Source: Cyclobacteriaceae bacterium
GTDB taxonomy: Bacteria > Bacteroidota > Bacteroidia > Cytophagales > Cyclobacteriaceae
Reading direction: 5' to 3'
NCBI GenBank assembly: GCA_019638395.1
Contig: JAHBTX010000005.1
Coordinates: 248,001-312,000, forward strand
Length of the DNA stretch: 64,000 bases
A program made the translations under genes and the position numbers. The notes below the pieces were generated by a model. That model saw only the letters and a list, made by a program, of their open reading frames with translations. It was not told where the DNA came from and made no database searches. Below are positions 1 to 64,000 of the stretch, piece by piece (the stretch's first letter is position 1; each line of letters begins with the position of its first letter).

Positions 1-98
1 CCTGTACACATGCTGGCGCTATTAAAAAGATCAAAATAGAGAAGTACTTCATGCCGGCAACAAAAATATCAGGAAAGCCGCTCAACGCGAAATCTTAA
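1..98 (+). CDS. 3' end of an unidentified CDS (truncated by window edge)
   Basis: A + strand frame whose first complete codon begins at base 3 stays open for 31 codons and stops with TAA at 96-98. The visible tail is basic (several Lys) and ends in KISGKPLNAKS. It is too short to assign to a family. It ends 22 bp before hemW and reads in the same direction, but a TAnnTTTG promoter box lies in that gap, so hemW probably has its own promoter. It could also be a chance open frame, since only the tail is visible. Confidence 0.5.
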   Translation, partial: CTHAGAIKKIKIEKYFMPATKISGKPLNAKS

Positions 99-107
99 AG
101 GGTGATG

Positions 108-115
108 TATCTTTG
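108..115 (+). promoter_or_regulatory. Bacteroidetes -7 box (TAnnTTTG) before hemW
   Basis: TATCTTTG matches the Bacteroidetes -7 consensus TAnnTTTG and ends 5 nt before the hemW ATG. With a start site about 4-6 nt downstream the mRNA would be nearly leaderless. I see no convincing TTTG -33 element 19-20 nt upstream, so this is a consensus match only. Confidence 0.45.
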
Positions 116-120
116 TATTT

Positions 121-1260
121 ATGGCCGGTGTCTATCTTCACGTTCCGTTTTGCAAACAAGCCTGTTATTATTGCGACTTTCATTTCTCAGTAAATACATC
201 GCGTAAAGCCGAGCTTGTAAAAGCTATGGTTCATGAATTGGAGTTACAGGTTGATTACCTTGATCATGAACCCATTGAAACAATTTATCTGGGAGGTGGC
301 ACACCCTCGTTACTAACCGATAACGAGTTGGAGGCCTTGCTGAATACTATTAATAAACACTATAAAATTGTTTCTGCTGCGGAAGTTACTCTTGAGGCAA
401 ATCCTGATGACCTTGGGCCAGAAAAACTGAAAGAACTGGCTGCAGTGGGCGTTAACCGCCTTAGTATTGGTGTTCAATCTTTCGACAATACAATTTTGAA
501 ATATTTGAATCGTGTTCATTCTGCACAAGAAGCTACGCAATGTATAGAAAGTGCCTACCATACGGGTTTTAGTAACCTCAGTATAGACATAATGTTTGGT
601 TTACCTGGCCAACATGTGGCTGGTTTACGCAACGATCTCACCAAGGCTATTCAACTTAATCCTCCACACATATCAGTGTACTCGCTCACCATTGAAGACA
701 AAACTGTTTTTGGAAAATGGGCAGCCCAAGGTAAATTAAAAGTTGAGGGTGAGGCCGAAGCAGCCCGCCAGTTTGAAGTTGTAATGGACACCTTGCAGGC
801 ACACGGGTATGAGCAGTATGAAATTTCCAACTATGCAAAACCTGGTTTTGAATCGCGGCATAATAGTAGTTACTGGCAGCGAAAAAAATACCTGGGTATC
901 GGGCCAAGTGCGCACTCATACAATGGCGAAACACGGCAGTTCAATATCCGCAACAACCACCAGTATGTGCAATCAATAGCGGCTGGGCAGGTTCCATTTG
1001 AGCGCGAGGAGTTGACACGCGAAAATAAAATCAACGAATATATTTTTACTTCGCTACGAACCAGCAACGGATGCAGCCTTACTGTGTTAAAGCAGGATTA
1101 TAACTTTGACCTTAACACACAAGCCCGAAAAAGTCTTGCGCAGATGATAAAAAATAATCTGATTGTGTTAAAAAATGAAACGCTGCAACTTACCCGTGCC
1201 GGTAAACTGGTGGCCGATCAACTTGCTGTTGAATTTTTTGCCCCCATTACATCAACCTGA
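121..1260 (+). CDS. hemW: radical SAM heme chaperone HemW
   Basis: HemW is a radical SAM protein that binds heme and is thought to deliver it to target proteins. It was formerly annotated as an oxygen-independent coproporphyrinogen III oxidase. The N-terminus carries the 4Fe-4S CX3CX2C cluster motif at Cys11, Cys15 and Cys18 (CKQACYYCDF), followed by the conserved YLGGGTPS glycine-rich motif and EANPDD. The C-terminal half has the HemN-type domain with YEQYEISNYAKPG and GIGPSAHS. The length of 379 residues is normal. HemW lacks the fourth N-terminal Cys context of true HemN, which supports the HemW call. The start at 121 places the iron-sulfur motif at the usual distance from the N-terminus and follows a TAnnTTTG box. 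The next gene begins 33 bp downstream and may be cotranscribed. Confidence 0.96.
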   Translation: MAGVYLHVPFCKQACYYCDFHFSVNTSRKAELVKAMVHELELQVDYLDHEPIETIYLGGGTPSLLTDNELEALLNTINKHYKIVSAAEVTLEANPDDLGPEKLKELAAVGVNRLSIGVQSFDNTILKYLNRVHSAQEATQCIESAYHTGFSNLSIDIMFGLPGQHVAGLRNDLTKAIQLNPPHISVYSLTIEDKTVFGKWAAQGKLKVEGEAEAARQFEVVMDTLQAHGYEQYEISNYAKPGFESRHNSSYWQRKKYLGIGPSAHSYNGETRQFNIRNNHQYVQSIAAGQVPFEREELTRENKINEYIFTSLRTSNGCSLTVLKQDYNFDLNTQARKSLAQMIKNNLIVLKNETLQLTRAGKLVADQLAVEFFAPITST

Positions 1261-1293
1261 AATTTTTCTGATATTCGTGATTTTAAAACCTTC

Positions 1294-1659
1294 ATGACCA
1301 GCGAAGAGAAAAAAGTTTACCTGTTATTGAAAGCAGTTATCTTTCATTACCATGGACTTGATGAGGCTGAGCAGCGCGATCTGGAAAAGGTGGCTATCGA
1401 TTTTGATGCCGCTGAAGAACATGCCTGGGCACTTGCTTTCGTTGCCGAAGATTATCTTACAGCCTTTGATAGGGCCCGCATTTATTTGAATAACATTATT
1501 GGCGATTACCCTAAACCCAAACGCGTTGAACTCATCAACATGGTGTGGCAGTCTAACAACCTGAAAGGGTACGTTACCGAAATGGAAGCCACAGCCATGT
1601 TAAAACTAGCCCGCGACTGGAATGTAGAGAAAGAACTGATTGAGCTAGTGTTAAAGTAA
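1294..1659 (+). CDS. small all-helical conserved protein, possibly TerB-like
   Basis: A 121-residue soluble, acidic protein with no signal peptide or membrane segment. It is predicted from its composition to be all alpha-helical. The pattern of short helices with conserved acidic positions (EAEQRDLEKVAIDFDAA in the first third, AMLKLARDWNVEKELIELVL at the end) is reminiscent of TerB/DjlA-like bundles, but I cannot point to a diagnostic motif. It starts 33 bp after hemW on the same strand, so it is probably in the same transcript. Its stop lies 11 bp from the convergent LytTR regulator. Function unknown. Confidence 0.75.
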   Translation: MTSEEKKVYLLLKAVIFHYHGLDEAEQRDLEKVAIDFDAAEEHAWALAFVAEDYLTAFDRARIYLNNIIGDYPKPKRVELINMVWQSNNLKGYVTEMEATAMLKLARDWNVEKELIELVLK

Positions 1660-1670
1660 CGTGTATTCTT

Positions 1671-2387
1671 CTACAAACTCATCATATCCTTAAACTTGGC
1701 TGCCTGCCTGCGGCTTACCTCCACTTTATCTCCACCTCTCAATTTCACCATCAGGCCTCCGTTAAACCAAGGCTCTATGCCTTCTACCCAACTCAGATTA
1801 ATAATGTGTTTACGGCTTGCACGAAAGAAGGCCCGTTCGTCCAGTCGGTCATCCAATGCATTCAGCGATTTATGAATCATGGGGCGGTTGGCATCAAAAT
1901 ATACTTTGATATAATTGCCGTCCGACTCGAAGTAGCGTATGTTGGCTAAGCTCACAAACCAGCAGCGCTCACCATCTTTTACAAACACCTGGTCTTCTAA
2001 ACCTAATTTTTTACCTGGACCGCGACCAATTTTAATGCGCTCTTTCTCCATTATTTTATGAATGGATTCACTTAACCGCTCGGCCTGAATTGGTTTCAGC
2101 AAATAATCAAGTGCATTTACTTCAAAAGCTTTTAAGGCAAACTCATCGTAAGCAGTAGTAAAAACAACCAACGGCACCGACTCTAACGATTCCAGTAATT
2201 GAAAACCTGTGCGGCCGGGCATTTGAATATCCAGAAACAACAAATCCGGATTTAATTCATTAATCATCTGCTCAGCTTCATCGGCATTCATAGCCTCGCC
2301 CACAATTTCTATAGATGGATGTTCTTCCAGCAGTTTGGTTAGTTCTTTGCGCGCCAGGCGCTCGTCATCAATAATCAACGCTCTCAT
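1671..2387 (-). CDS. LytTR-family response regulator
   Basis: Two-domain regulator of 238 residues. Residues 1 to about 120 form a receiver domain with acidic residues Asp7/Asp8, phospho-acceptor Asp53 in LLFLDIQMPG, the conserved Thr in FTTAYD and Lys in YLLKPI. The C-terminal part, from about residue 135, is a LytTR DNA-binding domain (VFVKDGERCWFVSLANIRYFES, ending in SRRQAAKFK). It is the output partner of the histidine kinase immediately upstream; the two genes overlap by 4 nt (ATGA), so they are translationally coupled. No target operator can be recognised. This layout is the standard LytS/LytR-like pair of Bacteroidetes; the controlled genes may be elsewhere. Confidence 0.95.
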   Translation of the reverse strand: MRALIIDDERLARKELTKLLEEHPSIEIVGEAMNADEAEQMINELNPDLLFLDIQMPGRTGFQLLESLESVPLVVFTTAYDEFALKAFEVNALDYLLKPIQAERLSESIHKIMEKERIKIGRGPGKKLGLEDQVFVKDGERCWFVSLANIRYFESDGNYIKVYFDANRPMIHKSLNALDDRLDERAFFRASRKHIINLSWVEGIEPWFNGGLMVKLRGGDKVEVSRRQAAKFKDMMSL

Positions 2388-3427
2388 GTTGTGTGTATAG
2401 GTGGAATAATTATTTCGGTGAGTACAAAATTATCTCTTTCGTTACTAATTGCGAAGTAGGCATCTTCGCCATATAAAAGTTTTAACCGTTGCGATGTATT
2501 GATTAAGCCCAACCCGCTTCTACGCTTGTGGCCGTTTAGTGCATGGTATTGCCCGCTGTTGCGGATGCGAATGGTGAGTTTGCCCCGCTCAACTTTTGTT
2601 TTTAAATGAATCAGGCCACCTTCAGTTAGTTTAGAAATACCGTGCTTTACACCATTTTCAACCAACGTTTGAACCATGAGCGGAGGTACCAGAAAATTTT
2701 TGGATGCCGGATCAATATCAAAATCTGTTTTCAGGCGCTCCTCAAACCGGATGCTCTCCAACCCCAGGTAATCGCGCACTACTTTTAGCTCATCGCCAAA
2801 TTTGGTAAGCCCCTTCTTTTCGGTAACTAACGTATTGCGCAAAATATTTGATAGTTGGTTAATCGCCATCTTTGCTTTGTCGGGGTTTTCATCTACCAAA
2901 GCGCGAATGCTGTTTAGCGCATTAAAAATAAAATGCGGATTTAATTGCGACTTAAGGTTGCTCAACTCAATTTCTTTTACTGAAGCCTCCAGCTTTAATG
3001 ATTTATTGTACCGTTCAAAATAGTTATAGGTAAAATAGATAATAGACCATGTAAAAAAGAAAAATGAATATACCCACGATAAGCCCAGGATATTACTTGG
3101 GTTAAATACAACCGATCTGTTAAAGAGGCCAAGCGGTATTGAAAGTGGTATGCGCAAAAAGTAGAGTATTACACCCATTACGATTACTGCCGAAAGCACG
3201 CGCGGTAACAGCCGGGGCATACTTAAGCTGAGCCACCGGTTGTGATTCATATACGTGCGAAAACCGTGTGTAAGCAGGAAACAGAAAAAAGATTCGTAGG
3301 CCAGAAAAATAATGCGTTGCGAACTGATTACTTCGCTGCTGGAAATAGCCACTGCAATCTGCACCACGGCATAAAGTGTCCAGCCACCAATTTGTAAAAT
3401 CCAATATAGCCGCGCTTTATTCAGCAT
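2384..3427 (-). CDS. membrane sensor histidine kinase, LytS/His_kinase (PF06580) type
   Basis: 347-residue kinase. Four hydrophobic segments occupy about residues 10-150 (WILQIGGWTLYAVVQIAVAI, IIFLAYESFFCFLLTHGF, VLSAVIVMGVILYFL, WVYSFFFFTWSIIYFTYNYF), with no large periplasmic domain. A short coiled linker leads to the His_kinase motif LNPHFIFNALNSIRAL, with the phospho-accepting His near residue 165. A HATPase_c domain follows (LVENGVKHGIS as N box, GLGLINTSQRL as G box). It autophosphorylates and passes the phosphate to the LytTR regulator encoded directly downstream with a 4-nt overlap. The signal is unknown. The start at 3427 is preceded by a TAnnTTTG box on the minus strand. Confidence 0.94.
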   Translation of the reverse strand: MLNKARLYWILQIGGWTLYAVVQIAVAISSSEVISSQRIIFLAYESFFCFLLTHGFRTYMNHNRWLSLSMPRLLPRVLSAVIVMGVILYFLRIPLSIPLGLFNRSVVFNPSNILGLSWVYSFFFFTWSIIYFTYNYFERYNKSLKLEASVKEIELSNLKSQLNPHFIFNALNSIRALVDENPDKAKMAINQLSNILRNTLVTEKKGLTKFGDELKVVRDYLGLESIRFEERLKTDFDIDPASKNFLVPPLMVQTLVENGVKHGISKLTEGGLIHLKTKVERGKLTIRIRNSGQYHALNGHKRRSGLGLINTSQRLKLLYGEDAYFAISNERDNFVLTEIIIPPIHTT

Positions 3428-3434
3428 TGAAGAG

Positions 3435-3442
3435 CAAAATTA
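3435..3442 (-). promoter_or_regulatory. -7 box (TAnnTTTG) before the histidine kinase
   Basis: TAATTTTG on the minus strand, 7 nt before the kinase ATG. It fits the Bacteroidetes consensus exactly. The divergent HEPN gene has its own box about 80 bp away, so this 103-bp gap is a divergent promoter region. Confidence 0.45.
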
Positions 3443-3519
3443 ATCAATCCATTTGCTACGGGCCGTTTTTTATATAAGCGGATTAAGACGAGACAAAATC
3501 AAACAAATAACTTATATCT

Positions 3520-3527
3520 TATATTTG
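3520..3527 (+). promoter_or_regulatory. -7 box (TAnnTTTG) before the HEPN gene
   Basis: TATATTTG ends 3 nt before the chosen ATG at 3531. This proximity supports 3531 rather than the upstream ATG at 3453 as the true start and suggests a leaderless or nearly leaderless message. Confidence 0.45.
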
Positions 3528-3530
3528 CAT

Positions 3531-3926
3531 ATGGGCAAACCAGAAATTATTCAACACTGGATTAATATGGCTGAGCGCGACTGGAAAAGTGTACAAACTC
3601 TCTCCAAAGATAACCAGTTTGTTCATGCGCTCTTTTTTGCCCATTTAGTAATCGAAAAGTTGTTAAAAGCTCACTGGATTAAAACAAATGTTGAAAATGA
3701 AGCCCCCCGAGTGCACGATCTTGAGTTTCTTTATAATCAGACCGAGTTAACATTGGCTGCTGATGATGTTGATTTTTTAAGTGTGATGAATTCGTGGAAT
3801 ATAGAGGGGAGGTATCAGGATTATAAGGACAAGTTTTTTAAAAAGACTACCAAAAGTTATACAGAAGAAAAACTGAAACGTGTGGATACACTACGAACAT
3901 GGTTACTATCCGAACTGCAAAAATAA
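3531..3926 (+). CDS. HEPN-domain protein (toxin-like partner of a MNT nucleotidyltransferase)
   Basis: A 131-residue HEPN protein of the PF05168 kind. The helical core contains WINMAERDWKSVQTL and ALFFAHLVIEKLLKAHW, then the conserved WNIEGRYQDYKDKF region where HEPN families keep their RYP/RY motif. I do not see the strict R-X4-6-H ribonuclease motif, so RNase activity is not assured. It overlaps the downstream nucleotidyltransferase by 28 nt, the classic HEPN/MNT two-gene arrangement in which the MNT protein modifies and neutralises the HEPN protein. The start at 3531 was chosen because homologues begin just before WI..AERD and because a TAnnTTTG box lies immediately upstream. The upstream extension from 3453 is basic, low-complexity and overlaps the promoter. 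Confidence 0.88.
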   Translation: MGKPEIIQHWINMAERDWKSVQTLSKDNQFVHALFFAHLVIEKLLKAHWIKTNVENEAPRVHDLEFLYNQTELTLAADDVDFLSVMNSWNIEGRYQDYKDKFFKKTTKSYTEEKLKRVDTLRTWLLSELQK

Positions 3927-4216
3927 AAATCGAAAGTCTATTGGCCGACTTAAAATCTAATGGGTATAGGCCTACGCGTGCCGTTTTATTTGGCTCGGTA
4001 GCCAAAGGAACATCGCATGCTTTATCGGATGTTGATGTGGCTATCTGGGATGAAAAGTTTACCGGCTGCTTGCCGATTGATTATGAACAGATCGTAAAAG
4101 TGTTACGAAATAATTCCAGAGTTGAGGTTCATACATTCCATGCTTCCGAAACTAAGGAAGACAATCCATTCATTGAAGAAATTGAAAAAACCGGAATTGA
4201 AATTCCCGTAAATTAA
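3899..4216 (+). CDS. minimal nucleotidyltransferase (MNT), antitoxin-like
   Basis: A 105-residue minimal DNA-polymerase-beta-fold nucleotidyltransferase. The catalytic signature GS-X10-DXD is intact: Gly32-Ser33 and Asp44/Asp46 in the stretch FGSVAKG...SDVDVAIW. The third acidic strand reads RVEVHTF, with Glu where many family members have Asp. MNT proteins paired with HEPN partners act as antitoxins by AMPylating the HEPN protein, an activity inferred from the family. The gene begins inside the 3' end of the HEPN gene in another frame, so expression is coupled. It ends 2 bp from the convergent uvrA stop. Confidence 0.9.
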   Translation: MVTIRTAKIKIESLLADLKSNGYRPTRAVLFGSVAKGTSHALSDVDVAIWDEKFTGCLPIDYEQIVKVLRNNSRVEVHTFHASETKEDNPFIEEIEKTGIEIPVN

Positions 4217-4218
4217 GA

Positions 4219-7062
4219 TCAATTCAATTCGGGTTTTAAGAAGCGGCCGGTATAACTGGCAGGGTTTTTTGAAACCTCTTCGGGTGTTCCTTTTGCAATA
4301 ATTCTTCCACCACCGGCACCACCTTCGGGCCCAAGATCCACAATGTAATCAGCCGATTTGACTACATCCATGTTGTGTTCTATTACCAATACCGTGTTGC
4401 CTTTATCAACTAGCTTTTGCAACACATCCAGCAAGTGGCTGATGTCTTGAAAATGCAAACCCGTTGTTGGTTCATCCAAAATATAAAGTGTTTTGCCAGT
4501 ATCACGTTTGGAAAGTTCGGTGGCCAATTTTACGCGCTGGGCTTCGCCACCCGATAAGGTGGTGGCGTGCTGGCCTAATGAGATATAACCCAGACCAACT
4601 TCACTTAGGGTTTGAATCTTGCGTAAAATTTTCGGTTGATTCTCAAAGAAACTTACCGCTTCCTCCACCGTCATATCCAACACATCGCTTATCGATTTTC
4701 CTTTAAAGCGAACCTCCAAAGTTTCACGGTTGTAACGTTTGCCTTTGCAGGTTTCGCATGGCACATACACATCGGGTAAAAATTCCATTTCAATCAGGCG
4801 TAAGCCAGCGCCTTCGCAGGTTTCGCAACGGCCTCCTTTTACATTGAATGAAAATCTTCCCGTTTTGTAACCGCGTATTTTTGCTTCGGGCATTTGCGCA
4901 AACAAATCGCGGATATCGGTAAACACTCCGGTATAAGTAGCGGGGTTTGATCTTGGCGTGCGCCCAATAGGCGATTGATCTACTTCTATTACTTTATCAA
5001 TAAGTTTAAGGCCTTCAATATTTTTATAGGCCAATGGTTCGGTACGCGAATTAAAAAAATGTTGATTCAAAATGGGGAACAGCGTATCGTGTATTAAAGT
5101 AGATTTACCGCTGCCTGACACTCCGGTAATGCACATAAACGTACCCAGCGGAATTTCAAGATCAACATTCTTTAGATTATTGCCGGTTGCTCCAATCAAT
5201 TGAATTTTTTCGCCACTTCCCTTTCTGCGTTTTTTCAAATACCCGATACCAACTTTACCACTCAAGTATTTTGCTGTGGTGCTATTTGTTTTTAAAAATG
5301 CTTCCGGATCGCCTTCGGCTACAACTGTTCCGCCATGCCGGCCAGCACCAGGGCCTATGTCAATAATGTAATCCGATTCGAGCATCATTTCTTTATCATG
5401 CTCAACTACAATTACTGAGTTTCCTAAATCACGCAAATCTTTAAGTGCTTTAATCAGTTTTGCATTATCGCGCGCATGCAAGCCAATGCTGGGCTCATCC
5501 AGAATATATAACACACCCACCAGTTGTGTTCCGATTTGCGTAGCGAGCCTTATGCGTTGCGCCTCGCCACCACTTAATGTGCGCAGCGGCCTGTTCAGGT
5601 GTAAGTAATCCAACCCCACATCCAACAAAAAGCCAATACGTTTACGAATTTCTTTCAACACCTCGGTGGCAATCACCCGCTGCTTTTCGCTAATGCGATT
5701 CTCCAGGCCTTCGAACCATTTTTGCAACGCATTTATGTTCAGTTCAGCCAGCTCGGCTATATTCTTATTGTCGATTTTAAAATGCAACGATTCTTTTTTT
5801 AATCGCGCACCTTCGCACTCGGGGCAAATTCGGATAGTAGTAAAATCTTCAATCCATTTGCGTGTATTCTCCGTTCCTTCATCAATCATTTTCTTTAAAA
5901 ACGTGATAATGCCCTCGAACTTGGTGTTCCACTCGGTGCCTGGATATTTTACCGATGCTACAGCCACCGGTTCGTCATCGCCATACAAAAGAATTTTCAA
6001 AACATCTTTAGGAATATCTTTTACTGGTGCAGAAAGTGTGAGTTTATACCGTTTGAGGATTGCTTCAATCTTTTTAAAGATCCAGATGTCGCGGTATTCG
6101 CCCAAGGGTAAAATCGCTCCGCGACTAATACTTAATTTTTTATCGGGGATTATGGATTCTTCTGTGATTTCTTCAATTATTCCGAGGCCGGTGCAGGCTG
6201 GGCATGCTCCGTATGGTGAGTTGAATGAGAAGTTATTGGGTGCGGGTTCATCATACGACAACCCGGTTTTGGGATCCATCAAAAATTTAGAGAAGTGATG
6301 GACTTTTTTATTTTCTTCCATCACCATAATTACACCTTTGCCCTCCTTCATGGCTGTGGTAATGGATTGCCCAATCCGGTGTCGGTCTTTCTCGTTGGGT
6401 ACGATTCTGTCAATCACAATTTCGATATCGTGAATCTTAAATCGATCTACCTGCATTTTAGCGGTGATGTCCAACACCTCGCCATCTACGCGTACTTTCG
6501 AATACCCTTGCTTTCGTATCTGCACAAACAATTCGCGGTAATGTCCTTTACGACCTTTAATTACCGGGGCCAATAAGGTTAACTTTTTACCATTAAAGTT
6601 GGTGAAGATTGCATCCAGGATCTGGTCTTCCGATTGGCGGATCATTTTATCGCCAGATAGGTACGAGAATGCTTCGCCTGCGCGCGCATACAACAAGCGC
6701 ATGAAATCATAAATCTCGGTTACTGTACCAACCGTTGAGCGTGGATTGCGCGAAGTAGTTTTTTGCTCAATGGAAATAACCGGACTCAGGCCATTGATTT
6801 TGTCCACATCGGGCCGTTCTAAGTTTCCAATAAAGCTACGCGCATAGGCCGAAAAGCTTTCCATGTATCTGCGCTGGCCTTCTGCATAAATCGTATCAAA
6901 AGCCAACGATGATTTTCCGCTGCCGCTAATGCCGGTTATAACCACCAGCTTGTTGCGCGGAAAGGAAATGCTGATGTTTTTCAGGTTGTGCTCACGGGCC
7001 CCTATTATTTCTATATACTCATGCCCCGAAAGGTCGATGGGTTGCTTTTGTGCTTTAGACAT
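4219..7062 (-). CDS. uvrA: excinuclease ABC subunit A (UvrA)
   Basis: UvrA is the damage-recognition ATPase of nucleotide excision repair and loads UvrB at lesions. The 947-residue protein has both ABC modules. The first Walker A is [10 protein letters not shown] near residue 45 and its signature is [16 protein letters not shown]. The second Walker A is [10 protein letters not shown] and its signature is [16 protein letters not shown]; both are followed by ILDEP Walker B motifs. Zinc-binding cysteine pairs are visible ([17 protein letters not shown], and CETCEGAG with CETCKGKR in the second zinc module). Length and order are normal. It stands alone; no uvrB or uvrC is nearby. It converges on the MNT gene with only 2 bp between the stop codons. 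Confidence 0.98.
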
Positions 7063-7119
7063 TTTTGGAAAACAGAACTACAAGAATACAAAAATCCTGT
7101 AAGGAAGGTTTCGGAAATT

Positions 7120-7662
7120 CTAAAATTGGAAAGATTGTTTCAAAAGCTTTGATTCAATGGTGCTCAACCCTTCAAAATGAAGTTGATATTTTTGGTTTTG
7201 AAGAGAGAACACTGATGTTTGTTTGGTGTCGGGATCAACAATCCAATACTCTTTTACACCAAACTTTTCGTACAGGTTTTTCTTACGCACCAGATCATGA
7301 TCGGTATTACCGGGTGAGGGTACCTCTACCAAAAGGTCTGGCACTCCGTGAATATGTCCTTCTTCATTCAAAATTGCCAGGTTGGCTTTCAACACCACCA
7401 CAATATCGGGCTGCACTGCATTACTGGTCTCATTCAGATAAACATCGAATGGGGCAATCATTACTTCGCCCTGATCCGTATCTACAATCAGATCGCAAAT
7501 AACTCTAAATAATTGACGTAAAACCTTCTGGTGTTTGTAAACGGGCGATGGAGACATATACAATACATTATCTATTAACTCAGCCAGGGTACCCTCAGGC
7601 AAGCTTTTATAAACCTGCATAATGGTACGTGGAGGGCTGGCTATATTTACTTCACGATTCAT
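7120..7662 (-). CDS. Uma2-family putative restriction endonuclease (DUF820)
   Basis: A 180-residue single-domain protein of the Uma2/DUF820 family, which has a PD-(D/E)XK nuclease fold. Visible core motifs are ELIDNVLYMSPSP near the N-terminus, VQPDIVVV with the first acidic residue, PDLLVEVPSPGN with the catalytic Glu (the usual EVLSPST-like turn), and RKKNLYEKFGVKEYWIVDP. These proteins are abundant in Bacteroidetes and Cyanobacteria. Their biological role is not established, and many copies are lone genes like this one. It sits 57 bp upstream of uvrA on the same strand. Confidence 0.88.
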   Translation of the reverse strand: MNREVNIASPPRTIMQVYKSLPEGTLAELIDNVLYMSPSPVYKHQKVLRQLFRVICDLIVDTDQGEVMIAPFDVYLNETSNAVQPDIVVVLKANLAILNEEGHIHGVPDLLVEVPSPGNTDHDLVRKKNLYEKFGVKEYWIVDPDTKQTSVFSLQNQKYQLHFEGLSTIESKLLKQSFQF

Positions 7663-7742
7663 ACTTCCTGATTTTACACTATAAATTTAATGAATATTAC
7701 GAATGAGCCGTAACCAAATATCAATTTAAACGTCATGCTTTT

Positions 7743-8420
7743 ATGTTCAGGCTAATCGACAAACTAAAGACTTTTATTTTCTTTAAGCTTACCACCATTT
7801 ACCTGCGGTACCTGATTGGGTTTGCATTTGTGTTTGCTTCCATTGTAAAAATTAAAGGCGAACGATTTACCACACTTCCTACCGATACTCCCGTTGGTTA
7901 TTTTTTTGAAGCCATGTACCAATCAGGATTCTATTGGAAATTTTTAGGTTGGAGTCAATTGATTGCGGGGGTTTTACTGATGACTCAGCGATTTGCAACT
8001 ATTGGTGCATGGATGTTCTTTCCGATTATTTTGAATATTACGCTTATTACGCACTCGGTAAATTTCGGCACCGGCACTCCTACTGTAACCACACTTATGT
8101 TATTGGGCACTGTGTACCTGCTGCTGTGGGATTATCGCAAGTGGGTAATTTTATTTCAACAAGATCATCATATAAAAATAGACCTTACCATACTGCCAGC
8201 CGACCGATTTATGACACACATAGTATGGATAATAGCTGGCGTTATTTTTATAGTGTTAACTATACTACCCAATTTTTTTGATATGCAGGGTATTACCTGG
8301 TTGCCCTTTGTATGGGTAGCTTCGCTTTTGTTAACCGGCTTTTTAGCATTTGGTTACATGATGCTCAAGCGCAATCACTTATCAAACACAGCCAACGGAA
8401 AATCGTTTCCGAAGGAATAA
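7743..8420 (+). CDS. DoxX-like integral membrane protein
   Basis: A 225-residue membrane protein with about six hydrophobic helices (YLRYLIGFAFVFASIVKI, FLGWSQLIAGVLLM, ATIGAWMFFPIILNI, TTLMLLGTVYLLLW, IVWIIAGVIFIVLTIL, FVWVASLLLTGFLAFGYMML). The first half, with its spacing of short loops and WSQLIAGVLL, resembles DoxX/DoxX-like membrane proteins. The C-terminal pair of helices is an addition. No catalytic residues can be named. The 3' end overlaps the 3' end of the convergent caspase gene by 46 nt, an unusually long convergent overlap. Confidence 0.75.
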   Translation: MFRLIDKLKTFIFFKLTTIYLRYLIGFAFVFASIVKIKGERFTTLPTDTPVGYFFEAMYQSGFYWKFLGWSQLIAGVLLMTQRFATIGAWMFFPIILNITLITHSVNFGTGTPTVTTLMLLGTVYLLLWDYRKWVILFQQDHHIKIDLTILPADRFMTHIVWIIAGVIFIVLTILPNFFDMQGITWLPFVWVASLLLTGFLAFGYMMLKRNHLSNTANGKSFPKE

Positions 8421-10732
8421 GCAGAAGGAAACTGTGCCGAACCCTTAAGTTGTTCGGATAGTTCAGGCACTTTGTTTTCAATATAGGTGCTCAATTCACG
8501 AATGGTTAAGCGTTGATCTTTATTTACATCAGCTGCGCCATTAATTCCCTCGAGTAATGCATATGTAAAAATTCCATGCCCCAGCTTTGCAAACTCTGTT
8601 GCAAATTGTTCAGCGCCTGTAGATGTAATCCAGAACGTTCCGGTACTGCGGGCCAATTGTGCAATTGCTTTCTCTTCGGCAGCACCCCTTGTACGATCTA
8701 TCGCGTCTAATGCCCCGGCCGATTGACAAGCATCTAAAATAAATACTTGTTTTTGTGCATTGATGGCCGATGCAAAATCTTTTAAGTCGGTGGCTGAAAT
8801 ACCTTTTTCAACCAACAAATCATCCCGACCATAGAGCTGGGTTACATCGTGCGGCACAATGTAAAATTGTTTATCAGCCCCACCTGACATTACACCATGC
8901 CCGGCATAGTACACCACAATCATATCTTGTTCTAATGCTTTTGCCTTAATCTGGTTAAGTGCGGCAAAAATATTGGCCTTCACTGCTTTGTCGTTACGAA
9001 TGGAAAATGGAATAACTTCCTGAAACAACGACTTTGATTGCTGGCTGATTGCTTTGGCCACCCCATCGGCATCGGCCTGGGCATAGTTCAAATTATACTT
9101 TGGGTTTTTATATTTATCAATGCCAATGGTTACTAAGTAAAGTTTTGGTTTTGCTTCGGTGGCACCCTTATAGTTGATAGTAAACTTTATTTTTTCTGAC
9201 TCTATGCCTGATTTGCTACTGGCGGCAGCATAAAAATAATTTTGTTCACCAAATGAATTAGTAAGAGATACATCGAACACATAAAGGTTTTTACCTATGC
9301 CTGGAATAACTTTTACCAACTTGGAATTTTGATACAATTTTACTTCTGTTATCTCCTGTGGATTTTGAGTTACGGTTATCTCCACTTTGGATTGTTTTTG
9401 CGTGGCCGATGTGGTTCCGTTGGTAACGGGTGTTCCGTTTACTGATTTAAGCTGCAAAGCCGGAACTTTATCGATCACTTTCTCCACCTCAAAAGTGGTA
9501 TGAGCCAGTTGTGTTTTCTCGTCTTCATCCACAATCTGCGAAAGCAGGCGTGGTGTAAACCCGCTTTCAAACGTGCTTTCTAATGGAGTACGTTGATTTG
9601 ATAGCCTGGACGTCCAAAACACTTTGCGTAACGCCTCGGGGGTTCCTTCTACTCTCCCATCGCGCGATACTACGGCAAAATCATCGTTGCTATCGCAATA
9701 GAAGTAACCTACAATGGCGTTTGTGTGGATGTCGTAAACCTGGTTAATGTTGTTGCCCAATGAATTGATGAGGAACTTACCACTGTTACCTAATGGATAA
9801 GCATGTGCATTTCCAACGCCCAGTGTTAACGTGCCACTTAATTTAAAACCGTCTGATTTGGTGGTAAATGAAATCCCTCCGGATTGAATATCATAAACAT
9901 TAAAAGATAGCGAGGCTGTTATAGCAAGCAATTTGTTATTTGAAACTTTGCCACTGTACGGCATAATATTATTCCCCCACACTACTTTTCCTTCTACAGC
10001 TTTAATTAATTGAAGTGATGTTCCATTTAGCATTTCAACATTTGTTTTAGTCATGAGCATATTGAGGCCCGATACCACCAGGTTCTCACCCTGCTCATCA
10101 AATGCTGCCATCGTATAAAAGCCCTTCTTTGATTCAGCTATTACTTTACCGGTGCTTATTTCAAAAACTTTTAGAGGATTCATTTCCTTTAATAAAGGAA
10201 TAACGCCTACTACTATCTGCTTACCATTGGGGTGCAGCGCCAACGCACTTACGTGATGTTTTTTGTATTGAAAGGTATTTACAGTTTTAAGCGACTTAAG
10301 GTCGTAAACCTCAACCCAACCCTCGCGTTGGCCAACAGCAAATAAGTTAGCCCGATCGGAATAGGCTGACTTGGTTATCTCGCCAGTTGTGTTAAACTGT
10401 ACCAGGGTTTTTTCATTTTTCCAATCAATTATTTCCACCTGTTTACCTTCAGCTAAAATCAGCTTACCATCGTTTGTCAATTGCATGTCAAACAAATTTG
10501 TAAATGGCATTGTAAATCGTTTGATAAACTTGCCAGCCCGAACATCAAAAATTTTAACTGTGCGATCTTTAAATGCAATGGCTGCATGGTTACCATCGGG
10601 TGAGGCTGCCAAAGCAACCTGTTCGGAAGAGGTTTCATTTTTCAAATAACCCAACCGCACCAAATCAACCTGTGGCTCTTGTGATTTTGCGTTTATAGCT
10701 ATCAATACCAGAATAACAGTAAGGACTCTCAT
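8375..10732 (-). CDS. secreted WD40-repeat caspase-family (C14) peptidase with EF-hand-like loop
   Basis: 785-residue protein. Residues 1-17 are a signal peptide (MRVLTVILVLIAINAKS). From about 20 to 400 there are degenerate WD40/beta-propeller repeats, e.g. AASPDGNHAAIAFKDRTVKIFD and ALHPNGKQIVVG. A linker of about 110 residues resembles an Ig-like module. From about 535 comes a peptidase C14 (caspase) domain with catalytic His in YYAGHG (near 613) and Cys in LDACQSAG (near 668). Near residue 741, DVNKDQRLTIRE matches an EF-hand calcium loop. Both catalytic residues are intact, so it is probably an active metacaspase- or orthocaspase-like protease. The substrate is unknown. It is the last gene of a three-gene minus-strand operon, 19 bp after the aldo/keto reductase. 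Confidence 0.9.
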   Translation of the reverse strand: MRVLTVILVLIAINAKSQEPQVDLVRLGYLKNETSSEQVALAASPDGNHAAIAFKDRTVKIFDVRAGKFIKRFTMPFTNLFDMQLTNDGKLILAEGKQVEIIDWKNEKTLVQFNTTGEITKSAYSDRANLFAVGQREGWVEVYDLKSLKTVNTFQYKKHHVSALALHPNGKQIVVGVIPLLKEMNPLKVFEISTGKVIAESKKGFYTMAAFDEQGENLVVSGLNMLMTKTNVEMLNGTSLQLIKAVEGKVVWGNNIMPYSGKVSNNKLLAITASLSFNVYDIQSGGISFTTKSDGFKLSGTLTLGVGNAHAYPLGNSGKFLINSLGNNINQVYDIHTNAIVGYFYCDSNDDFAVVSRDGRVEGTPEALRKVFWTSRLSNQRTPLESTFESGFTPRLLSQIVDEDEKTQLAHTTFEVEKVIDKVPALQLKSVNGTPVTNGTTSATQKQSKVEITVTQNPQEITEVKLYQNSKLVKVIPGIGKNLYVFDVSLTNSFGEQNYFYAAASSKSGIESEKIKFTINYKGATEAKPKLYLVTIGIDKYKNPKYNLNYAQADADGVAKAISQQSKSLFQEVIPFSIRNDKAVKANIFAALNQIKAKALEQDMIVVYYAGHGVMSGGADKQFYIVPHDVTQLYGRDDLLVEKGISATDLKDFASAINAQKQVFILDACQSAGALDAIDRTRGAAEEKAIAQLARSTGTFWITSTGAEQFATEFAKLGHGIFTYALLEGINGAADVNKDQRLTIRELSTYIENKVPELSEQLKGSAQFPSAYSFGNDFPLAVFDK

Positions 10733-10751
10733 AAGCCTGTTGCTTAAACAT

Positions 10752-11621
10752 TTACGCTACTTCTTTACCCGTTGCCCACTGCAACATTTCAAACCAATCT
10801 TGCCGATCTAATTTTATATCTAATGATTTTGCTGCTTCTGTTATCCGCTCGGCTTTGGTAGTTCCGATTACAGGAAAAATATTATTCGGGTGCGTTAGCA
10901 ACCATGCTAATGAAAGCTGGCTGTAAGAAGCATTGTATTTGGTTGCCTTACCAAATAACTCACGCTCACCAGCCATTAGCTTGCCACCCGCTAAAGGCGA
11001 CCACGCCATAGCCGAAGCCTGCTGTTCCGTAAGTAAATCCAGATCGCCATTCAACAAAGGTTCTATACATGCAAGCGAAATTTCAATCTGGTTGGTGACC
11101 AACGGTATAGGTAAAAACTTTTGCAACATGTAAAATTGAGATCTTGTAAAATTTGAAACACCGAAATGCAGCACTTTACCTTGCTGCTTAAGTTGCGAAA
11201 ATGCTTCCGCTACTTCGTGTGGATTTAACAAGGGGTCGGGCCGGTGAATCAACAACAAATCCAGCCTGTCGGTATGCAGCATTTTCAACGAGTTTTCAGC
11301 CGACCAGATAATATGTTCTTTAGACGTATCGTAGTGTTTCACCCACGTTTTAGGCCGCTTGTCGGAAGGGAACTTTATTCCACACTTCGAAACCAGTTCC
11401 ATTTTATCGCGCAAAGCGGGTTGCTTGCGTAAGGTCTCGCCAAAAATTTCTTCGTTGCTATGATCCCCATAAATATCGGCATGATCGAATGTGGTGATGC
11501 CTTCCTTGAGCGAAGTCTGAATTAATCGTTCCACGGTTTCGGTTGAAAGCCGCCAGCGCCAGGCGCCTGCTATAATGCGCGAAAAAGTCGGGCCTTGTGG
11601 ATGTATCTTTAATCGTTGCAT
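10752..11621 (-). CDS. aldo/keto reductase (YdhF-like)
   Basis: A 289-residue NADPH-dependent oxidoreductase of the aldo/keto reductase superfamily. The catalytic tetrad is complete: Asp46 and Tyr51 in FDHADIYGDH, Lys79 in LVSKCG, and His126 in LLLIHRPDP. Other family marks are GKVLHFGVSNF and FPVIGTT near the cofactor-phosphate site. It resembles the YdhF-type cytosolic enzymes that act on small aldehydes or ketones; the real substrate cannot be read from sequence. It lies 1 bp after the stop of the small secreted Cys-rich protein and 19 bp before the caspase gene, so the three are probably cotranscribed, though a functional link is not obvious. Confidence 0.93.
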   Translation of the reverse strand: MQRLKIHPQGPTFSRIIAGAWRWRLSTETVERLIQTSLKEGITTFDHADIYGDHSNEEIFGETLRKQPALRDKMELVSKCGIKFPSDKRPKTWVKHYDTSKEHIIWSAENSLKMLHTDRLDLLLIHRPDPLLNPHEVAEAFSQLKQQGKVLHFGVSNFTRSQFYMLQKFLPIPLVTNQIEISLACIEPLLNGDLDLLTEQQASAMAWSPLAGGKLMAGERELFGKATKYNASYSQLSLAWLLTHPNNIFPVIGTTKAERITEAAKSLDIKLDRQDWFEMLQWATGKEVA

Positions 11622-11622
11622 A

Positions 11623-11934
11623 TTACTTAGCCTGATGTTGAAAACACTTTTTGTTTTTGTTAGCCGTCATGCGTTTGCAGCGCGTGCCATCCTGTGTTTT
11701 GCCACTGCATTGGTTCAGCTTGCCTTTGCCTAACTCATTGGGCTTGCAAATGTCGCAAGCATCTTTACCTGCCTTTTTAGCATCGGCCAGTTTTACAGGC
11801 CCGGCTTCACCTGAAAGCCGGCAATCGGCCGTATGGTATTTTTCGCCTTTGGGCGATGTGTAAACCGTTTGGCTGAAGGCCTTTATGGAAAGCCCAAAGA
11901 AAAGGAACAGCGATAAAACAAGAATCTTTTTCAT
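11623..11934 (-). CDS. small secreted protein with two Cys/His metal-binding motifs
   Basis: A 103-residue protein with a clear signal peptide (MKKILVLSLFLFFGLSIKAFSQ). The mature part has two short zinc-type motifs. The first is YHTADCRL followed by DACDICKP, like the Ada-type metal-binding tail seen on some secreted nucleases. The second is CSGKTQDGTRCKRMT...CFQHQ, a C-x8-C...C-x2-H pattern found in small Bacteroidetes and phage proteins. It is rich in Lys. Function unknown; metal binding in the periplasm is an inference from the motifs. It is the first gene of the operon with the aldo/keto reductase (1 bp gap). Confidence 0.82.
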   Translation of the reverse strand: MKKILVLSLFLFFGLSIKAFSQTVYTSPKGEKYHTADCRLSGEAGPVKLADAKKAGKDACDICKPNELGKGKLNQCSGKTQDGTRCKRMTANKNKKCFQHQAK

Positions 11935-11972
11935 ATCAAAAGTTTGAAAGGCAAGTTCAAACTTTTTTGATA
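11934..11972 (-). promoter_or_regulatory. imperfect hairpin over the start of the small secreted protein
   Basis: Arms TATCAAAAGTTTGAA (11934-11948) and its near-complement at 11956-11972 (two extra bases in the A-run) flank a 7-base loop. On the minus strand this hairpin ends at the start codon, where it could act as an operator or as a 5' leader structure. Nothing else in the 129 bp to 12063 stands out. Confidence 0.35.
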
Positions 11973-12063
11973 GAAATGCGAATGAGTTGATGATTATCCG
12001 TTTGAAGGACCTCCTCCTCCAGTTTATTCAAAAAGAAATCCCCTAAGTTTAATAAATTGCTCA

Positions 12064-15000
12064 ATGCAGCAAATTCAACAAGGCTTTCAACTAACCGCTA
12101 CTGATCTTTCCAATCATCTCGGTTGCGTACACCTTAGCCAACTGAACCGGAGGGTTGCGCTTGGAGAACTAAAGAAACCATATCGAAACGATCCTTCGTT
12201 GGAAGTATTGATAAAACGGGGTCACGAACATGAAGCTGCGTATGTTGAATATCTTAATAAAAAGGGATTAAAGGTTATCTCATTACATCAGCAGTCAGTT
12301 GAAGCAACCCTAAAAGCCATGCAAGAGGGTGTGGATGTAATAGTGCAGGCCAGACTTGAAGATGGGCCTTGGATGGGTTACTCCGATATACTTTTAAAAG
12401 TTCCGGGTAAAAGTAAGTTTGGGAATTGGGCATATGAAGTTCAGGACACCAAGCTTGCACAAAACACAAAGGCTGCAACAATACTTCAGCTTTGCCTCTA
12501 TTCCGATCTACTCGCTACATTACAAGGAAGTATTCCAGAGAAAATGTACGTGGTAAAACCGGGCCATGACTTTCCTACCGAAAGATATCGCTTCGCTGAG
12601 TTTGGAGCCTACTATCGGCAAACGAAGAATAATTTTGAAACGATTATGGCGGGCCCCACTTTAGAAACCTATCCCGATCCTGTAGAACATTGTGGTATTT
12701 GTCGTTGGTGGTCAGTTTGTGATAAGAGGCGTCATGCTGATGATCATCTATCTCTCGTTGCGGGAATCAAAACATTGCAAATTATTGAACTGCACAAACA
12801 AAAGATTGATACGTTAGAGCAGTTTGCGCTCGCTACCAAAATTGACAAACCGGAGCGCGGTAACATAGAAACTTTTCTGCGAAAACAAGAACAGGCCAAA
12901 GTTCAGCTTGATGGCCGTATCAAAGATCAGTTAACCTATAAGTTGTTGACTATTGAGACCGGTCGCGGACTTAATCGCTTACCAGAACCCAATGAAGGTG
13001 ATATTTACTTTGATATTGAAGGTGATGCATTTTATCCCGATGGCGGATTAGAGTATTTATTAGGGTTTGCGTTTCATGAGAAGAAAAGAACACCAACCTA
13101 TCAAAAAATATGGTCAACAAACAGAAGTGAAGAAAAGAAAGCTTTTGTTACGTTCATGGAGTTTGTTGTGGCACGCTGGAAGAAGTATCCAAATTTATAC
13201 ATCTATCATTTTGCACCTTATGAACAAACAGCGATAAAACGCCTTGCCCAAGTGCATACTGTTTATGAAAAGGAAGTTGATGAACTACTTAGAGCAAAGC
13301 GTTTTATTGATTTGCATGCCGTATTTAAAGAAGCACTTTTGGCAAGTGTAGAACGATACTCGTTGAAAGATCTTGAGAAGTTTACGAAATATACAAGGAA
13401 GGTTGAGTTACCCTATGCGAGCTTAGCTCGTAAAACAGTGGAAGTTGCCCTTGAGTTGAATGAATTCAAATCGCTTTCAAAAGTTACGCTTGAAATTACA
13501 GAAGGGTATAATGAAGATGACTGCCTGGCTACTGAAGCGCTTCATAAATGGCTCGAAAATCTAAGATCAGAATTAATAAAGTCTGGCCGCGAATTTCAAA
13601 GGCCACTGCCGGAAGAGCCAGAAGCAAGTGAAAATGTTCGCGCCCTCGAAGCTAGAGCACAGGCTATTTTCAAAAGTATTTCCGCAAAACTCCCAGAAGA
13701 CCGCGCCATTTGGACAGAAGAACACAAAGCACTTTGGCTACTGGCACATCAGGTAGATTACTTTAGAAGAGAAGATAAAAACGCATGGTGGGAATATTAT
13801 AGGGTGCATGAATTAGAATATGAAGAACTTCTGGATGAGCGAAAAGCTATTGCAGGTTTACAGTTTGTGCAAGAGCTTCCGAGGGTTGGCCGGGAAAAAA
13901 ATATAACTCATCGCTACTCTTTCCCACCGCAAGAGCTCAGTATTGATGAAGATGATAAATTGGTTGAAGTGCAAGGCGAAGAGATAGGATCAGTAAAATC
14001 TTTCTCACTAAAGGACAATACAATTGATATTAAAAAAACAGCTAAGACCGCACAAATACATCCCGTGGCTGTTCACGTAAAAGATGTGGTTAACCCTGGG
14101 GCATTAGCAACAGCTCTTATGGATATTGCCAATGAGATTGATGATTCTGACTTAAATCACTCATGGCCTCATCATGCAGCAAAAGATTTATTGATGAAAC
14201 GCAAACCAAAGCTAATTGATGGAACCGAAGGAGCCGAGATATTGAAAGGTGAAGATGCTACAAAAGCTGCATTGCGAATTGCCGCCAATCTTGATAGAAG
14301 TGTGTTTGCCATACAAGGCCCTCCCGGAGCAGGCAAGACCTACACAGGAGCCAAAATGATTATTGAGTTAACCAAGGCAAAGAAGAAAATTGGGGTTACA
14401 GCCATTAGTCATAAGGTAATCCGAAACTTGTTCAACGAAGTAATCAAACTAAGTAAGGAGGAAAATTATGCAGTTAGCTTTACCCATAAAGTGACTGATA
14501 AAACAGAAAACCTGCCCGATGAGATTGCCGAAACAACAGACACAAAAAAAGCGCTTGCTTGCTTAAGCGAAGGAAGGATAATCGGTGGCACAGCCTGGCT
14601 TTGGGCCGATAATAATTCTCGCGAAGTACTTGATTATCTCTTTGTAGACGAAGCTGGACAAATGTCTCTCTCACAAGTATTAGCCGCTTCGCGTGCTGCC
14701 AAAAATTTAATATTACTTGGCGACCCACAACAACTGGAACAGCCTCAACGAGGCGCGCATCCGGAAGGTAGTGATGTTGCTGCGCTCACGTATTTGCTTG
14801 ATGGCCATGCCACGATGCCGAAAGGGAAAGGATTGTTTCTGGATGTTACCCGTAGGCTTCACCCTGCTATCTGTAAATTCACTTCAGAAATATTTTATGA
14901 AGGTCGGCTTGAATCTTTTCCTGGACTTGAGAGGCAATTGATTAGTGGTGGAACTCCCTTCGATGGTGCAGGTCTTTTTTATGTTCCTGTTGATCATAAA

Positions 15001-15456
15001 GGAAATCAAGTACGGGCTAAGGAAGAAGTGGACGAAATTGCGAGCATCGTTTCTAAACTATTGAACGGTGGCAATTGGACAAATAACAAAAATGAAACGC
15101 GTGCATTAACTAAGGACGACATTGTAATTGTAGCACCGTACAATGCGCAAGTAGCAGCCCTTATTGAAAAGCTACCGGAGATGCGCATTGGCACTGTAGA
15201 TAAATTTCAAGGGCAGGAAGCACCCGTGGTGATTTACTCCATGACTGCATCCTCCGTAGAAGATGCACCTAGAGGCATGGGTTTTTTGTTTAGCCCAAAC
15301 CGATTGAATGTAGCAACAAGCAGGGCAAAGAGTGTTTGCATTTTGGTAGCCGCTCCTAAACTATTGGAACCGGAGTGCCACACAATTGATCAGATGAAGT
15401 GGGCGAATGCCTTGTGTAGGTTTGGGGAAATGGCTGGACCGGTAATTAACAATTAG
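12064..15456 (+). CDS. TM0106-family RecB-like nuclease fused to RNase H-like exonuclease and superfamily 1 helicase
   Basis: 1130-residue multidomain DNA enzyme. The N-terminal RecB/Cas4-like nuclease (about 1-290) has four cysteines that could hold an iron-sulfur cluster: Cys21 in HLGCVHLSQL, and Cys209, Cys212 and Cys218 in CGICRWWSVC. A predicted DEDD/RNase H-like 3'-5' exonuclease begins with YFDIEGDAFYPDGG near 315. The C-terminal third is a Dna2/UPF1-like superfamily 1 helicase: Walker A GPPGAGKT at about 752, Walker B VDEAGQMS at about 861, then GDPQQL, DKFQGQE and RLNVATSRAKS. Such proteins are annotated as TM0106-family putative nucleases. Role in repair or defence is not settled. 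The gene faces the split restriction-modification gene, 5 bp from its stop. Confidence 0.9.
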   Translation: MQQIQQGFQLTATDLSNHLGCVHLSQLNRRVALGELKKPYRNDPSLEVLIKRGHEHEAAYVEYLNKKGLKVISLHQQSVEATLKAMQEGVDVIVQARLEDGPWMGYSDILLKVPGKSKFGNWAYEVQDTKLAQNTKAATILQLCLYSDLLATLQGSIPEKMYVVKPGHDFPTERYRFAEFGAYYRQTKNNFETIMAGPTLETYPDPVEHCGICRWWSVCDKRRHADDHLSLVAGIKTLQIIELHKQKIDTLEQFALATKIDKPERGNIETFLRKQEQAKVQLDGRIKDQLTYKLLTIETGRGLNRLPEPNEGDIYFDIEGDAFYPDGGLEYLLGFAFHEKKRTPTYQKIWSTNRSEEKKAFVTFMEFVVARWKKYPNLYIYHFAPYEQTAIKRLAQVHTVYEKEVDELLRAKRFIDLHAVFKEALLASVERYSLKDLEKFTKYTRKVELPYASLARKTVEVALELNEFKSLSKVTLEITEGYNEDDCLATEALHKWLENLRSELIKSGREFQRPLPEEPEASENVRALEARAQAIFKSISAKLPEDRAIWTEEHKALWLLAHQVDYFRREDKNAWWEYYRVHELEYEELLDERKAIAGLQFVQELPRVGREKNITHRYSFPPQELSIDEDDKLVEVQGEEIGSVKSFSLKDNTIDIKKTAKTAQIHPVAVHVKDVVNPGALATALMDIANEIDDSDLNHSWPHHAAKDLLMKRKPKLIDGTEGAEILKGEDATKAALRIAANLDRSVFAIQGPPGAGKTYTGAKMIIELTKAKKKIGVTAISHKVIRNLFNEVIKLSKEENYAVSFTHKVTDKTENLPDEIAETTDTKKALACLSEGRIIGGTAWLWADNNSREVLDYLFVDEAGQMSLSQVLAASRAAKNLILLGDPQQLEQPQRGAHPEGSDVAALTYLLDGHATMPKGKGLFLDVTRRLHPAICKFTSEIFYEGRLESFPGLERQLISGGTPFDGAGLFYVPVDHKGNQVRAKEEVDEIASIVSKLLNGGNWTNNKNETRALTKDDIVIVAPYNAQVAALIEKLPEMRIGTVDKFQGQEAPVVIYSMTASSVEDAPRGMGFLFSPNRLNVATSRAKSVCILVAAPKLLEPECHTIDQMKWANALCRFGEMAGPVINN

Positions 15457-15461
15457 TCAGA

Positions 15462-17780
15462 TTATTTCCCCTCCACAATTTTTATCTCTTCTTTGGTTAG
15501 GCCGTAGAGTTGGTAAATAAGCTTGTCAATCTCTTTTTCAATTTTGTAAATTTTATCTACTACTGTTCCACCATTATTCAAAATCTCATCGACCAGCGGT
15601 ATCAATTTTTTTGATCTCGCATCTGATAAGTCTGGCAAAGGCAACCTTGCTAGTTGATTTGTCCGAACTTTAGTGAACGCCCCAGCTGTTAATTCAAAAG
15701 CTACTTTATGAACGTAGTATGTGGCAAATTTGGAATTAAGGATTGCAAGAATACATTTCAAATCCTCAACTTGAAATAACTCTTTAGGGTAAATTGAATA
15801 AAGTGAGCTTAATAAGTAACGATGTTCAGTATCTAGAGCGCCAATAATTCGATTACCAGTCTCCCTTACGACAATTTTTGGTGTTTCGTAGAAGGAAGTA
15901 TTTTTCCAGTTTCTTGCAAGCCAATTTCCATACTTCAAATACAGGTCTGTCTCAATAACTTTGTACCGCGCTATACCTTTTCCACGTAAAGCTTTCTTCC
16001 AAGGCTTGCTCAAATGCTTATGAGAATTTACAACATATTCAGGATCGTTCCCTGTCTTAATGCACTGCCGTATGAAGCATAAGTCTCCAAGCTTACTGAG
16101 CTTCTCCAATTTTTTGAATATACCTTGATCAACAGGGGAAAGTGATATGTCAAATGTGTTGTTTGAATTGTTGCCAAGGTTGGAAGTTTGAATCTCTTCA
16201 TCAAAGGGTTTTACCAAATCCTCACTATTCCAAACTTGTCGCCTAATTCTTGTTTCGGAATACAACTTTGATTTAGATAATCCTATTATGCAAGTGTGAA
16301 CAGTCGGATTTTCAAAGACATCCATTCCAAAATTTGAAAGTTCGAGGATTGAATTGTTATCTCTTAAGTCTTTTCTTAATCTCTTGGAATAAAGGTTTGT
16401 TAGGATGGTGTTTGGTATAATGAAGTAACAAAAGTAGTCACTCTTTACAATCCTCAAAGAGCTAGCAATGAATGCTTCAAAAAGGTCAAATCTTCCCTCC
16501 AAATTTGAGCTGACGTTCTTTAATAAATTTTTTAAGTTATCGTCCTCAATCATGCCATAAGGAGGGTTCCCAATTACTGCATCAAATCCAATAAATTTTC
16601 CATCAGTATCCAGTACTTCTGGAAATTCAAAACGCCACTCAAACGCATTTCTATAAATTATACTGCTTTTGATTTCATCTATCTCGGCTGCCAGTTTATT
16701 TATCTCAGCCTCAATCTTGGCAATCTCTTTCTTTCTCTTGCTTGCATTCGCATCGTTTTTACCATATGATACTTCTGGTTCAAACATCATAATGCCGGTT
16801 CCATCTTTGCCCTTACCGGTGAGCTTAAAAAGTTGCTCACCCAACTTGGCTATTTTCTTTTTCCGTGGATCAGAATAATTGGCTATCTCCGTTTCAAAAT
16901 TTGCCTTAATGGTTTCAATTAGTTTTTCTAACTCCCGCTTTTCATCTTTTGAGGTTGCTCGATGGTAGTTTTGAATGGCTATTTTATATGTGTCAATCGT
17001 CCATTTACTTTTTCGCAACGCTTTGCTCAAATCAGCATCCAGCGGAAAACGGCTTATTAATGAATTACCCTGCTTGATATTAATATCAATGTTGGGCAAG
17101 GTTTCCAATTCGGTATACTTACTATCGGCCGTGTAGTATGCATTCTTCAGCAATTCAATCCATAACCGCAGGCGGCAAATCTTTACCGAGTTGGGATTGA
17201 TGTCCACCCCGAATAGGCAGTTTTCAATAAGCGTTTGCTTTTCGTGAAAGAGTGCTTCCTGCACTCGCTGGCTTTCTTTGTTACCGGGTTTGTACTCAAA
17301 GAACTCGTGTCGCCCCGTAGAAACAATCAGTTCATCGTTGATCACTTCCACTGCATAATCTCGCAATACTTTCCCATTGCGGTCGGTCAGTACTCCCAAT
17401 TCGGATTTAATGGTAAGAATCTCGTTCAACGCAGAAACCAGAAAGTGCCCAGAGCCAACAGCCGGATCGCATATTTTAAGGCTATTGATTACCGCATTGG
17501 CTTGCTCAATATCTTTTGGCGTAATGTGGTTATGCAGTTGTTCAAAACTTTCAAACTCCCAGCCTTTCACTTCTTTAAATTTTTGTACTACTGCCCTGCG
17601 AATTGTTTCGCGGCACATGTACATGGTAATAAAGCCTGGGGTAAAAAACGAACCATCTTTATACCCATTAATTTTTTCAAAGATCAATCCCAACACCGAG
17701 GCATTGATCAATGACTTGTTTTCTTCCTGTATTTCTTCCTTACCTTCAGAAGTAAAATCATACGCATCAAAGAAACTCAA
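15462..17780 (-). CDS. type IIG restriction-modification enzyme, methyltransferase and target-recognition part (second segment of a split gene)
   Basis: 772-residue frame carrying the N6-adenine methyltransferase and specificity parts of an Eco57I-like enzyme. SAM-binding motif I is CDPAVGSGHFLVS and catalytic motif IV is VIGNPPYG near residue 402. The C-terminal region (ALRGKGIARYKV..., TKVRTNQLARLPLP) is the target-recognition part. The first in-frame start is a TTG inside the end of the upstream frame, not a plausible true start. The sequence LDAYDFTSEGKEEIQEENK continues the upstream protein directly. The two frames are offset by one base at the sequence CTT-TGA-T, so a +1 shift would yield one protein of about 1211 residues. 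Read as a separate protein this part would lack its nuclease domain. Confidence 0.88.
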   Translation of the reverse strand: MSFFDAYDFTSEGKEEIQEENKSLINASVLGLIFEKINGYKDGSFFTPGFITMYMCRETIRRAVVQKFKEVKGWEFESFEQLHNHITPKDIEQANAVINSLKICDPAVGSGHFLVSALNEILTIKSELGVLTDRNGKVLRDYAVEVINDELIVSTGRHEFFEYKPGNKESQRVQEALFHEKQTLIENCLFGVDINPNSVKICRLRLWIELLKNAYYTADSKYTELETLPNIDINIKQGNSLISRFPLDADLSKALRKSKWTIDTYKIAIQNYHRATSKDEKRELEKLIETIKANFETEIANYSDPRKKKIAKLGEQLFKLTGKGKDGTGIMMFEPEVSYGKNDANASKRKKEIAKIEAEINKLAAEIDEIKSSIIYRNAFEWRFEFPEVLDTDGKFIGFDAVIGNPPYGMIEDDNLKNLLKNVSSNLEGRFDLFEAFIASSLRIVKSDYFCYFIIPNTILTNLYSKRLRKDLRDNNSILELSNFGMDVFENPTVHTCIIGLSKSKLYSETRIRRQVWNSEDLVKPFDEEIQTSNLGNNSNNTFDISLSPVDQGIFKKLEKLSKLGDLCFIRQCIKTGNDPEYVVNSHKHLSKPWKKALRGKGIARYKVIETDLYLKYGNWLARNWKNTSFYETPKIVVRETGNRIIGALDTEHRYLLSSLYSIYPKELFQVEDLKCILAILNSKFATYYVHKVAFELTAGAFTKVRTNQLARLPLPDLSDARSKKLIPLVDEILNNGGTVVDKIYKIEKEIDKLIYQLYGLTKEEIKIVEGK
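17764..17779 (-). other. candidate +1 frameshift site (CUU UGA U) in the type IIG gene
   Basis: On the coding strand the end of the first frame reads GAG TTT CTT TGA TGC G. Slippage of the Leu-tRNA from CUU to UUU, as at the prfB (RF2) site CUU UGA C, would place GAU (Asp) next and restore the conserved FEFLDAYDF. A purine-rich GAG lies 3 nt upstream of CUU, where prfB carries its Shine-Dalgarno-like stimulator, but it is much weaker than AGGGGG. A simple one-base T insertion explains the data equally well. Confidence 0.4.
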
Positions 17781-19098
17781 ACAAATACTGAAGCGTTGTC
17801 ATTTCACCCTCGCGCTTCTTCCCGTTTTCAGTCTTAAGAACAGTGCTGTTTGCAATCCTTAATTTGAGACTATCATCCAGACTATTGATGCGTAACGCAT
17901 CGTCCTCTAAAGCACTTGTTTCAAAGAGTGAACTATTGAGGTAAGGTACATGCTGAAATTTTTCGCGGATAGCGGCCGTTCGTTCCTTATTGGTTTTGGC
18001 CAGCACTTGAAAAAACAACTTGTTCAGTTCATCGTAATTCGGGATGGTTTTAAAGTCAAGAAAGCTATAACGCTTGTCGCCATGATAATTTAGCAACTGA
18101 CCTTCCAACAATTTGAGGAACAGAATGCGGTTGATCCATGTAATGCATAATTCCAGCGCCACATTGAACAAACGCTCTTCTTTATCCTTACCAAAATCAA
18201 CTCCTTCTCGCGGAAGTTTTCTCAATCGATCTTCCGCTAGCAATATTGTAATGGCATTCTCCAACAAAGATCCCGCATCGGGTTTCTCCTTTCGCTGAAT
18301 GAGTTTCTTACCGCCATCTTTCTTCTCTTCAAGCCCGACGATATGCAACAGCTCACTATAGAATTTTGTATCGAGCGAGTTACTATCGTTGGCAAAAGGT
18401 TGTTTCAATAGATGTGCCGGTGAAAGCAATTGATACAGCGGCTTAAGCACTTTATCATCTTTTGGATCATTATTCGTGGCTGCTTTCTCAACATCGCGAA
18501 AATCAAACCATGTAAATGCAATCTCTTCCTTTAGGTTTTTGAGGAAAGGAGCAGCAATAGCTGTGTAAAAAAAGTCGGTTGTAGTGTTTGTTTTTCTGCC
18601 ACCCTTCCAATCTACGTAGTCCTTCGCTAGCGCACTGTTCTTATAAAAGACCTTATCAAACACAGTGGCATCGAAAATGAACCACTCGTACATGTTGGTA
18701 GCCACCAAATATTTAATATCAATGTTGCCTTCGTCAATCCGCTCCCTTAAATAATAGAGAATCAATTCATGCATGGCTTTTGCATTCAGATTCTTTGCTG
18801 TAACCATATCGGTTGAACTTGGGCGCTTCGCCTCAATAATGACTACCGGCTTTTTATCTTCATAAATAGCAAGGTCTATCCGGCCTTTAGTATTGATCTG
18901 GTTCTTGCCATTGTAATAAGTATCGTACAGGAATTTGGTTACGTTATTCTTAACGTGCTCTTCACTTTCCTTCAGGTTGATACTGGCAATGAAGCCGTTC
19001 AGGTTCTTTTTGAAAAGTTCTATTTCCGCCCGCGCAACCTTTTCCTTTCTGTAGGCCTTGTTAAGTGATTGGACTGGAGTGAGTTGTTTAAGAAGCAT
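17767..19098 (-). CDS. type IIG restriction-modification enzyme, endonuclease and helical part (first segment of a split gene)
   Basis: 443-residue frame with the nuclease half of a type IIG enzyme. A PD-(D/E)XK-type site is visible: Asp75 in KGRIDLAIYE and Glu89-x-Lys91 in PVVIIEAKRP. The remainder is the helical connector that precedes the methyltransferase. The frame ends in MTTLQYLFEFL-UGA (TGA at 17767-17769) exactly where homologous single-chain enzymes continue into DAYDF. The junction reads GAGTTTCTTTGATGCG on the coding strand. It is either a one-base insertion (or sequencing error) or a +1 frameshift site. The gene starts at 19098, 78 nt after the tRNA-Leu terminus on the same strand, with a terminator in between. 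Confidence 0.87.
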   Translation of the reverse strand: MLLKQLTPVQSLNKAYRKEKVARAEIELFKKNLNGFIASINLKESEEHVKNNVTKFLYDTYYNGKNQINTKGRIDLAIYEDKKPVVIIEAKRPSSTDMVTAKNLNAKAMHELILYYLRERIDEGNIDIKYLVATNMYEWFIFDATVFDKVFYKNSALAKDYVDWKGGRKTNTTTDFFYTAIAAPFLKNLKEEIAFTWFDFRDVEKAATNNDPKDDKVLKPLYQLLSPAHLLKQPFANDSNSLDTKFYSELLHIVGLEEKKDGGKKLIQRKEKPDAGSLLENAITILLAEDRLRKLPREGVDFGKDKEERLFNVALELCITWINRILFLKLLEGQLLNYHGDKRYSFLDFKTIPNYDELNKLFFQVLAKTNKERTAAIREKFQHVPYLNSSLFETSALEDDALRINSLDDSLKLRIANSTVLKTENGKKREGEMTTLQYLFEFL

Positions 19099-19143
19099 TA
19101 ATCGAGCTAGGCTGTTTTTTTATAAAAATAACCAATCCTAAAT

Positions 19144-19172
19144 AAAAAAAGCCCGATGCTTTCGCATCGGGC
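19144..19172 (-). terminator. intrinsic terminator after tRNA-Leu
   Basis: Perfect 9-bp stem GCCCGATGC/GCATCGGGC with a 4-base loop, followed on the minus strand by a run of seven T. It begins 4 bp past the 3' end of tRNA-Leu. Confidence 0.88.
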
Positions 19173-19175
19173 TTG

Positions 19176-19261
19176 TACCCAGGACGGGACTTGAACCCGT
19201 ACAGATATTACTATCCACAGGATTTTAAGTCCTGCGTGTCTACCAATTCCACCACCCGGGC
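19176..19261 (-). tRNA. tRNA-Leu (anticodon TAA)
   Basis: An 86-nt cloverleaf on the minus strand. The acceptor arm GCCCGGG pairs with CCTGGGT (two G-U pairs), followed by discriminator A. The D arm contains TGGTGGAATTGGTAGACA, the anticodon stem-loop is CAGGACTTAAAATCCTG with anticodon TAA, a long class II variable arm follows, and the T arm is GGTTCAAGTCCC. CCA is not encoded. It is transcribed after tRNA-Gly but separated from it by a terminator hairpin. Confidence 0.95.
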
Positions 19262-19268
19262 AAAACCT

Positions 19269-19313
19269 AAAAAACAACCCCTCTCTCCCGATAGCTATCG
19301 GGATGAGAGGGGT
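19269..19313 (-). terminator. intrinsic terminator between tRNA-Gly and tRNA-Leu, built on a palindrome
   Basis: Outer arms ACCCCTCTC (19277-19285) and GAGAGGGGT (19305-19313) enclose the perfect 18-bp palindrome TCCCGATAGCTATCGGGA (19286-19303). On the minus strand the hairpin is followed by GTTGTTTTTT. It would end transcription from tRNA-Gly before tRNA-Leu. A nearly identical palindrome occurs at 50268-50285. Confidence 0.75.
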
Positions 19314-19316
19314 TTT

Positions 19317-19390
<74 letters not shown>

Positions 19391-19714
19391 TTATTAAATG
19401 GGACTGCAAATTTAATAGCCAGTATCAAATATCCAACACACGGCTGTTTTTTTCAGAAAAAACTCATTACCCGTTTTTACAAGGCTTTCCATACTGAATT
19501 AGGATACCCAGCTCTATTCTGTTCTGCCCAACAAAATGCAATCAAGCATAGTTTTGGATTTAGTTCGGCCTTTCATTTTTTGAAACAATTTAACGCTCAA
19601 CTGGATACTTATAAAAAATCCACTTCATCGAAAAGAACCCATATCAAAAACCTGACATTGAGCGTATCGCACCAACCGTCACCTATCGCCATAAGTTGTT
19701 CTTATATTTGCGCA
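19391..19714. other. 324-bp gap between tRNA-Gly and the kdp regulator
   Basis: AT-rich spacer. It holds a short TTTTTT/AAAAAA hairpin near 19447-19463 and the -7 box of the regulator at its right end. The regulator's frame is open upstream through this gap into the tRNA, but that extension has no family support and no good start. I see nothing else here. Confidence 0.6.
19703..19710 (+). promoter_or_regulatory. -7 box (TAnnTTTG) before the NtrC-type regulator
   Basis: TATATTTG ends 4 nt before the ATG at 19715. It is the same octamer and nearly the same spacing as upstream of the HEPN gene, again implying a leaderless or nearly leaderless transcript and supporting the chosen start. Confidence 0.45.
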
Positions 19715-21049
19715 ATGCCTAGTAGCCGGTCTGTCTTAATTATTGATGACGAAGAAAACCTTCGCACGCTAATGGCGCGCGTAATTGAGTTGGAAGGATT
19801 TAAAGTGATTCAAGCTAAGGATGCTAAGCAAGGACTAAAGTCATTGGAACACGAAGATGTTCAAGTGGTGATTACCGATGTGCGCTTGCCAGATGGAAAT
19901 GGTATTGATCTTACCCGAACCATTAAAGAGAAATTTGCCACCGTAGAAGTAATTGCACTCACTGCATTTGGCACCATTGAGGATGGTGTAACTGCCATTA
20001 AAAATGGTGCGTTCGATTACCTCACCAAAGGCGATCATCAGCAAAAACTTATTCCGCTTTTAAATAAAGCTTACGAAAAAGCAGCGCTTCAGCAAAAAGT
20101 AAAACAACTGGAAGCGCGGCTTGTAAAACAATTTGGATTCGAACAGGTTCTGGGAAAATCAAAAGCCATTCGCGAAGCTATTGAATTGGCAAAAAAGGTG
20201 GCAGTTACAGAAAATACTGTTTTGTTAACAGGCGAAACTGGAACCGGGAAAGAAGTGTTTGCACATGCCATTCATTATGAAAGCAACCGGAGAGCCAAGC
20301 CTTTTGTTGCGTTCAATTGCAGTGCTATTGCCAAAGATTTATTGGAAAGTGAACTCTTTGGCTATGCGGCCGGAGCGTTTACTAACGCCACCAGAGACAA
20401 GCGCGGACTTTTAGAAGAAGCACAAGGTGGCACGTTGTTTTTAGATGAGATCGGAGAATTGAATGCAGAATTACAAACAAAACTTTTGCGCACACTCGAA
20501 AGCGGTGAGTACTATCGGGTGGGTGACTCAAAAATACGTAAAGCCGATGTTCGATTTATTGCCGCCACCAATCGGCAGTTAGAAAAAGAAATTGAAGCGG
20601 GACATTTTAGAAGCGATCTGTTTTACAGACTTTCTGTATTTCAAATTACATTGCCCTCGCTGCGAGAGCGCACCGAAGACATTGCTATATTGGCAGAATA
20701 TTTTATTCAGCAAACAGCTGCAAAGAGTAATAGACGCATGGAGGGCTATGATGCCCGCTTTTTAAAATTACTTCAGCAACATCCCTGGAAGGGAAATATC
20801 CGCGAACTTAAAAATGTGATTGAGCGCAGCGTGATTCTCTCGAGTGATAAAATTTTAACTGCTGACTTGTTACCCTACGATTTCAATGTCGGAGAAATAA
20901 ATGAAAGTTCGCTTACGCTGGCTGATCTGGAGAAACATCACATCCAAAAAGTACTGGCACTAGCACAAGGCAACAAAACCAAGGCAGCCAAGCTTTTGGA
21001 TATTGGCCTGACTACACTGTATCAAAAAATTAAGGATTATAATCTTTAA
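19715..21049 (+). CDS. NtrC-type sigma-54-dependent response regulator of the kdp locus
   Basis: 444-residue regulator with three domains. The receiver (1-120) has Asp11/Asp12, phospho-acceptor Asp55 and the Lys in YLTKGD. The AAA+ domain has Walker A GETGTGKE (from about 173) and Walker B GGTLFLDEIGE. The C-terminal Fis-type helix-turn-helix is GNKTKAAKLLDIGLTTLYQKI. The sigma-54 contact loop, normally GAFTGA, reads GAFTNA (about 220-225). The start at 19715 places the receiver at the N-terminus; the frame is open further upstream but without domain content. It lies directly upstream of the kdp genes and replaces the OmpR-type KdpE of E. coli. Its likely kinase is the one encoded at the end of the kdp operon. 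Probably induces K+ uptake at low K+. Confidence 0.92.
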   Translation: MPSSRSVLIIDDEENLRTLMARVIELEGFKVIQAKDAKQGLKSLEHEDVQVVITDVRLPDGNGIDLTRTIKEKFATVEVIALTAFGTIEDGVTAIKNGAFDYLTKGDHQQKLIPLLNKAYEKAALQQKVKQLEARLVKQFGFEQVLGKSKAIREAIELAKKVAVTENTVLLTGETGTGKEVFAHAIHYESNRRAKPFVAFNCSAIAKDLLESELFGYAAGAFTNATRDKRGLLEEAQGGTLFLDEIGELNAELQTKLLRTLESGEYYRVGDSKIRKADVRFIAATNRQLEKEIEAGHFRSDLFYRLSVFQITLPSLRERTEDIAILAEYFIQQTAAKSNRRMEGYDARFLKLLQQHPWKGNIRELKNVIERSVILSSDKILTADLLPYDFNVGEINESSLTLADLEKHHIQKVLALAQGNKTKAAKLLDIGLTTLYQKIKDYNL

Positions 21050-21082
21050 TTCTTCCTGATTCACTCCATCGTATTTTGCTAA

Positions 21083-21118
21083 ACCCTTCCGTTTCCGAAA
21101 TACACCCTTCCATTTCCG
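21083..21118 (+). promoter_or_regulatory. tandem 15-bp direct repeats, 21 bp apart (candidate activator sites)
   Basis: ACCCTTCCGTTTCCG at 21083-21097 and ACCCTTCCATTTCCG at 21104-21118 differ at one base. Their 21-bp spacing is two helical turns, so both would present on the same DNA face. They lie about 60-90 bp upstream of a weak -24/-12-like sequence and about 100-135 bp upstream of the first small kdp ORF, where an NtrC-type activator is expected to bind. Binding by the adjacent regulator is an inference. Confidence 0.55.
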
Positions 21119-21175
21119 TAGGGTAGTTCATACGCTCATTTTTCTATCTGATTGATTTATAAGTAGCTATACGTT

Positions 21176-21192
21176 TTGGCCCGCCATTAGTC
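21176..21192 (+). promoter_or_regulatory. weak sigma-54-like -24/-12 element before kdp
   Basis: TTGGCCCGCCATTAGTC resembles the sigma-54 consensus TGGCACG-N4-TTGCA. The -24 half is good (TGGCnCG), while the -12 half is poor (TAGTC). It is 27 bp from the first small ORF. Included because an NtrC-type regulator is encoded directly upstream. Confidence 0.3.
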
Positions 21193-21218
21193 TCACCTGC
21201 ATACAAAACTGTACATGT

Positions 21219-21302
21219 ATGATTACACTACTCATGCTTCTTGTTGGCCTACTCTGTTTTGGCCTGTTATATCGGTCCATTAAATTCTTTGATAAACTAT
21301 GA
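21219..21302 (+). CDS. 27-residue membrane peptide of the kdp operon
   Basis: A tiny ORF (ATG at 21219, TGA at 21300-21302) encoding 27 residues. It has one hydrophobic stretch (MITLLMLLVGLLCFGLLYR) followed by a short polar tail SIKFFDKL, i.e. a single-span membrane peptide with a positive end. Its stop overlaps a possible kdpF start by 4 nt (ATGA), which argues for translational coupling and therefore for real expression. It looks like a second KdpF-like subunit or a regulatory micropeptide. No family can be named with certainty. Confidence 0.6.
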   Translation: MITLLMLLVGLLCFGLLYRSIKFFDKL

Positions 21303-21379
21303 TGATCGCACTACTCATTATCTCTGTCGCAGTATTTGCATACCTGATATATGCACTGCTTAAACCTGAAAAATTCTAA
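21299..21379 (+). CDS. kdpF: KdpF, small subunit of the K+-transporting ATPase
   Basis: A 25- or 26-residue peptide (ATG at 21299 or 21302, TAA at 21377-21379). It has one transmembrane helix and the typical KdpF ending YLIYALLKPEKF. In E. coli KdpF is a lipid-like stabiliser of the KdpABC complex. It sits 12 bp upstream of kdpA in the same operon, and its first ATG overlaps the preceding micro-ORF. Confidence 0.85.
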   Translation: MMIALLIISVAVFAYLIYALLKPEKF

Positions 21380-21391
21380 AACACGCTAACT

Positions 21392-23086
21392 ATGGATACT
21401 GAAATTCTTGGAGTGTTAGTACTCTTTATTGTTACTGTACTTCTCGCTATACCCCTGGGGAAATATTGTGCGAAGGTTTTTAAAGGAGAAAAAACATGGC
21501 TTGATCTTTTAAAGCCTGTTGAAAAAATGATTTTTAAAATCTCGGGTATTGACCCAGATGAAGAGATGGATTGGAAACAGAACATGAAAGCCATGTTGTG
21601 GCTTAACGTGATCTTTTTTGTTTGGGCCTTCGTAATCTTAATCACGCAAAGTCTGCATCCGTTTTGGAATCCGGATGGCATTGCCTCTATGGAGCCCACC
21701 ACGGCATTTAATACAGCCATTAGTTTTATGACTAACACCAACCTGCAACACTACAGTGGCGAAACAGGAGCTAGTTACTTCACTCAATTACTTGTCTTTT
21801 GCTTTCTGCAATTTGTTAGTGCTGCTACGGGCATTGCGGCAATGGCACTACTCTTTAAAGGCATTGTACAAAAACAAGCAACTCATCTTGGCAATTTCTA
21901 TCAACTGTTTCTAAAAAGTTCAACCCGGATTTTGCTACCCATCTCAGTCTTGGTGGCGATCATCTTAGTGATACAAGGTATACCCTCTACCTTTGAAGGA
22001 GCGGCCCCGGTGATTACGTTGGAAGGTGACACTGTGAACGTGGCGCGGGGTCCTGTGGCCCCCATGGTAACCATCAAACAACTAGGAACAAATGGCGGTG
22101 GTTACTTTGGCCCTAACTCTACGCACCCATTTGAAAATCCCAACTACATCACTAATCTAATCGAGAACTGCATTATCCTCTTAATTCCCATTGCACTGGT
22201 ATTTGCGTTTGGCTTTTACATTGGTAAACCAAAAGTGGGTTATTACTTTTTCGGAGCCATGACGGTGATCTTCATGAGCTTTGTAGCCATCTCCATCTAT
22301 TACGAAATGAGTGGCAATCCGAATATCACGGCTATGGGCATTGATAATACGTTGGGCAACATGGAAGGGAAAGAAATGCGCTTTGGTACCGCAGCCTCTT
22401 CCATGTGGGGAGTATCCACAACCTCAACTTCCAATGGTTCTGTAAACTCCATGCACGATAGCCATACACCCCTGTCGGGTGGAATATTTATTTTGGATAT
22501 GATGATTAACGCCATCTATGGTGGCGTGGGTGTAGGCTTTATTAACTTCTTTGTGTTTGTGGTGATTGCCGTTTTCATTTCAGGTTTAATGGTAGGCCGC
22601 ACCCCAGAATTGTTTGGTAAAAAGATTGAAGCCAAAGAAGTAAAGATTGCTGCGTTAGTGGCCATTGCTCATCCTTTCTTTATCTTAGTAAGTACCGCCA
22701 TCGCTTCGTACCTGGCAGCCAACAATCCCGACATCGGTTGGTTGGCTAATCCATCGTTTCACGGATTCAGTGAAATGTTATACGAGTTCACTTCAGCTGC
22801 TGCCAATAATGGCTCTGGTTTTGAAGGACTGGGCGATGCTACTCCATTCTGGAACATCCTGTGCGGTGTGGTTATGATTCTTGGAAGATTCATTCCCATC
22901 ATCGGGCCTATAGCCATTGCCGGTTCGTTGGCTTCAAAGAAATACATTCCTGAAAGTGCCGGAACATTAAAAGTAGAGAGCTTTGCTTTTACAGCTGTGT
23001 TACTCTCAGTAATTATCATTATTGCTGCATTGTCTTTTTTCCCCGCTCTGGCGCTAGGGCCAATCGCAGAATTTTTTTCTAGGTAG
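21392..23086 (+). CDS. kdpA: potassium-transporting ATPase subunit A (K+ channel-like)
   Basis: 564-residue membrane subunit that selects and conducts K+ in the KdpFABC high-affinity pump. It has about ten hydrophobic helices. Conserved pore-loop motifs are visible: FMTNTNLQHYSGE, TNGGGYFGPNSTHPFENPN and ANNGSGFEGLGDATPFWN, each contributing to the four-fold pseudo-symmetric selectivity filter. Length and motif order are normal. It is followed after 37 bp by kdpB. Confidence 0.97.
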   Translation: MDTEILGVLVLFIVTVLLAIPLGKYCAKVFKGEKTWLDLLKPVEKMIFKISGIDPDEEMDWKQNMKAMLWLNVIFFVWAFVILITQSLHPFWNPDGIASMEPTTAFNTAISFMTNTNLQHYSGETGASYFTQLLVFCFLQFVSAATGIAAMALLFKGIVQKQATHLGNFYQLFLKSSTRILLPISVLVAIILVIQGIPSTFEGAAPVITLEGDTVNVARGPVAPMVTIKQLGTNGGGYFGPNSTHPFENPNYITNLIENCIILLIPIALVFAFGFYIGKPKVGYYFFGAMTVIFMSFVAISIYYEMSGNPNITAMGIDNTLGNMEGKEMRFGTAASSMWGVSTTSTSNGSVNSMHDSHTPLSGGIFILDMMINAIYGGVGVGFINFFVFVVIAVFISGLMVGRTPELFGKKIEAKEVKIAALVAIAHPFFILVSTAIASYLAANNPDIGWLANPSFHGFSEMLYEFTSAAANNGSGFEGLGDATPFWNILCGVVMILGRFIPIIGPIAIAGSLASKKYIPESAGTLKVESFAFTAVLLSVIIIIAALSFFPALALGPIAEFFSR

Positions 23087-23123
23087 TCCTTTTACGGGCT
23101 TGATAACAGTCAACTAAAAATTT

Positions 23124-25175
23124 ATGACAAAGAACGCATCAACAAAATTATTCGAGTCTGCACTGGTTAGCGCAGCCATAAAACAATCTTTCGTAAAACT
23201 TGATCCACGCATCATGATCAAAAATCCGGTGATGTTTTGTGTGGAAATAGGTACTGCCATCATGTTGTTTGTTTCGGCTTATTCCTTTATCAACTCCGAT
23301 CAGGGATCGCCAGGATACAACATCGCACTCTTTATCATTCTGTTACTCACCTTGCTGTTTGCCAATTTTGCAGAAGCTATTGCCGAAGCGCGTGGCAAAG
23401 CACAAGCTGACTCCCTTCGCAAAACACGTGAAGAAACTCCGGCCAAAGTCTGGGTGGATGGAAAGATCGTTTCCAAAAGCTCTGCTTCATTAAAGAAAGG
23501 AGATATTTTTATTTGTGAAACTGGCGACCTGATTCCTTCCGATGGAGAAATCATAGAAGGTATTGCCACAGTGGATGAGAGTGCCATCACGGGTGAGTCG
23601 GCTCCGGTAATTCGTGAAGCGGGCGGTGATAAGTCCAGTGTAACGGGTGGCACTAAAGTGCTTTCTGATAAAATAAAAGTTCAGGTAACTACGGAAGCAG
23701 GCGAAAGTTTTCTGGATAAAATGATTGCATTGGTAGAGGGTGCCAGCCGCCAGAAAACTCCCAATGAAATTGCATTGACCATTCTACTCTCCGGTTTTAC
23801 CATTGTCTTTTTACTCGTGACTGTTACCCTGAAACCTTTTGGTGATTATGCAAATACAACCATTACCATAGGTGCTTTAATTTCCCTTTTCGTGTGTTTG
23901 ATTCCTACCACTATTGGCGGATTACTTTCTGCCATTGGTATTGCAGGCATGGATCGTGCGCTGCAAGCTAATGTGATTTCCAAATCAGGCAAAGCAGTAG
24001 AGACTGCCGGAGATATTGATGTATTGTTGCTAGACAAAACAGGAACCATTACGATTGGCAATCGCAAAGCAACCAATTTCTTTCCTATCGACATACCTGA
24101 ACATCATTTTATGGAGAGTGCTACGGCTGCCTCACTTGCTGACGAAACCCCCGAAGGAAAATCCATCATAGAACTAGCTGGTCTCAAAGGTTATAAACAT
24201 CCGGCCACGATTGGCAGTAATTCTTTCACTATTCCTGATGCACGTACAATTAAATTCACAGCTGAGACAAGAAGTTCAGGTATTGACTTGCCCGATGGAA
24301 GGAAAATAAGAAAAGGAGCGTTTGATTCTATCAAGAAGCTTGTTGAATCCGAAGGAAATATTTTTCCAAAGGAAGCAGAAACTATTGTGCATACGATATC
24401 ATCGAATGGAGGTACTCCGCTTGTAGTAGCGGAAAACGGAAAGGCGATTGGTGTGATTGAATTACAAGACATTATTAAGCCTGGCATTACCGAACGCTTT
24501 GAACGGTTACGAAAGATGGGTGTGAAAACGGTAATGGTTACTGGCGACAATCCGTTGACAGCAAAATACATTGCTGAAAAAGCAGGTGTGGATGATTACA
24601 TCGCAGAAGCAAAGCCTGAAGATAAACTAGAGTACATCCGCAAAGAACAACAATCCGGAAAGTTAGTGGCTATGATGGGCGATGGCACCAACGATGCACC
24701 GGCTTTAGCGCAAGCCGATGTAGGAGTAGCCATGAACAGTGGAACGCAGGCTGCGAAAGAGGCAGGCAATATGGTAGATCTTGATAATGACCCCACCAAA
24801 CTTATTGAAGTGGTAGAAATAGGTAAGCAGTTGCTTATCACGCGTGGAACACTTACTACTTTCTCTATTGCCAATGATGTGGCCAAATATTTTGCGATCG
24901 TTCCGGCTTTGTTTATGGCTTCGATCCCGGGCTTGCAGGCATTAAACATCATGAACTTAGGCAGTGCAGAGAGTGCTATTCTTTCGGCTGTTATTTTCAA
25001 TGCGATCATTATACCCTTGCTGATTCCATTAGCACTTCGGGGTGTTGCCTACAAACCTATTGGGGCAGATGCTTTGCTTACCCGCAATCTGCTGATCTAT
25101 GGATTGGGTGGTGTAATTGCACCCTTCATCGGCATTAAACTGATTGATCTGATTATTACTCCACTGGTATTGTAG
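23124..25175 (+). CDS. kdpB: potassium-transporting ATPase subunit B (P-type ATPase)
   Basis: 683-residue catalytic subunit, a P1A-type ATPase. The actuator motif TGES is present with Ser159, the position of the inhibitory phosphoserine (Ser162) in E. coli KdpB. The phosphorylated Asp is residue 304 in [12 protein letters not shown]. The nucleotide-binding domain has KGAFDSI, and the hinge reads [18 protein letters not shown] and [21 protein letters not shown]. About seven transmembrane helices fit the subclass. It drives K+ uptake with KdpA, KdpC and KdpF. Confidence 0.97.
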
Positions 25176-25241
25176 GCTGTCAGGTTGAGGCCGTCTAATC
25201 ACAACTAGTCAATCATATCATTAAACTTAGAATGAATCATT

Positions 25242-25805
25242 ATGAAAAATTATTGGATTTCACTCAGACTTACTCTTGTTACAGTTATTCTGTTCGGTGT
25301 GTTATACCCACTGGCTATAACAGGCGTTGCTAAACTTATAGCACCTAATAGCGGACGTGGAAAAGAAGTATCAGTAAATAATACGGTCGTTGGCTTTGAA
25401 CTTATAGGTCAGAAATTTGATGACCCAAAATATTTTAATAGTCGCCCTTCAGCGGTAGATTATAACGCTGCATCGACAGGCGGATCGAACAAAGGCCCCA
25501 GTAATCCAGAATATCTAGCAATGGTGGAAGAACGAATCAGAACATTTCTAAAAGAGAATCCATCGGTAAAAAAAGAAAACATTCCTGTGGATTTAGTAAC
25601 CGCATCTGGCGGAGGACTCGATCCTCACATTTCGCCTCAAGCAGCATACATACAGGTTGAAAGAATTGCTAGAGCGAGAAACATTCCAGAAACGAAAATA
25701 ATAGAACTTGTAAATAGCCATGTAGAAAAACCATTATTTAATCTCTTCGGCACAACTACTGTACATGTCTTAAAACTTAATATTGCATTAGACAAACTTA
25801 ACTAA
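25242..25805 (+). CDS. kdpC: potassium-transporting ATPase subunit C
   Basis: 187-residue subunit with one N-terminal transmembrane helix (LRLTLVTVILFGVLYPLAITGVA) and a soluble domain. Family motifs are GQKFDDPKYFNSRPSA, YNAASTGGSNKGPSNPEYL and VTASGGGLDPHISPQAAYIQ. It is required for assembly and nucleotide affinity of the pump. It lies 66 bp after kdpB and only 1 bp before the porin gene, so the operon continues. Confidence 0.96.
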   Translation: MKNYWISLRLTLVTVILFGVLYPLAITGVAKLIAPNSGRGKEVSVNNTVVGFELIGQKFDDPKYFNSRPSAVDYNAASTGGSNKGPSNPEYLAMVEERIRTFLKENPSVKKENIPVDLVTASGGGLDPHISPQAAYIQVERIARARNIPETKIIELVNSHVEKPLFNLFGTTTVHVLKLNIALDKLN

Positions 25806-25806
25806 T

Positions 25807-26910
25807 ATGAAAAAAAATCTTTTCCTATTTTTTGTTCTGCTAAATTCCGTAGCCTTTGCACAAGTGGTGAACACTGCCACCATGGATACGAGCAACTTCA
25901 ATTATCAAGGCAAAGTGATTGTAAATGGGTATGTCGATACCTATTATGGCTATAACTTTAATAAACCTGCTACCAAAGAACAACCTTACTTTGTGTCTAT
26001 GGCACGCAACAATGAGTTTAATATCAACTTAGCCTACATCGATGTAAAATATAGTTCTGCCCGATTACGGGCGCGTTTTGTTCCCGGGTTTGGAACATAC
26101 ATCAATGCAAACTACGCAGCTGAACCAGGAGTATTAAAAAATATTGTGGAAGGAAATGTTGGTGTAAAGCTATTCGCCAACAAAAACATCTGGCTCGATG
26201 CAGGGGTATTTGGTTCACCTTACACCAATGAAAGTGCCATCTCAAAAGATCATCTCATGTATACGCGTTCATTCGCGCCTGAATATGTACCGTATTATCT
26301 TTCGGGTGTTAAGCTAACCTTACCACTAAGTGAAAAGATAACTACCTATCTCTATTTGCTTAATGGTTGGCAGCAAATTGCTGATCCTAATGAAGGCAAA
26401 TCATTGGGCACTCAACTGGAGTTCCGCCCAAATGATAACTGGCTACTTAACTGGAATACTTATGTAGGAAATGAACAGACAGCAACCGCTCCACAAAACA
26501 GAATGCGCTATTTTTCGGATGTTTATTTCATCTATGCGAAGGGAAAATGGTCGGCTACCGGTTGTGTCTATTATGGAATTCAAAAACAAAATAATGTTGC
26601 CGAAACCAACTCAGCTACCTGGTGGCAGGCGAATCTTATTGGTAAGTATTCATTTACTGAAAAACTTTCACTGTCCGGTCGTTTAGAATACTTTGACGAT
26701 CCCGAAAGTGTTCAGATTACCTCCATCAATCCTGGTTCCGGTTTTAGTAGTTACAGTACCGGCTTGTGTTTGAACGTACAAATCGCCTCTAACGTAGTTG
26801 CCCGTTTTGAGGGTCGATCTTTTTTCTCGAAAAAAGATGTTTATCAAAGAGGTGACACGGCTTTTAACACTAGTAACTTGCTGATCTCTAACCTTACCAT
26901 TTGGTTTTAA
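25807..26910 (+). CDS. outer-membrane beta-barrel porin of the kdp operon
   Basis: 367-residue secreted protein. The signal peptide is MKKNLFLFFVLLNSVAFAQ. The rest alternates polar and aromatic residues in about 14-16 short strands and ends in LLISNLTIWF, with the terminal Phe typical of outer-membrane barrels. It resembles the putative porin family OmpL-like/BBP2 of Bacteroidetes. Placed between kdpC and the KdpD-like sensor (1 bp and 3 bp gaps), it probably supplies an outer-membrane path for K+ or a coupled solute when the pump is induced. That role is an inference from the operon. Confidence 0.85.
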   Translation: MKKNLFLFFVLLNSVAFAQVVNTATMDTSNFNYQGKVIVNGYVDTYYGYNFNKPATKEQPYFVSMARNNEFNINLAYIDVKYSSARLRARFVPGFGTYINANYAAEPGVLKNIVEGNVGVKLFANKNIWLDAGVFGSPYTNESAISKDHLMYTRSFAPEYVPYYLSGVKLTLPLSEKITTYLYLLNGWQQIADPNEGKSLGTQLEFRPNDNWLLNWNTYVGNEQTATAPQNRMRYFSDVYFIYAKGKWSATGCVYYGIQKQNNVAETNSATWWQANLIGKYSFTEKLSLSGRLEYFDDPESVQITSINPGSGFSSYSTGLCLNVQIASNVVARFEGRSFFSKKDVYQRGDTAFNTSNLLISNLTIWF

Positions 26911-26913
26911 GTT

Positions 26914-28038
26914 ATGACAGAAAAAGAACACTCTGTTCAGCATTTTCTTAACCTCATAAAAAAATCAAAGCGAGGTAAATTTAAAGTCTATCTGGGCATG
27001 AGTGCCGGTGTGGGCAAATCTTTTCGCATGCTTCAGGAAGCACACAGCCTATTGAAAAGTGGAGTAAATGTTCAAATTGGTTATATCGAAACCCACAACC
27101 GGGCCGAGACAGAAGCGTTGCTGGCTGGCCTTCCTATAATCGCGAGAAAAAAGGTTTTCTATAAAGGGAAAGAGTTAGAAGAAATGGATGTGCAGGCCAT
27201 TATTTCTGCCAGACCTGAAATTGTGCTCGTGGATGAACTAGCCCACACTAATATTGAAGGAAGTAAAAATGAAAAGCGTTGGCAGGATGTATTGGAGATT
27301 CTGGATGCTGGCATTAATGTAATCAGCGCCATGAATATTCAGCACATTGAAAGTCTGAATGAAGAAGTGCAACACATCACAGGGATCGAGGTAAAAGAAC
27401 GCGTGCCTAACACTGTAATTCAACAAGCGGATGAAGTTGTTAATATCGATTTAACGGCTGACGAATTAATTACGCGACTGAAGGAAGGGAAAATTTATAA
27501 AGCTGAAAAGATTGAAACAGCTCTTCGCAATTTCTTTCAATCCGACAAAATACTTCAATTGCGAGAGTTAGCGCTTAAAGAAACGGCAGCACAGGTTGAG
27601 CGCAAGGTTGACCTAGAAGTGACCATGGACATGCGATTGCGCCACGAACGATTTTTGGCTTGCATCAGCAGCAACCACACCAAAGCTAAAATGATCATTA
27701 GAAAGACTGCTAGGCTGGCCAGTTACTATAATTCGAAATGGTATTTGCTTTATGTGCAAACACCTCGCGAGAATCCGAATAAGATTGCACTTGCAATGCA
27801 ACGCCATCTTATCAACAATTTTAAAATGGCTACGCAATTAGGAGCTGAAGTAATTCAGGTAAAAAGTAGTGATATTGCATTTACCATCGTAAAAACAGCA
27901 GAAGAAAAACAAATTACGACTGTATGCGTAGGCAAGCCTCGCTTTAAATTTTGGCAAGTAATTCTCAACACAAATTCGTTCAATCGCCTTTTAACTAAAC
28001 TATCCCGGTCAAACACTGATTTAATTATCCTTTCATGA
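26914..28038 (+). CDS. kdpD: KdpD-like cytosolic sensor half (KdpD domain plus USP domain), no kinase
   Basis: 374 residues covering only the cytosolic N-terminal part of classical KdpD. A KdpD domain has Walker A-like GMSAGVGKSFRML near residue 30, then VLVDELAHTN and MNIQHIESLNEEV. It is followed by a universal stress protein-like domain (RHERFLACIS ... VCVGKPRF ... DLIILS). The transmembrane, GAF and kinase parts of E. coli KdpD are absent. They are replaced by a separate histidine kinase whose gene overlaps this one by 4 nt. The two probably act together as a split sensor of K+ or turgor. Confidence 0.92.
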   Translation: MTEKEHSVQHFLNLIKKSKRGKFKVYLGMSAGVGKSFRMLQEAHSLLKSGVNVQIGYIETHNRAETEALLAGLPIIARKKVFYKGKELEEMDVQAIISARPEIVLVDELAHTNIEGSKNEKRWQDVLEILDAGINVISAMNIQHIESLNEEVQHITGIEVKERVPNTVIQQADEVVNIDLTADELITRLKEGKIYKAEKIETALRNFFQSDKILQLRELALKETAAQVERKVDLEVTMDMRLRHERFLACISSNHTKAKMIIRKTARLASYYNSKWYLLYVQTPRENPNKIALAMQRHLINNFKMATQLGAEVIQVKSSDIAFTIVKTAEEKQITTVCVGKPRFKFWQVILNTNSFNRLLTKLSRSNTDLIILS

Positions 28039-29756
28039 AGATAAAATTTAAAGTTACCGCAGGGGTGTTTATTCTTTTTGCCTTTTTGGTGATTATGGGT
28101 GGGATTGGATTTTTTTCTATTAACCAACTAGCAAACGATACCCGAAACATCTTACAGGATAATTATGAAAGCCTTGAGCATACCAAAAGAATTATTGAGG
28201 CAAGTGATAGTCTATCCATTAATCCTCTCTTATTATCAGAACTGCTAAATGCCCTTAATGCTCAAGAAAAAAATATCACAGAAGCCGGAGAACGAGACCT
28301 TACGTTTGCCCTACGCTTGGATATTGAAAAGCTTACCGTAAATCCTTCGGATAGCATGGCTTTATTAAGTTTACGGCAGCACGCATCTGCCATTCAACAA
28401 TTAAACATGGTGGCGATTAAAAGAAAAAGTGAGGAGGCCACTCAAACGGCTTCCCAAGCGACCAATTACCTAATGGCAGTCGGGACTCTGGTTGGGCTAT
28501 TTGCCTTTATTATAATCGTGAACTTTCCAGGTTATGTTGCAAATCCTATTGTACAGCTAACACAAAGTATTAAGGCTATTGCAAACAAAGACTATGAAGA
28601 GCGATTACACTTTTCAAGGAAAGATGAGTTTGAAGAACTTGCCGTAGCTTTTAATCAAATGGCAGAAAAACTAGATGAGTACGAGCACAGTAATCTTGCC
28701 AAAGTTTTATTCGAGAAAAAAAGGATTGAAACTATTATCAATCGGATGACCGACCCAGTACTCGGCCTAGATGAAAGAAAATACGTTGTATTTGCAAATG
28801 AGCAAGCGCTGCAGCTTTTAAACCTTCCAGCAGAAAAAATTATCGGCAAATACTCACCGGATGTAGCCGTTGAGAATGACTTGCTACGCAAGCTAATTAA
28901 GCTGGAAGAGAGCGGAGATCGTGCTAACCTGCTGAAAATTGTAGTTGCCGGCAAAGAGAATTACTTCAGCAAACAACTCATTGACATCCGCTACACTGCC
29001 ACAGGCGAGAAAGATGAGATTTTAATTGGGCAGGTAATTTTGCTAAAAAACATTACTCCTTACAAAGAGCTTGACCTGGCTAGAACAAATTTTATTGCTA
29101 CTATCTCACATGAACTAAAAACTCCGATTGCTTCATTGCAATTATGCACCCAGCTCATCAACGATGAGCGTATTGGAAGTTTAAATGAAGAGCAAAAAAA
29201 ACTTGCACAAACATTGATTGATGAGACTTCGCGGCTTACTAAACTTGTAAGTGAATTACTTGATCTGTCGCAAGTAGAAACAGGAAACGTAAAACTCACA
29301 TTAAGTTCGGTTTCGCCACAACAACTAATCGAGCAAGCTATTGAATCTGTTAAGCTTCAGGCTGAAAGAAAGAATATTACAATTCAGGTAACAGAAACAG
29401 AATATATACCAAACGTTAATGCCGACCCTGAGAAAACAACCTGGGTTCTCATTAACTTATTAACAAACGCGCTTCGATATTCACCTGAGAATGGAAAGAT
29501 AATTATCACATTAGAGAAAAAAGAAAACCACATTTATATTTCGGTTCAGGATTTTGGCCAAGGCATCGAGGAAAAATATCAATCTCGAATTTTCGATAAA
29601 TTTTTTCAAATTCCGGGAACATCTAAAGGAACCGGTCTGGGATTAGCCATTTCAAAAGAGTTTGTGGAAGCACAAGGCGGACTTATTTCTTTACAAAGTA
29701 AATACGGCTACGGATCAGTATTTACAATTGGATTACCGAAGAGCAATCCATCTTAA
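28035..29756 (+). CDS. membrane histidine kinase (HAMP-PAS-HisKA) of the kdp locus
   Basis: 573-residue sensor kinase. The first transmembrane helix is at about 8-28, with a periplasmic helical region of about 110 residues. The second helix (about 145-168) leads into a HAMP domain. A PAS domain comes next (RIETIINRMTDPVLGLDE), then HisKA with phospho-accepting His in ISHELKTPIASL. The HATPase has NLLTNALRYSPENG (N box), DFGQGI and GTGLGLAISKEF (G boxes). It overlaps the KdpD-like sensor by 4 nt (ATGA). It is the probable phosphate donor to the NtrC-type regulator at the head of the locus, since both flank the pump genes; direct pairing is inferred. Confidence 0.92.
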   Translation: MKIKFKVTAGVFILFAFLVIMGGIGFFSINQLANDTRNILQDNYESLEHTKRIIEASDSLSINPLLLSELLNALNAQEKNITEAGERDLTFALRLDIEKLTVNPSDSMALLSLRQHASAIQQLNMVAIKRKSEEATQTASQATNYLMAVGTLVGLFAFIIIVNFPGYVANPIVQLTQSIKAIANKDYEERLHFSRKDEFEELAVAFNQMAEKLDEYEHSNLAKVLFEKKRIETIINRMTDPVLGLDERKYVVFANEQALQLLNLPAEKIIGKYSPDVAVENDLLRKLIKLEESGDRANLLKIVVAGKENYFSKQLIDIRYTATGEKDEILIGQVILLKNITPYKELDLARTNFIATISHELKTPIASLQLCTQLINDERIGSLNEEQKKLAQTLIDETSRLTKLVSELLDLSQVETGNVKLTLSSVSPQQLIEQAIESVKLQAERKNITIQVTETEYIPNVNADPEKTTWVLINLLTNALRYSPENGKIIITLEKKENHIYISVQDFGQGIEEKYQSRIFDKFFQIPGTSKGTGLGLAISKEFVEAQGGLISLQSKYGYGSVFTIGLPKSNPS

Positions 29757-29865
29757 TTCAATTAACCTTAGCAAAGAATTTATCAAACCTTAGCTTTCAT
29801 TTTTTGTGAAGTCACTTCATTGAATTGGTGCTTGCTGTTATAACCAGTAACTCGATTACTATCCC

Positions 29866-30762
29866 TTAATGCAGTTCATCATAATTCATTTCACCCGCTC
29901 GTATCGCAATCGGCAAAACATTTTGCCGTGGTGGTAGCGGGCAAGTGGCATGTGGTGTAAACACACAAGGCGGATTATAGGCTTTATTAAAATCCAGAAT
30001 TACCTTTTCGTTGTGTGCTGGTTTTTTAGCATACAGATACCGGCCTGCACCATAGGTTTCGGTGCCGCTGGTAGCATCTGCAAAAATGATAAAGAGTTGA
30101 TCGCCATCTTCCAGTGCATCCAGGCTATACGATTTATTTTGATATTCAAATACAAGGGTGCCAGGCGAGCGTTGAGGTGTGGTTTGGCCCAACACATTTG
30201 TGATTTCGATTGTGCGTAAAGAGTCTTCCTGCTCCAGCGTGGCTTCAATGCGATATTCAGCAGCAACCGGATAGCGCTCAATTGTAGTAAATGTCTTTAG
30301 AGCTTCTGCATTATTATCGCGCAAGCGCACGCCCAGTTTGGTATCGCGTTTAATAATGTTCCATCGCAGATCGCCCACCTGAACTTGCGGAGCACGAGTT
30401 GAATCCGGATGAAAAATTAAACGTGAGTCAATAGTGTCCTTATCTACCGTTGCTATCACTCCCTTATTTACTACAAGCGTTACAGTATTATCCTTCACCA
30501 AAAAGTATCCGGCATGGCTTACGATTTTTCCTTGTGGGAAAACGAGGGCATTACTTGAATCGCTTCCAAAAGTATTCATTCCAGGTTCCAGCCAATGCAA
30601 GCCAACCAAATTGAGCCACCCGTTCGGTGCTTTCAGATTTGCAATCCGTTCGGCATGCCACGCTTCTACTTCTGTTTGATGCGCTTTGATTTCTTCAGGA
30701 GTTAAAGGTTTAGGTGGAGTGCATCCCGAAACAATTATGATAAGTAATAAAAAGTAACGCAT
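29866..30762 (-). CDS. DUF1684 lipoprotein
   Basis: 298-residue protein with a lipoprotein signal: MRYFLLLIIIVSGC, lipid-attachment Cys at residue 14. The DUF1684 core is clear: WHAERIANLKAPNGWLNLVGLHWL near the N-terminus, FADATSGTETYGAGRYLY and DFNKAYNPPCVFTPHATCPLPP toward the end. DUF1684 proteins are widespread in Bacteroidetes and have no established function. It stands alone and converges with the kdp locus. A TAnnTTTG box precedes the start by about 21 nt on the minus strand. Confidence 0.92.
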   Translation of the reverse strand: MRYFLLLIIIVSGCTPPKPLTPEEIKAHQTEVEAWHAERIANLKAPNGWLNLVGLHWLEPGMNTFGSDSSNALVFPQGKIVSHAGYFLVKDNTVTLVVNKGVIATVDKDTIDSRLIFHPDSTRAPQVQVGDLRWNIIKRDTKLGVRLRDNNAEALKTFTTIERYPVAAEYRIEATLEQEDSLRTIEITNVLGQTTPQRSPGTLVFEYQNKSYSLDALEDGDQLFIIFADATSGTETYGAGRYLYAKKPAHNEKVILDFNKAYNPPCVFTPHATCPLPPRQNVLPIAIRAGEMNYDELH

Positions 30763-30783
30763 TTAGTCTATAAGATTAATAGA

Positions 30784-30791
30784 CAAAAATA
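30784..30791 (-). promoter_or_regulatory. -7 box (TAnnTTTG) before the DUF1684 gene
   Basis: TATTTTTG on the minus strand, 21 nt upstream of the ATG at 30762. It fits the Bacteroidetes consensus and would give an ordinary short leader. Confidence 0.4.
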
Positions 30792-30952
30792 AGACTTTAC
30801 TTAATTCTTTACGTGCACTGGCGTGCATTAATTGTTCGCCACCGGACAAACAGCGGAAAGGGACCTTTGAAAAAACAGAAATCTGCATGGCTTCTTCATT
30901 TGGCATAATTATTACTACAAATAGGAAATTATTATTTCAAACAACTGTTTCA

Positions 30953-31291
30953 ATGAAAAAATACCAACTGGGCGAGTTTGAAGAAGTGGTGATGCTTACC
31001 GTAGGCATCTTATATGATGAAGCCTATGGCGTATCCATTAAAAAGGAAATTGAAACGAGATTAAAACGCGGAGTAAGCGTGGGTGCGCTGCAAACTGCCT
31101 TAAAAAGATTGGAAGACAAAGGATATTTGAAATCGCATGATGGTGAGGCTACGGAAGAGCGGGCGGGCAGGCCAAAAAAATATTTTCAGATTACAGCCTT
31201 GGGGAAAAAAGCAATGGAGTATTCGAAAAGCACGCGTGATGAATTGTGGCGTGCTATCCCTAAAGTAGCGCTCGATGTAAAATTCAGTTAA
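30953..31291 (+). CDS. PadR-family regulator 1 (head of permease cassette 1)
   Basis: A 112-residue winged-helix PadR-type regulator: KKYQLGEFEEVVMLTVGIL, then YGVSIKKEIETRLKRGVSVGALQTALKRLEDKGYL (recognition region) and GRPKKYFQITALGKKAM (wing). The C-terminal dimerisation helix is short, as in the smallest PadR proteins. The start at 30953 matches PadR regulators 2 and 3 in this window, which also begin just before LGEFEE; the longer frame from 30887 adds an unrelated leader. PadR proteins usually repress neighbouring transporter genes. Here a secreted ThuA-like protein and four prefix-bearing permeases follow in the same direction, so it probably controls them. Confidence 0.9.
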   Translation: MKKYQLGEFEEVVMLTVGILYDEAYGVSIKKEIETRLKRGVSVGALQTALKRLEDKGYLKSHDGEATEERAGRPKKYFQITALGKKAMEYSKSTRDELWRAIPKVALDVKFS

Positions 31292-31319
31292 CAACTATTT
31301 GCCATTCAACCAAAAAAAT

Positions 31320-32057
31320 ATGAACACGAAATCCTTACTCACCTCTATTTTACTGTTGTGTGCTTGCTTCGGCCCCAACCTGTTAGCCCAAAAGAAAATT
31401 CTTGTCGATGTGGCTCATGGTCAAAAATTCTACAGTAACCCTGCCGACAAGATTTCGACCGAATTAGTACCCACCCAGCGGCTTGAGTACATGACCGGTG
31501 AACTCACAAAAAATGCAGCCGCTCATAATGCAAGTATCAGCTATATAAAAACAGCTATTACTGCAGAATCATTGTCCAAAACTGATTTGCTTTTCATTCA
31601 CGTTCCATCCCTAAAATATTCAGCCGATGAGTGTACGATCATTAAGCAATACCTGGAAAGGGGGGGCTCCTTATTTATTGTCATTGAAGAAGACTATTGG
31701 GCAACACTGGATCAAGTAAACGTAAATGATATACTGTCACCTTTCGGCATCAAATTCTCTACTGACAGTCCTGATAAAACAGTGGGCGGTCACGCCCCGG
31801 AAGGCAAAATCACGAAGAAGAAATACGCTATTCCATTTCACGGAGCGCGCTTGGTGGAAGGAGGTAAGCCATTCGCGTTTAGCAACAAATCAGAGCCGAG
31901 TTCTTTTGCAGTTTACACCGAGGTAAAAGGTGGCGGCAAAATCATAGCGATGGGTGAAGCTATGGCATCGCTTTACATGACGAGCTGGCAAGATGTTAAC
32001 AATTATGAATGTGCTCCATTTATGCAAGATGTTATTGGATGGCTTTTAAAAAAGTAG
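31320..32057 (+). CDS. secreted ThuA-like / class I glutamine amidotransferase-like protein
   Basis: 245 residues with a signal peptide (MNTKSLLTSILLLCACFGPNLLAQ). The mature part has the alternating strand/helix pattern of a GATase1/ThuA-like fold: KILVDVAHGQKF, TDLLFIHVPSL, IIKQYLERGGSLFIVIEEDYW and GGGKIIAMGEAMASLYMTSW. I do not see a nucleophilic Cys in the elbow, so it is unlikely to be an amidotransferase. The start at 31320 was chosen because it directly begins the signal peptide. It lies 28 bp after PadR1 and upstream of P1, so it is part of cassette 1. Its TAG stop lies inside the first unit of a 7-nt repeat array. Confidence 0.75.
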   Translation: MNTKSLLTSILLLCACFGPNLLAQKKILVDVAHGQKFYSNPADKISTELVPTQRLEYMTGELTKNAAAHNASISYIKTAITAESLSKTDLLFIHVPSLKYSADECTIIKQYLERGGSLFIVIEEDYWATLDQVNVNDILSPFGIKFSTDSPDKTVGGHAPEGKITKKKYAIPFHGARLVEGGKPFAFSNKSEPSSFAVYTEVKGGGKIIAMGEAMASLYMTSWQDVNNYECAPFMQDVIGWLLKK

Positions 32058-32124
32058 CCAGTAATCAGTTGGCAGTAATCAGTCCGCACCTAACCTGCGT
32101 GCTGCACAGTGCCAACTGCTTACT
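32053..32124. repeat. heptamer repeat array with inverted copy, AGTNNNC family (between ThuA-like gene and P1)
   Basis: Five consecutive 7-mers beginning at 32053, 32060, 32067, 32074 and 32081 all start with AGT, and four of five read AGTNNNC with a perfect period of 7. About 20 bp further on, AGTGCCAACTGCTTACT (32108-32124) is the near-perfect reverse complement of the array segment at 32060-32076. The RNA would form a long hairpin just upstream of P1. The stop codon of the ThuA-like gene is in the first unit. Confidence 0.8.
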
Positions 32125-32139
32125 ACTTATTAAACGAGT

Positions 32140-34785
32140 TTGAAAACAGAAAAACCATATCCACCTAAAGCAACCCTCCGCTTCTTCCGCTGGTTCTGCC
32201 ATCCGAAGTTGCGCGATAGCATTGAAGGAGATTTGATGGAGTTGTACGAAGAAAGAAAAATTAAAAGTGGAAAGGTAAAAGCGAACGCACACTTTATTAA
32301 AGATGTACTGCTTCTATTCAGACCAGGAATTATAAAACCAACAGAAGGAACACACACATTAAGCACCTACGGCATGTATAAAAGTTATTTTAAAGTCGGA
32401 TGGAGGAATCTGGTCAAGAACACAGGATACTCAATAATCAATATCGGTGGTTTGGCGCTCGGTATGGGTGTAGCCCTGGTGATTGCATTATGGGTACATG
32501 ATGAGCTGTCGTTTAACCAGTACCATCAAAATTATCCCCGCATAGCCCAAGTGATGAAAGGGGGAATGTTTGAAGGTCGGCATTATGAAGGACAGACCTC
32601 GTTACCTTATCCGTTAATCGAGGAGTTGAAAAATAATTATGCTGACAATTTTAAACACATTGTTCCGGTTTCGTGGTACTGGGAAGGTGTTCTTTCTATT
32701 GGCGATAAAAAAATCTCGAAGAAAGGATTGTATATCGGTGAAGGCGCACCCGAAATGCTTACCTGGAAAATGGTGTATGGCGATTGGTCTGCATTAAAAG
32801 AGATGCATTCGATTATGATTTCTCAATCAACCGCCAAAGCACTCTTTGGTGATGCAGATCCCATTAATCAGGTCTTGAAAATTAATAACGAACAGGATGC
32901 TACCGTTACCGGGGTATATGAAGATTTCCCGATGAATACAGAACTGTACGGACTTCAATTTGTTCAACCCTGGAGCTTTCTAATGAAGGATGCTGTATGG
33001 ATAAGCAAACAAGGATGGGACAATCATTTTCTTGAACTCTATGTGGAGGTAGCACCGAATACCAACTTTGAGAAAGTTGAAGCAAACATCATCAACGCAG
33101 AAATGACTGCTATTAAGGATCTGGCTTATATGAAGGACGAGTTGAAGTACAACTACGAAATACTTCTACATCCCATGAGCGACTGGCACTTGCATTCTGA
33201 TTTCAAAGAAGGTATTCTTCAAAATGGTCCAATGCAAATGGTTTGGTTTATTGGATCCATTGGTGTATTCGTACTGCTGCTGGCTTGCATCAACTTTATG
33301 AATCTTAGCACAGCTCGTTCTGAAAAGCGGGCGAAAGAAGTGGGCATTCGGAAAACAATAGGCTCGGTGCGCTGGCAATTAATCGGACAGTTTTTGAGTG
33401 AATCTTTTCTGGTTGTGATACTGGCTTTTGTTTTCGCCATAACATTGGTAGCCGCTTCACTTCCCTGGTTTAACGAGCTATCGGGTAAAGCGATGGGTTT
33501 GCCGTGGACGCAGGGATGGTTTTGGATAGGTAGTGCACTTTTTCTTTTCCTTACCGGAATGCTGGCCGGAAGTTATCCTGCACTTTATCTGTCATCGTTC
33601 AAACCCGTAAGTGTGTTGAAGGGCGTTTTTCGTGCAGGTCGGTTTGCATCTACACCTCGCAGAGCGTTGGTTGTTTTACAGTTTACGGTTTCCGTAATGC
33701 TTATCATTTGTACAGGCGTTATTTATAATCAACTCATGTATGTGAAGGATCGCCCGGTGGGCTATGAACGAGACGGATTGATTCTGGTACCTAAAAAATC
33801 AAACGCCTTTACAACAAAAGCAGATGCGTTGAAAGCAGAACTTATAGCGAGTGGTGCAGTAAGTGAGGTTGCAGAAGCAGGTGGATCGGTTACACAAGTG
33901 TGGTCGAACAATGGTGGCTTTACACAAGATGGAAGGAATCTGGATAAAGATCATGGCTTTGCTACCCTGGGTGTCTCGCACGACTATGGTAGAACCGTAG
34001 GCTGGGAGTTTATAGAAGGTCGTGATTTCTCAAAAGAGATTGCGAGTGATTCTGCGGGATTTGTTATTAACGAAGCAGCTGCAAAGTTTATGGAGATTGA
34101 TAACCCCTCCGGCCAAATCATTCATTGGAAAAACGGCCCCTGGAATGTGGATAGCGATTTTAGAATCCTGGGTGTGATCAAAGACATGGTGATGGATTCT
34201 CCCTTCGAGCCCGTAAAGCCAACCGTGTACTTCACAATGGGATGGAAAAATTGGTTGTTACTGCGCATTCCTCCCAATGTTCCGGTACGGGATGCACTTC
34301 CTAAAATTGAAAAAGCATTTGCCCATGTTATTCCCGACATACCATTTGATTACAAATTTGCCAACGTAGAATACAGCGCAAAATTCAAAACGGAAGAACG
34401 CATTGGAAAATTGGCAGCAATCTTTGCAACGCTCGCCATCATTATCAGTTGTCTTGGCTTGTTTGGGCTTGCTTCTTTCATCGCGGAACAGCGAACAAAA
34501 GAAATTGGTATCCGAAAAGTATTAGGGGCTTCGGTTGCTAACCTTTGGAGGATGTTATCGCGTGAGTTTGTGCTGTTGGTAATCTTGTCGTGTGTCATTG
34601 CCGCACCGCTTTCCTATTACATTTTGTATAAAGGAATTCAACAATATGAGTATCGAACCGATATCAGTTGGTGGATTTTTGCATTGGCCGCTGGTGGCGC
34701 GTTACTTATTACGTTGCTCACGGTAAGCTTTCAATCCATCAAAGCAGCAATGACGAACCCTGTAAATAGTTTAAGAAGTGAATAA
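32140..34785 (+). CDS. P1: prefix-domain two-FtsX ABC permease
   Basis: 881 residues, starting with TTG at 32140. Residues 1 to about 75 are the permease prefix domain: LRFFRWFCHP, then IEGDLMELYEERK, then FIKDVLLLFRPGI. Met79 in YGMYKSYFKVGWRN begins a normal FtsX/MacB permease. It has one N-terminal membrane helix, a MacB-type periplasmic domain, an FtsX triplet of helices, a further helix, a second periplasmic domain and a second FtsX triplet. Coupling-helix motifs KEVGIRKTIG (about 398) and KEIGIRKVLGAS (about 787) would contact an ATPase. The tail is NPVNSLRSE. First permease of cassette 1, after PadR1. No ATPase gene is adjacent; substrate unknown. Confidence 0.9.
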   Translation: MKTEKPYPPKATLRFFRWFCHPKLRDSIEGDLMELYEERKIKSGKVKANAHFIKDVLLLFRPGIIKPTEGTHTLSTYGMYKSYFKVGWRNLVKNTGYSIINIGGLALGMGVALVIALWVHDELSFNQYHQNYPRIAQVMKGGMFEGRHYEGQTSLPYPLIEELKNNYADNFKHIVPVSWYWEGVLSIGDKKISKKGLYIGEGAPEMLTWKMVYGDWSALKEMHSIMISQSTAKALFGDADPINQVLKINNEQDATVTGVYEDFPMNTELYGLQFVQPWSFLMKDAVWISKQGWDNHFLELYVEVAPNTNFEKVEANIINAEMTAIKDLAYMKDELKYNYEILLHPMSDWHLHSDFKEGILQNGPMQMVWFIGSIGVFVLLLACINFMNLSTARSEKRAKEVGIRKTIGSVRWQLIGQFLSESFLVVILAFVFAITLVAASLPWFNELSGKAMGLPWTQGWFWIGSALFLFLTGMLAGSYPALYLSSFKPVSVLKGVFRAGRFASTPRRALVVLQFTVSVMLIICTGVIYNQLMYVKDRPVGYERDGLILVPKKSNAFTTKADALKAELIASGAVSEVAEAGGSVTQVWSNNGGFTQDGRNLDKDHGFATLGVSHDYGRTVGWEFIEGRDFSKEIASDSAGFVINEAAAKFMEIDNPSGQIIHWKNGPWNVDSDFRILGVIKDMVMDSPFEPVKPTVYFTMGWKNWLLLRIPPNVPVRDALPKIEKAFAHVIPDIPFDYKFANVEYSAKFKTEERIGKLAAIFATLAIIISCLGLFGLASFIAEQRTKEIGIRKVLGASVANLWRMLSREFVLLVILSCVIAAPLSYYILYKGIQQYEYRTDISWWIFALAAGGALLITLLTVSFQSIKAAMTNPVNSLRSE

Positions 34786-34789
34786 GAAT

Positions 34790-34826
34790 GTTACTGGTTT
34801 ATTGGCAACTGGAAACCGGTAACCAG
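34790..34826. repeat. heptamer repeat with inverted arms, GTTACYG family (P1-P2 gap)
   Basis: Units of 7-8 nt that begin with G and end in NACYG run from 34790 to 34826. GTTACTGGTTT (34790-34800) and AAACCGGTAAC (34813-34823) pair as inverted arms with one T/C difference (a G-U pair in RNA). The same element recurs in the next two gaps. Confidence 0.7.
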
Positions 34827-34829
34827 AGA

Positions 34830-37460
34830 ATGATGAAATCAAATCCACCCAAACTCGCCCTCCGCTTCTTCCGTTGGTTCTGCCACCCGAAGTTATGCGA
34901 TAGCATTGAAGGAGATTTGATGGAGTTGTATGAAGAACGAAAAATTAAAAGTGGAAAGGTAAAAGCGGACGCACACTTCATTAAAGATGTGCTGCTGCTG
35001 TTCAGGCCGGGGATTATAAAACCAACAGAAGGAACACAAACATTAAACACCTACGGTATGTATAAAAGTTATTTTAAGATTGGATGGCGGAATCTTTTAA
35101 AGAACAGAGGCTTTGCTGTAATCAACATCGGAGGCCTTGCTGTTGGTGTAACGGTAGCCATATTAATCGGGCTCTGGATTTTTGATGAAGTTAATTATGA
35201 TACCTATCACACCAACTACAACCGTATTTCGCAAGTATTAACCCGCGAAACAGATGAAGACGGAACCGGGATAAATACTTCCCTTCCATACCCTTTGGCT
35301 TTAGAGCTGAAAGCAAACCATGCTGATAATTTTAAGCACATTGTCGTTTCAACATTTGGTATTCGCGAATACATTTTATCTACAGAGGATCGAAATTTTA
35401 CAAAGACCGGACAGTTTATGGATGCCGGTGCGCCAGAAATGTTATCGTTGAAAATGATTCATGGCTCATATACCGCATTAAACGATCCTAACACAATTAT
35501 ACTGTCTGCATCTACAGCTCAAACTTTCTTTGGCGATAGTAATCCGGTAAACCAATTAATGAAAATTAACAACCGACTTGATGTAAAAGTTACCGGTGTT
35601 TACGAAGATTTACCTAAGAACACAACTTTTGCTGATCTTAAGTTTTTGGCTCCGTTTGATTTATGGCTGGTTGATAATCCATGGGTAAAAGAAAAAGCCA
35701 TTAATGATTGGAGTAATCACTTTTTGAAAGTCTATACTGAAATTTTGCCTTCCACTGATTTTGCAACCGTAGCTGCCCGCATTAAAGATGCTGAACGAAA
35801 TGGCGTGAAAGACATTCCAGAACAAGCCGCACAAAATCCTGAAGTTTTTTTACACCCCATGCAGGATTGGCATCTCTATAGTTTTAAAAACAGCGTTGTA
35901 AATCCCGAACCCAGCAGGATTGTAAAACTGGTTGGATTGATTGGCGCATTAGTACTTGTACTGGCCTGCATTAACTTAAGCACCGCGCGCAGCGAAGTAA
36001 GAGCAAAAGAAGTTGGAATCAGAAAAGCAATTGGTTCTTTGCGTCACCAACTTATTGGTCAATTCTTAAGCGAATCTTTTCTGGTTGTGATTTTAGCATT
36101 CGTAATCGCATTTGTATTGGTTAGCCTGCTGCTGCCGTGGTTTAATGATCTTACAGCTAAGCAAATCGTTTTGCCCATTAGCAGTACTCCATTCTGGTTA
36201 ATGATACTTGCTATTGTTTTAGTAACAGCTCTCCTTGCCGGTATGTACCCGGCATCCTATCTCTCTTCCTTTAAACCGGCTAAAGCTTTGAAAGGTGTTA
36301 TGCGTGCCGGAAAAGGTTTGTATTCACAACGCAGAATTTTAGTAGTAACACAGTTTACTATTTCAATTACACTTATTATCTGCACAATAATTATCTACAA
36401 TCAGATTCAATTTGCGCAAAACAGACCTGTGGGTTATAGCCGCGAAGGATTGATCATGCTGGAAATGAAGGGCAACGACCTGAAGGGTAAGTATGAAATC
36501 TTAAGCAATGAATTGAAAAAGGCAGGTGTAGTTTCTGAAGTATCCCAATCAATGGGAAAAATAACGCAGGTATGGTCAAACAACGATGGTTGGGATTGGC
36601 AAGGCAGGGACCCAGCACTTACCAAAAGTTTTGGAACACTTACCATTACACCTGAACACGGTAATGTAATTGGTTGGCAAATACTGCAAGGCCGCGATTT
36701 CAGTAACAACCTGGTGAGCGATTCTTCAGCCATTGTTATCAATGAGGCAGCGCTTAATTATATGGGTATAACGAATGTGGTAGGTGAACGTATGAGTTGG
36801 ACATTCAATGACAAAACCTATCACTACGAAGTAATTGGAATCGTGAAGGATATGGTTATGGAATCGCCTTATCAACCCATACGGCCAACCATATTTTTAA
36901 TGAAAGCACCTAACGGCAAGCCCAATTGGGTGAATATAAAAATCAATCCAGCTATCAGCACACAACAAGCACTTATTAAAATAGAAGAGGTACTTAAGAA
37001 AGTTGCTCCGACCACTCCATTCGATTATAAGTTTGTAGATGACGAGTACAATGCAAAATTTCTTGCTGAAGTACGCATCGGAAAACTAGCAAGTTTGTTT
37101 TCATCTTTAGCTATTTTTATTTCCTGCCTGGGTTTATATGGTATGGCCAGCTTTATTGCTGAACAACAAACAAAAGAAATTGGCATTCGTAAAGTTTTAG
37201 GTGCCAGCATCACCAACCTCTGTGCATTGCTTTCAAAAGATTTTGTGCTATTGGTTGCCATTTCTTGCATTGTTGCAATACCTATTGCTTACTATTCAAT
37301 GGCTGCCTGGTTAATAAAGTTCCCTTATCGAACGGAATTATCTTTCTGGATATTTATAGTAACCTGCCTGGGCGCGTTAATGATTACACTTTTAACTATA
37401 AGTTTTCAGGCTATTAAAACTGCGATGGAAAATCCAGTGAAAAGTTTGAGAAGCGAATAA
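34830..37460 (+). CDS. P2: prefix-domain two-FtsX ABC permease
   Basis: 876 residues from the chosen ATG at 34830. The frame is open 14 codons further up to 34788, but that part is translated repeat DNA and is not conserved. The prefix (LRFFRWFCHPKLCDSIEGDLMELYEERK) is nearly identical to P1, P3 and P4. The internal junction Met is residue 77 (YGMYKSYFKIGWRNLL). Coupling motifs are KEVGIRKAIG (about 393) and KEIGIRKVLGAS (about 781), and the tail is NPVKSLRSE. Same two-FtsX layout as P1. One residue pair is missing in the first FtsX helix (CINLSTARS, where P1 has CINFMNLSTARS), a small deletion that may or may not matter. Second permease of cassette 1. Confidence 0.9.
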   Translation: MMKSNPPKLALRFFRWFCHPKLCDSIEGDLMELYEERKIKSGKVKADAHFIKDVLLLFRPGIIKPTEGTQTLNTYGMYKSYFKIGWRNLLKNRGFAVINIGGLAVGVTVAILIGLWIFDEVNYDTYHTNYNRISQVLTRETDEDGTGINTSLPYPLALELKANHADNFKHIVVSTFGIREYILSTEDRNFTKTGQFMDAGAPEMLSLKMIHGSYTALNDPNTIILSASTAQTFFGDSNPVNQLMKINNRLDVKVTGVYEDLPKNTTFADLKFLAPFDLWLVDNPWVKEKAINDWSNHFLKVYTEILPSTDFATVAARIKDAERNGVKDIPEQAAQNPEVFLHPMQDWHLYSFKNSVVNPEPSRIVKLVGLIGALVLVLACINLSTARSEVRAKEVGIRKAIGSLRHQLIGQFLSESFLVVILAFVIAFVLVSLLLPWFNDLTAKQIVLPISSTPFWLMILAIVLVTALLAGMYPASYLSSFKPAKALKGVMRAGKGLYSQRRILVVTQFTISITLIICTIIIYNQIQFAQNRPVGYSREGLIMLEMKGNDLKGKYEILSNELKKAGVVSEVSQSMGKITQVWSNNDGWDWQGRDPALTKSFGTLTITPEHGNVIGWQILQGRDFSNNLVSDSSAIVINEAALNYMGITNVVGERMSWTFNDKTYHYEVIGIVKDMVMESPYQPIRPTIFLMKAPNGKPNWVNIKINPAISTQQALIKIEEVLKKVAPTTPFDYKFVDDEYNAKFLAEVRIGKLASLFSSLAIFISCLGLYGMASFIAEQQTKEIGIRKVLGASITNLCALLSKDFVLLVAISCIVAIPIAYYSMAAWLIKFPYRTELSFWIFIVTCLGALMITLLTISFQAIKTAMENPVKSLRSE

Positions 37461-37465
37461 GAGAT

Positions 37466-37500
37466 GTTACCAGTTACTGGTTTACTGGAACGGGTAACTA
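37466..37500. repeat. heptamer repeat with inverted arms, GTTACYG family (P2-P3 gap)
   Basis: The same element as in the P3-P4 gap except for one missing base: units GTTACCA, GTTACTG, GTTTACTG, then a degenerate right arm ending in GGGTAACT. It occupies almost the whole gap between the two coding regions. Confidence 0.7.
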
Positions 37501-37512
37501 GAAAATCATGAA

Positions 37513-40131
37513 ATGAAATCAAATCCACCAAAACTCCCTCTCCGCTTCTTCCGATGGTTTTGCCACCCGAAGTTGCGCGATAGTATTGAAGGCGATTTGA
37601 TGGAGTTGTATGAAGAACGACTTGAGCAAAGTGGAAAGTTTAAAGCTGATTTAAGATTCATTATTGATGTAACGCTTCTCTTTCGCCCCAGTATTATAAA
37701 GCCCACAGAAGGAACACAAACATTAAACACATACGGTATGTATAAAAGTTATTTTAAGATCGGGTGGCGGAATCTTCTTCGCAACAAGGGATATTCTTTG
37801 ATAAACATTGGTGGACTGGCTCTGGGGATGACCGTAGCCATAATGATAGGTTTATGGATTTTTGATGAGCTTACCTATAACCACTATCACAAGAATTATG
37901 ATCGCATCGGGCAGATCTATCGTAAAAATTTATACCAGGGGAAGATTGAAACCGGTAATATTCTTACCACGGGTATCGGTACGCTAATGCGCGATGAATA
38001 CAGTTCTCACTTTGAAAAAGTGACTATGGTACGCGGCCGAAACGAAGAACACGTTTTGGGTTTCGATGAAAAGCAATTCACACAAGTTGGGTACTTCATG
38101 CAACCGGATGGCCCTGAAATGTTTTCGCTCAACATGATTCACGGCACACATGGCGGCTTAGCGGATATGACATCCATCATGCTATCGCAGTCCACGGCAC
38201 GCAAATTTTTTAATGAAGAAAATCCAATAGGGCAAATCATTCGGTTTGACAATAAGTGGGATTTGAAGATAACAGGCGTGTACGATGATCTGCCCAAGAA
38301 TTCAGTTTTTCATAACGCTACCTACTTTGCTCCGCTTGATCTTTTCCTAAATGGTTGGAGTAACCTGAACGTGTGGGACAATTACAACATGCATGTGTAT
38401 GTACAGTTGGCAAACGAAAAAAATTTTGAATCTGCTTCAGGAGCCATTAAAGAAGCAATGCTGCCACACATAGATGCCAGCACTGCTGCGTCCAACCCTG
38501 AACTTTTTGTTTTGCCTATGAAAGATTGGCATCTCAACGCCTATTTTGAAAATGGTGTAAACGTTCGCAGTCCGTTGATGAATTCCGTTTGGTATTATGC
38601 AATCATCGGTTGTTTCGTTCTGATATTGGCCTGCATCAATTTTATGAACCTAACCACAGCCCGTTCAGAGAAACGCTCGAAAGAAGTGGGCATCCGAAAG
38701 TCGATTGGCTCAGTTCGTGGCCAGTTGATTGGACAATTTTATAGCGAAGCATTTCTGGTAGCATTTCTTGCTTTCATCTTATCCATTCTGCTAACACAAA
38801 TTTTCCTTCCTGCCTACAATCAGATTGCTGATAAAGACATGACGCTACCATGGCGTGAGCCTTTGTTTTGGTTAGGAGGTTTGGCATTTACGTTTATCAC
38901 AGGTTTACTGGCTGGAAGTTATCCTGCACTTTATTTATCATCATTCAATGCGGTTCAGGTTATGAAAGGCACTTTTAAGACGGGACGTTTTGCATCGCTG
39001 CCACGCAAAGTATTAGTGACTGTTCAGTTCACCGTTTCTATCAGCCTCATTATCGGCACGGCCATCGTATATCAGCAAATTCAATTCGCAAAGAGCCGCC
39101 CGATTGGTTACTCGCGTGAAGGATTGATTTCGCTTCATCCACGTTCGCCTGAATTTCAAGGTAAGTACGAGGTATTGAGAAATGAATTGAAAGCAACCGG
39201 AGTAGTAGATGAGGTTGCCGAATCCAACTATGCAATTGTTAGCACACTTGGTTGGAATGGCGGCTTCGACTGGCGTGGTAAAGACGATAGTCAAAACGAT
39301 CTCACATTCAACATCAACCGGGTTACACCCGAGTACGGAAAAACAATTGGTTGGGAATTTGTACAGGGTCGTGATTTTTCTCGCACCTTTCCTGCCGATG
39401 CCAATGGGGTGATCATCAATGAAACGACAGCCAAAATTTTCGGCTTTGAGAATCCGACAGAAGAAGTACTAATTAGAAACCGAGATGACAACCGCGAAGA
39501 GTACAAAATAGTAGGTGTGATTCGCGATGTGGTGAAAGGCTCACCTTTTCAAAAAACAGATCCTTGTTTATATTTTTTTGCAGGAGGCGATGAAGGCTGG
39601 CTGCACATCCGCATGAATAACAAAGCAACTGCGCAAGAGGCTCTACCGAAAATTGAAAAGGCATTCAAAAAAATTGTGCCTTCAGCGCCATTTGATTTTA
39701 CGTTTGCGGATGATGACTACACAGCCAAGTTCAAAGCTGAAGAACGAATTGGAACATTAGCTTCTATCTTCAGCACACTGGCAATTATAATCAGTTGTTT
39801 GGGATTATTTGGTCTTGCTTCATTCGTTGCGGAACAACGAACCAAAGAGATCGGCATCCGGAAAGTAATGGGTGCATCGGTGGCCTCGTTGTGGCAAATG
39901 CTTTCAAAAGATTTTGTTGTGTTGGTGATTTTATCGTTTGTAGTGGCCGTACCGCTCACCTATTCGTTTATGAACAACTGGCTTCAACATTATGAATATC
40001 GTACCAACATTCCATGGTTTGTTTTTGTATTAACCGGTATTGGAGCGTTGGCTGTAACTATTCTTACTGTAAGCTTTCAAGCGATTAAAGCTGCATTAAC
40101 GAATCCAGTAAAAAGTTTGAGAAGTGAATAA
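37513..40131 (+). CDS. P3: prefix-domain two-FtsX ABC permease
   Basis: 872 residues with the ATG at 37513 (an earlier ATG at 37508 is followed at once by a stop). The prefix reads LRFFRWFCHPKLRDSIEGDLMELYEERL and then diverges slightly from P1/P2 (EQSGKFKADLRFIIDVTLLFRPSI). The internal junction Met is residue 76 in YGMYKSYFKIGWRNLLRNKGYS. Coupling motifs are KEVGIRKSIG (about 391) and KEIGIRKVMGAS (about 779), and the tail is NPVKSLRSE. The permease body is close to P1 and P9. Third permease of cassette 1. Confidence 0.9.
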   Translation: MKSNPPKLPLRFFRWFCHPKLRDSIEGDLMELYEERLEQSGKFKADLRFIIDVTLLFRPSIIKPTEGTQTLNTYGMYKSYFKIGWRNLLRNKGYSLINIGGLALGMTVAIMIGLWIFDELTYNHYHKNYDRIGQIYRKNLYQGKIETGNILTTGIGTLMRDEYSSHFEKVTMVRGRNEEHVLGFDEKQFTQVGYFMQPDGPEMFSLNMIHGTHGGLADMTSIMLSQSTARKFFNEENPIGQIIRFDNKWDLKITGVYDDLPKNSVFHNATYFAPLDLFLNGWSNLNVWDNYNMHVYVQLANEKNFESASGAIKEAMLPHIDASTAASNPELFVLPMKDWHLNAYFENGVNVRSPLMNSVWYYAIIGCFVLILACINFMNLTTARSEKRSKEVGIRKSIGSVRGQLIGQFYSEAFLVAFLAFILSILLTQIFLPAYNQIADKDMTLPWREPLFWLGGLAFTFITGLLAGSYPALYLSSFNAVQVMKGTFKTGRFASLPRKVLVTVQFTVSISLIIGTAIVYQQIQFAKSRPIGYSREGLISLHPRSPEFQGKYEVLRNELKATGVVDEVAESNYAIVSTLGWNGGFDWRGKDDSQNDLTFNINRVTPEYGKTIGWEFVQGRDFSRTFPADANGVIINETTAKIFGFENPTEEVLIRNRDDNREEYKIVGVIRDVVKGSPFQKTDPCLYFFAGGDEGWLHIRMNNKATAQEALPKIEKAFKKIVPSAPFDFTFADDDYTAKFKAEERIGTLASIFSTLAIIISCLGLFGLASFVAEQRTKEIGIRKVMGASVASLWQMLSKDFVVLVILSFVVAVPLTYSFMNNWLQHYEYRTNIPWFVFVLTGIGALAVTILTVSFQAIKAALTNPVKSLRSE

Positions 40132-40136
40132 GAGAT

Positions 40137-40172
40137 GTTACCAGTTACTGGTTTACTGGAAACCGGTAACTA
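40137..40172. repeat. heptamer repeat with inverted arms, GTTACYG family (P3-P4 gap)
   Basis: Units GTTACCA, GTTACTG, GTTTACTG, GAAACCG, GTAACTA. Arms AGTTACTGGTTT (40143-40154) and AAACCGGTAACT (40160-40171) are complementary over 12 nt with one G-U type difference. The element begins 5 bp after the P3 stop. Confidence 0.75.
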
Positions 40173-40176
40173 TAAA

Positions 40177-42822
40177 ATGATGAAATCAAATCCACCAAAA
40201 CTCCCCCTCCGCTTCTTCCGCTGGTTCTGCCACCCGAAGTTGCGCGATAGCATCGAGGGCGATTTGATGGAGTTGTACGAAGAAAGAAAATTTAAAAATG
40301 GAGAGGTAAAAGCGGACGTACACTTTATCAAAGATGTATTGCTGCTGTTCAGACCAGGAATCATCAAACCAACAGAAGGAACACAAACATTAAACACCTA
40401 CGGTATGTACAGAAGCTATTTAAAAATCGGTTGGCGAAATTTGCTGAAAAGCAAGATCCATGCATTCATTAATATCAGTGGATTAACATTAGGAATAGTC
40501 AGTGTTTTCTTCATGGCGATGTTTGTAAAGCATGAACTGGGGTACGACCGGCATTACCCTCAACCCGAAAATCTTTACCGCATTACGGTGGAAAGTGAAA
40601 ACCCACAAACCCGAACACCACATCCCATGGCACAAGCCCTGGTTGATGATTTTCCGGAAGTAGAAAGTGCAGTTAGTCTATCGCCCATCTGGGCAGCAGG
40701 TTTAACACGTGCTATCTATTCCATGAGCAATCCAGAAAATGATATTCGTTTTGATGAGAAAAATCTTCTCGCTGTTGATACTACATTCTTCGATGTGTTC
40801 GGATTTCCTGTTGTTCGGGGCGATGCGCGAAAAGCGTTGAGAAATGTAAATGCCATTTTGATTTCGGAATCAACGGCAAAAAAATATTTTGGTGAGGCAG
40901 ACCCCATTGGCAAACAACTGATTGTATATCCGGACAGTGCTTTGCTAGAGGTGATGGCTGTGTTTAAAGATGTTCCTCAACAATCGCATTTTCATTTCGA
41001 TATGCTGGTATCGTACGTGCGCGAGAAGTCGTTCGATCCAGATGATGAATACTACACCTGGGCAGACTTTGGTCACTTCAACTATATACGTTTAAAGCCA
41101 GGCACGGATGCCAAAGCACTTGAGGCCAAGTTGATGCCATGGATCCGTAAGTATGTTAATTGGTCGGATGAATATTACAGAAGTGTTATTGCAGGTAAGA
41201 TCGATTTCCGTGTGCAACCTGTAACAGACATTCATTTAAAATCGCATTTGCGTTGGGAGCTTGAAGCGAATGGCAATGTTGAATATGTGTATATCATGGC
41301 AGTTGCAGCGTTGCTCACCCTGCTTATTGCCTGCATCAACTTTATGAATCTGATGACCGCCAAGTCGGTAGAGCGTGCCAAAGAAATCGGGATTCGGAAA
41401 ACTATGGGGGCATTACGCAAACAGCTATCGGTGCAGTTTATAGGCGAATCGATTTTGGTAACCGGTATCGCCCTCGTTTTTGCCGTACTTGTGCTGGAAG
41501 CAAGTTTGCCATTCTACAACTCCCTCACCGGCCAATCGCTGTCATTAAACTATAGAGAAACAGTGCCAGTTTTGATGCTGGTTGCAATTGTAGTTGGTAT
41601 TGGTTCGGGAATTTATCCTGCGGTTATTCTCTCGGCTATTCAGCCACAAAGTATTTTGAAAGGAAAGTTCCAAACCTCGGCTCGGGGAAATGGCTTGCGC
41701 AATGGCTTGATCGTTTTCCAGTTTGCTATTTCGATGGTATTGATTTCCGGAGCCGTTATTATCTACAACCAGCTCAATTTTATTCAAAACAAAAACCTCG
41801 GCTTTGATAAAGAAGAAGTGCTCGTTATTCCCATGAAGAATGAGCACATGGACAGACGCATGGAGGCCATTAAAAATGAATTGAGTAGAGTTGAGGGGGT
41901 CATTTCTGTTTCGGCTAGTTCAAATATGCCGGGTGGACAATTCAATCAGAACTCCATCGCCTTGGTAGAAACGCCCGAAAATGATATTTCTACTTCTGAA
42001 GCTTTTGTGGATTATGATTTCCAAAAAACGATGAATCTGGAAGTAACAGAAGGCCGGTATTTTACAATTAATGATAAACCCGGTTCAACTGAAATGAAGT
42101 TTGTTATCAATGAAACGGCTGCACGCCAACTCAGTAATTCATCGGTGGTTGGGAAGGAGATTAATTGGTATGCGTATGAAGATGATCAGCCAATTGTTGG
42201 TCGGGTGGTGGGTGTGGTGAAAGACTTTCATTTTCAATCGTTACACGAACCGCTCAGGCCTCTATTGATGATTCCTTACCCAGCTTACAATCACCTGATA
42301 GTAAAACTCAATACTAAAAACTTTGAAGGCTCTCTGGCACAAATTAAAACCGTATATCAGGAGTTTGAAAATTCATTTCAATTTGAGTTCGCTTTTCTTG
42401 ACGATCAACTTGATAAACAATATGAATCAGAGGCTCGCACGGGTATTATCTTCAGTGCATTTGCATTGATTGCCATTATTATTGCATGTTTCGGATTGTT
42501 TGGTATGGCCATGCTTACGTTCAGCCAGCGTATGAAAGAAGTAAGCATTCGCAAGGTGTTGGGTGCATCGGTATCGGGATTGGTGATTTTGTTGTTGCGG
42601 GATTTCACCAGACTCATTGCCCTCGCCATCCTGCTGGCTACACCGCTGACCTGGTGGATAATGGACCATTGGCTCAATAGCTTTATTTACCAGGTAGGTA
42701 TTCACCCGGTGGTGTTTATTGTTTCGGGCTTAGCACTTATAGCCATTGCCTGGCTTACGCTTGGATATTTTACTTTGAAAACCACTCGTGTTAACCCTGC
42801 TGAAGCATTGAAACGAGAGTAG
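40177..42822 (+). CDS. P4: two-FtsX ABC permease with a cassette-1 prefix but a divergent body
   Basis: 881 residues from the ATG at 40177; the frame extends 14 codons upstream through repeat DNA. The prefix (LRFFRWFCHPKLRDSIEGDLMELYEERK) is almost identical to P2 at the DNA level. Soon after the junction Met (residue 77, YGMYRSYLKIGWRNLLKSK) the body departs from P1-P3: INISGLTLGIVSVFFMAMFVKHEL and a different periplasmic domain. Coupling motifs are KEIGIRKTMG (about 402) and KEVSIRKVLGAS (about 788). The tail is NPAEALKRE rather than SLRSE. This mosaic suggests prefix exchange or gene conversion. Last permease of cassette 1. Confidence 0.9.
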   Translation: MMKSNPPKLPLRFFRWFCHPKLRDSIEGDLMELYEERKFKNGEVKADVHFIKDVLLLFRPGIIKPTEGTQTLNTYGMYRSYLKIGWRNLLKSKIHAFINISGLTLGIVSVFFMAMFVKHELGYDRHYPQPENLYRITVESENPQTRTPHPMAQALVDDFPEVESAVSLSPIWAAGLTRAIYSMSNPENDIRFDEKNLLAVDTTFFDVFGFPVVRGDARKALRNVNAILISESTAKKYFGEADPIGKQLIVYPDSALLEVMAVFKDVPQQSHFHFDMLVSYVREKSFDPDDEYYTWADFGHFNYIRLKPGTDAKALEAKLMPWIRKYVNWSDEYYRSVIAGKIDFRVQPVTDIHLKSHLRWELEANGNVEYVYIMAVAALLTLLIACINFMNLMTAKSVERAKEIGIRKTMGALRKQLSVQFIGESILVTGIALVFAVLVLEASLPFYNSLTGQSLSLNYRETVPVLMLVAIVVGIGSGIYPAVILSAIQPQSILKGKFQTSARGNGLRNGLIVFQFAISMVLISGAVIIYNQLNFIQNKNLGFDKEEVLVIPMKNEHMDRRMEAIKNELSRVEGVISVSASSNMPGGQFNQNSIALVETPENDISTSEAFVDYDFQKTMNLEVTEGRYFTINDKPGSTEMKFVINETAARQLSNSSVVGKEINWYAYEDDQPIVGRVVGVVKDFHFQSLHEPLRPLLMIPYPAYNHLIVKLNTKNFEGSLAQIKTVYQEFENSFQFEFAFLDDQLDKQYESEARTGIIFSAFALIAIIIACFGLFGMAMLTFSQRMKEVSIRKVLGASVSGLVILLLRDFTRLIALAILLATPLTWWIMDHWLNSFIYQVGIHPVVFIVSGLALIAIAWLTLGYFTLKTTRVNPAEALKRE

Positions 42823-42878
42823 CGTTCACTTTTGCGAGGCCTGAGAATTCCGCTAATTTTAGTCATTAACCCTTCGTC

Positions 42879-43703
42879 ATGCCATTCGAAAACACCAATG
42901 ACTACCAACAACCCTCGCTCGATCATGTTGAGCCTGTGTTGCCCGTGCGCGATGTAAACCAAACTATTGCATATTGGCGCGATGTGTTAGGCTTTCAAAC
43001 ACAATGGACATCAGGAGAGCCACCTGATATTGGCGCTGTTTCGTGGGGTGCTGTGCATGTACAATTTTATGAGAGCAAAGAATTTATTGTACATCCAGTT
43101 AGGCATTATGTTTGGATAAAAGCGCGCCAGCTATCTGCTTTGTATGCGATGCATCAAAAGAATAAAGCTGAAATTGTAACACCATTTCAAGCAACCAATT
43201 GGGGTTTTTCGGAATACATAGTTCAAGATCTTAATGGACATCATCTTATTTTTACAGCCCCAGGTGCAGATAGGCAGCCCGTTCCAAAGCAAACTGTACC
43301 AGTAAAAATCGTAGATCGCACACCAACCTTTGATGAAGCGTGTAAATTATCAGAATCTGTTAACTGGAAAACACCGGATCTTTCGGCTTACAAGCAAAAT
43401 CTGGAATCAACAGTCTATGGCGTGGTAGCCGAAAATTCTGAAACCGGTGCGGCTGTTGGCTGTGCCTATCTGCTTGGCGATGGCAAGAGTATTTTTTACG
43501 TAAAGGATGTTATCGTTAACCCTTTGTGGCAGCATCAACAAATTGGAACCAGGCTGATGCATGCCATTGAACAATGGTTGGATAAGAATGCACCTGCCCA
43601 TGCTACCGCAGGACTTTTTTGTGGTGAGCAACTGGCACCGTTTTATAAACAGTTCAAGTTTGTGCAGGCCTGCGGCATGTACCGGGTGATTGATCGAAAA
43701 TAA
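42879..43703 (+). CDS. fusion of a VOC (glyoxalase/bleomycin-resistance) domain and a GNAT acetyltransferase
   Basis: 274 residues. Residues 12 to about 125 form a VOC domain (VEPVLPVRDVNQTIAYWRDVLGF ... WIKARQ ... DLNGHHLIFTAP); one candidate metal ligand is His16 in LDHVEPVL. Residues from about 140 to the end form a GNAT acetyltransferase (VKDVIVNPLWQHQQIGTRLMHAIEQW is the acetyl-CoA loop, QHQQIG replacing the usual QxxGxG/A; FYKQFKFVQACGMYRV ends it). The pairing suggests a detoxifying or antibiotic-modifying enzyme, but no substrate can be deduced. It lies between cassettes 1 and 2 in the same direction, 56 bp after P4. Confidence 0.87.
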   Translation: MPFENTNDYQQPSLDHVEPVLPVRDVNQTIAYWRDVLGFQTQWTSGEPPDIGAVSWGAVHVQFYESKEFIVHPVRHYVWIKARQLSALYAMHQKNKAEIVTPFQATNWGFSEYIVQDLNGHHLIFTAPGADRQPVPKQTVPVKIVDRTPTFDEACKLSESVNWKTPDLSAYKQNLESTVYGVVAENSETGAAVGCAYLLGDGKSIFYVKDVIVNPLWQHQQIGTRLMHAIEQWLDKNAPAHATAGLFCGEQLAPFYKQFKFVQACGMYRVIDRK

Positions 43704-43770
43704 AGATTTTTAATTCGCACACGACAAGTGTTTTATGTCTGCGATAGGGTAGGCCTGTAAAATTATTCTT

Positions 43771-43824
43771 ATTTACTTAACAAAAGTGAAACTAATTTAT
43801 TAAATTCACGTTTGTTAAGTAAAT
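43771..43824. promoter_or_regulatory. long inverted repeat before PadR2 (candidate operator)
   Basis: Two 20-nt arms, ATTTACTTAACAAAAGTGAA (43771-43790) and its reverse complement with one mismatch (43805-43824), are separated by 14 bp and end 3 bp before the PadR2 ATG. The length and near-perfection stand out in an otherwise AT-rich leader. Autoregulation by the PadR2 dimer is the natural reading. Confidence 0.65.
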
Positions 43825-43827
43825 ACT

Positions 43828-44154
43828 ATGACACAACAATCACTCGGAGAGTTTGAGGAACTCGTTTTATTAATGGTGGCCGCCCAGCACGATGAAGCCT
43901 ATGGTGTTACTATTCTGGAAGGTCTTGAAGAAAAACTCGATAAGAAGGTAAACATCAGTGCCGTTCACGTTGCGCTTAAGCGCATGGAAGACAAAGGTTT
44001 TGTCAAGTCGCGCTTTGGCGGCATAACCGAAGACCGTGGCGGCAGACGCAAAAAATTCTACGTGATTACCGCGCTCGGAAAAAAAATGCTGGATGCACAA
44101 TATGATTTAAGAAACAGTATCTACAAGCAGATTCCTAAGATATCGTTTGGCTAA
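43828..44154 (+). CDS. PadR-family regulator 2 (head of permease cassette 2)
   Basis: A 108-residue PadR winged-helix protein: SLGEFEELVLLMVAAQHDEAYGVTILEGLEEKLDKKVNISAVHVALKRMEDKGFV then GGRRKKFYVITALGKKML. It differs more from PadR1 and PadR3 than those two do from each other. The ATG at 43828 lies 3 bp after a 20-nt inverted repeat that is the likely operator. P5, P6 and P7 follow on the same strand and are the probable targets. Confidence 0.92.
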   Translation: MTQQSLGEFEELVLLMVAAQHDEAYGVTILEGLEEKLDKKVNISAVHVALKRMEDKGFVKSRFGGITEDRGGRRKKFYVITALGKKMLDAQYDLRNSIYKQIPKISFG

Positions 44155-44170
44155 TGCAATTGCTTCAAGG

Positions 44171-44235
44171 TTGACAGTTGATAAATGGTCAATTGACAAT
44201 CAACTATTTTGTCAATTGCCTATTGTCAACTGTAA
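44171..44235. repeat. heptamer-type repeat folding into a nested hairpin, TTGACAA family (before P5)
   Basis: Variants of TTGACAA recur at about 7-nt steps. Outer arms ACAGTTGA (44174-44181) and TCAACTGT (44226-44233), and inner arms CAATTGACAA (44190-44199) and TTGTCAATTG (44209-44218), are perfectly complementary and properly nested. The hairpin ends about 7 nt before the P5 ATG, so in mRNA it could affect initiation. Confidence 0.7.
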
Positions 44236-44241
44236 ATTAAT

Positions 44242-46881
44242 ATGAAAGTACCGCCAAAATATTTTCTCCGCTTTCTCCGCTGGTTTTGCTGCGAAGAGTA
44301 TCTAGATGAGATCGAAGGTGACTTGACAGAGGTTTTTATCAAACAATCAGAAACCTCTCCGCGCAAAGCGAAATGGAATTTTGGTTGGAGTGTGATCAAA
44401 TATTTCAGGCCAGAGTTTATAAAATCATTTAAACAGCATCAACCTAACAGATACGGTATGTATAAAAGTTATTTCAAAATCGGATGGAGAAGTCTTTTAA
44501 AGAGTAAGGGATACTCCTTCATCAATATGAGCGGGTTGGCACTAGGCATTGCTTGCTTTTTGTTTCTGATAAGCTACGTTCGGTATGAAAGAAGTTACGA
44601 AAACTTTCATAGCAACGCGGATAATATCTACCGTGTAACACTTGACTTATATCAGGGGGAGGAGTTCTTAGTGACCGATTGCGAAACCTATGCACCCTTC
44701 GGTCCTTTGGCTAAAGAGAAAATGCCTGAGGTGATTGACTTTGTCAGACTGATGAACAATGACAACACCCGGGTAAAAATTGGAGAACAAAAATATTTGG
44801 AAGAGCGAAGCTATTTTGCTGACTCCTCGGTGTTCACGGTTTTTTCATTTAAGGCGCTGCATGGAACCCTTCAGGGTGCATTATCCAAACCTCATCAAGT
44901 CGTAATTACTGCCAGCACTGCTAAAAAATATTTTGGCGAAACTGATGTTGTCAATCAAACAATAGAGGCACGAGGAGGGCTCTATAAAATTACGGCTGTA
45001 ATTGAAGACGTGCCAGCCAATACTCATCTCAAATTTAATTTTCTTCTTTCCCATGTCACGTATCCAAAAATTGAAAACCACTACACCGATCAGAGCTGGG
45101 AAAGCGGAAACAACGAGTACACCTATTTATTGATGGCACCCGGTACGGACATTATAGCATTCAATAAAAAATTAACTGATCTATCTGCTTCATTAAAAGA
45201 TAAAATTAATGAAGATCGATTTTCGGCTGAACCAATTAAAGATATTCATCTGTATTCAAACAAAACATATGAGCCGGAGGCGAACGGGAATGCTCGAACC
45301 GTCTATGCTTTATTATTAATAGCCATATTTATTATGGGCCTGGCGTGGGTTAACTACATAAACCTTTCAACAGCCAGAGCAATTGAACGGGCGCGTGAAG
45401 TTGGCGTTCGGAAGGTGATGGGGTCGGCTCGTTCTCAATTGGTAACTCAATTCCTAACAGAATCCATTATAGTGAATGTAATTGCTGCCTTAATGGCTCT
45501 TGGAATTGTAAAAATTGGCTTACCATTTTTTTGTGAGCTTACCGGCCAACCATTGATGGATATTTTTCAACACAACTCATTTTGGTATTCATTAGTGGCC
45601 ATTCTTGTTGTTGGAGTTGTTTTTTCTGGTGGTTATCCCGCAATTGTCTTGTCATCGTTCGATCCGGTTAGTGTACTGAAAGGAAAATTTCGATCATCTG
45701 GACATGGGCAATGGCTGCGCCAAGGATTGGTTGTATTTCAATTTGCAGCAACTACTATTTTGATTATTTGTTTGGGAGCAGTTTATCTACAGATCAAGCA
45801 CTTGCAAAATTATGACCTTGGAATGGACATTAATCAAACGCTCATCTTACGTGCACCTGATAAAGATCAAGCAGATTCGATTTTTCAAAGTAAATATGAA
45901 AGCTTTAAGACTGAGCTTCTTCGCGATCCATCTATTCAAGTCGTTTCCAACTCCCAATCTATTCCAGGATCTGGTTCAGTTGCAGGCCTAATTGAGATGA
46001 GTACCACTCAAAGTGTATTTCAAGTCGGTAAAGACAAAAATGGAAGTAGCTTCAACTACTCTCATTATCCTATCGATGCTGATTTCATTCCAGCCTTTAG
46101 TATGGAGCTAAGTGCAGGCAGAAATTTTGAAGCAGGCATGGAGAATCAGAATTATGTTATTATTAATGAAGAAGCATCAAAATCGTTGGGGTTTTTGTCT
46201 CCGCAGGAAGCGGTCGGATCTAAAATTACTTATCGAATATGGCCAAGTGATCATTCAATCATTATTGGAGTTGTAAAGGATTTTCACCAACGATCGCCAA
46301 AAGAAAATCACATACCTATGATTTTCAGATACTATCCAGGTCTGTCTGGGTATGTTACCCTTAAGGTAAAAACAAATAACATGGAAAAAACAATTGACTA
46401 TGCTAAACGCAATTGGGATAATTTGTTTCCATCCAGTCCGTTTAGCTATTTCTTTTTAAATGAAAAATACAATCAACAATATAAAGCTGACGCGCAGTTC
46501 GGAGTTGTAATGGCAACATTTTCTGTAATAGCTATTGTTATTGCCTGCTTGGGTTTGTTTGGTCTTTCTTCATTCACAATCCTCCAACGCACAAAAGAAA
46601 TTGGAATTCGAAAAGTGTTAGGCGGATCAGTTACTCAAATTGTACAACTGCTATCGCGTGATTTTATCAAATGGGTTTTAGTGGCTTCCATACTTGCAAT
46701 ACCCTTATCTTTTATAATCATAGGGCAATGGCTTTCTACCTACGCTGTTCGAATCGATTTAAGTGCATGGATATTCATTGTGCCACTGGTTATAATAGTT
46801 CTTATATCAATCCTGACTGTAAGTATTCAAACCATTAAAGCGGCAAATGCCAACCCAGTGAATAGCTTAAAAACAGAATAG
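44242..46881 (+). CDS. P5: prefix-domain two-FtsX ABC permease, type II prefix
   Basis: 879 residues. The prefix is a second type shared with P6 and P7: LRFLRWFCCEEYLDEIEGDL, then IKQSETSPRKAKWNFGWSVIKYFRPEF. The junction Met is residue 73 (YGMYKSYFKIGWRSLLKSKGYS). The body has the usual helix, periplasmic domain, FtsX triplet, repeated once. Coupling motifs are REVGVRKVMG (about 385) and KEIGIRKVLGGS (about 784), and the tail is NPVNSLKTE. First permease of cassette 2, 88 bp after PadR2, with a nested hairpin in the gap. Confidence 0.9.
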   Translation: MKVPPKYFLRFLRWFCCEEYLDEIEGDLTEVFIKQSETSPRKAKWNFGWSVIKYFRPEFIKSFKQHQPNRYGMYKSYFKIGWRSLLKSKGYSFINMSGLALGIACFLFLISYVRYERSYENFHSNADNIYRVTLDLYQGEEFLVTDCETYAPFGPLAKEKMPEVIDFVRLMNNDNTRVKIGEQKYLEERSYFADSSVFTVFSFKALHGTLQGALSKPHQVVITASTAKKYFGETDVVNQTIEARGGLYKITAVIEDVPANTHLKFNFLLSHVTYPKIENHYTDQSWESGNNEYTYLLMAPGTDIIAFNKKLTDLSASLKDKINEDRFSAEPIKDIHLYSNKTYEPEANGNARTVYALLLIAIFIMGLAWVNYINLSTARAIERAREVGVRKVMGSARSQLVTQFLTESIIVNVIAALMALGIVKIGLPFFCELTGQPLMDIFQHNSFWYSLVAILVVGVVFSGGYPAIVLSSFDPVSVLKGKFRSSGHGQWLRQGLVVFQFAATTILIICLGAVYLQIKHLQNYDLGMDINQTLILRAPDKDQADSIFQSKYESFKTELLRDPSIQVVSNSQSIPGSGSVAGLIEMSTTQSVFQVGKDKNGSSFNYSHYPIDADFIPAFSMELSAGRNFEAGMENQNYVIINEEASKSLGFLSPQEAVGSKITYRIWPSDHSIIIGVVKDFHQRSPKENHIPMIFRYYPGLSGYVTLKVKTNNMEKTIDYAKRNWDNLFPSSPFSYFFLNEKYNQQYKADAQFGVVMATFSVIAIVIACLGLFGLSSFTILQRTKEIGIRKVLGGSVTQIVQLLSRDFIKWVLVASILAIPLSFIIIGQWLSTYAVRIDLSAWIFIVPLVIIVLISILTVSIQTIKAANANPVNSLKTE

Positions 46882-46900
46882 ACGAGTTTTTAGAATAGTA

Positions 46901-47548
46901 ATGAAAAACCATCCACCGAAACGATTTCTTCAATTTCTCCGCTGGTTTTGCCGCGAAGATTACCTCGATGAGATTGAAGGTGACTTGTTAGAGATTTATA
47001 AAAAGCAATCAGAAATCTCTCCACGCAAAGCGAAATGGAATTTTGGTTGGAGTGTGATCAGATATCTAAGGCCACAGTTTATACATATTAACTTACAAAA
47101 CTCTAGAATCATGAAATCAATACTCAGTATTAAAGAAAATCCGTACGTACTGCTTTTGTTTACAACAATTGTCTTGCTGTTCGCGCTCGCTTTTCGTCCA
47201 ACCACTGACATCGAGATTCAAGAAATAACAATGTTCAGTTTTCCGCTGAGTAACATCGTTTGGGTATTTCCTTCTCTTCTGCTATCCTCTTGGCTGATTT
47301 ATTTGGTAACCAATAAGTTTCTTTATTCGATAACTATCATATGGGTACACGTACTTATAACGGTTATCACTACGCTACTAATTATTATTGTCGTATACGT
47401 TGGCATTAATCCATCGCAGTTTACAAGCAATCGACACGAGATGATTGGAACCACTATGCAAATTTTATCTCTGCTATTTGTGTTTGGCCAACTCGCTTAT
47501 GTAGTAAATATTTTAATTGGAATTTTTGGAAAGGTTAAAGCTCAATAG
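46901..47548 (+). CDS. P6: permease prefix domain joined to an unrelated four-helix membrane module
   Basis: 215 residues. Residues 1 to about 62 are a type II prefix nearly identical to P5 and P7 (LQFLRWFCREDYLDEIEGDL ... SPRKAKWNFGWSVIRYLRP). At Met71 (NSRIMKSILSIKENPY) the sequence switches to a different protein with four hydrophobic segments: about 80-97, 112-134, 138-162 and 185-207. It has no MacB periplasmic domain and no FtsX coupling motif, so it cannot be a simple truncated permease. The new module has its own ATG at 47111 and could once have been a stand-alone small membrane protein. It lies 19 bp after P5 and 17 bp before P7. I do not recognise the family of the second part. Confidence 0.85.
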   Translation: MKNHPPKRFLQFLRWFCREDYLDEIEGDLLEIYKKQSEISPRKAKWNFGWSVIRYLRPQFIHINLQNSRIMKSILSIKENPYVLLLFTTIVLLFALAFRPTTDIEIQEITMFSFPLSNIVWVFPSLLLSSWLIYLVTNKFLYSITIIWVHVLITVITTLLIIIVVYVGINPSQFTSNRHEMIGTTMQILSLLFVFGQLAYVVNILIGIFGKVKAQ

Positions 47549-47565
47549 TTAATGGGCCTTCCAGA

Positions 47566-50241
47566 ATGAAGATACAACCACCCAAACGACCCCTCCAATT
47601 TCTCCGCTGGTTTTGCCGCGAAGATTACCTCGATGAGATTGAAGGTGATTTGATAGAGGTTTTCATCAAACAATCAGAAACCTCTCCGCGCAAAGCAAAA
47701 TGGAAGTTTGCGTGGAGTGTGATCAAATACTTCCGCCCCGCGTTCATTAAACAAATGAAACAACAACCCAACCCATACGGTATGTATAAGAGCTATTTCA
47801 AAATCAGCGTCCGGCAATTGATCAAAAACAAAACTTTTACCGCCATTAACATAAGTGTGTTAACGCTGGGGTTCACCTGCTTTTTATTGTTGGCCCTTTA
47901 CCTGCACGATGAACTGTCGTTTGATATGTTTCATCGCGATGCACATACTATTTATCGCATCACTCAACGCGATCAACAAGACAATGGCACCCTTCGCAAT
48001 ATTTCTGCCGTTGCCCCAACAATCGGCAAAGAAGTTCAAGAACAATTTCCGGAGGTGGAGGACATGGTGAGGCTGTCGGCATTTGGGCGAGTAACGCTGG
48101 GCAACGATCCAACCAATCGCACACATGAACGTGCACTCTCAGCCGATGATAATTTTTTCACGTTCTTCGATTTTCCGTTGGTGGAAGGCGATGCTAAAAC
48201 CGCCTTGAAAGAACCTTTCACTATCGTTGTTTCTGAAACTATAAAGGAAAAGTATTTTGGAACTGGCTCGGCTCTGGGAAAACAGATCTGGTCGGGGTAC
48301 AGGCGCGAAGGGCAGCCCATCTACTTAACAGTTGGCGGTGTGATGAAAAACTTCCCGAAAAACTCACACCTGCAAATTGACATCCTGTTCTCCGATGCCA
48401 CCTGGCACTCGCTATACAATGACTACGCGCAGTATGTAACTACCGAGTGGGTTGATACTGAATACACCACCTACTTAAAAATAAAACCGCAAAGTAATAT
48501 AGCATCACTTGGTACCAGAATAGATGCCTTGGTAAAATCGAATTATCCTGCCAACCGCGAGTTTCGCAGTAGCTTTACATTACAACCGATGCAGGAAATC
48601 CATACCAATTCCAGCCAGTTAGAATCTGCAGCCGATGAGTTTAATGCAAATGGTATCAAACCTTTTTATCTCTACACTTTTGCTGCGCTTGGTTTAATTC
48701 TATTGATAACCGCTTGCCTCAATTACATGAATCTCGCCACGGCTGTTGCTATCAAGCGTACACGCGAAATTGGAACCCGCAAAACATTAGGAGCCCCTAA
48801 AACGCAAATGGTTGCACAGTTTATTACCGATTCGATGTTGTTCACATTACTTTCATTGCTTCTATCGGTTGCATTGGTTTATTTGGTTTTGCCTTGGATA
48901 AACATTTTCGCCAACAAAGAGATTTCGATTAGCGCTTTGCCTGTAGAGTGGCTGATTTTTGTTGTTGTTATCATTGTGTTGGTAGGTGTGTTGGCTGCGC
49001 TGTATCCGGCCTTTATTGCCACACGGGTTTCAATTGTAGATGCTTTAAAGCGTGAAATAAAAATAGGTGGCCGTAGTTTTTCTGTAAGGAAAGCCCTGTT
49101 GATTATGCAGTTTGCTATTTCGGTTATGATGATTGCCTCAACTCTCATCATCTACCAACAGCTAAACTATTTACGCGAAAAAGATCTGGGCTTCAGTCAT
49201 GAAAACCTGGTGGTGATTGACGTTAACAGCCGCAACCTGAGGCGCAATTTTGAAACCGTTAAAACTGAATTCGGCAAGCCAGCCGAAATATTGCAAGTCG
49301 CTGCTTCTACACGCGTGCCGGGCGAGTGGAAAAGTTTTCCGGTAGCCACTACCAGAAGCAGTGAGAATCCTACCGGTAGCGAGATGATTTTTGTAGGGAT
49401 CGATAAAGATTTTCTCGAAACCTATAAAATTAAACTGCTGGCCGGTCGTAGCATTGAAGATCCGGTTGCCGACTCGCTTAAGATTGTAGTTACGCAATTG
49501 GCAGTGGAACAGCTTGGGTTAATAAGCGATCCCATCGGACAAACAATTGAAATACCTCGCGTACGCTATGGCGAGCGCATGGAAGAATTAGAGGCTCCTT
49601 TCAGAGTTGAGATTATTGGTGTGGTGGAGAATTTTCACTTCGAGTCGTTGCGGAGTAAACAGATGCCGGTAATTTTTGGAGCACTCAATACCGAAATTCA
49701 GGTGATTGATTACTACACACTACAGATCAATACAAGTAACTGGGGCAACACCCTGGAAACACTGAAAGCGATTAATAATAAAATCGATCCGGATACTCCG
49801 TTGGAATATACTTTTCTGGATACCCGCTTTGAAGAAATGTATGTAGCTGATGCCAGACGCGGACAGATCTTTCTGGTGCTGTCTGTTATTGTGGTTATCA
49901 TAGCAAGCCTGGGTTTGTTTGCCCTGGTTTCGTATTCGGTGGAAAGTCGCTTGAAGGAAATTGGTGTACGCAAAGTAATGGGCGCATCAATAAGCAGTAT
50001 TGTCGCCCTCATCTCGAAAGAGTTTTTACTGTTGGTAACCATTGCCGGAGCCATCGGTCTACCCATTGCGGGATACTTTATGCAAGGTTGGTTGCAGGAG
50101 TTTGCCTATCATATTCCGTTTGGCGTATTGGTTTTTGCGGAAGCGCTCTTGGTTACGCTTGTTATTGCCTTTATAACCATTACTGCGCGCACCATACGCG
50201 CAGCCAGGTTAAATCCGGTAAACAGTTTGAGAAGCGAGTAA
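47566..50241 (+). CDS. P7: prefix-domain two-FtsX ABC permease, type II prefix
   Basis: 891 residues. The prefix is nearly identical to P5/P6 (LQFLRWFCREDYLDEIEGDL, IKQSETSPRKAKWKFAWSVIKYFRPAF). Junction Met73 reads YGMYKSYFKISVRQLIKNK. The body is divergent from P5, with NISVLTLGFTCFLLLALYLHDEL and its own periplasmic domains. Coupling motifs are REIGTRKTLG (about 400) and KEIGVRKVMGAS (about 798), and the tail is NPVNSLRSE. Third gene of cassette 2. Confidence 0.9.
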   Translation: MKIQPPKRPLQFLRWFCREDYLDEIEGDLIEVFIKQSETSPRKAKWKFAWSVIKYFRPAFIKQMKQQPNPYGMYKSYFKISVRQLIKNKTFTAINISVLTLGFTCFLLLALYLHDELSFDMFHRDAHTIYRITQRDQQDNGTLRNISAVAPTIGKEVQEQFPEVEDMVRLSAFGRVTLGNDPTNRTHERALSADDNFFTFFDFPLVEGDAKTALKEPFTIVVSETIKEKYFGTGSALGKQIWSGYRREGQPIYLTVGGVMKNFPKNSHLQIDILFSDATWHSLYNDYAQYVTTEWVDTEYTTYLKIKPQSNIASLGTRIDALVKSNYPANREFRSSFTLQPMQEIHTNSSQLESAADEFNANGIKPFYLYTFAALGLILLITACLNYMNLATAVAIKRTREIGTRKTLGAPKTQMVAQFITDSMLFTLLSLLLSVALVYLVLPWINIFANKEISISALPVEWLIFVVVIIVLVGVLAALYPAFIATRVSIVDALKREIKIGGRSFSVRKALLIMQFAISVMMIASTLIIYQQLNYLREKDLGFSHENLVVIDVNSRNLRRNFETVKTEFGKPAEILQVAASTRVPGEWKSFPVATTRSSENPTGSEMIFVGIDKDFLETYKIKLLAGRSIEDPVADSLKIVVTQLAVEQLGLISDPIGQTIEIPRVRYGERMEELEAPFRVEIIGVVENFHFESLRSKQMPVIFGALNTEIQVIDYYTLQINTSNWGNTLETLKAINNKIDPDTPLEYTFLDTRFEEMYVADARRGQIFLVLSVIVVIIASLGLFALVSYSVESRLKEIGVRKVMGASISSIVALISKEFLLLVTIAGAIGLPIAGYFMQGWLQEFAYHIPFGVLVFAEALLVTLVIAFITITARTIRAARLNPVNSLRSE

Positions 50242-50242
50242 C

Positions 50243-50298
50243 TCAATTGACAACATCCAATTGACAATCCCGATAGCTATCAGGAGCAATTGGATGTT
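50243..50298. repeat. TTGACAA-family repeat with nested palindrome (after P7)
   Basis: TTGACAA occurs twice exactly 14 nt apart (two 7-nt units). Arms AACATCCAATTG (50252-50263) and CAATTGGATGTT (50287-50298) are perfectly complementary over 12 nt and enclose TCCCGATAGCTATCAGGA (50268-50285), one base away from the palindrome in the tRNA terminator at 19286-19303. It may also work as a terminator for cassette 2, although no strong T-run follows. Confidence 0.7.
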
Positions 50299-50361
50299 AC
50301 TGATTTAGTTTGTGAACTGGTCCTTTTTACGCAATTAAATACCGTTCGATCACGCGCAAAT

Positions 50362-50379
50362 CTGTTCGTGAACGAACAG
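50362..50379. promoter_or_regulatory. palindrome upstream of PadR3
   Basis: CTGTTCGT-GA-ACGAACAG has perfect 8-nt arms around a 2-nt centre, about 97 bp before the PadR3 ATG. A second short palindrome, AGAAT-AAT-ATTCT (50459-50471), lies 4 bp before that ATG. Either could be an operator; there is no further evidence. Confidence 0.4.
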
Positions 50380-50475
50380 GTTGTGCTTCAGAAATCCTGT
50401 TAATTAAAGTAGAAATGCCCGATTTGCAATCTGGCACAATTGTTATTCCTACATTTAGAGAATAATATTCTATTC

Positions 50476-50838
50476 ATGAAAAATTATCAACTCGGGGAGT
50501 TTGAAGAAATTGTTTTGCTAACGGTGGGCATCTTGAATAATGAAGCCTACAGTGTGGCTATTAAAGATGAAATCGAATCGCGCCTGAAGCGAACCGTGAG
50601 CATGGGCGCCTTGCACACAGCTTTAATCCGATTAGAGGATAAAGGTTATCTCAAATCTTTTTCAGGCGAAAGCACCGAAGACCGTGCCGGCCGGCCCCGC
50701 AGGTATTTTGAGATCACTGCACTGGGCAAGAAAGCTATGCTGTACGCGAAGGAAACACGGGAACAATTGTGGAAAGCAATACCGAAGGCAGTACTGGAAG
50801 TTAGTTTACAAAAGTTGGCAGTAAGCAGTCACCAGTAG
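50476..50838 (+). CDS. PadR-family regulator 3 (head of permease cassette 3)
   Basis: A 120-residue PadR protein closely resembling PadR1: KNYQLGEFEEIVLLTVGIL, then IKDEIESRLKRTVSMGALHTALIRLEDKGYL and GRPRRYFEITALGKKAM. The start at 50476 aligns with PadR1 and PadR2; the frame is open 12 codons upstream without conservation. Compared with PadR1 the C-terminus has an extra KLAVSSHQ. That extension is encoded by the first units of a heptamer repeat array, which also supplies the TAG stop. It precedes P8 and P9 and probably regulates them. Confidence 0.91.
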   Translation: MKNYQLGEFEEIVLLTVGILNNEAYSVAIKDEIESRLKRTVSMGALHTALIRLEDKGYLKSFSGESTEDRAGRPRRYFEITALGKKAMLYAKETREQLWKAIPKAVLEVSLQKLAVSSHQ

Positions 50839-50880
50839 GCAGTGCAAATCCTGCCAACTGCATACTACCACCTGCCTACT
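50813..50880. repeat. heptamer repeat array with inverted copies, AGTNNNC family (3' end of PadR3 to P8)
   Basis: 7-mers starting at 50813, 50820, 50827, 50834 and 50841 all begin with AGT, and the first four read AGTNNNC. Read on the opposite strand, 50851-50880 is again a period-7 array of the same kind. AGTTGGCAG (50813-50821) pairs with CTGCCAACT (50851-50859), and AGTAGGCAG (50834-50842) pairs with CTGCCTACT (50872-50880). The two pairings interleave, so they would form alternative hairpins or a pseudoknot. Confidence 0.8.
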
Positions 50881-50894
50881 TAATAATAGATAGA

Positions 50895-53516
50895 TTGAAA
50901 TCTAAAAAATATAATCCTCCCCAACTCGCCCTCCGCTTCTTCCGCTGGTACAGCAACCCGCGGTTACAGTATTACATCGAAGGCGATTTGATGGAGGTGT
51001 ATGAACGAAGAATTAAAAAGTCGGGTAAACTCATGGCCGACATCAGGTTCTCGGTTGACGTACTCTTGCTATGCAGACCGGGAATAATCGGAAGCAAACA
51101 AAATAATTACTCATCAAATCATATCGATATGTTTCGCAACAATTTTAAAATCGCACTTCGTAACCTTTGGAAGAACAAGCCCTCTACCGTAATCAATGTA
51201 TTAGGACTTACCACCGGTATCACCGCTTGTTTACTGATTGCCTTATTCATTCAGCACGAACTTAGTTTCGATCAGTTTCAATCGAAGGGAAGCCGCATTG
51301 CCCGCGTAGTGATGGAGTATGGATTTGAAGGAAGTACTGAAACCAATAAGGGCACATTCACCAGTACCAAAGTAGCGCCTGTACTGTCACGCACCTTTCC
51401 TGAAGTTGAAAAAGGTGTACGCATGACCGATGCAGACATGATCTTACGATTAAACAATGAACCTGTTACTGAGCCCAACTTCATGTTCTCAGACTCTTCC
51501 TTTTTCGATACGTTCGATTTTGAAATGTTGGAGGGCGATGCTGAAACCGCTTTGGATGGCAAATATAAAATTGTGCTTACTGAAACCGCAGCCCAAAAAT
51601 ATTTTGGTAATGAAAGTGCGGTAGGCAAAATATTGGAAGTGGGAGCAGCCAAAACTCCGTACGAGGTTACCGGGGTGATGCGCGACTACCCTAAAAACTC
51701 ACAACTCAAATTTGACTTTCTGGCATCGTTCTCTTCGATGGGGCAAAACCAGGAAGAAACTTATTTCAATGCCAACTACACTACTTATCTTTTATTAAGC
51801 AATGAGTTTGCTTTTGCACCCCTGAAAGAAAAGCTTGATCCGTTCATGGAAAAAGAAATGAAAGGAACAGGCGCCACCATTCGCTTTCATCTTGAAGCGT
51901 TTCGCGATGTTCACCTGCAATCACCCTATCGGGCCTTTGTTTCAAACACCAGTATGTCGTACTTGTATTTGTTGGGTGGTGTAGCGTTGCTGATCATTAT
52001 TATTGTTTGCTCCACATATGTAAACCTGAGCACAGCCAAATCCATTGAGCGTGCAAAGGAAGTAGGTGTGCGTAAAGTATCGGGTGCGGCACGCACGCAA
52101 TTGTTCTGGCAGTTTATTGGTGAAGCTTTTGTAGTTTGTTGCTTGTCGGTAGTGGTCAGCTTTTCTGCGGCTTCGCTATTACTACCGTATTTCAATACGT
52201 TTGTTGATCGCAGTTTTCAACTTACCGATCTCTTTACGCCTACATTTTTGTTGATTACCTTTTTGATTACGATCGCCATTAGTCTTGCTGCCGGCAGTTA
52301 CCCCGCCATTATTTTATCGGGTATGCAACCTGCACGCATTCTGAAAGGCTTGTTTAAAAATTCGTCATCGGCCAAACAACTTCAGCATTCGTTGGTAGTA
52401 TTTCAATTTGCGATTACCGTGTTTCTGATTGTGTGTACCATTATCATCCGCAACCAACTCAGCTATATTCAAAATAAAAGTTTGGGTTACGATCGCAACC
52501 ATGTACTGTCACTTAATATTGGATGGGATATGGATTACAACAAATTGAAAACCATCAAGCAGGAGTTGAAAAAAAATCCGCTGATCATTGAGGTTTCACG
52601 TGCTGCCAACAGCCCCGTAAACATTTATAGTGGTTACAGTATGCGGTTACCTTCCATGCCCGAAAACGAAGTTATCTCTGTAAACGCTAACCCAATAGAT
52701 GAAGGGTTTCTTAAAACCAACGGGCTACAATTAATTGCAGGCAGAGATTTTTCTGAGCAAGATTTAGAAGCCGCCAATCGTGAAGGAGAGAATAAAGAAT
52801 TTAGTTACATCATTAACGAGCGCACAGCTAAAACATTTGGGTGGACGCCCGAAGAAGCAATTGGCCGCCAGTTGGTGTTGAATAGTCCAGGCGAGATACG
52901 CGGGGTGATTAAAGATTTTCACTTTCAATCCATATACAACGATTTAAAGCCGATAGTTTTGTTCACCGCTCCCTGGGGTGGAAATCTTCTATTGGTGAAA
53001 ACTTCCGGTGGTGATATACCCGCCACAATTGCTTACATCGAAACAGTTTGGAAAGAATTAGTACCCAATCGCCCATTCGAATACAGTTTTCTGGACGATA
53101 CATACGCCAGCATGTATAAAACCGAAACTCAATTGGGTAATGTAATGAGTTTGTTTTCGGCCACAGCTATTATACTCGCTTGCCTGGGTTTGTTTGGGCT
53201 GTCATCGTACATGATGCAACAGCGTATGAAAGAAATTGGCATCCGGAAAGTATTGGGCGCTACACTCATGAACCTGATCGGCATTCTGTCGGGCAACTTT
53301 ATTATACTGGTGATTATCGCTATCGTAATTGCAAGCCCTTTAGCCTACTTGCTAATGAAAAGCTGGTTAAGTGAATTTGCATACCACACCGGTATTGCGT
53401 GGTGGATATTCGCAGTGGCCGGAGTGGTAATCATTTCGATTACGATAATAACGGTAAGCATTCATGGCTTCAGAGCAATGGCGGAAAATCCGGTGAGGAG
53501 TTTGCGAAGTGAGTAA
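50895..53516 (+). CDS. P8: prefix-domain two-FtsX ABC permease, type III prefix
   Basis: 873 residues with a TTG start at 50895. The prefix (LRFFRWYSNPRLQYYIEGDLMEVYERR, then FSVDVLLLCRPGII) is closest to that of P9. Junction Met79 (DMFRNNFKIALRNLWKNKPS) begins a body unlike P1-P3. Coupling motifs are KEVGVRKVSG (about 388) and KEIGIRKVLGAT (about 779), and the tail is NPVRSLRSE. It lies 56 bp after PadR3, the gap being filled by a heptamer repeat. First permease of cassette 3. Confidence 0.9.
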   Translation: MKSKKYNPPQLALRFFRWYSNPRLQYYIEGDLMEVYERRIKKSGKLMADIRFSVDVLLLCRPGIIGSKQNNYSSNHIDMFRNNFKIALRNLWKNKPSTVINVLGLTTGITACLLIALFIQHELSFDQFQSKGSRIARVVMEYGFEGSTETNKGTFTSTKVAPVLSRTFPEVEKGVRMTDADMILRLNNEPVTEPNFMFSDSSFFDTFDFEMLEGDAETALDGKYKIVLTETAAQKYFGNESAVGKILEVGAAKTPYEVTGVMRDYPKNSQLKFDFLASFSSMGQNQEETYFNANYTTYLLLSNEFAFAPLKEKLDPFMEKEMKGTGATIRFHLEAFRDVHLQSPYRAFVSNTSMSYLYLLGGVALLIIIIVCSTYVNLSTAKSIERAKEVGVRKVSGAARTQLFWQFIGEAFVVCCLSVVVSFSAASLLLPYFNTFVDRSFQLTDLFTPTFLLITFLITIAISLAAGSYPAIILSGMQPARILKGLFKNSSSAKQLQHSLVVFQFAITVFLIVCTIIIRNQLSYIQNKSLGYDRNHVLSLNIGWDMDYNKLKTIKQELKKNPLIIEVSRAANSPVNIYSGYSMRLPSMPENEVISVNANPIDEGFLKTNGLQLIAGRDFSEQDLEAANREGENKEFSYIINERTAKTFGWTPEEAIGRQLVLNSPGEIRGVIKDFHFQSIYNDLKPIVLFTAPWGGNLLLVKTSGGDIPATIAYIETVWKELVPNRPFEYSFLDDTYASMYKTETQLGNVMSLFSATAIILACLGLFGLSSYMMQQRMKEIGIRKVLGATLMNLIGILSGNFIILVIIAIVIASPLAYLLMKSWLSEFAYHTGIAWWIFAVAGVVIISITIITVSIHGFRAMAENPVRSLRSE

Positions 53517-53557
53517 AGCGGGTAACAAAGTGTTAATCAATTTGACAAACTGAGCAA

Positions 53558-56170
53558 ATGAAAGTGCATCCACCAAAACTTCCGCTCCGTTTCTTCCGCT
53601 GGTATTGTAACCCGCGCTTGCAGGATTATATCGAAGGCGATTTGATGGAAGTATATGAGCGAAGATTAAAAACATCCGGCAAACGCCTGGCCGACTTTCG
53701 CTTTGCAGTGGATGTGTTGCTGTTATGCAGGCCGGGTATTGTAAAACCAACAGAAGGATATAAAACATTAAACACATACGGTATGTATAAAAGCTATTTT
53801 AAAATCGGGTGGCGAAACCTGCTTCGCAACAAAGGATATTCTGCTATTAACATTGGCGGCCTGGCTTTGGGTATGTCCATAGCCATGCTTATTGGCCTTT
53901 GGGTATGGGATGAATTTAATTACAACACCTGTCACAAAAACTACGATCGGCTTGCACAGGTCATGCAAAATCAAACAGTTGATGGTAAGGTGATGACCGG
54001 CTATGCTATACCCCGGCCATTAGAAAATGCCATGCGAACTACGTATGGTAACGACTTCGAGTACCTCGCTATGGCTACCTGGCCAGCCGATCATATTTTA
54101 AGTGTAGGTGAGCATAGCATTTCGCAATCTGGAAATTTTGTACAAGTAGATTTTCCGGAAATGATTTCACTGGAAATGATTTCTGGTGCACGAACAGGAC
54201 TAAAAGATCCGGCCTCCATCATGCTTTCGGCCTCAACAGCCATAGCCTTATTTGGCACTACCGATGCACTGAATAAATCGCTACGCATAGGAAACCAACA
54301 CGATGTTAAAGTAACGGGGGTCTATCAGGATATTCCCCTCAACTCTACTTTTACTAATCTAAAGTTTTTATCCAGTTGGGAATTAATTGCTGCATCAGAA
54401 GATTGGATTCGGTATGCCGAAAACAAATGGGACTTTAATTCCTTTCAGCTCATCGCACAACTTGCTCCTGAAGCAGATATGAACTGGATATCTGAAAAGA
54501 TTAACCAGGTACGCGCTATTCATTCTAAAGATGATTATTTCAAACCCGAAATTTTTCTTCATCCTATGCGCGATTGGCATCTTCGTTCGCATTGGGAAAA
54601 CGGAGTTAAAACAGGAGGCCAGATTGAAATGGTATTAATGTTTGGAATCATCGGAATATTTGTGCTCCTGTTGGCATGCATCAACTTTATGAATTTAACC
54701 ACCGCCCGTGCTGAAAAGCGTGCTAAAGAAGTGGGTATTCGCATGGCTGTTGGTTCAGCGCGCAGTCAACTTGTCAACCAGTTTTTAAGCGAAACTTTTC
54801 TAACTGTATTATTCGCTTTTGTTTTTGCATTAGGAATTGTAGTTGCCGTTATGCCGTGGTTTAATCAATTAGCTTCCAAACAAATTGCAATTGAATGGAC
54901 CAATCCGCTGTTTTGGGTTATCAGCTCAGCATTTGTAATCATTACCAGTTTTGCAGCCGGGTTTTATCCGGCATTCATGCTTTCATCGTTTAAGCCTGTT
55001 AATGTTCTAAAGGGTGTATTTAAAACTGACGGGCAAACGTCATTTCCGCGCAAAGTATTAGTAGTTGTGCAGTTTACAGTTTCCATCACGCTGGTCATAG
55101 GTACTTTGGTTATTTATAATCAAATCCAATATTCCAAGAACCGGCCTATTGGATATGACCGCGATGGGTTAATCAGTTTTTTTGTGAAGTCACCGGATTT
55201 TATTGGTAAGTATGAAGCCTTGCGACAGACTTTAAAAAATACCGGAGCTGTAGTTGAGGTAGGCACCTCCACTACACCGCTTACTCAAATCTGGAATAAT
55301 AGTGGTGGATTTAATTGGCCGGGCAAAGATCCTACACTACAATCAGCCGACTTTGGTATCATTGAAGTTAATCATGAATTCGGCAAAACCCTGAACTGGC
55401 AAATACTGGAAGGTCGGGACTTCTCCCATGATTTCCCTTCCGACTCGCTGGCAATTATTCTGAATGAGGCTGCCGTGCGGTTTATGAATATCGAAAATCC
55501 CGTAGGAATGGAGATAACCAACGGTAAAACAAAGTACCATGTAATTGGTATTGTAAAAGATATGATTATGGAGTCGCCCTATCTGCCGGTGCGGCATAAC
55601 CTCTATTTTCTCGATGGCCATTACCGCTATGTAAACTGGATTAACATGAAACTTAACCCGGACAAAAGTGCCGCTGAATCATTGGCTACAATTGAATCTG
55701 TGTTTAAAGAATTTGCTCCCGCGCTTCCCTTCGACTATAAATTTGCAGATGCCGAGTACGCCAGAAAGTTTTCTAACGAAGAATTAATTGGCCGATTAGC
55801 ATATGTGTTTGCCGGACTTGCTACAGTGATAAGTTGTCTGGGTCTAATTGGATTAGCCTCGTTTGTGGCTGAACAACACACAAAGGAAATAGCGGTTCGC
55901 AAAATATTAGGTGCATCATTATTGCAAATTTGGAGTATGCTTTCCAGAAGTTTTGTTGTGTTGATTTTACTTTCAAGCATAGCAGCTGTTCCCTTGGCGT
56001 ATTACCTGATGTCGCAATGGTTGGCTAACTATCAATACCATACCGAAATTTCATGGCTAACAGTTTGCCTTTCAGTGGTGGGTTCACTCCTCATTACAAT
56101 TGCAACCGTAAGCTACCAGACTATTAAAGCGGCAATGGTAAATCCGGTTAGGAGCCTGCGTAGTGAATGA
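53558..56170 (+). CDS. P9: two-FtsX ABC permease with a cassette-3 prefix and a cassette-1-like body
   Basis: 870 residues. The prefix (LRFFRWYCNPRLQDYIEGDLMEVYERR ... FAVDVLLLCRPGI) resembles P8. From TEGYKTLNTYGMYKSYF (junction Met76) onward the protein resembles P3: NIGGLALGMSIAMLIGLWVWDE. Coupling motifs are KEVGIRMAVG (about 390, with Met replacing the usual Lys) and KEIAVRKILGAS (about 777). The tail is NPVRSLRSE. Second permease of cassette 3. It converges with the DUF5916 gene, 13 bp between the stops. Confidence 0.9.
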   Translation: MKVHPPKLPLRFFRWYCNPRLQDYIEGDLMEVYERRLKTSGKRLADFRFAVDVLLLCRPGIVKPTEGYKTLNTYGMYKSYFKIGWRNLLRNKGYSAINIGGLALGMSIAMLIGLWVWDEFNYNTCHKNYDRLAQVMQNQTVDGKVMTGYAIPRPLENAMRTTYGNDFEYLAMATWPADHILSVGEHSISQSGNFVQVDFPEMISLEMISGARTGLKDPASIMLSASTAIALFGTTDALNKSLRIGNQHDVKVTGVYQDIPLNSTFTNLKFLSSWELIAASEDWIRYAENKWDFNSFQLIAQLAPEADMNWISEKINQVRAIHSKDDYFKPEIFLHPMRDWHLRSHWENGVKTGGQIEMVLMFGIIGIFVLLLACINFMNLTTARAEKRAKEVGIRMAVGSARSQLVNQFLSETFLTVLFAFVFALGIVVAVMPWFNQLASKQIAIEWTNPLFWVISSAFVIITSFAAGFYPAFMLSSFKPVNVLKGVFKTDGQTSFPRKVLVVVQFTVSITLVIGTLVIYNQIQYSKNRPIGYDRDGLISFFVKSPDFIGKYEALRQTLKNTGAVVEVGTSTTPLTQIWNNSGGFNWPGKDPTLQSADFGIIEVNHEFGKTLNWQILEGRDFSHDFPSDSLAIILNEAAVRFMNIENPVGMEITNGKTKYHVIGIVKDMIMESPYLPVRHNLYFLDGHYRYVNWINMKLNPDKSAAESLATIESVFKEFAPALPFDYKFADAEYARKFSNEELIGRLAYVFAGLATVISCLGLIGLASFVAEQHTKEIAVRKILGASLLQIWSMLSRSFVVLILLSSIAAVPLAYYLMSQWLANYQYHTEISWLTVCLSVVGSLLITIATVSYQTIKAAMVNPVRSLRSE

Positions 56171-56183
56171 TTGCTATTAATCA

Positions 56184-58796
56184 TCAAGCTCTAAACCGAT
56201 ACGTAAACTTCATCAGGAAAATGTTATGGCCCTTCTCGCTGAAATCGAATGAATACGATGCGTGATCGGGATGCGAATCGTAAAACGCTCCGTTGCGTTC
56301 GCGGGTCCAAACCAAAAAGAAAGTGGAGCCGGGTATATATTCCCAACGCATAACCATGTTAGAACGAAACTGACCAAAGTTAAAATCAGGTTTGTTAAAT
56401 GAATAGTCTTGCGCAGTATCGTTGTTTTCATCCACCCAATACGAGCCTGCATTTAATGTTGGATTAAGCGACACAAAGCGACCTGCATATTCGGCAGCAT
56501 TTGCATTGGTTATTGATTTATAGTTTGAGTAGCGGCCGGCTGTACCAAAGGGCTGGCCATAATATTGAATTGATAAGTTGGGTGTAAGCATATACGTTGC
56601 GCGTATAACCATACGCACTGTATTCTGATCAATGCGGGCTACAATATACCGGGGCTCGCCATTTACATCGGCTGTAGCCACGTATTGCATTTCGTTTTCG
56701 TTGCGATTGAAACTTGGTGCCACCGAAAGATTAAGGGCGTTAGTAGGCCGCCAGGTTAAGCGCAGTTGCATAAACAGGCTTCGCGAAAAGTGTTCATTTC
56801 CCAAACCAAACTCGGGTGTAAGGCTGGCATAAAATTTTTTGCGATGATCGGTATTTATATAACCCCAGTAATACACTCTGCCCGGGTAGCGCAAAGTGGG
56901 CCCTCCGCGCAAATCGTTGTTAGAAGCCGCCCGTACCCGATAGGTAACCCCCGTACCAGCCTGCCAAAAGTTTTTGAATTCGGCATGGGCATTTATATTG
57001 TACCCTTCATTCAAATTACGACCACCAAAATCGTACTCGCGCCACTCATTAATATTATAACGTTGCGAGCGGGTTATTCCTTTTGGTTTTAAAATACGAT
57101 ACTGCATCCAAAACCATTGGCTTATAATATCGGTTTGCGGCATAAAGCCTACATCGTTTAGCTCCAGTTCGGGGCTTTGCCATACAACACCCAAATCCGA
57201 AACCAGGTTGCCGCTTTTTTTACCAATTACTACCTGCCCGCCTGTGCCGGCTAACGATTTACGTGTAGCATCAAACTCAGTATGTTTATTATCGGGGCGC
57301 TGAAAAAACCGCACAGACGAGCGTTGCGTACTAGCAATAGCTTCGGTACTACCTTCCACATAACTAAACATACCTTTTGCATTTATGTAGTACATGCGCT
57401 CTTTCCAATGATGCAACACATCTACACCTCCGCTATAGGCAGATTGGCGTAACCAGTTTAGGTTTGGATTTTTTAATTGGCGATTGGTAGCCGTAAACAT
57501 TCCACCCACCACCGTGTTGGCATTATTAAAATCCTGCTGGGCCCGCATTACAAAATAGTTAGTAAGTGGCTCTACCTCTTCTTTGCGTTTATGCCCCAGT
57601 GAATCAATCTCGGCATATTCACGTGCTGTTATGCTTTCCATCAGGGCCCACGAAAATCCTTTTTTGTTTTTACCCGATAGTTTGGCTGCACCTAAAATTT
57701 TAGTGCGGTTAACCGGCCTTACATATTCATTCACATTATCATCTCCACTTCGGTCTGGATCAGGCCAACCCTGCGGTTGCCTGCCTACACGCCTGCTGTA
57801 AAATAGATTGCTTTCGTTAAAGGCTAACGAAAAATCTAATGTGTTTGCCCCTTCGGTAAAGAAAGGGCGTTGTTCCCGAAAGTAAAGTTCAAATGCCGAA
57901 AGGTTTACCTGCGATGGATCGGCCTCTACCTGCCCAAAGTCGGGGTTTACGGTTAGGTCAAGTGTTATATCGCTGGTAATACCAATCTTGGCATCAAGTC
58001 CAACATCGGCTGTAGTAGCTCGCCCCGTTGCATACGGATTGCCCTCTTCCTTCTGAAACGTTTCGGCTTTGGTTACCAGATACGGTTGTATCTCTAATTG
58101 CTTCTGCGGCTTTATTCCTTTAATGCCATTCATCTCGCCCATTAAATGTACATAGCCGGCTGCATCGGGGGCAATGTATTGCCACCTTGAATTTTCCTGA
58201 TTGCGAAAAAATCTGCGTTGCACATTTAATCCCCACACCAATTCTTCTTTGTTTGTAAACCGAAGCTGACTTAATGGAATTCTCATTTCAGCAATCCAAC
58301 CTTCTTTGTCGATACTGGTTTTCATGTACCAGATCGGATCCCAGCTTGCATCCCAATCATCACCATTGTTCGACACATATTCATCGCTTTTCACGCCTGA
58401 AACAGATGAAGTAAATGAGAACGCGGTGCGCTTATCGTAATAACTGTCGATGTGAATTTCAACCCAGTCGCCATCAAAGCTATCTCTACGCGACATACGC
58501 TTTACAATTTTTTCGGGTTCGGGATCGTAACAACGAAAGATGACGTATAGATTTTTGTCATCGTATAAAATCTTAAACTTGGTTTGTACTGAAGCGGGTT
58601 TACCCTTATCGGGATTCACTTGCCGGAAATCGCCACCAGCCCACTCAACCTGTTTCCAGGCTTCATCATTTAGCAGGCCATCAATTACAGGAGGAGTTCC
58701 TTTTACCCAGGCGGTTGTGTAGCGCTTGGTGGAATCGGTTTGAGCTTGACTAATAGCAACAATGCCAAAAGCCAAAAGCAACAGGGTAAACTTCAT
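56184..58796 (-). CDS. DUF5916 outer-membrane protein with N-terminal CBM9-like domain
   Basis: 870 residues with a signal peptide (MKFTLLLLAFGIVAISQAQ). From about 30 to 220 there is a family-9 carbohydrate-binding-like domain: PPVIDGLLNDEAWKQ, FKILYDDKNLYVIFRCYD, VEIHIDSYYDKRTAFSF, GWIAEMRIPLSQLRF. The remainder is the DUF5916 region (FGQVEADPSQVNLSAFELYFREQRPFF), rich in alternating aromatic strands, and most likely a large beta-barrel. No enzymatic motif is visible. It stands alone; the 279 bp upstream to the P10 gene hold no other gene. Role unknown; a surface or outer-membrane location is inferred. Confidence 0.9.
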   Translation of the reverse strand: MKFTLLLLAFGIVAISQAQTDSTKRYTTAWVKGTPPVIDGLLNDEAWKQVEWAGGDFRQVNPDKGKPASVQTKFKILYDDKNLYVIFRCYDPEPEKIVKRMSRRDSFDGDWVEIHIDSYYDKRTAFSFTSSVSGVKSDEYVSNNGDDWDASWDPIWYMKTSIDKEGWIAEMRIPLSQLRFTNKEELVWGLNVQRRFFRNQENSRWQYIAPDAAGYVHLMGEMNGIKGIKPQKQLEIQPYLVTKAETFQKEEGNPYATGRATTADVGLDAKIGITSDITLDLTVNPDFGQVEADPSQVNLSAFELYFREQRPFFTEGANTLDFSLAFNESNLFYSRRVGRQPQGWPDPDRSGDDNVNEYVRPVNRTKILGAAKLSGKNKKGFSWALMESITAREYAEIDSLGHKRKEEVEPLTNYFVMRAQQDFNNANTVVGGMFTATNRQLKNPNLNWLRQSAYSGGVDVLHHWKERMYYINAKGMFSYVEGSTEAIASTQRSSVRFFQRPDNKHTEFDATRKSLAGTGGQVVIGKKSGNLVSDLGVVWQSPELELNDVGFMPQTDIISQWFWMQYRILKPKGITRSQRYNINEWREYDFGGRNLNEGYNINAHAEFKNFWQAGTGVTYRVRAASNNDLRGGPTLRYPGRVYYWGYINTDHRKKFYASLTPEFGLGNEHFSRSLFMQLRLTWRPTNALNLSVAPSFNRNENEMQYVATADVNGEPRYIVARIDQNTVRMVIRATYMLTPNLSIQYYGQPFGTAGRYSNYKSITNANAAEYAGRFVSLNPTLNAGSYWVDENNDTAQDYSFNKPDFNFGQFRSNMVMRWEYIPGSTFFLVWTRERNGAFYDSHPDHASYSFDFSEKGHNIFLMKFTYRFRA

Positions 58797-59105
58797 TGGG
58801 GTTGTGGGGTTTTTTTGAAGAATACTGCGGTACTACTAATTGGTTACGGGAAGTACTAAACAAAGAATTTTTACGGGAATGAAACGCAATTAGTTGGCCG
58901 GAATTGCTGAACGGTGGGAAAATCTACACGAAATGCAGTTTGATTGTATTGAATTAACACTGTATTAAGAAACCCAAACTCACTATTTGTTCGGTACTGA
59001 AATAAATAATCCCACAACCGGACAAAGATCTGATAGCATTTCCTTTAATCAGCCTTAAATTTCGCTGGGCATTTAATGGCTTCCCATTTGCAGCAGCAAA
59101 ATCAC

Positions 59106-61334
59106 ATGACCCATTTTTTACTGTTCTTAAGAATCGCGGCAAAGAACCGTGAGGTTTATTTCTTAAAGACTATCACCCTCGCCATAGCTTTTGCCAGCGC
59201 AACCCTTATCGTGTTATTCTCCCTGCACGAGTTTAGTTATGATCAATCGCATACCCAATCAAAATCAATCTTCAGAATACTTGAACGTAATCAGCACGAA
59301 GCATTTGACGGCAACCGGTTATCGGCAAAAATTCCAAATGCGGTTTACACTCAACTTTCAACCTTAGCCAAAGATTCTATTACGCTTTCGCGGATAAAAA
59401 TTATGCAAGGCATTAGCATGTCTGCAAACGGTAAACTTTATCACGAACGCAAGGTGCATGCAGTTGATGTTGCGCTACTTTCCATTTTCGATTTCAAATC
59501 GGTTAATGGTTCGGTTGATTCGTTTAAGGAAGGCATGTTGGTTTCAGAACAATTCTCGCAAGAGATTTTTGGCACCATAGAAAGTACAGGCAGAGCAATC
59601 AAACTTTATACTTTCAAAGACACGTTAACTTATACTATTATCGGTGTGTTCCAGAATTTTCCAACCAACACGCATGAAGATTTCAACATTCTTATTCCTT
59701 ATCAGCAAAATGCGATTGAGAACTTAAAATTTAGTGCCGCTGCCAGTGGCGTGTATGGTAAAGTTAATCACGGTACAACTACAGACTATGCACATCATTT
59801 GAAAAACATTTCAAGGGAACACCTTACTTATTCTTTGCAGCCGCTTTCTGAAATCTATTTTGGGCCGCGGGTAATGGGCGAAGAAGCCCGCCATGGCGAT
59901 GCATATAGTATCTTAATTTTAATCAGCATTGTTGCGTTAATCTTGTTTCTGGCCCTAGCCAGTTTTGTTAACCTTACCACACTTACCCTGCCCCATCGTG
60001 CCAAGGAGCTTGCTGTTAAAAAACTGGCCGGTGCTAATCACAAGCCGTTGCTGGCCATGTTTGCATCCGAGTCCTTCAGCTTGGTTGGCTTTGCGTTTGT
60101 GTTGGGATTGCTTGTACTAATTGGTCTTAATTCTTTTATACAGCCAGTGCTGGCTGTAAACATTCTCGATTTACTTTTACATAATTACATTGCATTTGCG
60201 GCCATTACATTTTTTATACTAACTATTGCCGGAGCTGCTCCGCTTCTGCTGGCTTACCGATTTACACGAGCAACACCAACCCGTTTACTCAGCACCGATA
60301 CTATCACTTTTCCACGCTTCAAAAGAGTAATCACATTTTTGCAATTAGGCATCAGCATTTTCTTAATTGTAGCCTCTTTGGTTATTGGCAGGCAGGTAAA
60401 TTATTCGCTTGTTAAAGAGCCAGGTCGCAATCATTATCAGGTGGTGTATATGCCTTATCCGGCAGGCCTGACCAACGTGGCACAACTGCGGGCCGACTGG
60501 AAAAAAAATAATCCCAACATTGTGGATGTAATTGCCACTTCTCAACTACCCCATCAGGTACAAAGCAAAGAACTTAACTCTGATTTTTATTTTATAGCCG
60601 TTGAGCGCGGCTATCGCGATTTCTTTAACCTGCAATTGGATAGCGGCCGATGGTTTCAGCCCAACGATGAGAATCCGTTAACGGTAATAAATAAAACCGG
60701 AATTAATCTTGCTGATACTGACAACATTATTGGTGTGGTAGAAAATATGGACGAACAATTTAATCGCCCGCAAAAGCCATTGAAGTATCAACTTGAATCT
60801 CATACCCGGTATCAGTATTTGTGTGTGCGCATTCTGGAAGTTAACATTCGCACAACGCTGCATGTGCTGGCTCATGCCTTTAATAATCGTTTTCCTGCAA
60901 AGGTTTCGTTTGTAAACAAACACTTCGAAGACTGGCTGCATTACCAAGATCGGCTAAACACGTTGTCTAAATTACTGGTTGTGGTTTCTGGTATTCTCTC
61001 TTGCTTTGCCATTTACGGTTTAAGCATTAGTCTGGTTCGCGATAAGCTAAAGCAGATTGCCGTGCACAAACTTTATGGAGCCGGTACGCTACGCATTACC
61101 CGGTTGCTTGCGCGTGAGTTCGTACAACAAATGGGTATTGCCATTCTGGTGTTTACTCCTGTTACTTTCATTTTTCTGAAAGAGTTTTTGCGGAGTTTTG
61201 TGTATACCACTCCGTTTCTGTGGACTGACCCTGCTTATCCATTAGCATATTGCGTTGGAGTTATAATCATGCTATGCGCCATTCAGGCGTTAAGCCTCAA
61301 TCGCACCAACCTTACCAGCGTACTTAAAGGATAA
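59106..61334 (+). CDS. P10: FtsX-family ABC permease without prefix domain
   Basis: 742 residues from the ATG at 59106, which begins MTHFLLFLRIAAKNREVYFLK, the usual N-terminal amphipathic start of this family. An upstream ATG at 59076 adds ten unsupported residues. It has the helix-periplasmic-FtsX plan repeated once but with shorter periplasmic domains. Coupling motifs are degenerate: KELAVKKLAGA (about 300) and KQIAVHKLYGAG (about 649). It lacks the prefix and the SLRSE tail of P1-P9 and is not preceded by a PadR gene. It serves as an unprefixed comparison for the array. Its stop directly abuts the stop of the convergent desaturase gene. Confidence 0.85.
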   Translation: MTHFLLFLRIAAKNREVYFLKTITLAIAFASATLIVLFSLHEFSYDQSHTQSKSIFRILERNQHEAFDGNRLSAKIPNAVYTQLSTLAKDSITLSRIKIMQGISMSANGKLYHERKVHAVDVALLSIFDFKSVNGSVDSFKEGMLVSEQFSQEIFGTIESTGRAIKLYTFKDTLTYTIIGVFQNFPTNTHEDFNILIPYQQNAIENLKFSAAASGVYGKVNHGTTTDYAHHLKNISREHLTYSLQPLSEIYFGPRVMGEEARHGDAYSILILISIVALILFLALASFVNLTTLTLPHRAKELAVKKLAGANHKPLLAMFASESFSLVGFAFVLGLLVLIGLNSFIQPVLAVNILDLLLHNYIAFAAITFFILTIAGAAPLLLAYRFTRATPTRLLSTDTITFPRFKRVITFLQLGISIFLIVASLVIGRQVNYSLVKEPGRNHYQVVYMPYPAGLTNVAQLRADWKKNNPNIVDVIATSQLPHQVQSKELNSDFYFIAVERGYRDFFNLQLDSGRWFQPNDENPLTVINKTGINLADTDNIIGVVENMDEQFNRPQKPLKYQLESHTRYQYLCVRILEVNIRTTLHVLAHAFNNRFPAKVSFVNKHFEDWLHYQDRLNTLSKLLVVVSGILSCFAIYGLSISLVRDKLKQIAVHKLYGAGTLRITRLLAREFVQQMGIAILVFTPVTFIFLKEFLRSFVYTTPFLWTDPAYPLAYCVGVIIMLCAIQALSLNRTNLTSVLKG

Positions 61335-62321
61335 CTATTCTGTTGAAACCTGATCCGTTTCCTGCTTTGCCTTCTCGGTTTTGGAAACCGGTGGCCGCAT
61401 AGCCTGCGCTTCGTACTGCTTACGCAATTCAACAGCTTCTCTCTTGTTTTTTGAATGCAGTACGTGTTTCGGTACTTCTTTCAAATCCCAGATTAAACCA
61501 ACTGCTGCAAGGCCACGAAGTATATAATAGGTAATGTCAATTTCCCACCAGAAAAATCCCTGGCGCGAAGCCACTTCATAATAATGGTGATTGTTGTGCC
61601 AGCCTTCGCCCATCGTAATAATGGCCAACCACAAACTGTTGCGCGATTCATCGTTCGATTCGTAGCGCTGCGTGCCTACCTTATGCATAATTGAATTGAT
61701 CGAAAACGTAGCGTGGTACAAAACAATCGTACTTAGAAAGAATCCAATAAACAATGTGCTTAAGCCAGCTGTGCTGAAGATGGCCATAACGCTGCCACCA
61801 TTTACCCAACCACCAATGGCAGTTACCAGAACAGCTAATATAGTTGGCGGCACGAGGTAGTGTTTATTCAACCAAACCAGTTCCGGATACTTGGCATAAT
61901 CACCAATCACCTTATAATCGGTTTCTTTAAAATCGGGGCCTACAATCCACCCAATGTGCGAATACCAGAAACCATAAATTTTCATGGAGTGCGGATCGGC
62001 TGGTGTATCGCTGTGGCGGTGATGATGGCGGTGATGCGCGGCCCACCACAAGGCACCTTTCTGTGCAGTGGTTTGCGACATAAATGCAATTACAAATTGA
62101 AACCAACGCGAAGTGCTGTATGAACGATGAGCAAAGTAACGATGATAACCACCCGTTACCCAAAACATTCGAAACACGTAAAGGAAAATGCAAACCATCC
62201 AATCAAAGAAGGTTGCACCGGTCCACAATGCGCCTAATGGCATTAAGTGAATTAATGCAAAGGCAATCTCTTGTTTTAGTACCGGCTTTCGTCTAACCTC
62301 GGGAACAACTGCTTGTGCCAT
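61335..62321 (-). CDS. acyl-CoA/fatty-acid desaturase (membrane di-iron, delta-9 type)
   Basis: 328 residues from the ATG at 62321; the frame extends further but that part overlaps the promoter. The three His boxes of the stearoyl-CoA desaturase class are present: HRYFAH, HRHHHRHSD and HNNHH. Four to five hydrophobic segments surround them. It introduces a cis double bond into saturated acyl chains and adjusts membrane fluidity. The C-terminus is polar and highly charged. A TAnnTTTG box lies upstream. No electron-transfer partner is adjacent. Confidence 0.94.
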   Translation of the reverse strand: MAQAVVPEVRRKPVLKQEIAFALIHLMPLGALWTGATFFDWMVCIFLYVFRMFWVTGGYHRYFAHRSYSTSRWFQFVIAFMSQTTAQKGALWWAAHHRHHHRHSDTPADPHSMKIYGFWYSHIGWIVGPDFKETDYKVIGDYAKYPELVWLNKHYLVPPTILAVLVTAIGGWVNGGSVMAIFSTAGLSTLFIGFFLSTIVLYHATFSINSIMHKVGTQRYESNDESRNSLWLAIITMGEGWHNNHHYYEVASRQGFFWWEIDITYYILRGLAAVGLIWDLKEVPKHVLHSKNKREAVELRKQYEAQAMRPPVSKTEKAKQETDQVSTE

Positions 62322-62349
62322 GGTATTTCTTAAGTGTAAAAGTGAGCTG

Positions 62350-62357
62350 CAAAGATA
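62350..62357 (-). promoter_or_regulatory. -7 box (TAnnTTTG) before the desaturase
   Basis: TATCTTTG on the minus strand, 28 nt upstream of the ATG at 62321. It argues for 62321 rather than an upstream start, since it lies inside the longer open frame. Confidence 0.45.
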
Positions 62358-62459
62358 ACGCGAATTGCAGGGAATAATTCCATTTGGTTTACACAATCGG
62401 CAAAATGTTTACCGAACGAACGTTAAAAACATGATTTAAAGCAGAAATGAAAAACAAAA

Positions 62460-63449
62460 TCAATCTACCGCATAGCGAATTCCCGCCTTGGCCCGAATGA
62501 CATCTAACGTTTGCATTAACAGCAATGTAAACTCATGCGTAAGTATAGAGCTTGCTGTCAGATTGTTTTGCAAACATTCATTTACATGACGAATCTCATA
62601 TTCGTAACCGTTGCCTTTTGCTTGTTCAGTTGCAATCAGTTGGCGTGTATCTACTGCCCCGCTATAATATTCAAGTTGTGTAGTTGGCCCATGCATGCGA
62701 TGCGTAAATCTAATGCGACCTTCCGTTCCGCCAATATCGCCACCCGATGCCAGATTGGAAGCAAGTGTGCAGAATAAGTTAGCGATTGCTCCATGCTTAT
62801 ATTGAAACCGAACAACACATTGTTCATCAATACCGGTAGGTGCGGATGTCATAACCGCATCGATCACATCGGGCTTACCCAATAAATCAAGGGCCATAAA
62901 AACCGGATATACTCCAATATCCAACAATGCACCACCACCCAAAGCGGGATCGAATAACCGGGGCGCCACGGGTTCAACAGGTTTAAAACCAAACTCGCCA
63001 TAGAAGTATTTTATCTCTCCTACCTTGCCATCGGCAATAAGTTGTTTTGCTTTTTCATAGTGCGGCAGAAAGCGTGTCCAGAATGCTTCCATTAGAAATG
63101 TTTGCTGCGCTTTCGCGAGATGAATCATTTCGCTGGCTTGCTTGTAATTAATTGCAAAAGCTTTTTCGCAAAGCACCGCCTTTTTATGCTGCAGGCATAA
63201 CAGCACGTGTTCGTGATGCATGGCGTGCGGTGTAGCCACATAAATAACGTCTACTTCCGGATTGTTTACCAAAGCCTGATAACTACCATGAACGTGTTTT
63301 GCCGGAAATTCTTTTGCAAATGCCTGAGCGGTTGCCAGCTCACGCGCACCTACAGCAATTAACTCTGCATCGTTAACCCATTTTAAATCAGAAGCAAACT
63401 TGCGGGCTATACGCCCAGAACCTAAAATTCCCCAGCGGATTTTTTTCAT
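62460..63449 (-). CDS. Gfo/Idh/MocA-family oxidoreductase
   Basis: 329-residue NAD(P)-dependent oxidoreductase. The N-terminal Rossmann fold has GILGSGRIARKFA and VIYVATPHAMHHEHV. The EKP catalytic motif of the family reads CEKAFAIN here, with Ala for Pro. The C-terminal GFO/IDH/MocA domain has GGGALLDIGVYPVFMALDLLG, a pattern typical of the dimeric dihydrodiol dehydrogenase-like branch. The substrate is probably a sugar or cyclic diol but cannot be determined. It stands alone between the desaturase and the truncated YdeI-like gene. Confidence 0.92.
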   Translation of the reverse strand: MKKIRWGILGSGRIARKFASDLKWVNDAELIAVGARELATAQAFAKEFPAKHVHGSYQALVNNPEVDVIYVATPHAMHHEHVLLCLQHKKAVLCEKAFAINYKQASEMIHLAKAQQTFLMEAFWTRFLPHYEKAKQLIADGKVGEIKYFYGEFGFKPVEPVAPRLFDPALGGGALLDIGVYPVFMALDLLGKPDVIDAVMTSAPTGIDEQCVVRFQYKHGAIANLFCTLASNLASGGDIGGTEGRIRFTHRMHGPTTQLEYYSGAVDTRQLIATEQAKGNGYEYEIRHVNECLQNNLTASSILTHEFTLLLMQTLDVIRAKAGIRYAVD

Positions 63450-63606
63450 AGCATAAAGGTGCTGATTTTAATCAGATCTTTATTTACAGAATTTTATGGA
63501 TAATTAGCAAAAAAAATTAGCCTAAAATCAGAAAGATTCTTGAAAGCAAGATATTAAAAAGTCAGGTCAAGGAAATGACCCGATTACCCGTGAGTGTAAA
63601 TGCGTA

Positions 63607-64000
63607 TTATTTTTTCAAGATTAACCGCGCAGAGGTTACACCTTCTTTTAAACGATTGGCAATTAGTAATGCACGTTCAATTTTTTTATCTATTGATTTA
63701 GGCTGCCCGGCAAGGTACATCAAACTTCGCTTGCTTCCAGGTGTAAGTGTCTGAAAGACTTTATTGGCAAGCGGATCAGTCGCCAGAACTTCTTTTAGCT
63801 CTGGGGGCATTTTAAATTGATGGACGCTGGTGTCTTTGGAAAAGATTGCCTTTTTGATATCAACTCCTGCAGCAAGAATTTTTTTCTGATTTTCTTTTCC
63901 AATGTAGACAAAGTGCCCTATGTCTTTGCTGTATTGCAAGGCGCAATGGAGCGTAATCGTTCCAATTTTACAGGTTATTCTTTTTTCGTTATTAAATTTT
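63607..64000 (-). CDS. YdeI/OmpD-associated (DUF1905-like) protein, 5' end outside the window
   Basis: The minus-strand frame has no stop up to the right edge, so the gene continues beyond it. At least 131 codons are visible, stop at 63607. The visible part has the DUF1905-like strand pattern ITLHCALQYSKDIGHFVYIGKEN, then MPPELKEVLATDPLANKVFQTLTPGSKRSLMYLAGQPKS, the helical YdeI/OmpD-associated module (PF13376), with KIERALLIANRLKEG near the end. A TTG at 63939 is not the true start, since family-like sequence continues upstream of it. Function of the family is poorly known. Confidence 0.8.
   Translation of the reverse strand, partial: KFNNEKRITCKIGTITLHCALQYSKDIGHFVYIGKENQKKILAAGVDIKKAIFSKDTSVHQFKMPPELKEVLATDPLANKVFQTLTPGSKRSLMYLAGQPKSIDKKIERALLIANRLKEGVTSARLILKK

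Follow-up and report, generated by a model that had tools for sequence, protein, structure and literature searches.

Membrane proteins encoded in PadR cassettes are predicted to bind the PadR regulator of their own operon through a prefix that serves as a cytoplasmic recognition domain, a reading to which we assign a probability of roughly three in four. Computation shows that PadR is tied more closely to the type of prefix than to the membrane body, both from genome to genome and where other bodies intervene, and that specific residues coevolve between PadR and prefix. Residue 31 of PadR and residue 31 of the prefix (31/31) often form a charge pair, the sign of which is repeatedly reversed, and paralogous cassettes in one genome can differ in the complementary pair. 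The contact would be direct: on PadR, the second helix, the beginning of the third and the beta wing would face the prefix.

Three such cassettes lie in the window, i.e., the whole 64,000-nucleotide stretch of a Cyclobacteriaceae genome that was analyzed (contig JAHBTX010000005.1, positions 248,001 to 312,000). Their genes and putative elements, in window positions, are as follows.

30953..31291, + strand: PadR regulator of cassette I (PF03551, 46.1 bits; cut-off 27)
32140..34785, + strand: P1, type I prefix (Glu31) with a MacB_PCD/FtsX body (NF038404, 51.6 bits; PF12704, PF02687)
34788..37460, + strand: P2, type I prefix (Glu31) with an FtsX-type body (NF038404 above cut-off; body typed by alignment to P1)
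37513..40131, + strand: P3, type I prefix (Glu31) with an FtsX-type body (NF038404 above cut-off; body typed by alignment to P1)
40135..42822, + strand: P4, type I prefix (Glu31) with a divergent FtsX-type body (profile matches; body 27-29% identical to P1-P3)
43770..43825, no strand: candidate operator, a 27-nt inverted repeat (89%) 2 bases 5' of the PadR II start
43828..44154, + strand: cassette II PadR regulator with Glu at residue 31 (PF03551, 38.7 bits)
44242..46881, + strand: P5, type II prefix (Lys31) with an FtsX-type body (profile matches, alignment)
46901..47548, + strand: P6, fusion of a type II prefix (Lys31) with a short hydrophobic body (NF038404, 53.2 bits)
47566..50241, + strand: P7, type II prefix (Lys31) with a divergent FtsX-type body (profile matches, alignment)
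50359..50382, no strand: weak candidate operator, an 11-nt inverted repeat (91%) 5' of PadR III
50476..50838, + strand: cassette III PadR regulator with Asp at residue 31 (PF03551, 43.4 bits, match given from 50440)
50895..53516, + strand: P8, type III prefix (Arg31) with an FtsX-type body (profile matches, alignment)
53558..56170, + strand: P9, type III prefix (Arg31) with a cassette-I-like linker and body (profile matches; linker 89% identical to P3)

All three PadRs exceed the PF03551 cut-off of 27. The nine prefixes all pass the curated cut-off of 35 for perm_prefix_2 (NF038404), above which lie all 20 matches in the genome. The start of PadR I was set by likeness to other PadRs, the open reading frame itself opening at 30887; its residue 31 is Lys (codon 31043-31045), and its predicted fold is that of PadR (pLDDT 91), matching solved PadR structures. 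The body of P6 gave no Pfam match at E 0.01, and NF038404 is the sole NCBIfam match of this protein. A single-chain model of the prefix has three predicted helices but is poor (pLDDT 61), matched nothing in the PDB at E 0.001 and was too weak to use.

The sequence-only reading had sorted the prefixes by eye into three types, one for each PadR cassette, with bodies that do not follow the cassettes. Identities confirm this: prefixes are 76-84% identical within cassette I (P1-P4), 79-84% within II (P5-P7) and 78% within III (P8-P9), versus 34-69% between cassettes. Type I and III prefixes (58-69%) are closer to each other than either is to type II (34-49%), which parallels the PadR identities (I-III 71%, I-II 46%, II-III 45%). 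The bodies (24-51% identical) are not sorted by cassette: P5-P7 and P8-P9 share 29% each and P4 shares 27-29% with P1-P3, whereas P9 shares 46-47% with P1-P3. The proposed likeness of the P9 body to P3 (46%) thus holds but extends equally to P1 and P2 (47% each), the linker and first membrane helix of P9 being nearest to P3 (89%); likewise, P4, P7 and P8 do have divergent bodies, but that of P5 (27-33%) is equally so.

Three cassettes by themselves would count for little; the comparison was extended to 179 cassettes and to a cleaned set of 224. perm_prefix_2 is present in 30/60 genomes of the family sample, 9/26 of a second family, 14/59 of the order sample and 6/197 of the class sample; within the window's family, a single genome has as many as 63 prefix domains. 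A same-strand PadR lies upstream of 297/323 prefixes; of the remaining 26, 12 belong to runs starting at the edge of a stretch, and 14 (12 runs) have no same-strand PadR within the 2.2-4.9 kb of upstream sequence available for their runs. No open reading frame in the first 174 loci matches both PadR and prefix.

However similar or dissimilar the bodies are, prefix likeness in same-genome comparisons tracks the cassette. Where bodies are <35% identical, prefixes of one cassette are, on average, more similar to each other than prefixes of different cassettes in all 16 genomes having both kinds of pair, the same-cassette side consisting of only 1 or 2 pairs in 10 of them. Within-genome distances correlate at r=0.43 (z 8.5) for prefix and PadR and at r=0.27 (z 5.4) for body and PadR, body comparisons excluding the 18/297 prefix proteins without a full body. 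Genomes vary: in 6 of the 17 listed (G004, G023, G028, G038, G055 and G260), the correlation with PadR is no lower for the body than for the prefix, and the prefix-PadR correlation is as low as 0.09 in G260, -0.04 in G305 and -0.18 in G323. When each PadR is matched to its nearest counterpart in another genome, the prefix found with that counterpart is in the top 5% for 83% of 179 cassettes, and the body is in the top 5% for 47% of 175. Across 58 multi-gene cassettes, the last prefix correlates with PadR at r 0.70, versus 0.24 (partial 0.06) for the intervening first body; this test would also be positive if PadR were linked to the first prefix and copying had spread that prefix. On the window identities and multi-genome tests together, we reject a by-eye artefact or chance as the source of the pattern.

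Residue coupling was computed by mean-field DCA, the sole kind of DCA used, on the cleaned set (224 cassettes, 386 PadR-prefix pairs). A first set (243 cassettes, 414 pairs) included some entries from short search loci labelled as separate genomes; removing these loci leaves the top-ranked pair, the charge pattern and the held-out partner choice standing, and the body-segment control, charge scan and tree counts refer to the first set only. The sequence-only reading had proposed co-variation analysis of PadR with its cassette prefix, and the strongest coupling does join the two proteins: 31/31 ranks first among all residue pairs in the joint matrix, at 3.64 against a maximum of 2.06 in 40 within-genome shuffles (3.82 against 2.10 in 60 shuffles of the first set). 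PadR 74 with prefix 19 is the second-strongest inter-protein pair (2.84). None of 11 body segments is comparable, their best couplings with PadR being 0.68-1.40 (ranks 162-1576). In the first set, 31/31 drops to rank 6 of 7040 when only the 91 last prefixes that are not also first are used, and a half split places it fifth.

The 31/31 charges are opposite in 163/386 pairs and like in 3/386; within-genome re-pairing gives 102.5 opposite (maximum 124 in 5000) and 27.8 like (minimum 11). In the window the pair is K/E in cassette I (4/4), E/K in II (3/3) and D/R in III (2/2). An uncharged residue occurs at 31/31 in 220/386 pairs, so charge cannot be the whole code. A blind charge scan also puts 31/31 first (z 7.1), with 34/28, 31/28 and 31/34 within the next eleven, and contains anti-complementary pairs down to z -4.9 (65/48). 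Among 23 disjoint nearest pairs of cassettes with oppositely charged PadR residues, the prefix is fully reversed in 10, half reversed in 10, neutral in 2, like in 1 and the wrong way round in none; in the trees, non-complementary changes occur on some of the 14-18 shared branches. When genomes were held out, with homologous cassettes of related genomes still in the training, the correct partner was chosen from the prefix in 228/265 cases (86%) and from three body segments in 43-52%, chance being 13%; in the window's own genome, success was modest (11/19).

Of the two explanations offered by the sequence-only reading, functional interaction or coevolution is thus supported by the prefix correlation exceeding that of the body, the top-ranked coupling and the charge reversal, and local gene conversion of prefixes has support as well. 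Same-cassette prefixes have unsaturated silent sites that are more alike than the saturated ones of their bodies, and 63/179 same-cassette pairs look recently copied (prefix silent difference <0.3, body >=0.5); P4 and P1, for example, differ by 0.31 in the prefix and 0.75 in the body. Recent conversion does not explain the likeness of the P8 and P9 prefixes, because their silent sites are saturated (pS 0.75) despite 78% identity. Conversion plus linkage might in principle suffice without protein contact, if PadR and the first prefix formed one DNA block and the first prefix were copied to its neighbors: their matches lie <100 bp apart in 160/179 cassettes, and the last-prefix correlation would follow as well. 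This, however, predicts neither complementary charge reversal nor a top-ranked coupling at one residue pair, the scarcity of like charges or the similar signal at the equivalent position of perm_prefix_1 (see below). Moreover, the 28/179 same-cassette pairs with a prefix silent difference >=0.5 are still 66% identical, versus 41% in 1117 such different-cassette pairs. The charge statistics and these silently diverged pairs lead us to reject linkage and copying as the full explanation, which we regard as improbable. Far less probable still is that the prefix DNA constitutes the PadR operator in each gene, with the DNA-reading surface of PadR coevolving with prefix codons. The coupled PadR positions in or near the helix-turn-helix and wing, as well as the local conservation of prefix silent sites, would fit, but no Lys-Glu, Glu-Lys or Asp-Arg complementarity is then expected, the P8 and P9 prefixes differ at 75% of silent sites, and the large inverted repeat sits before PadR II, prefix genes lying outside the repeat search.

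If prefix and PadR bind as predicted, the charge code would prevent cross-talk among parallel PadR pathways in one cell, and a body joining a cassette would gain or keep the local prefix through recombination and selection for a match. By homology to LftR, prefix and operator DNA would probably compete for PadR, since the coupled patch takes in the wing together with the base of the recognition helix. The permease could then act as a membrane-tethered anti-repressor, releasing or withholding PadR depending on how much permease is present or on its state. In a variant of the binding explanation, the prefix is instead a co-repressor or stabilizing scaffold and bound PadR stays on DNA, which we find less likely than not in the case that the two bind. 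The main coupled position, 31 in the second helix, matches no residue mutated in LftR, and a prefix contact could sit beside DNA; yet several coupled positions, 73, 74 and 76 in the wing and 43, 44 and 46 where the recognition helix begins, lie in elements that LftR needs for DNA, and a co-repressor at the membrane would need the operator brought there.

We consider the odds about even for a wider proposal: a charge-coded modular one-component system in which each of up to dozens of membrane proteins in a genome bears a detachable cytoplasmic tag docking on one PadR only, charge-swapped pairs help to separate the circuits, new members are wired in by recombination of the local tag, and the tag is a membrane-tethered anti-repressor. 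Should the predicted docking be true, these proteins include parallel one-component circuits from membrane to gene, in which membrane proteins signal directly to their own gene switch via complementary charged residues, and a single residue pair makes partner choice among paralogues directly testable.

The sequence-only reading had suggested that a direct prefix-PadR contact would be a new signalling arrangement, a view borne out only in part. A dyad of PadR and HAAS (HTH-associated alpha-helical signalling domain), including FtsX/MacB fusions, had already been put forward in 2024 (PMC11237479). Our analysis adds the pairing code at the level of residues, and the docking, if true, would give that proposal residue-level support. 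HAAS is described there as a short N-terminal helical domain of membrane proteins (e.g., the FtsX/MacB_PCD fusion ACO32024.1) that always adjoins a standalone PadR, to which it was proposed to signal by contact (PMC11237479). The prefixes likewise adjoin standalone PadRs (9/9 in the window, 297/323 overall), and the 14 without one in visible upstream DNA make the adjacency not strictly invariable. The available part of that account does not name perm_prefix_2, and the present system differs from it in the coevolution of individual residues, the charge code and the swapping of prefixes by cassette. By eye, the perm_prefix_2 consensus ends in a conserved RP and has no GxP, the motif in the kinked third helix of HAAS. 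Profile comparison of perm_prefix_2 with perm_prefix_1 by hhalign gave no significant support for HAAS homology (probability 1.4%; score 12.2, within 100 shuffled controls reaching 16.3); in a separate run, a reversed control scored 14.1, above the real match. The register suggested by hhalign aligns the coevolving position of the two families, a match noticed after the signal had been seen. At that position, perm_prefix_1 gives a similar but weaker signal, with D/E in 9/12 pairs in which PadR residue 31 is K/R versus 5/45 otherwise (p=3.6e-5), ranking fifth of 1851 by Fisher test and reaching only z 2.6 under random re-pairing, outside the clear leaders of the scan.

Literature searches on permease prefix domains and on PadR with HAAS domains found nothing closer than this dyad among the papers listed, and neither profile annotation nor the literature search yielded a stated function for the prefix. 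By cut-off, all nine window prefixes belong to NCBIfam NF038404 (perm_prefix_2), an entry whose match annotation gives the name "permease prefix domain 2-containing transporter" but no function or PadR link. The ADOP family duplicated permeases (TIGR03434) and padR_acidobact (TIGR03433) are similar in having two-unit MacB_PCD/FtsX bodies beside PadRs in large paralogous sets, but the window permeases score 254.1-326.7 bits against a cut-off of 622.3 (for the 6 scanned of the 8 window permeases), and the window PadRs 37.1-38.2 against 101.8. A functional parallel is the Mlc repressor, which is sequestered at the membrane by the glucose permease PtsG. As in that system, the cytoplasmic domain of a transporter would keep a repressor off DNA; the proteins are different, and here many paralogous pairs per genome are accompanied by a residue code for specificity.

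The prefix domain perm_prefix_2 (NF038404, NCBIfam) opens all nine prefix-bearing products of the window, P1-P9, whose genes lie in three cassettes, each a PadR gene followed by prefix genes on the same strand. Coordinates of the PadR genes and the repeats beside them are as follows.

30762-30788, shorter inverted repeat, upstream of PadR I
30953-31291, PadR of cassette I, followed by P1-P4, all on one strand
43770-43825, 27-nt inverted repeat, 89% complementary, separated by two bases from the start of PadR II
43828-44154, PadR of cassette II, followed by P5-P7, all on one strand
50240-50310, 24-nt repeat, 79%, upstream of PadR III
50359-50382, shorter inverted repeat, upstream of PadR III
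50476-50838, PadR of cassette III, followed by P8-P9, all on one strand

Two-unit MacB_PCD/FtsX bodies were found in six of the seven products scanned (P1 and P4-P9). P6 (46901-47548) joins a type II prefix to a short hydrophobic body without FtsX, for which a Pfam search gave no match; short-bodied prefix proteins number 18 of 297, and among nine of these inspected by eye only P6 has a body that does not look like FtsX. A gene at 31299-32057 separates PadR I from P1, so that cassette I is unlike the 160 of 179 cassettes in which less than 100 bp lies between the PadR match and the first prefix match. A permease-like open reading frame recognized by eye near the cassettes (59076-61334) has no prefix match.

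Prefixes of one cassette are 76-84% identical and those of different cassettes 34-69%, as the sequence-only reading expected of prefixes that follow their local PadR. Body identity (24-51%) does not mirror cassette membership, which agrees with the independence from the cassette claimed for the permease bodies. Local homogenization by gene conversion, also put forward there, holds for part of the window. Silent-site differences between prefixes are 0.31-0.55 inside cassettes I and II, where local copying has therefore acted, 0.60-0.88 across cassettes and 0.72-0.83 between bodies. The P8 and P9 prefixes are saturated at silent sites (0.75) yet 78% identical; the likeness in cassette III has thus been kept without recent copying. 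The linker and first membrane helix are closely alike in P9 (53558-53800) and P3 (37513-37750; 89% at the protein level, silent difference 0.44) despite different prefixes, a sequence comparison that makes a recombination boundary at the prefix end likely.

This pattern extends to 174 loci with 323 prefixes and 182 PadRs, 179 of which lead cassettes with 297 prefixes. In same-genome pairs, mean identity is 0.72-0.91 for prefixes of one cassette at every body identity (0.91 being a single pair) and 0.38-0.49 for prefixes of different cassettes, including 21 pairs with bodies at least 60% identical. Within genomes, PadR distances correlate with prefix distances at r 0.43 (z 8.5) and with body distances at r 0.27 (z 5.4; 631 cassette pairs, 2000 permutations); the body tracks PadR at least as well as the prefix in 6 of the 17 listed genomes. 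Linkage alone should favor the intervening body, contrary to what 58 multi-gene cassettes show: correlation with PadR is 0.70 for the last prefix, against 0.24 for the first body, which lies between the two (the difference of 0.455 has a bootstrap range of 0.303-0.605). Linkage combined with copying of the first prefix onto its neighbors would not favor that body. The window genome has 20 perm_prefix_2 domains and 11 PadR matches, with 19 prefixes in 8 cassettes and one lacking a nearby PadR. The domain is absent from 30 of 60 sampled genomes of the window's family, and four others of that family (G260, G283, G290 and G307; 4.9-6.9 Mb) carry 49 to 63 each. One divergent prefix protein (L062, G000:C22:761889) has extra residues early in the prefix; no PadR match was found within 4.9 kb upstream of it.

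Co-evolution of PadR and prefix, as the sequence-only reading proposed, is borne out by mean-field direct coupling analysis (DCA) of the joined PadR and prefix alignment (cassette I numbering, prefix counted from PP). PadR residue 31 with prefix residue 31 (31/31), an inter-protein pair, ranks first among all residue pairs, scoring 3.64 against at most 2.06 in 40 within-genome shuffles of the cleaned set (224 cassettes and 386 pairs, without short mislabeled loci). The second inter-protein pair, 74/19 (2.84), is the only other one above every shuffle, followed at 1.48-1.70 by 14/37, 46/11, 43/52, 46/52, 44/52 and 74/9. In the first set (243 cassettes, 414 pairs), eleven 64-column body segments used as controls peak at 1.40.

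The most over-represented 31/31 types are D-R, E-K, H-Y and K-E (weighted counts against expectation 37.3/11.4, 16.7/5.8, 11.9/1.9 and 9.5/1.7). Of the 386 cleaned pairs, 163 carry opposite and 3 like charges, and 220 include an uncharged residue; 5000 within-genome permutations gave at most 124 opposite and at least 11 like. Thirteen genome labels have PadRs of both signs; they contribute 143 pairs, 78 with opposite and 2 with like charges. Charge-class changes at both sites share a branch 14, 18 and 17 times on three trees of the first set, against 4.5-4.7 expected. All nine window prefixes conform, with K/E in type I, E/K in type II and D/R in type III. Together, these sequence data make a direct PadR-prefix contact a well-supported prediction.

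Another prefix domain, perm_prefix_1, likewise stands behind PadRs in other Bacteroidota (50 cassettes, 57 pairs). At its counterpart of prefix residue 31, set by a non-significant profile alignment, D or E stands in 9 of the 12 pairs that have K or R at PadR 31, vs 5 of 45 others (p=3.6e-5; 2.3e-5, 2.3e-5 and 6.5e-4 after thinning to 48, 42 and 34 pairs). A blind Fisher scan of 1851 tests ranked this pair fifth; though top of the PadR 31 row, it reached a z of only 2.6 under random re-pairing, and its agreement with the earlier register was spotted after the match rather than predicted. The leading match of the Fisher scan, also a charge pair, joins wing residue 73 to the prefix position one earlier.

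The predicted PadR model is reliable (pLDDT 91) and places residue 31 within helix 26-37, ahead of helix 43-55 and wing strand 74-80; that of the prefix is too weak to locate its interacting side. For the solved PadR-2 protein LftR, PMC6457526 gives residues in these elements (Y28, Y48, R53, K56, L69 and the wing) as required for DNA, and Y48 matches PadR residue 47 by eye and through the alignment to 5dym. By analogy with LftR, the coupled patch touches the DNA-binding face, so the prefix may compete with DNA for PadR.

PadR regulators usually repress their own operon, and those studied here most likely do the same. Such autorepression is described for Listeria LltR in PMC6624303. The 43770-43825 repeat is a candidate operator. 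The prefix precedes the first membrane helix and is therefore presumably cytoplasmic, where it would bind PadR, and the permease, by its abundance or its state, would determine the quantity of free PadR. The direction of this regulation is a guess, to which we give somewhat better than even odds. The charge code would help to separate parallel circuits, and recombination at the prefix-linker boundary probably brings in new bodies, as in P9, with its type III prefix and cassette I-like linker and body.

PMC6624303 also reports that PadR loss in Listeria raises the gene for the operon's DUF1700 membrane protein ~118-fold, which fits the proposed mechanism. An acidobacterial genome is credited with 102 orphan permeases, 80 of them transcriptionally active, in PMC10564751. 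The closest known system is the HAAS-PadR dyad, which PMC11237479 proposes as an alternative to two-component systems, including FtsX/MacB_PCD fusions. Beyond HAAS-PadR, our analysis adds evidence for a second prefix family, for partner recognition predicted down to single residues whose charges reverse, and for probable tag swapping between bodies.
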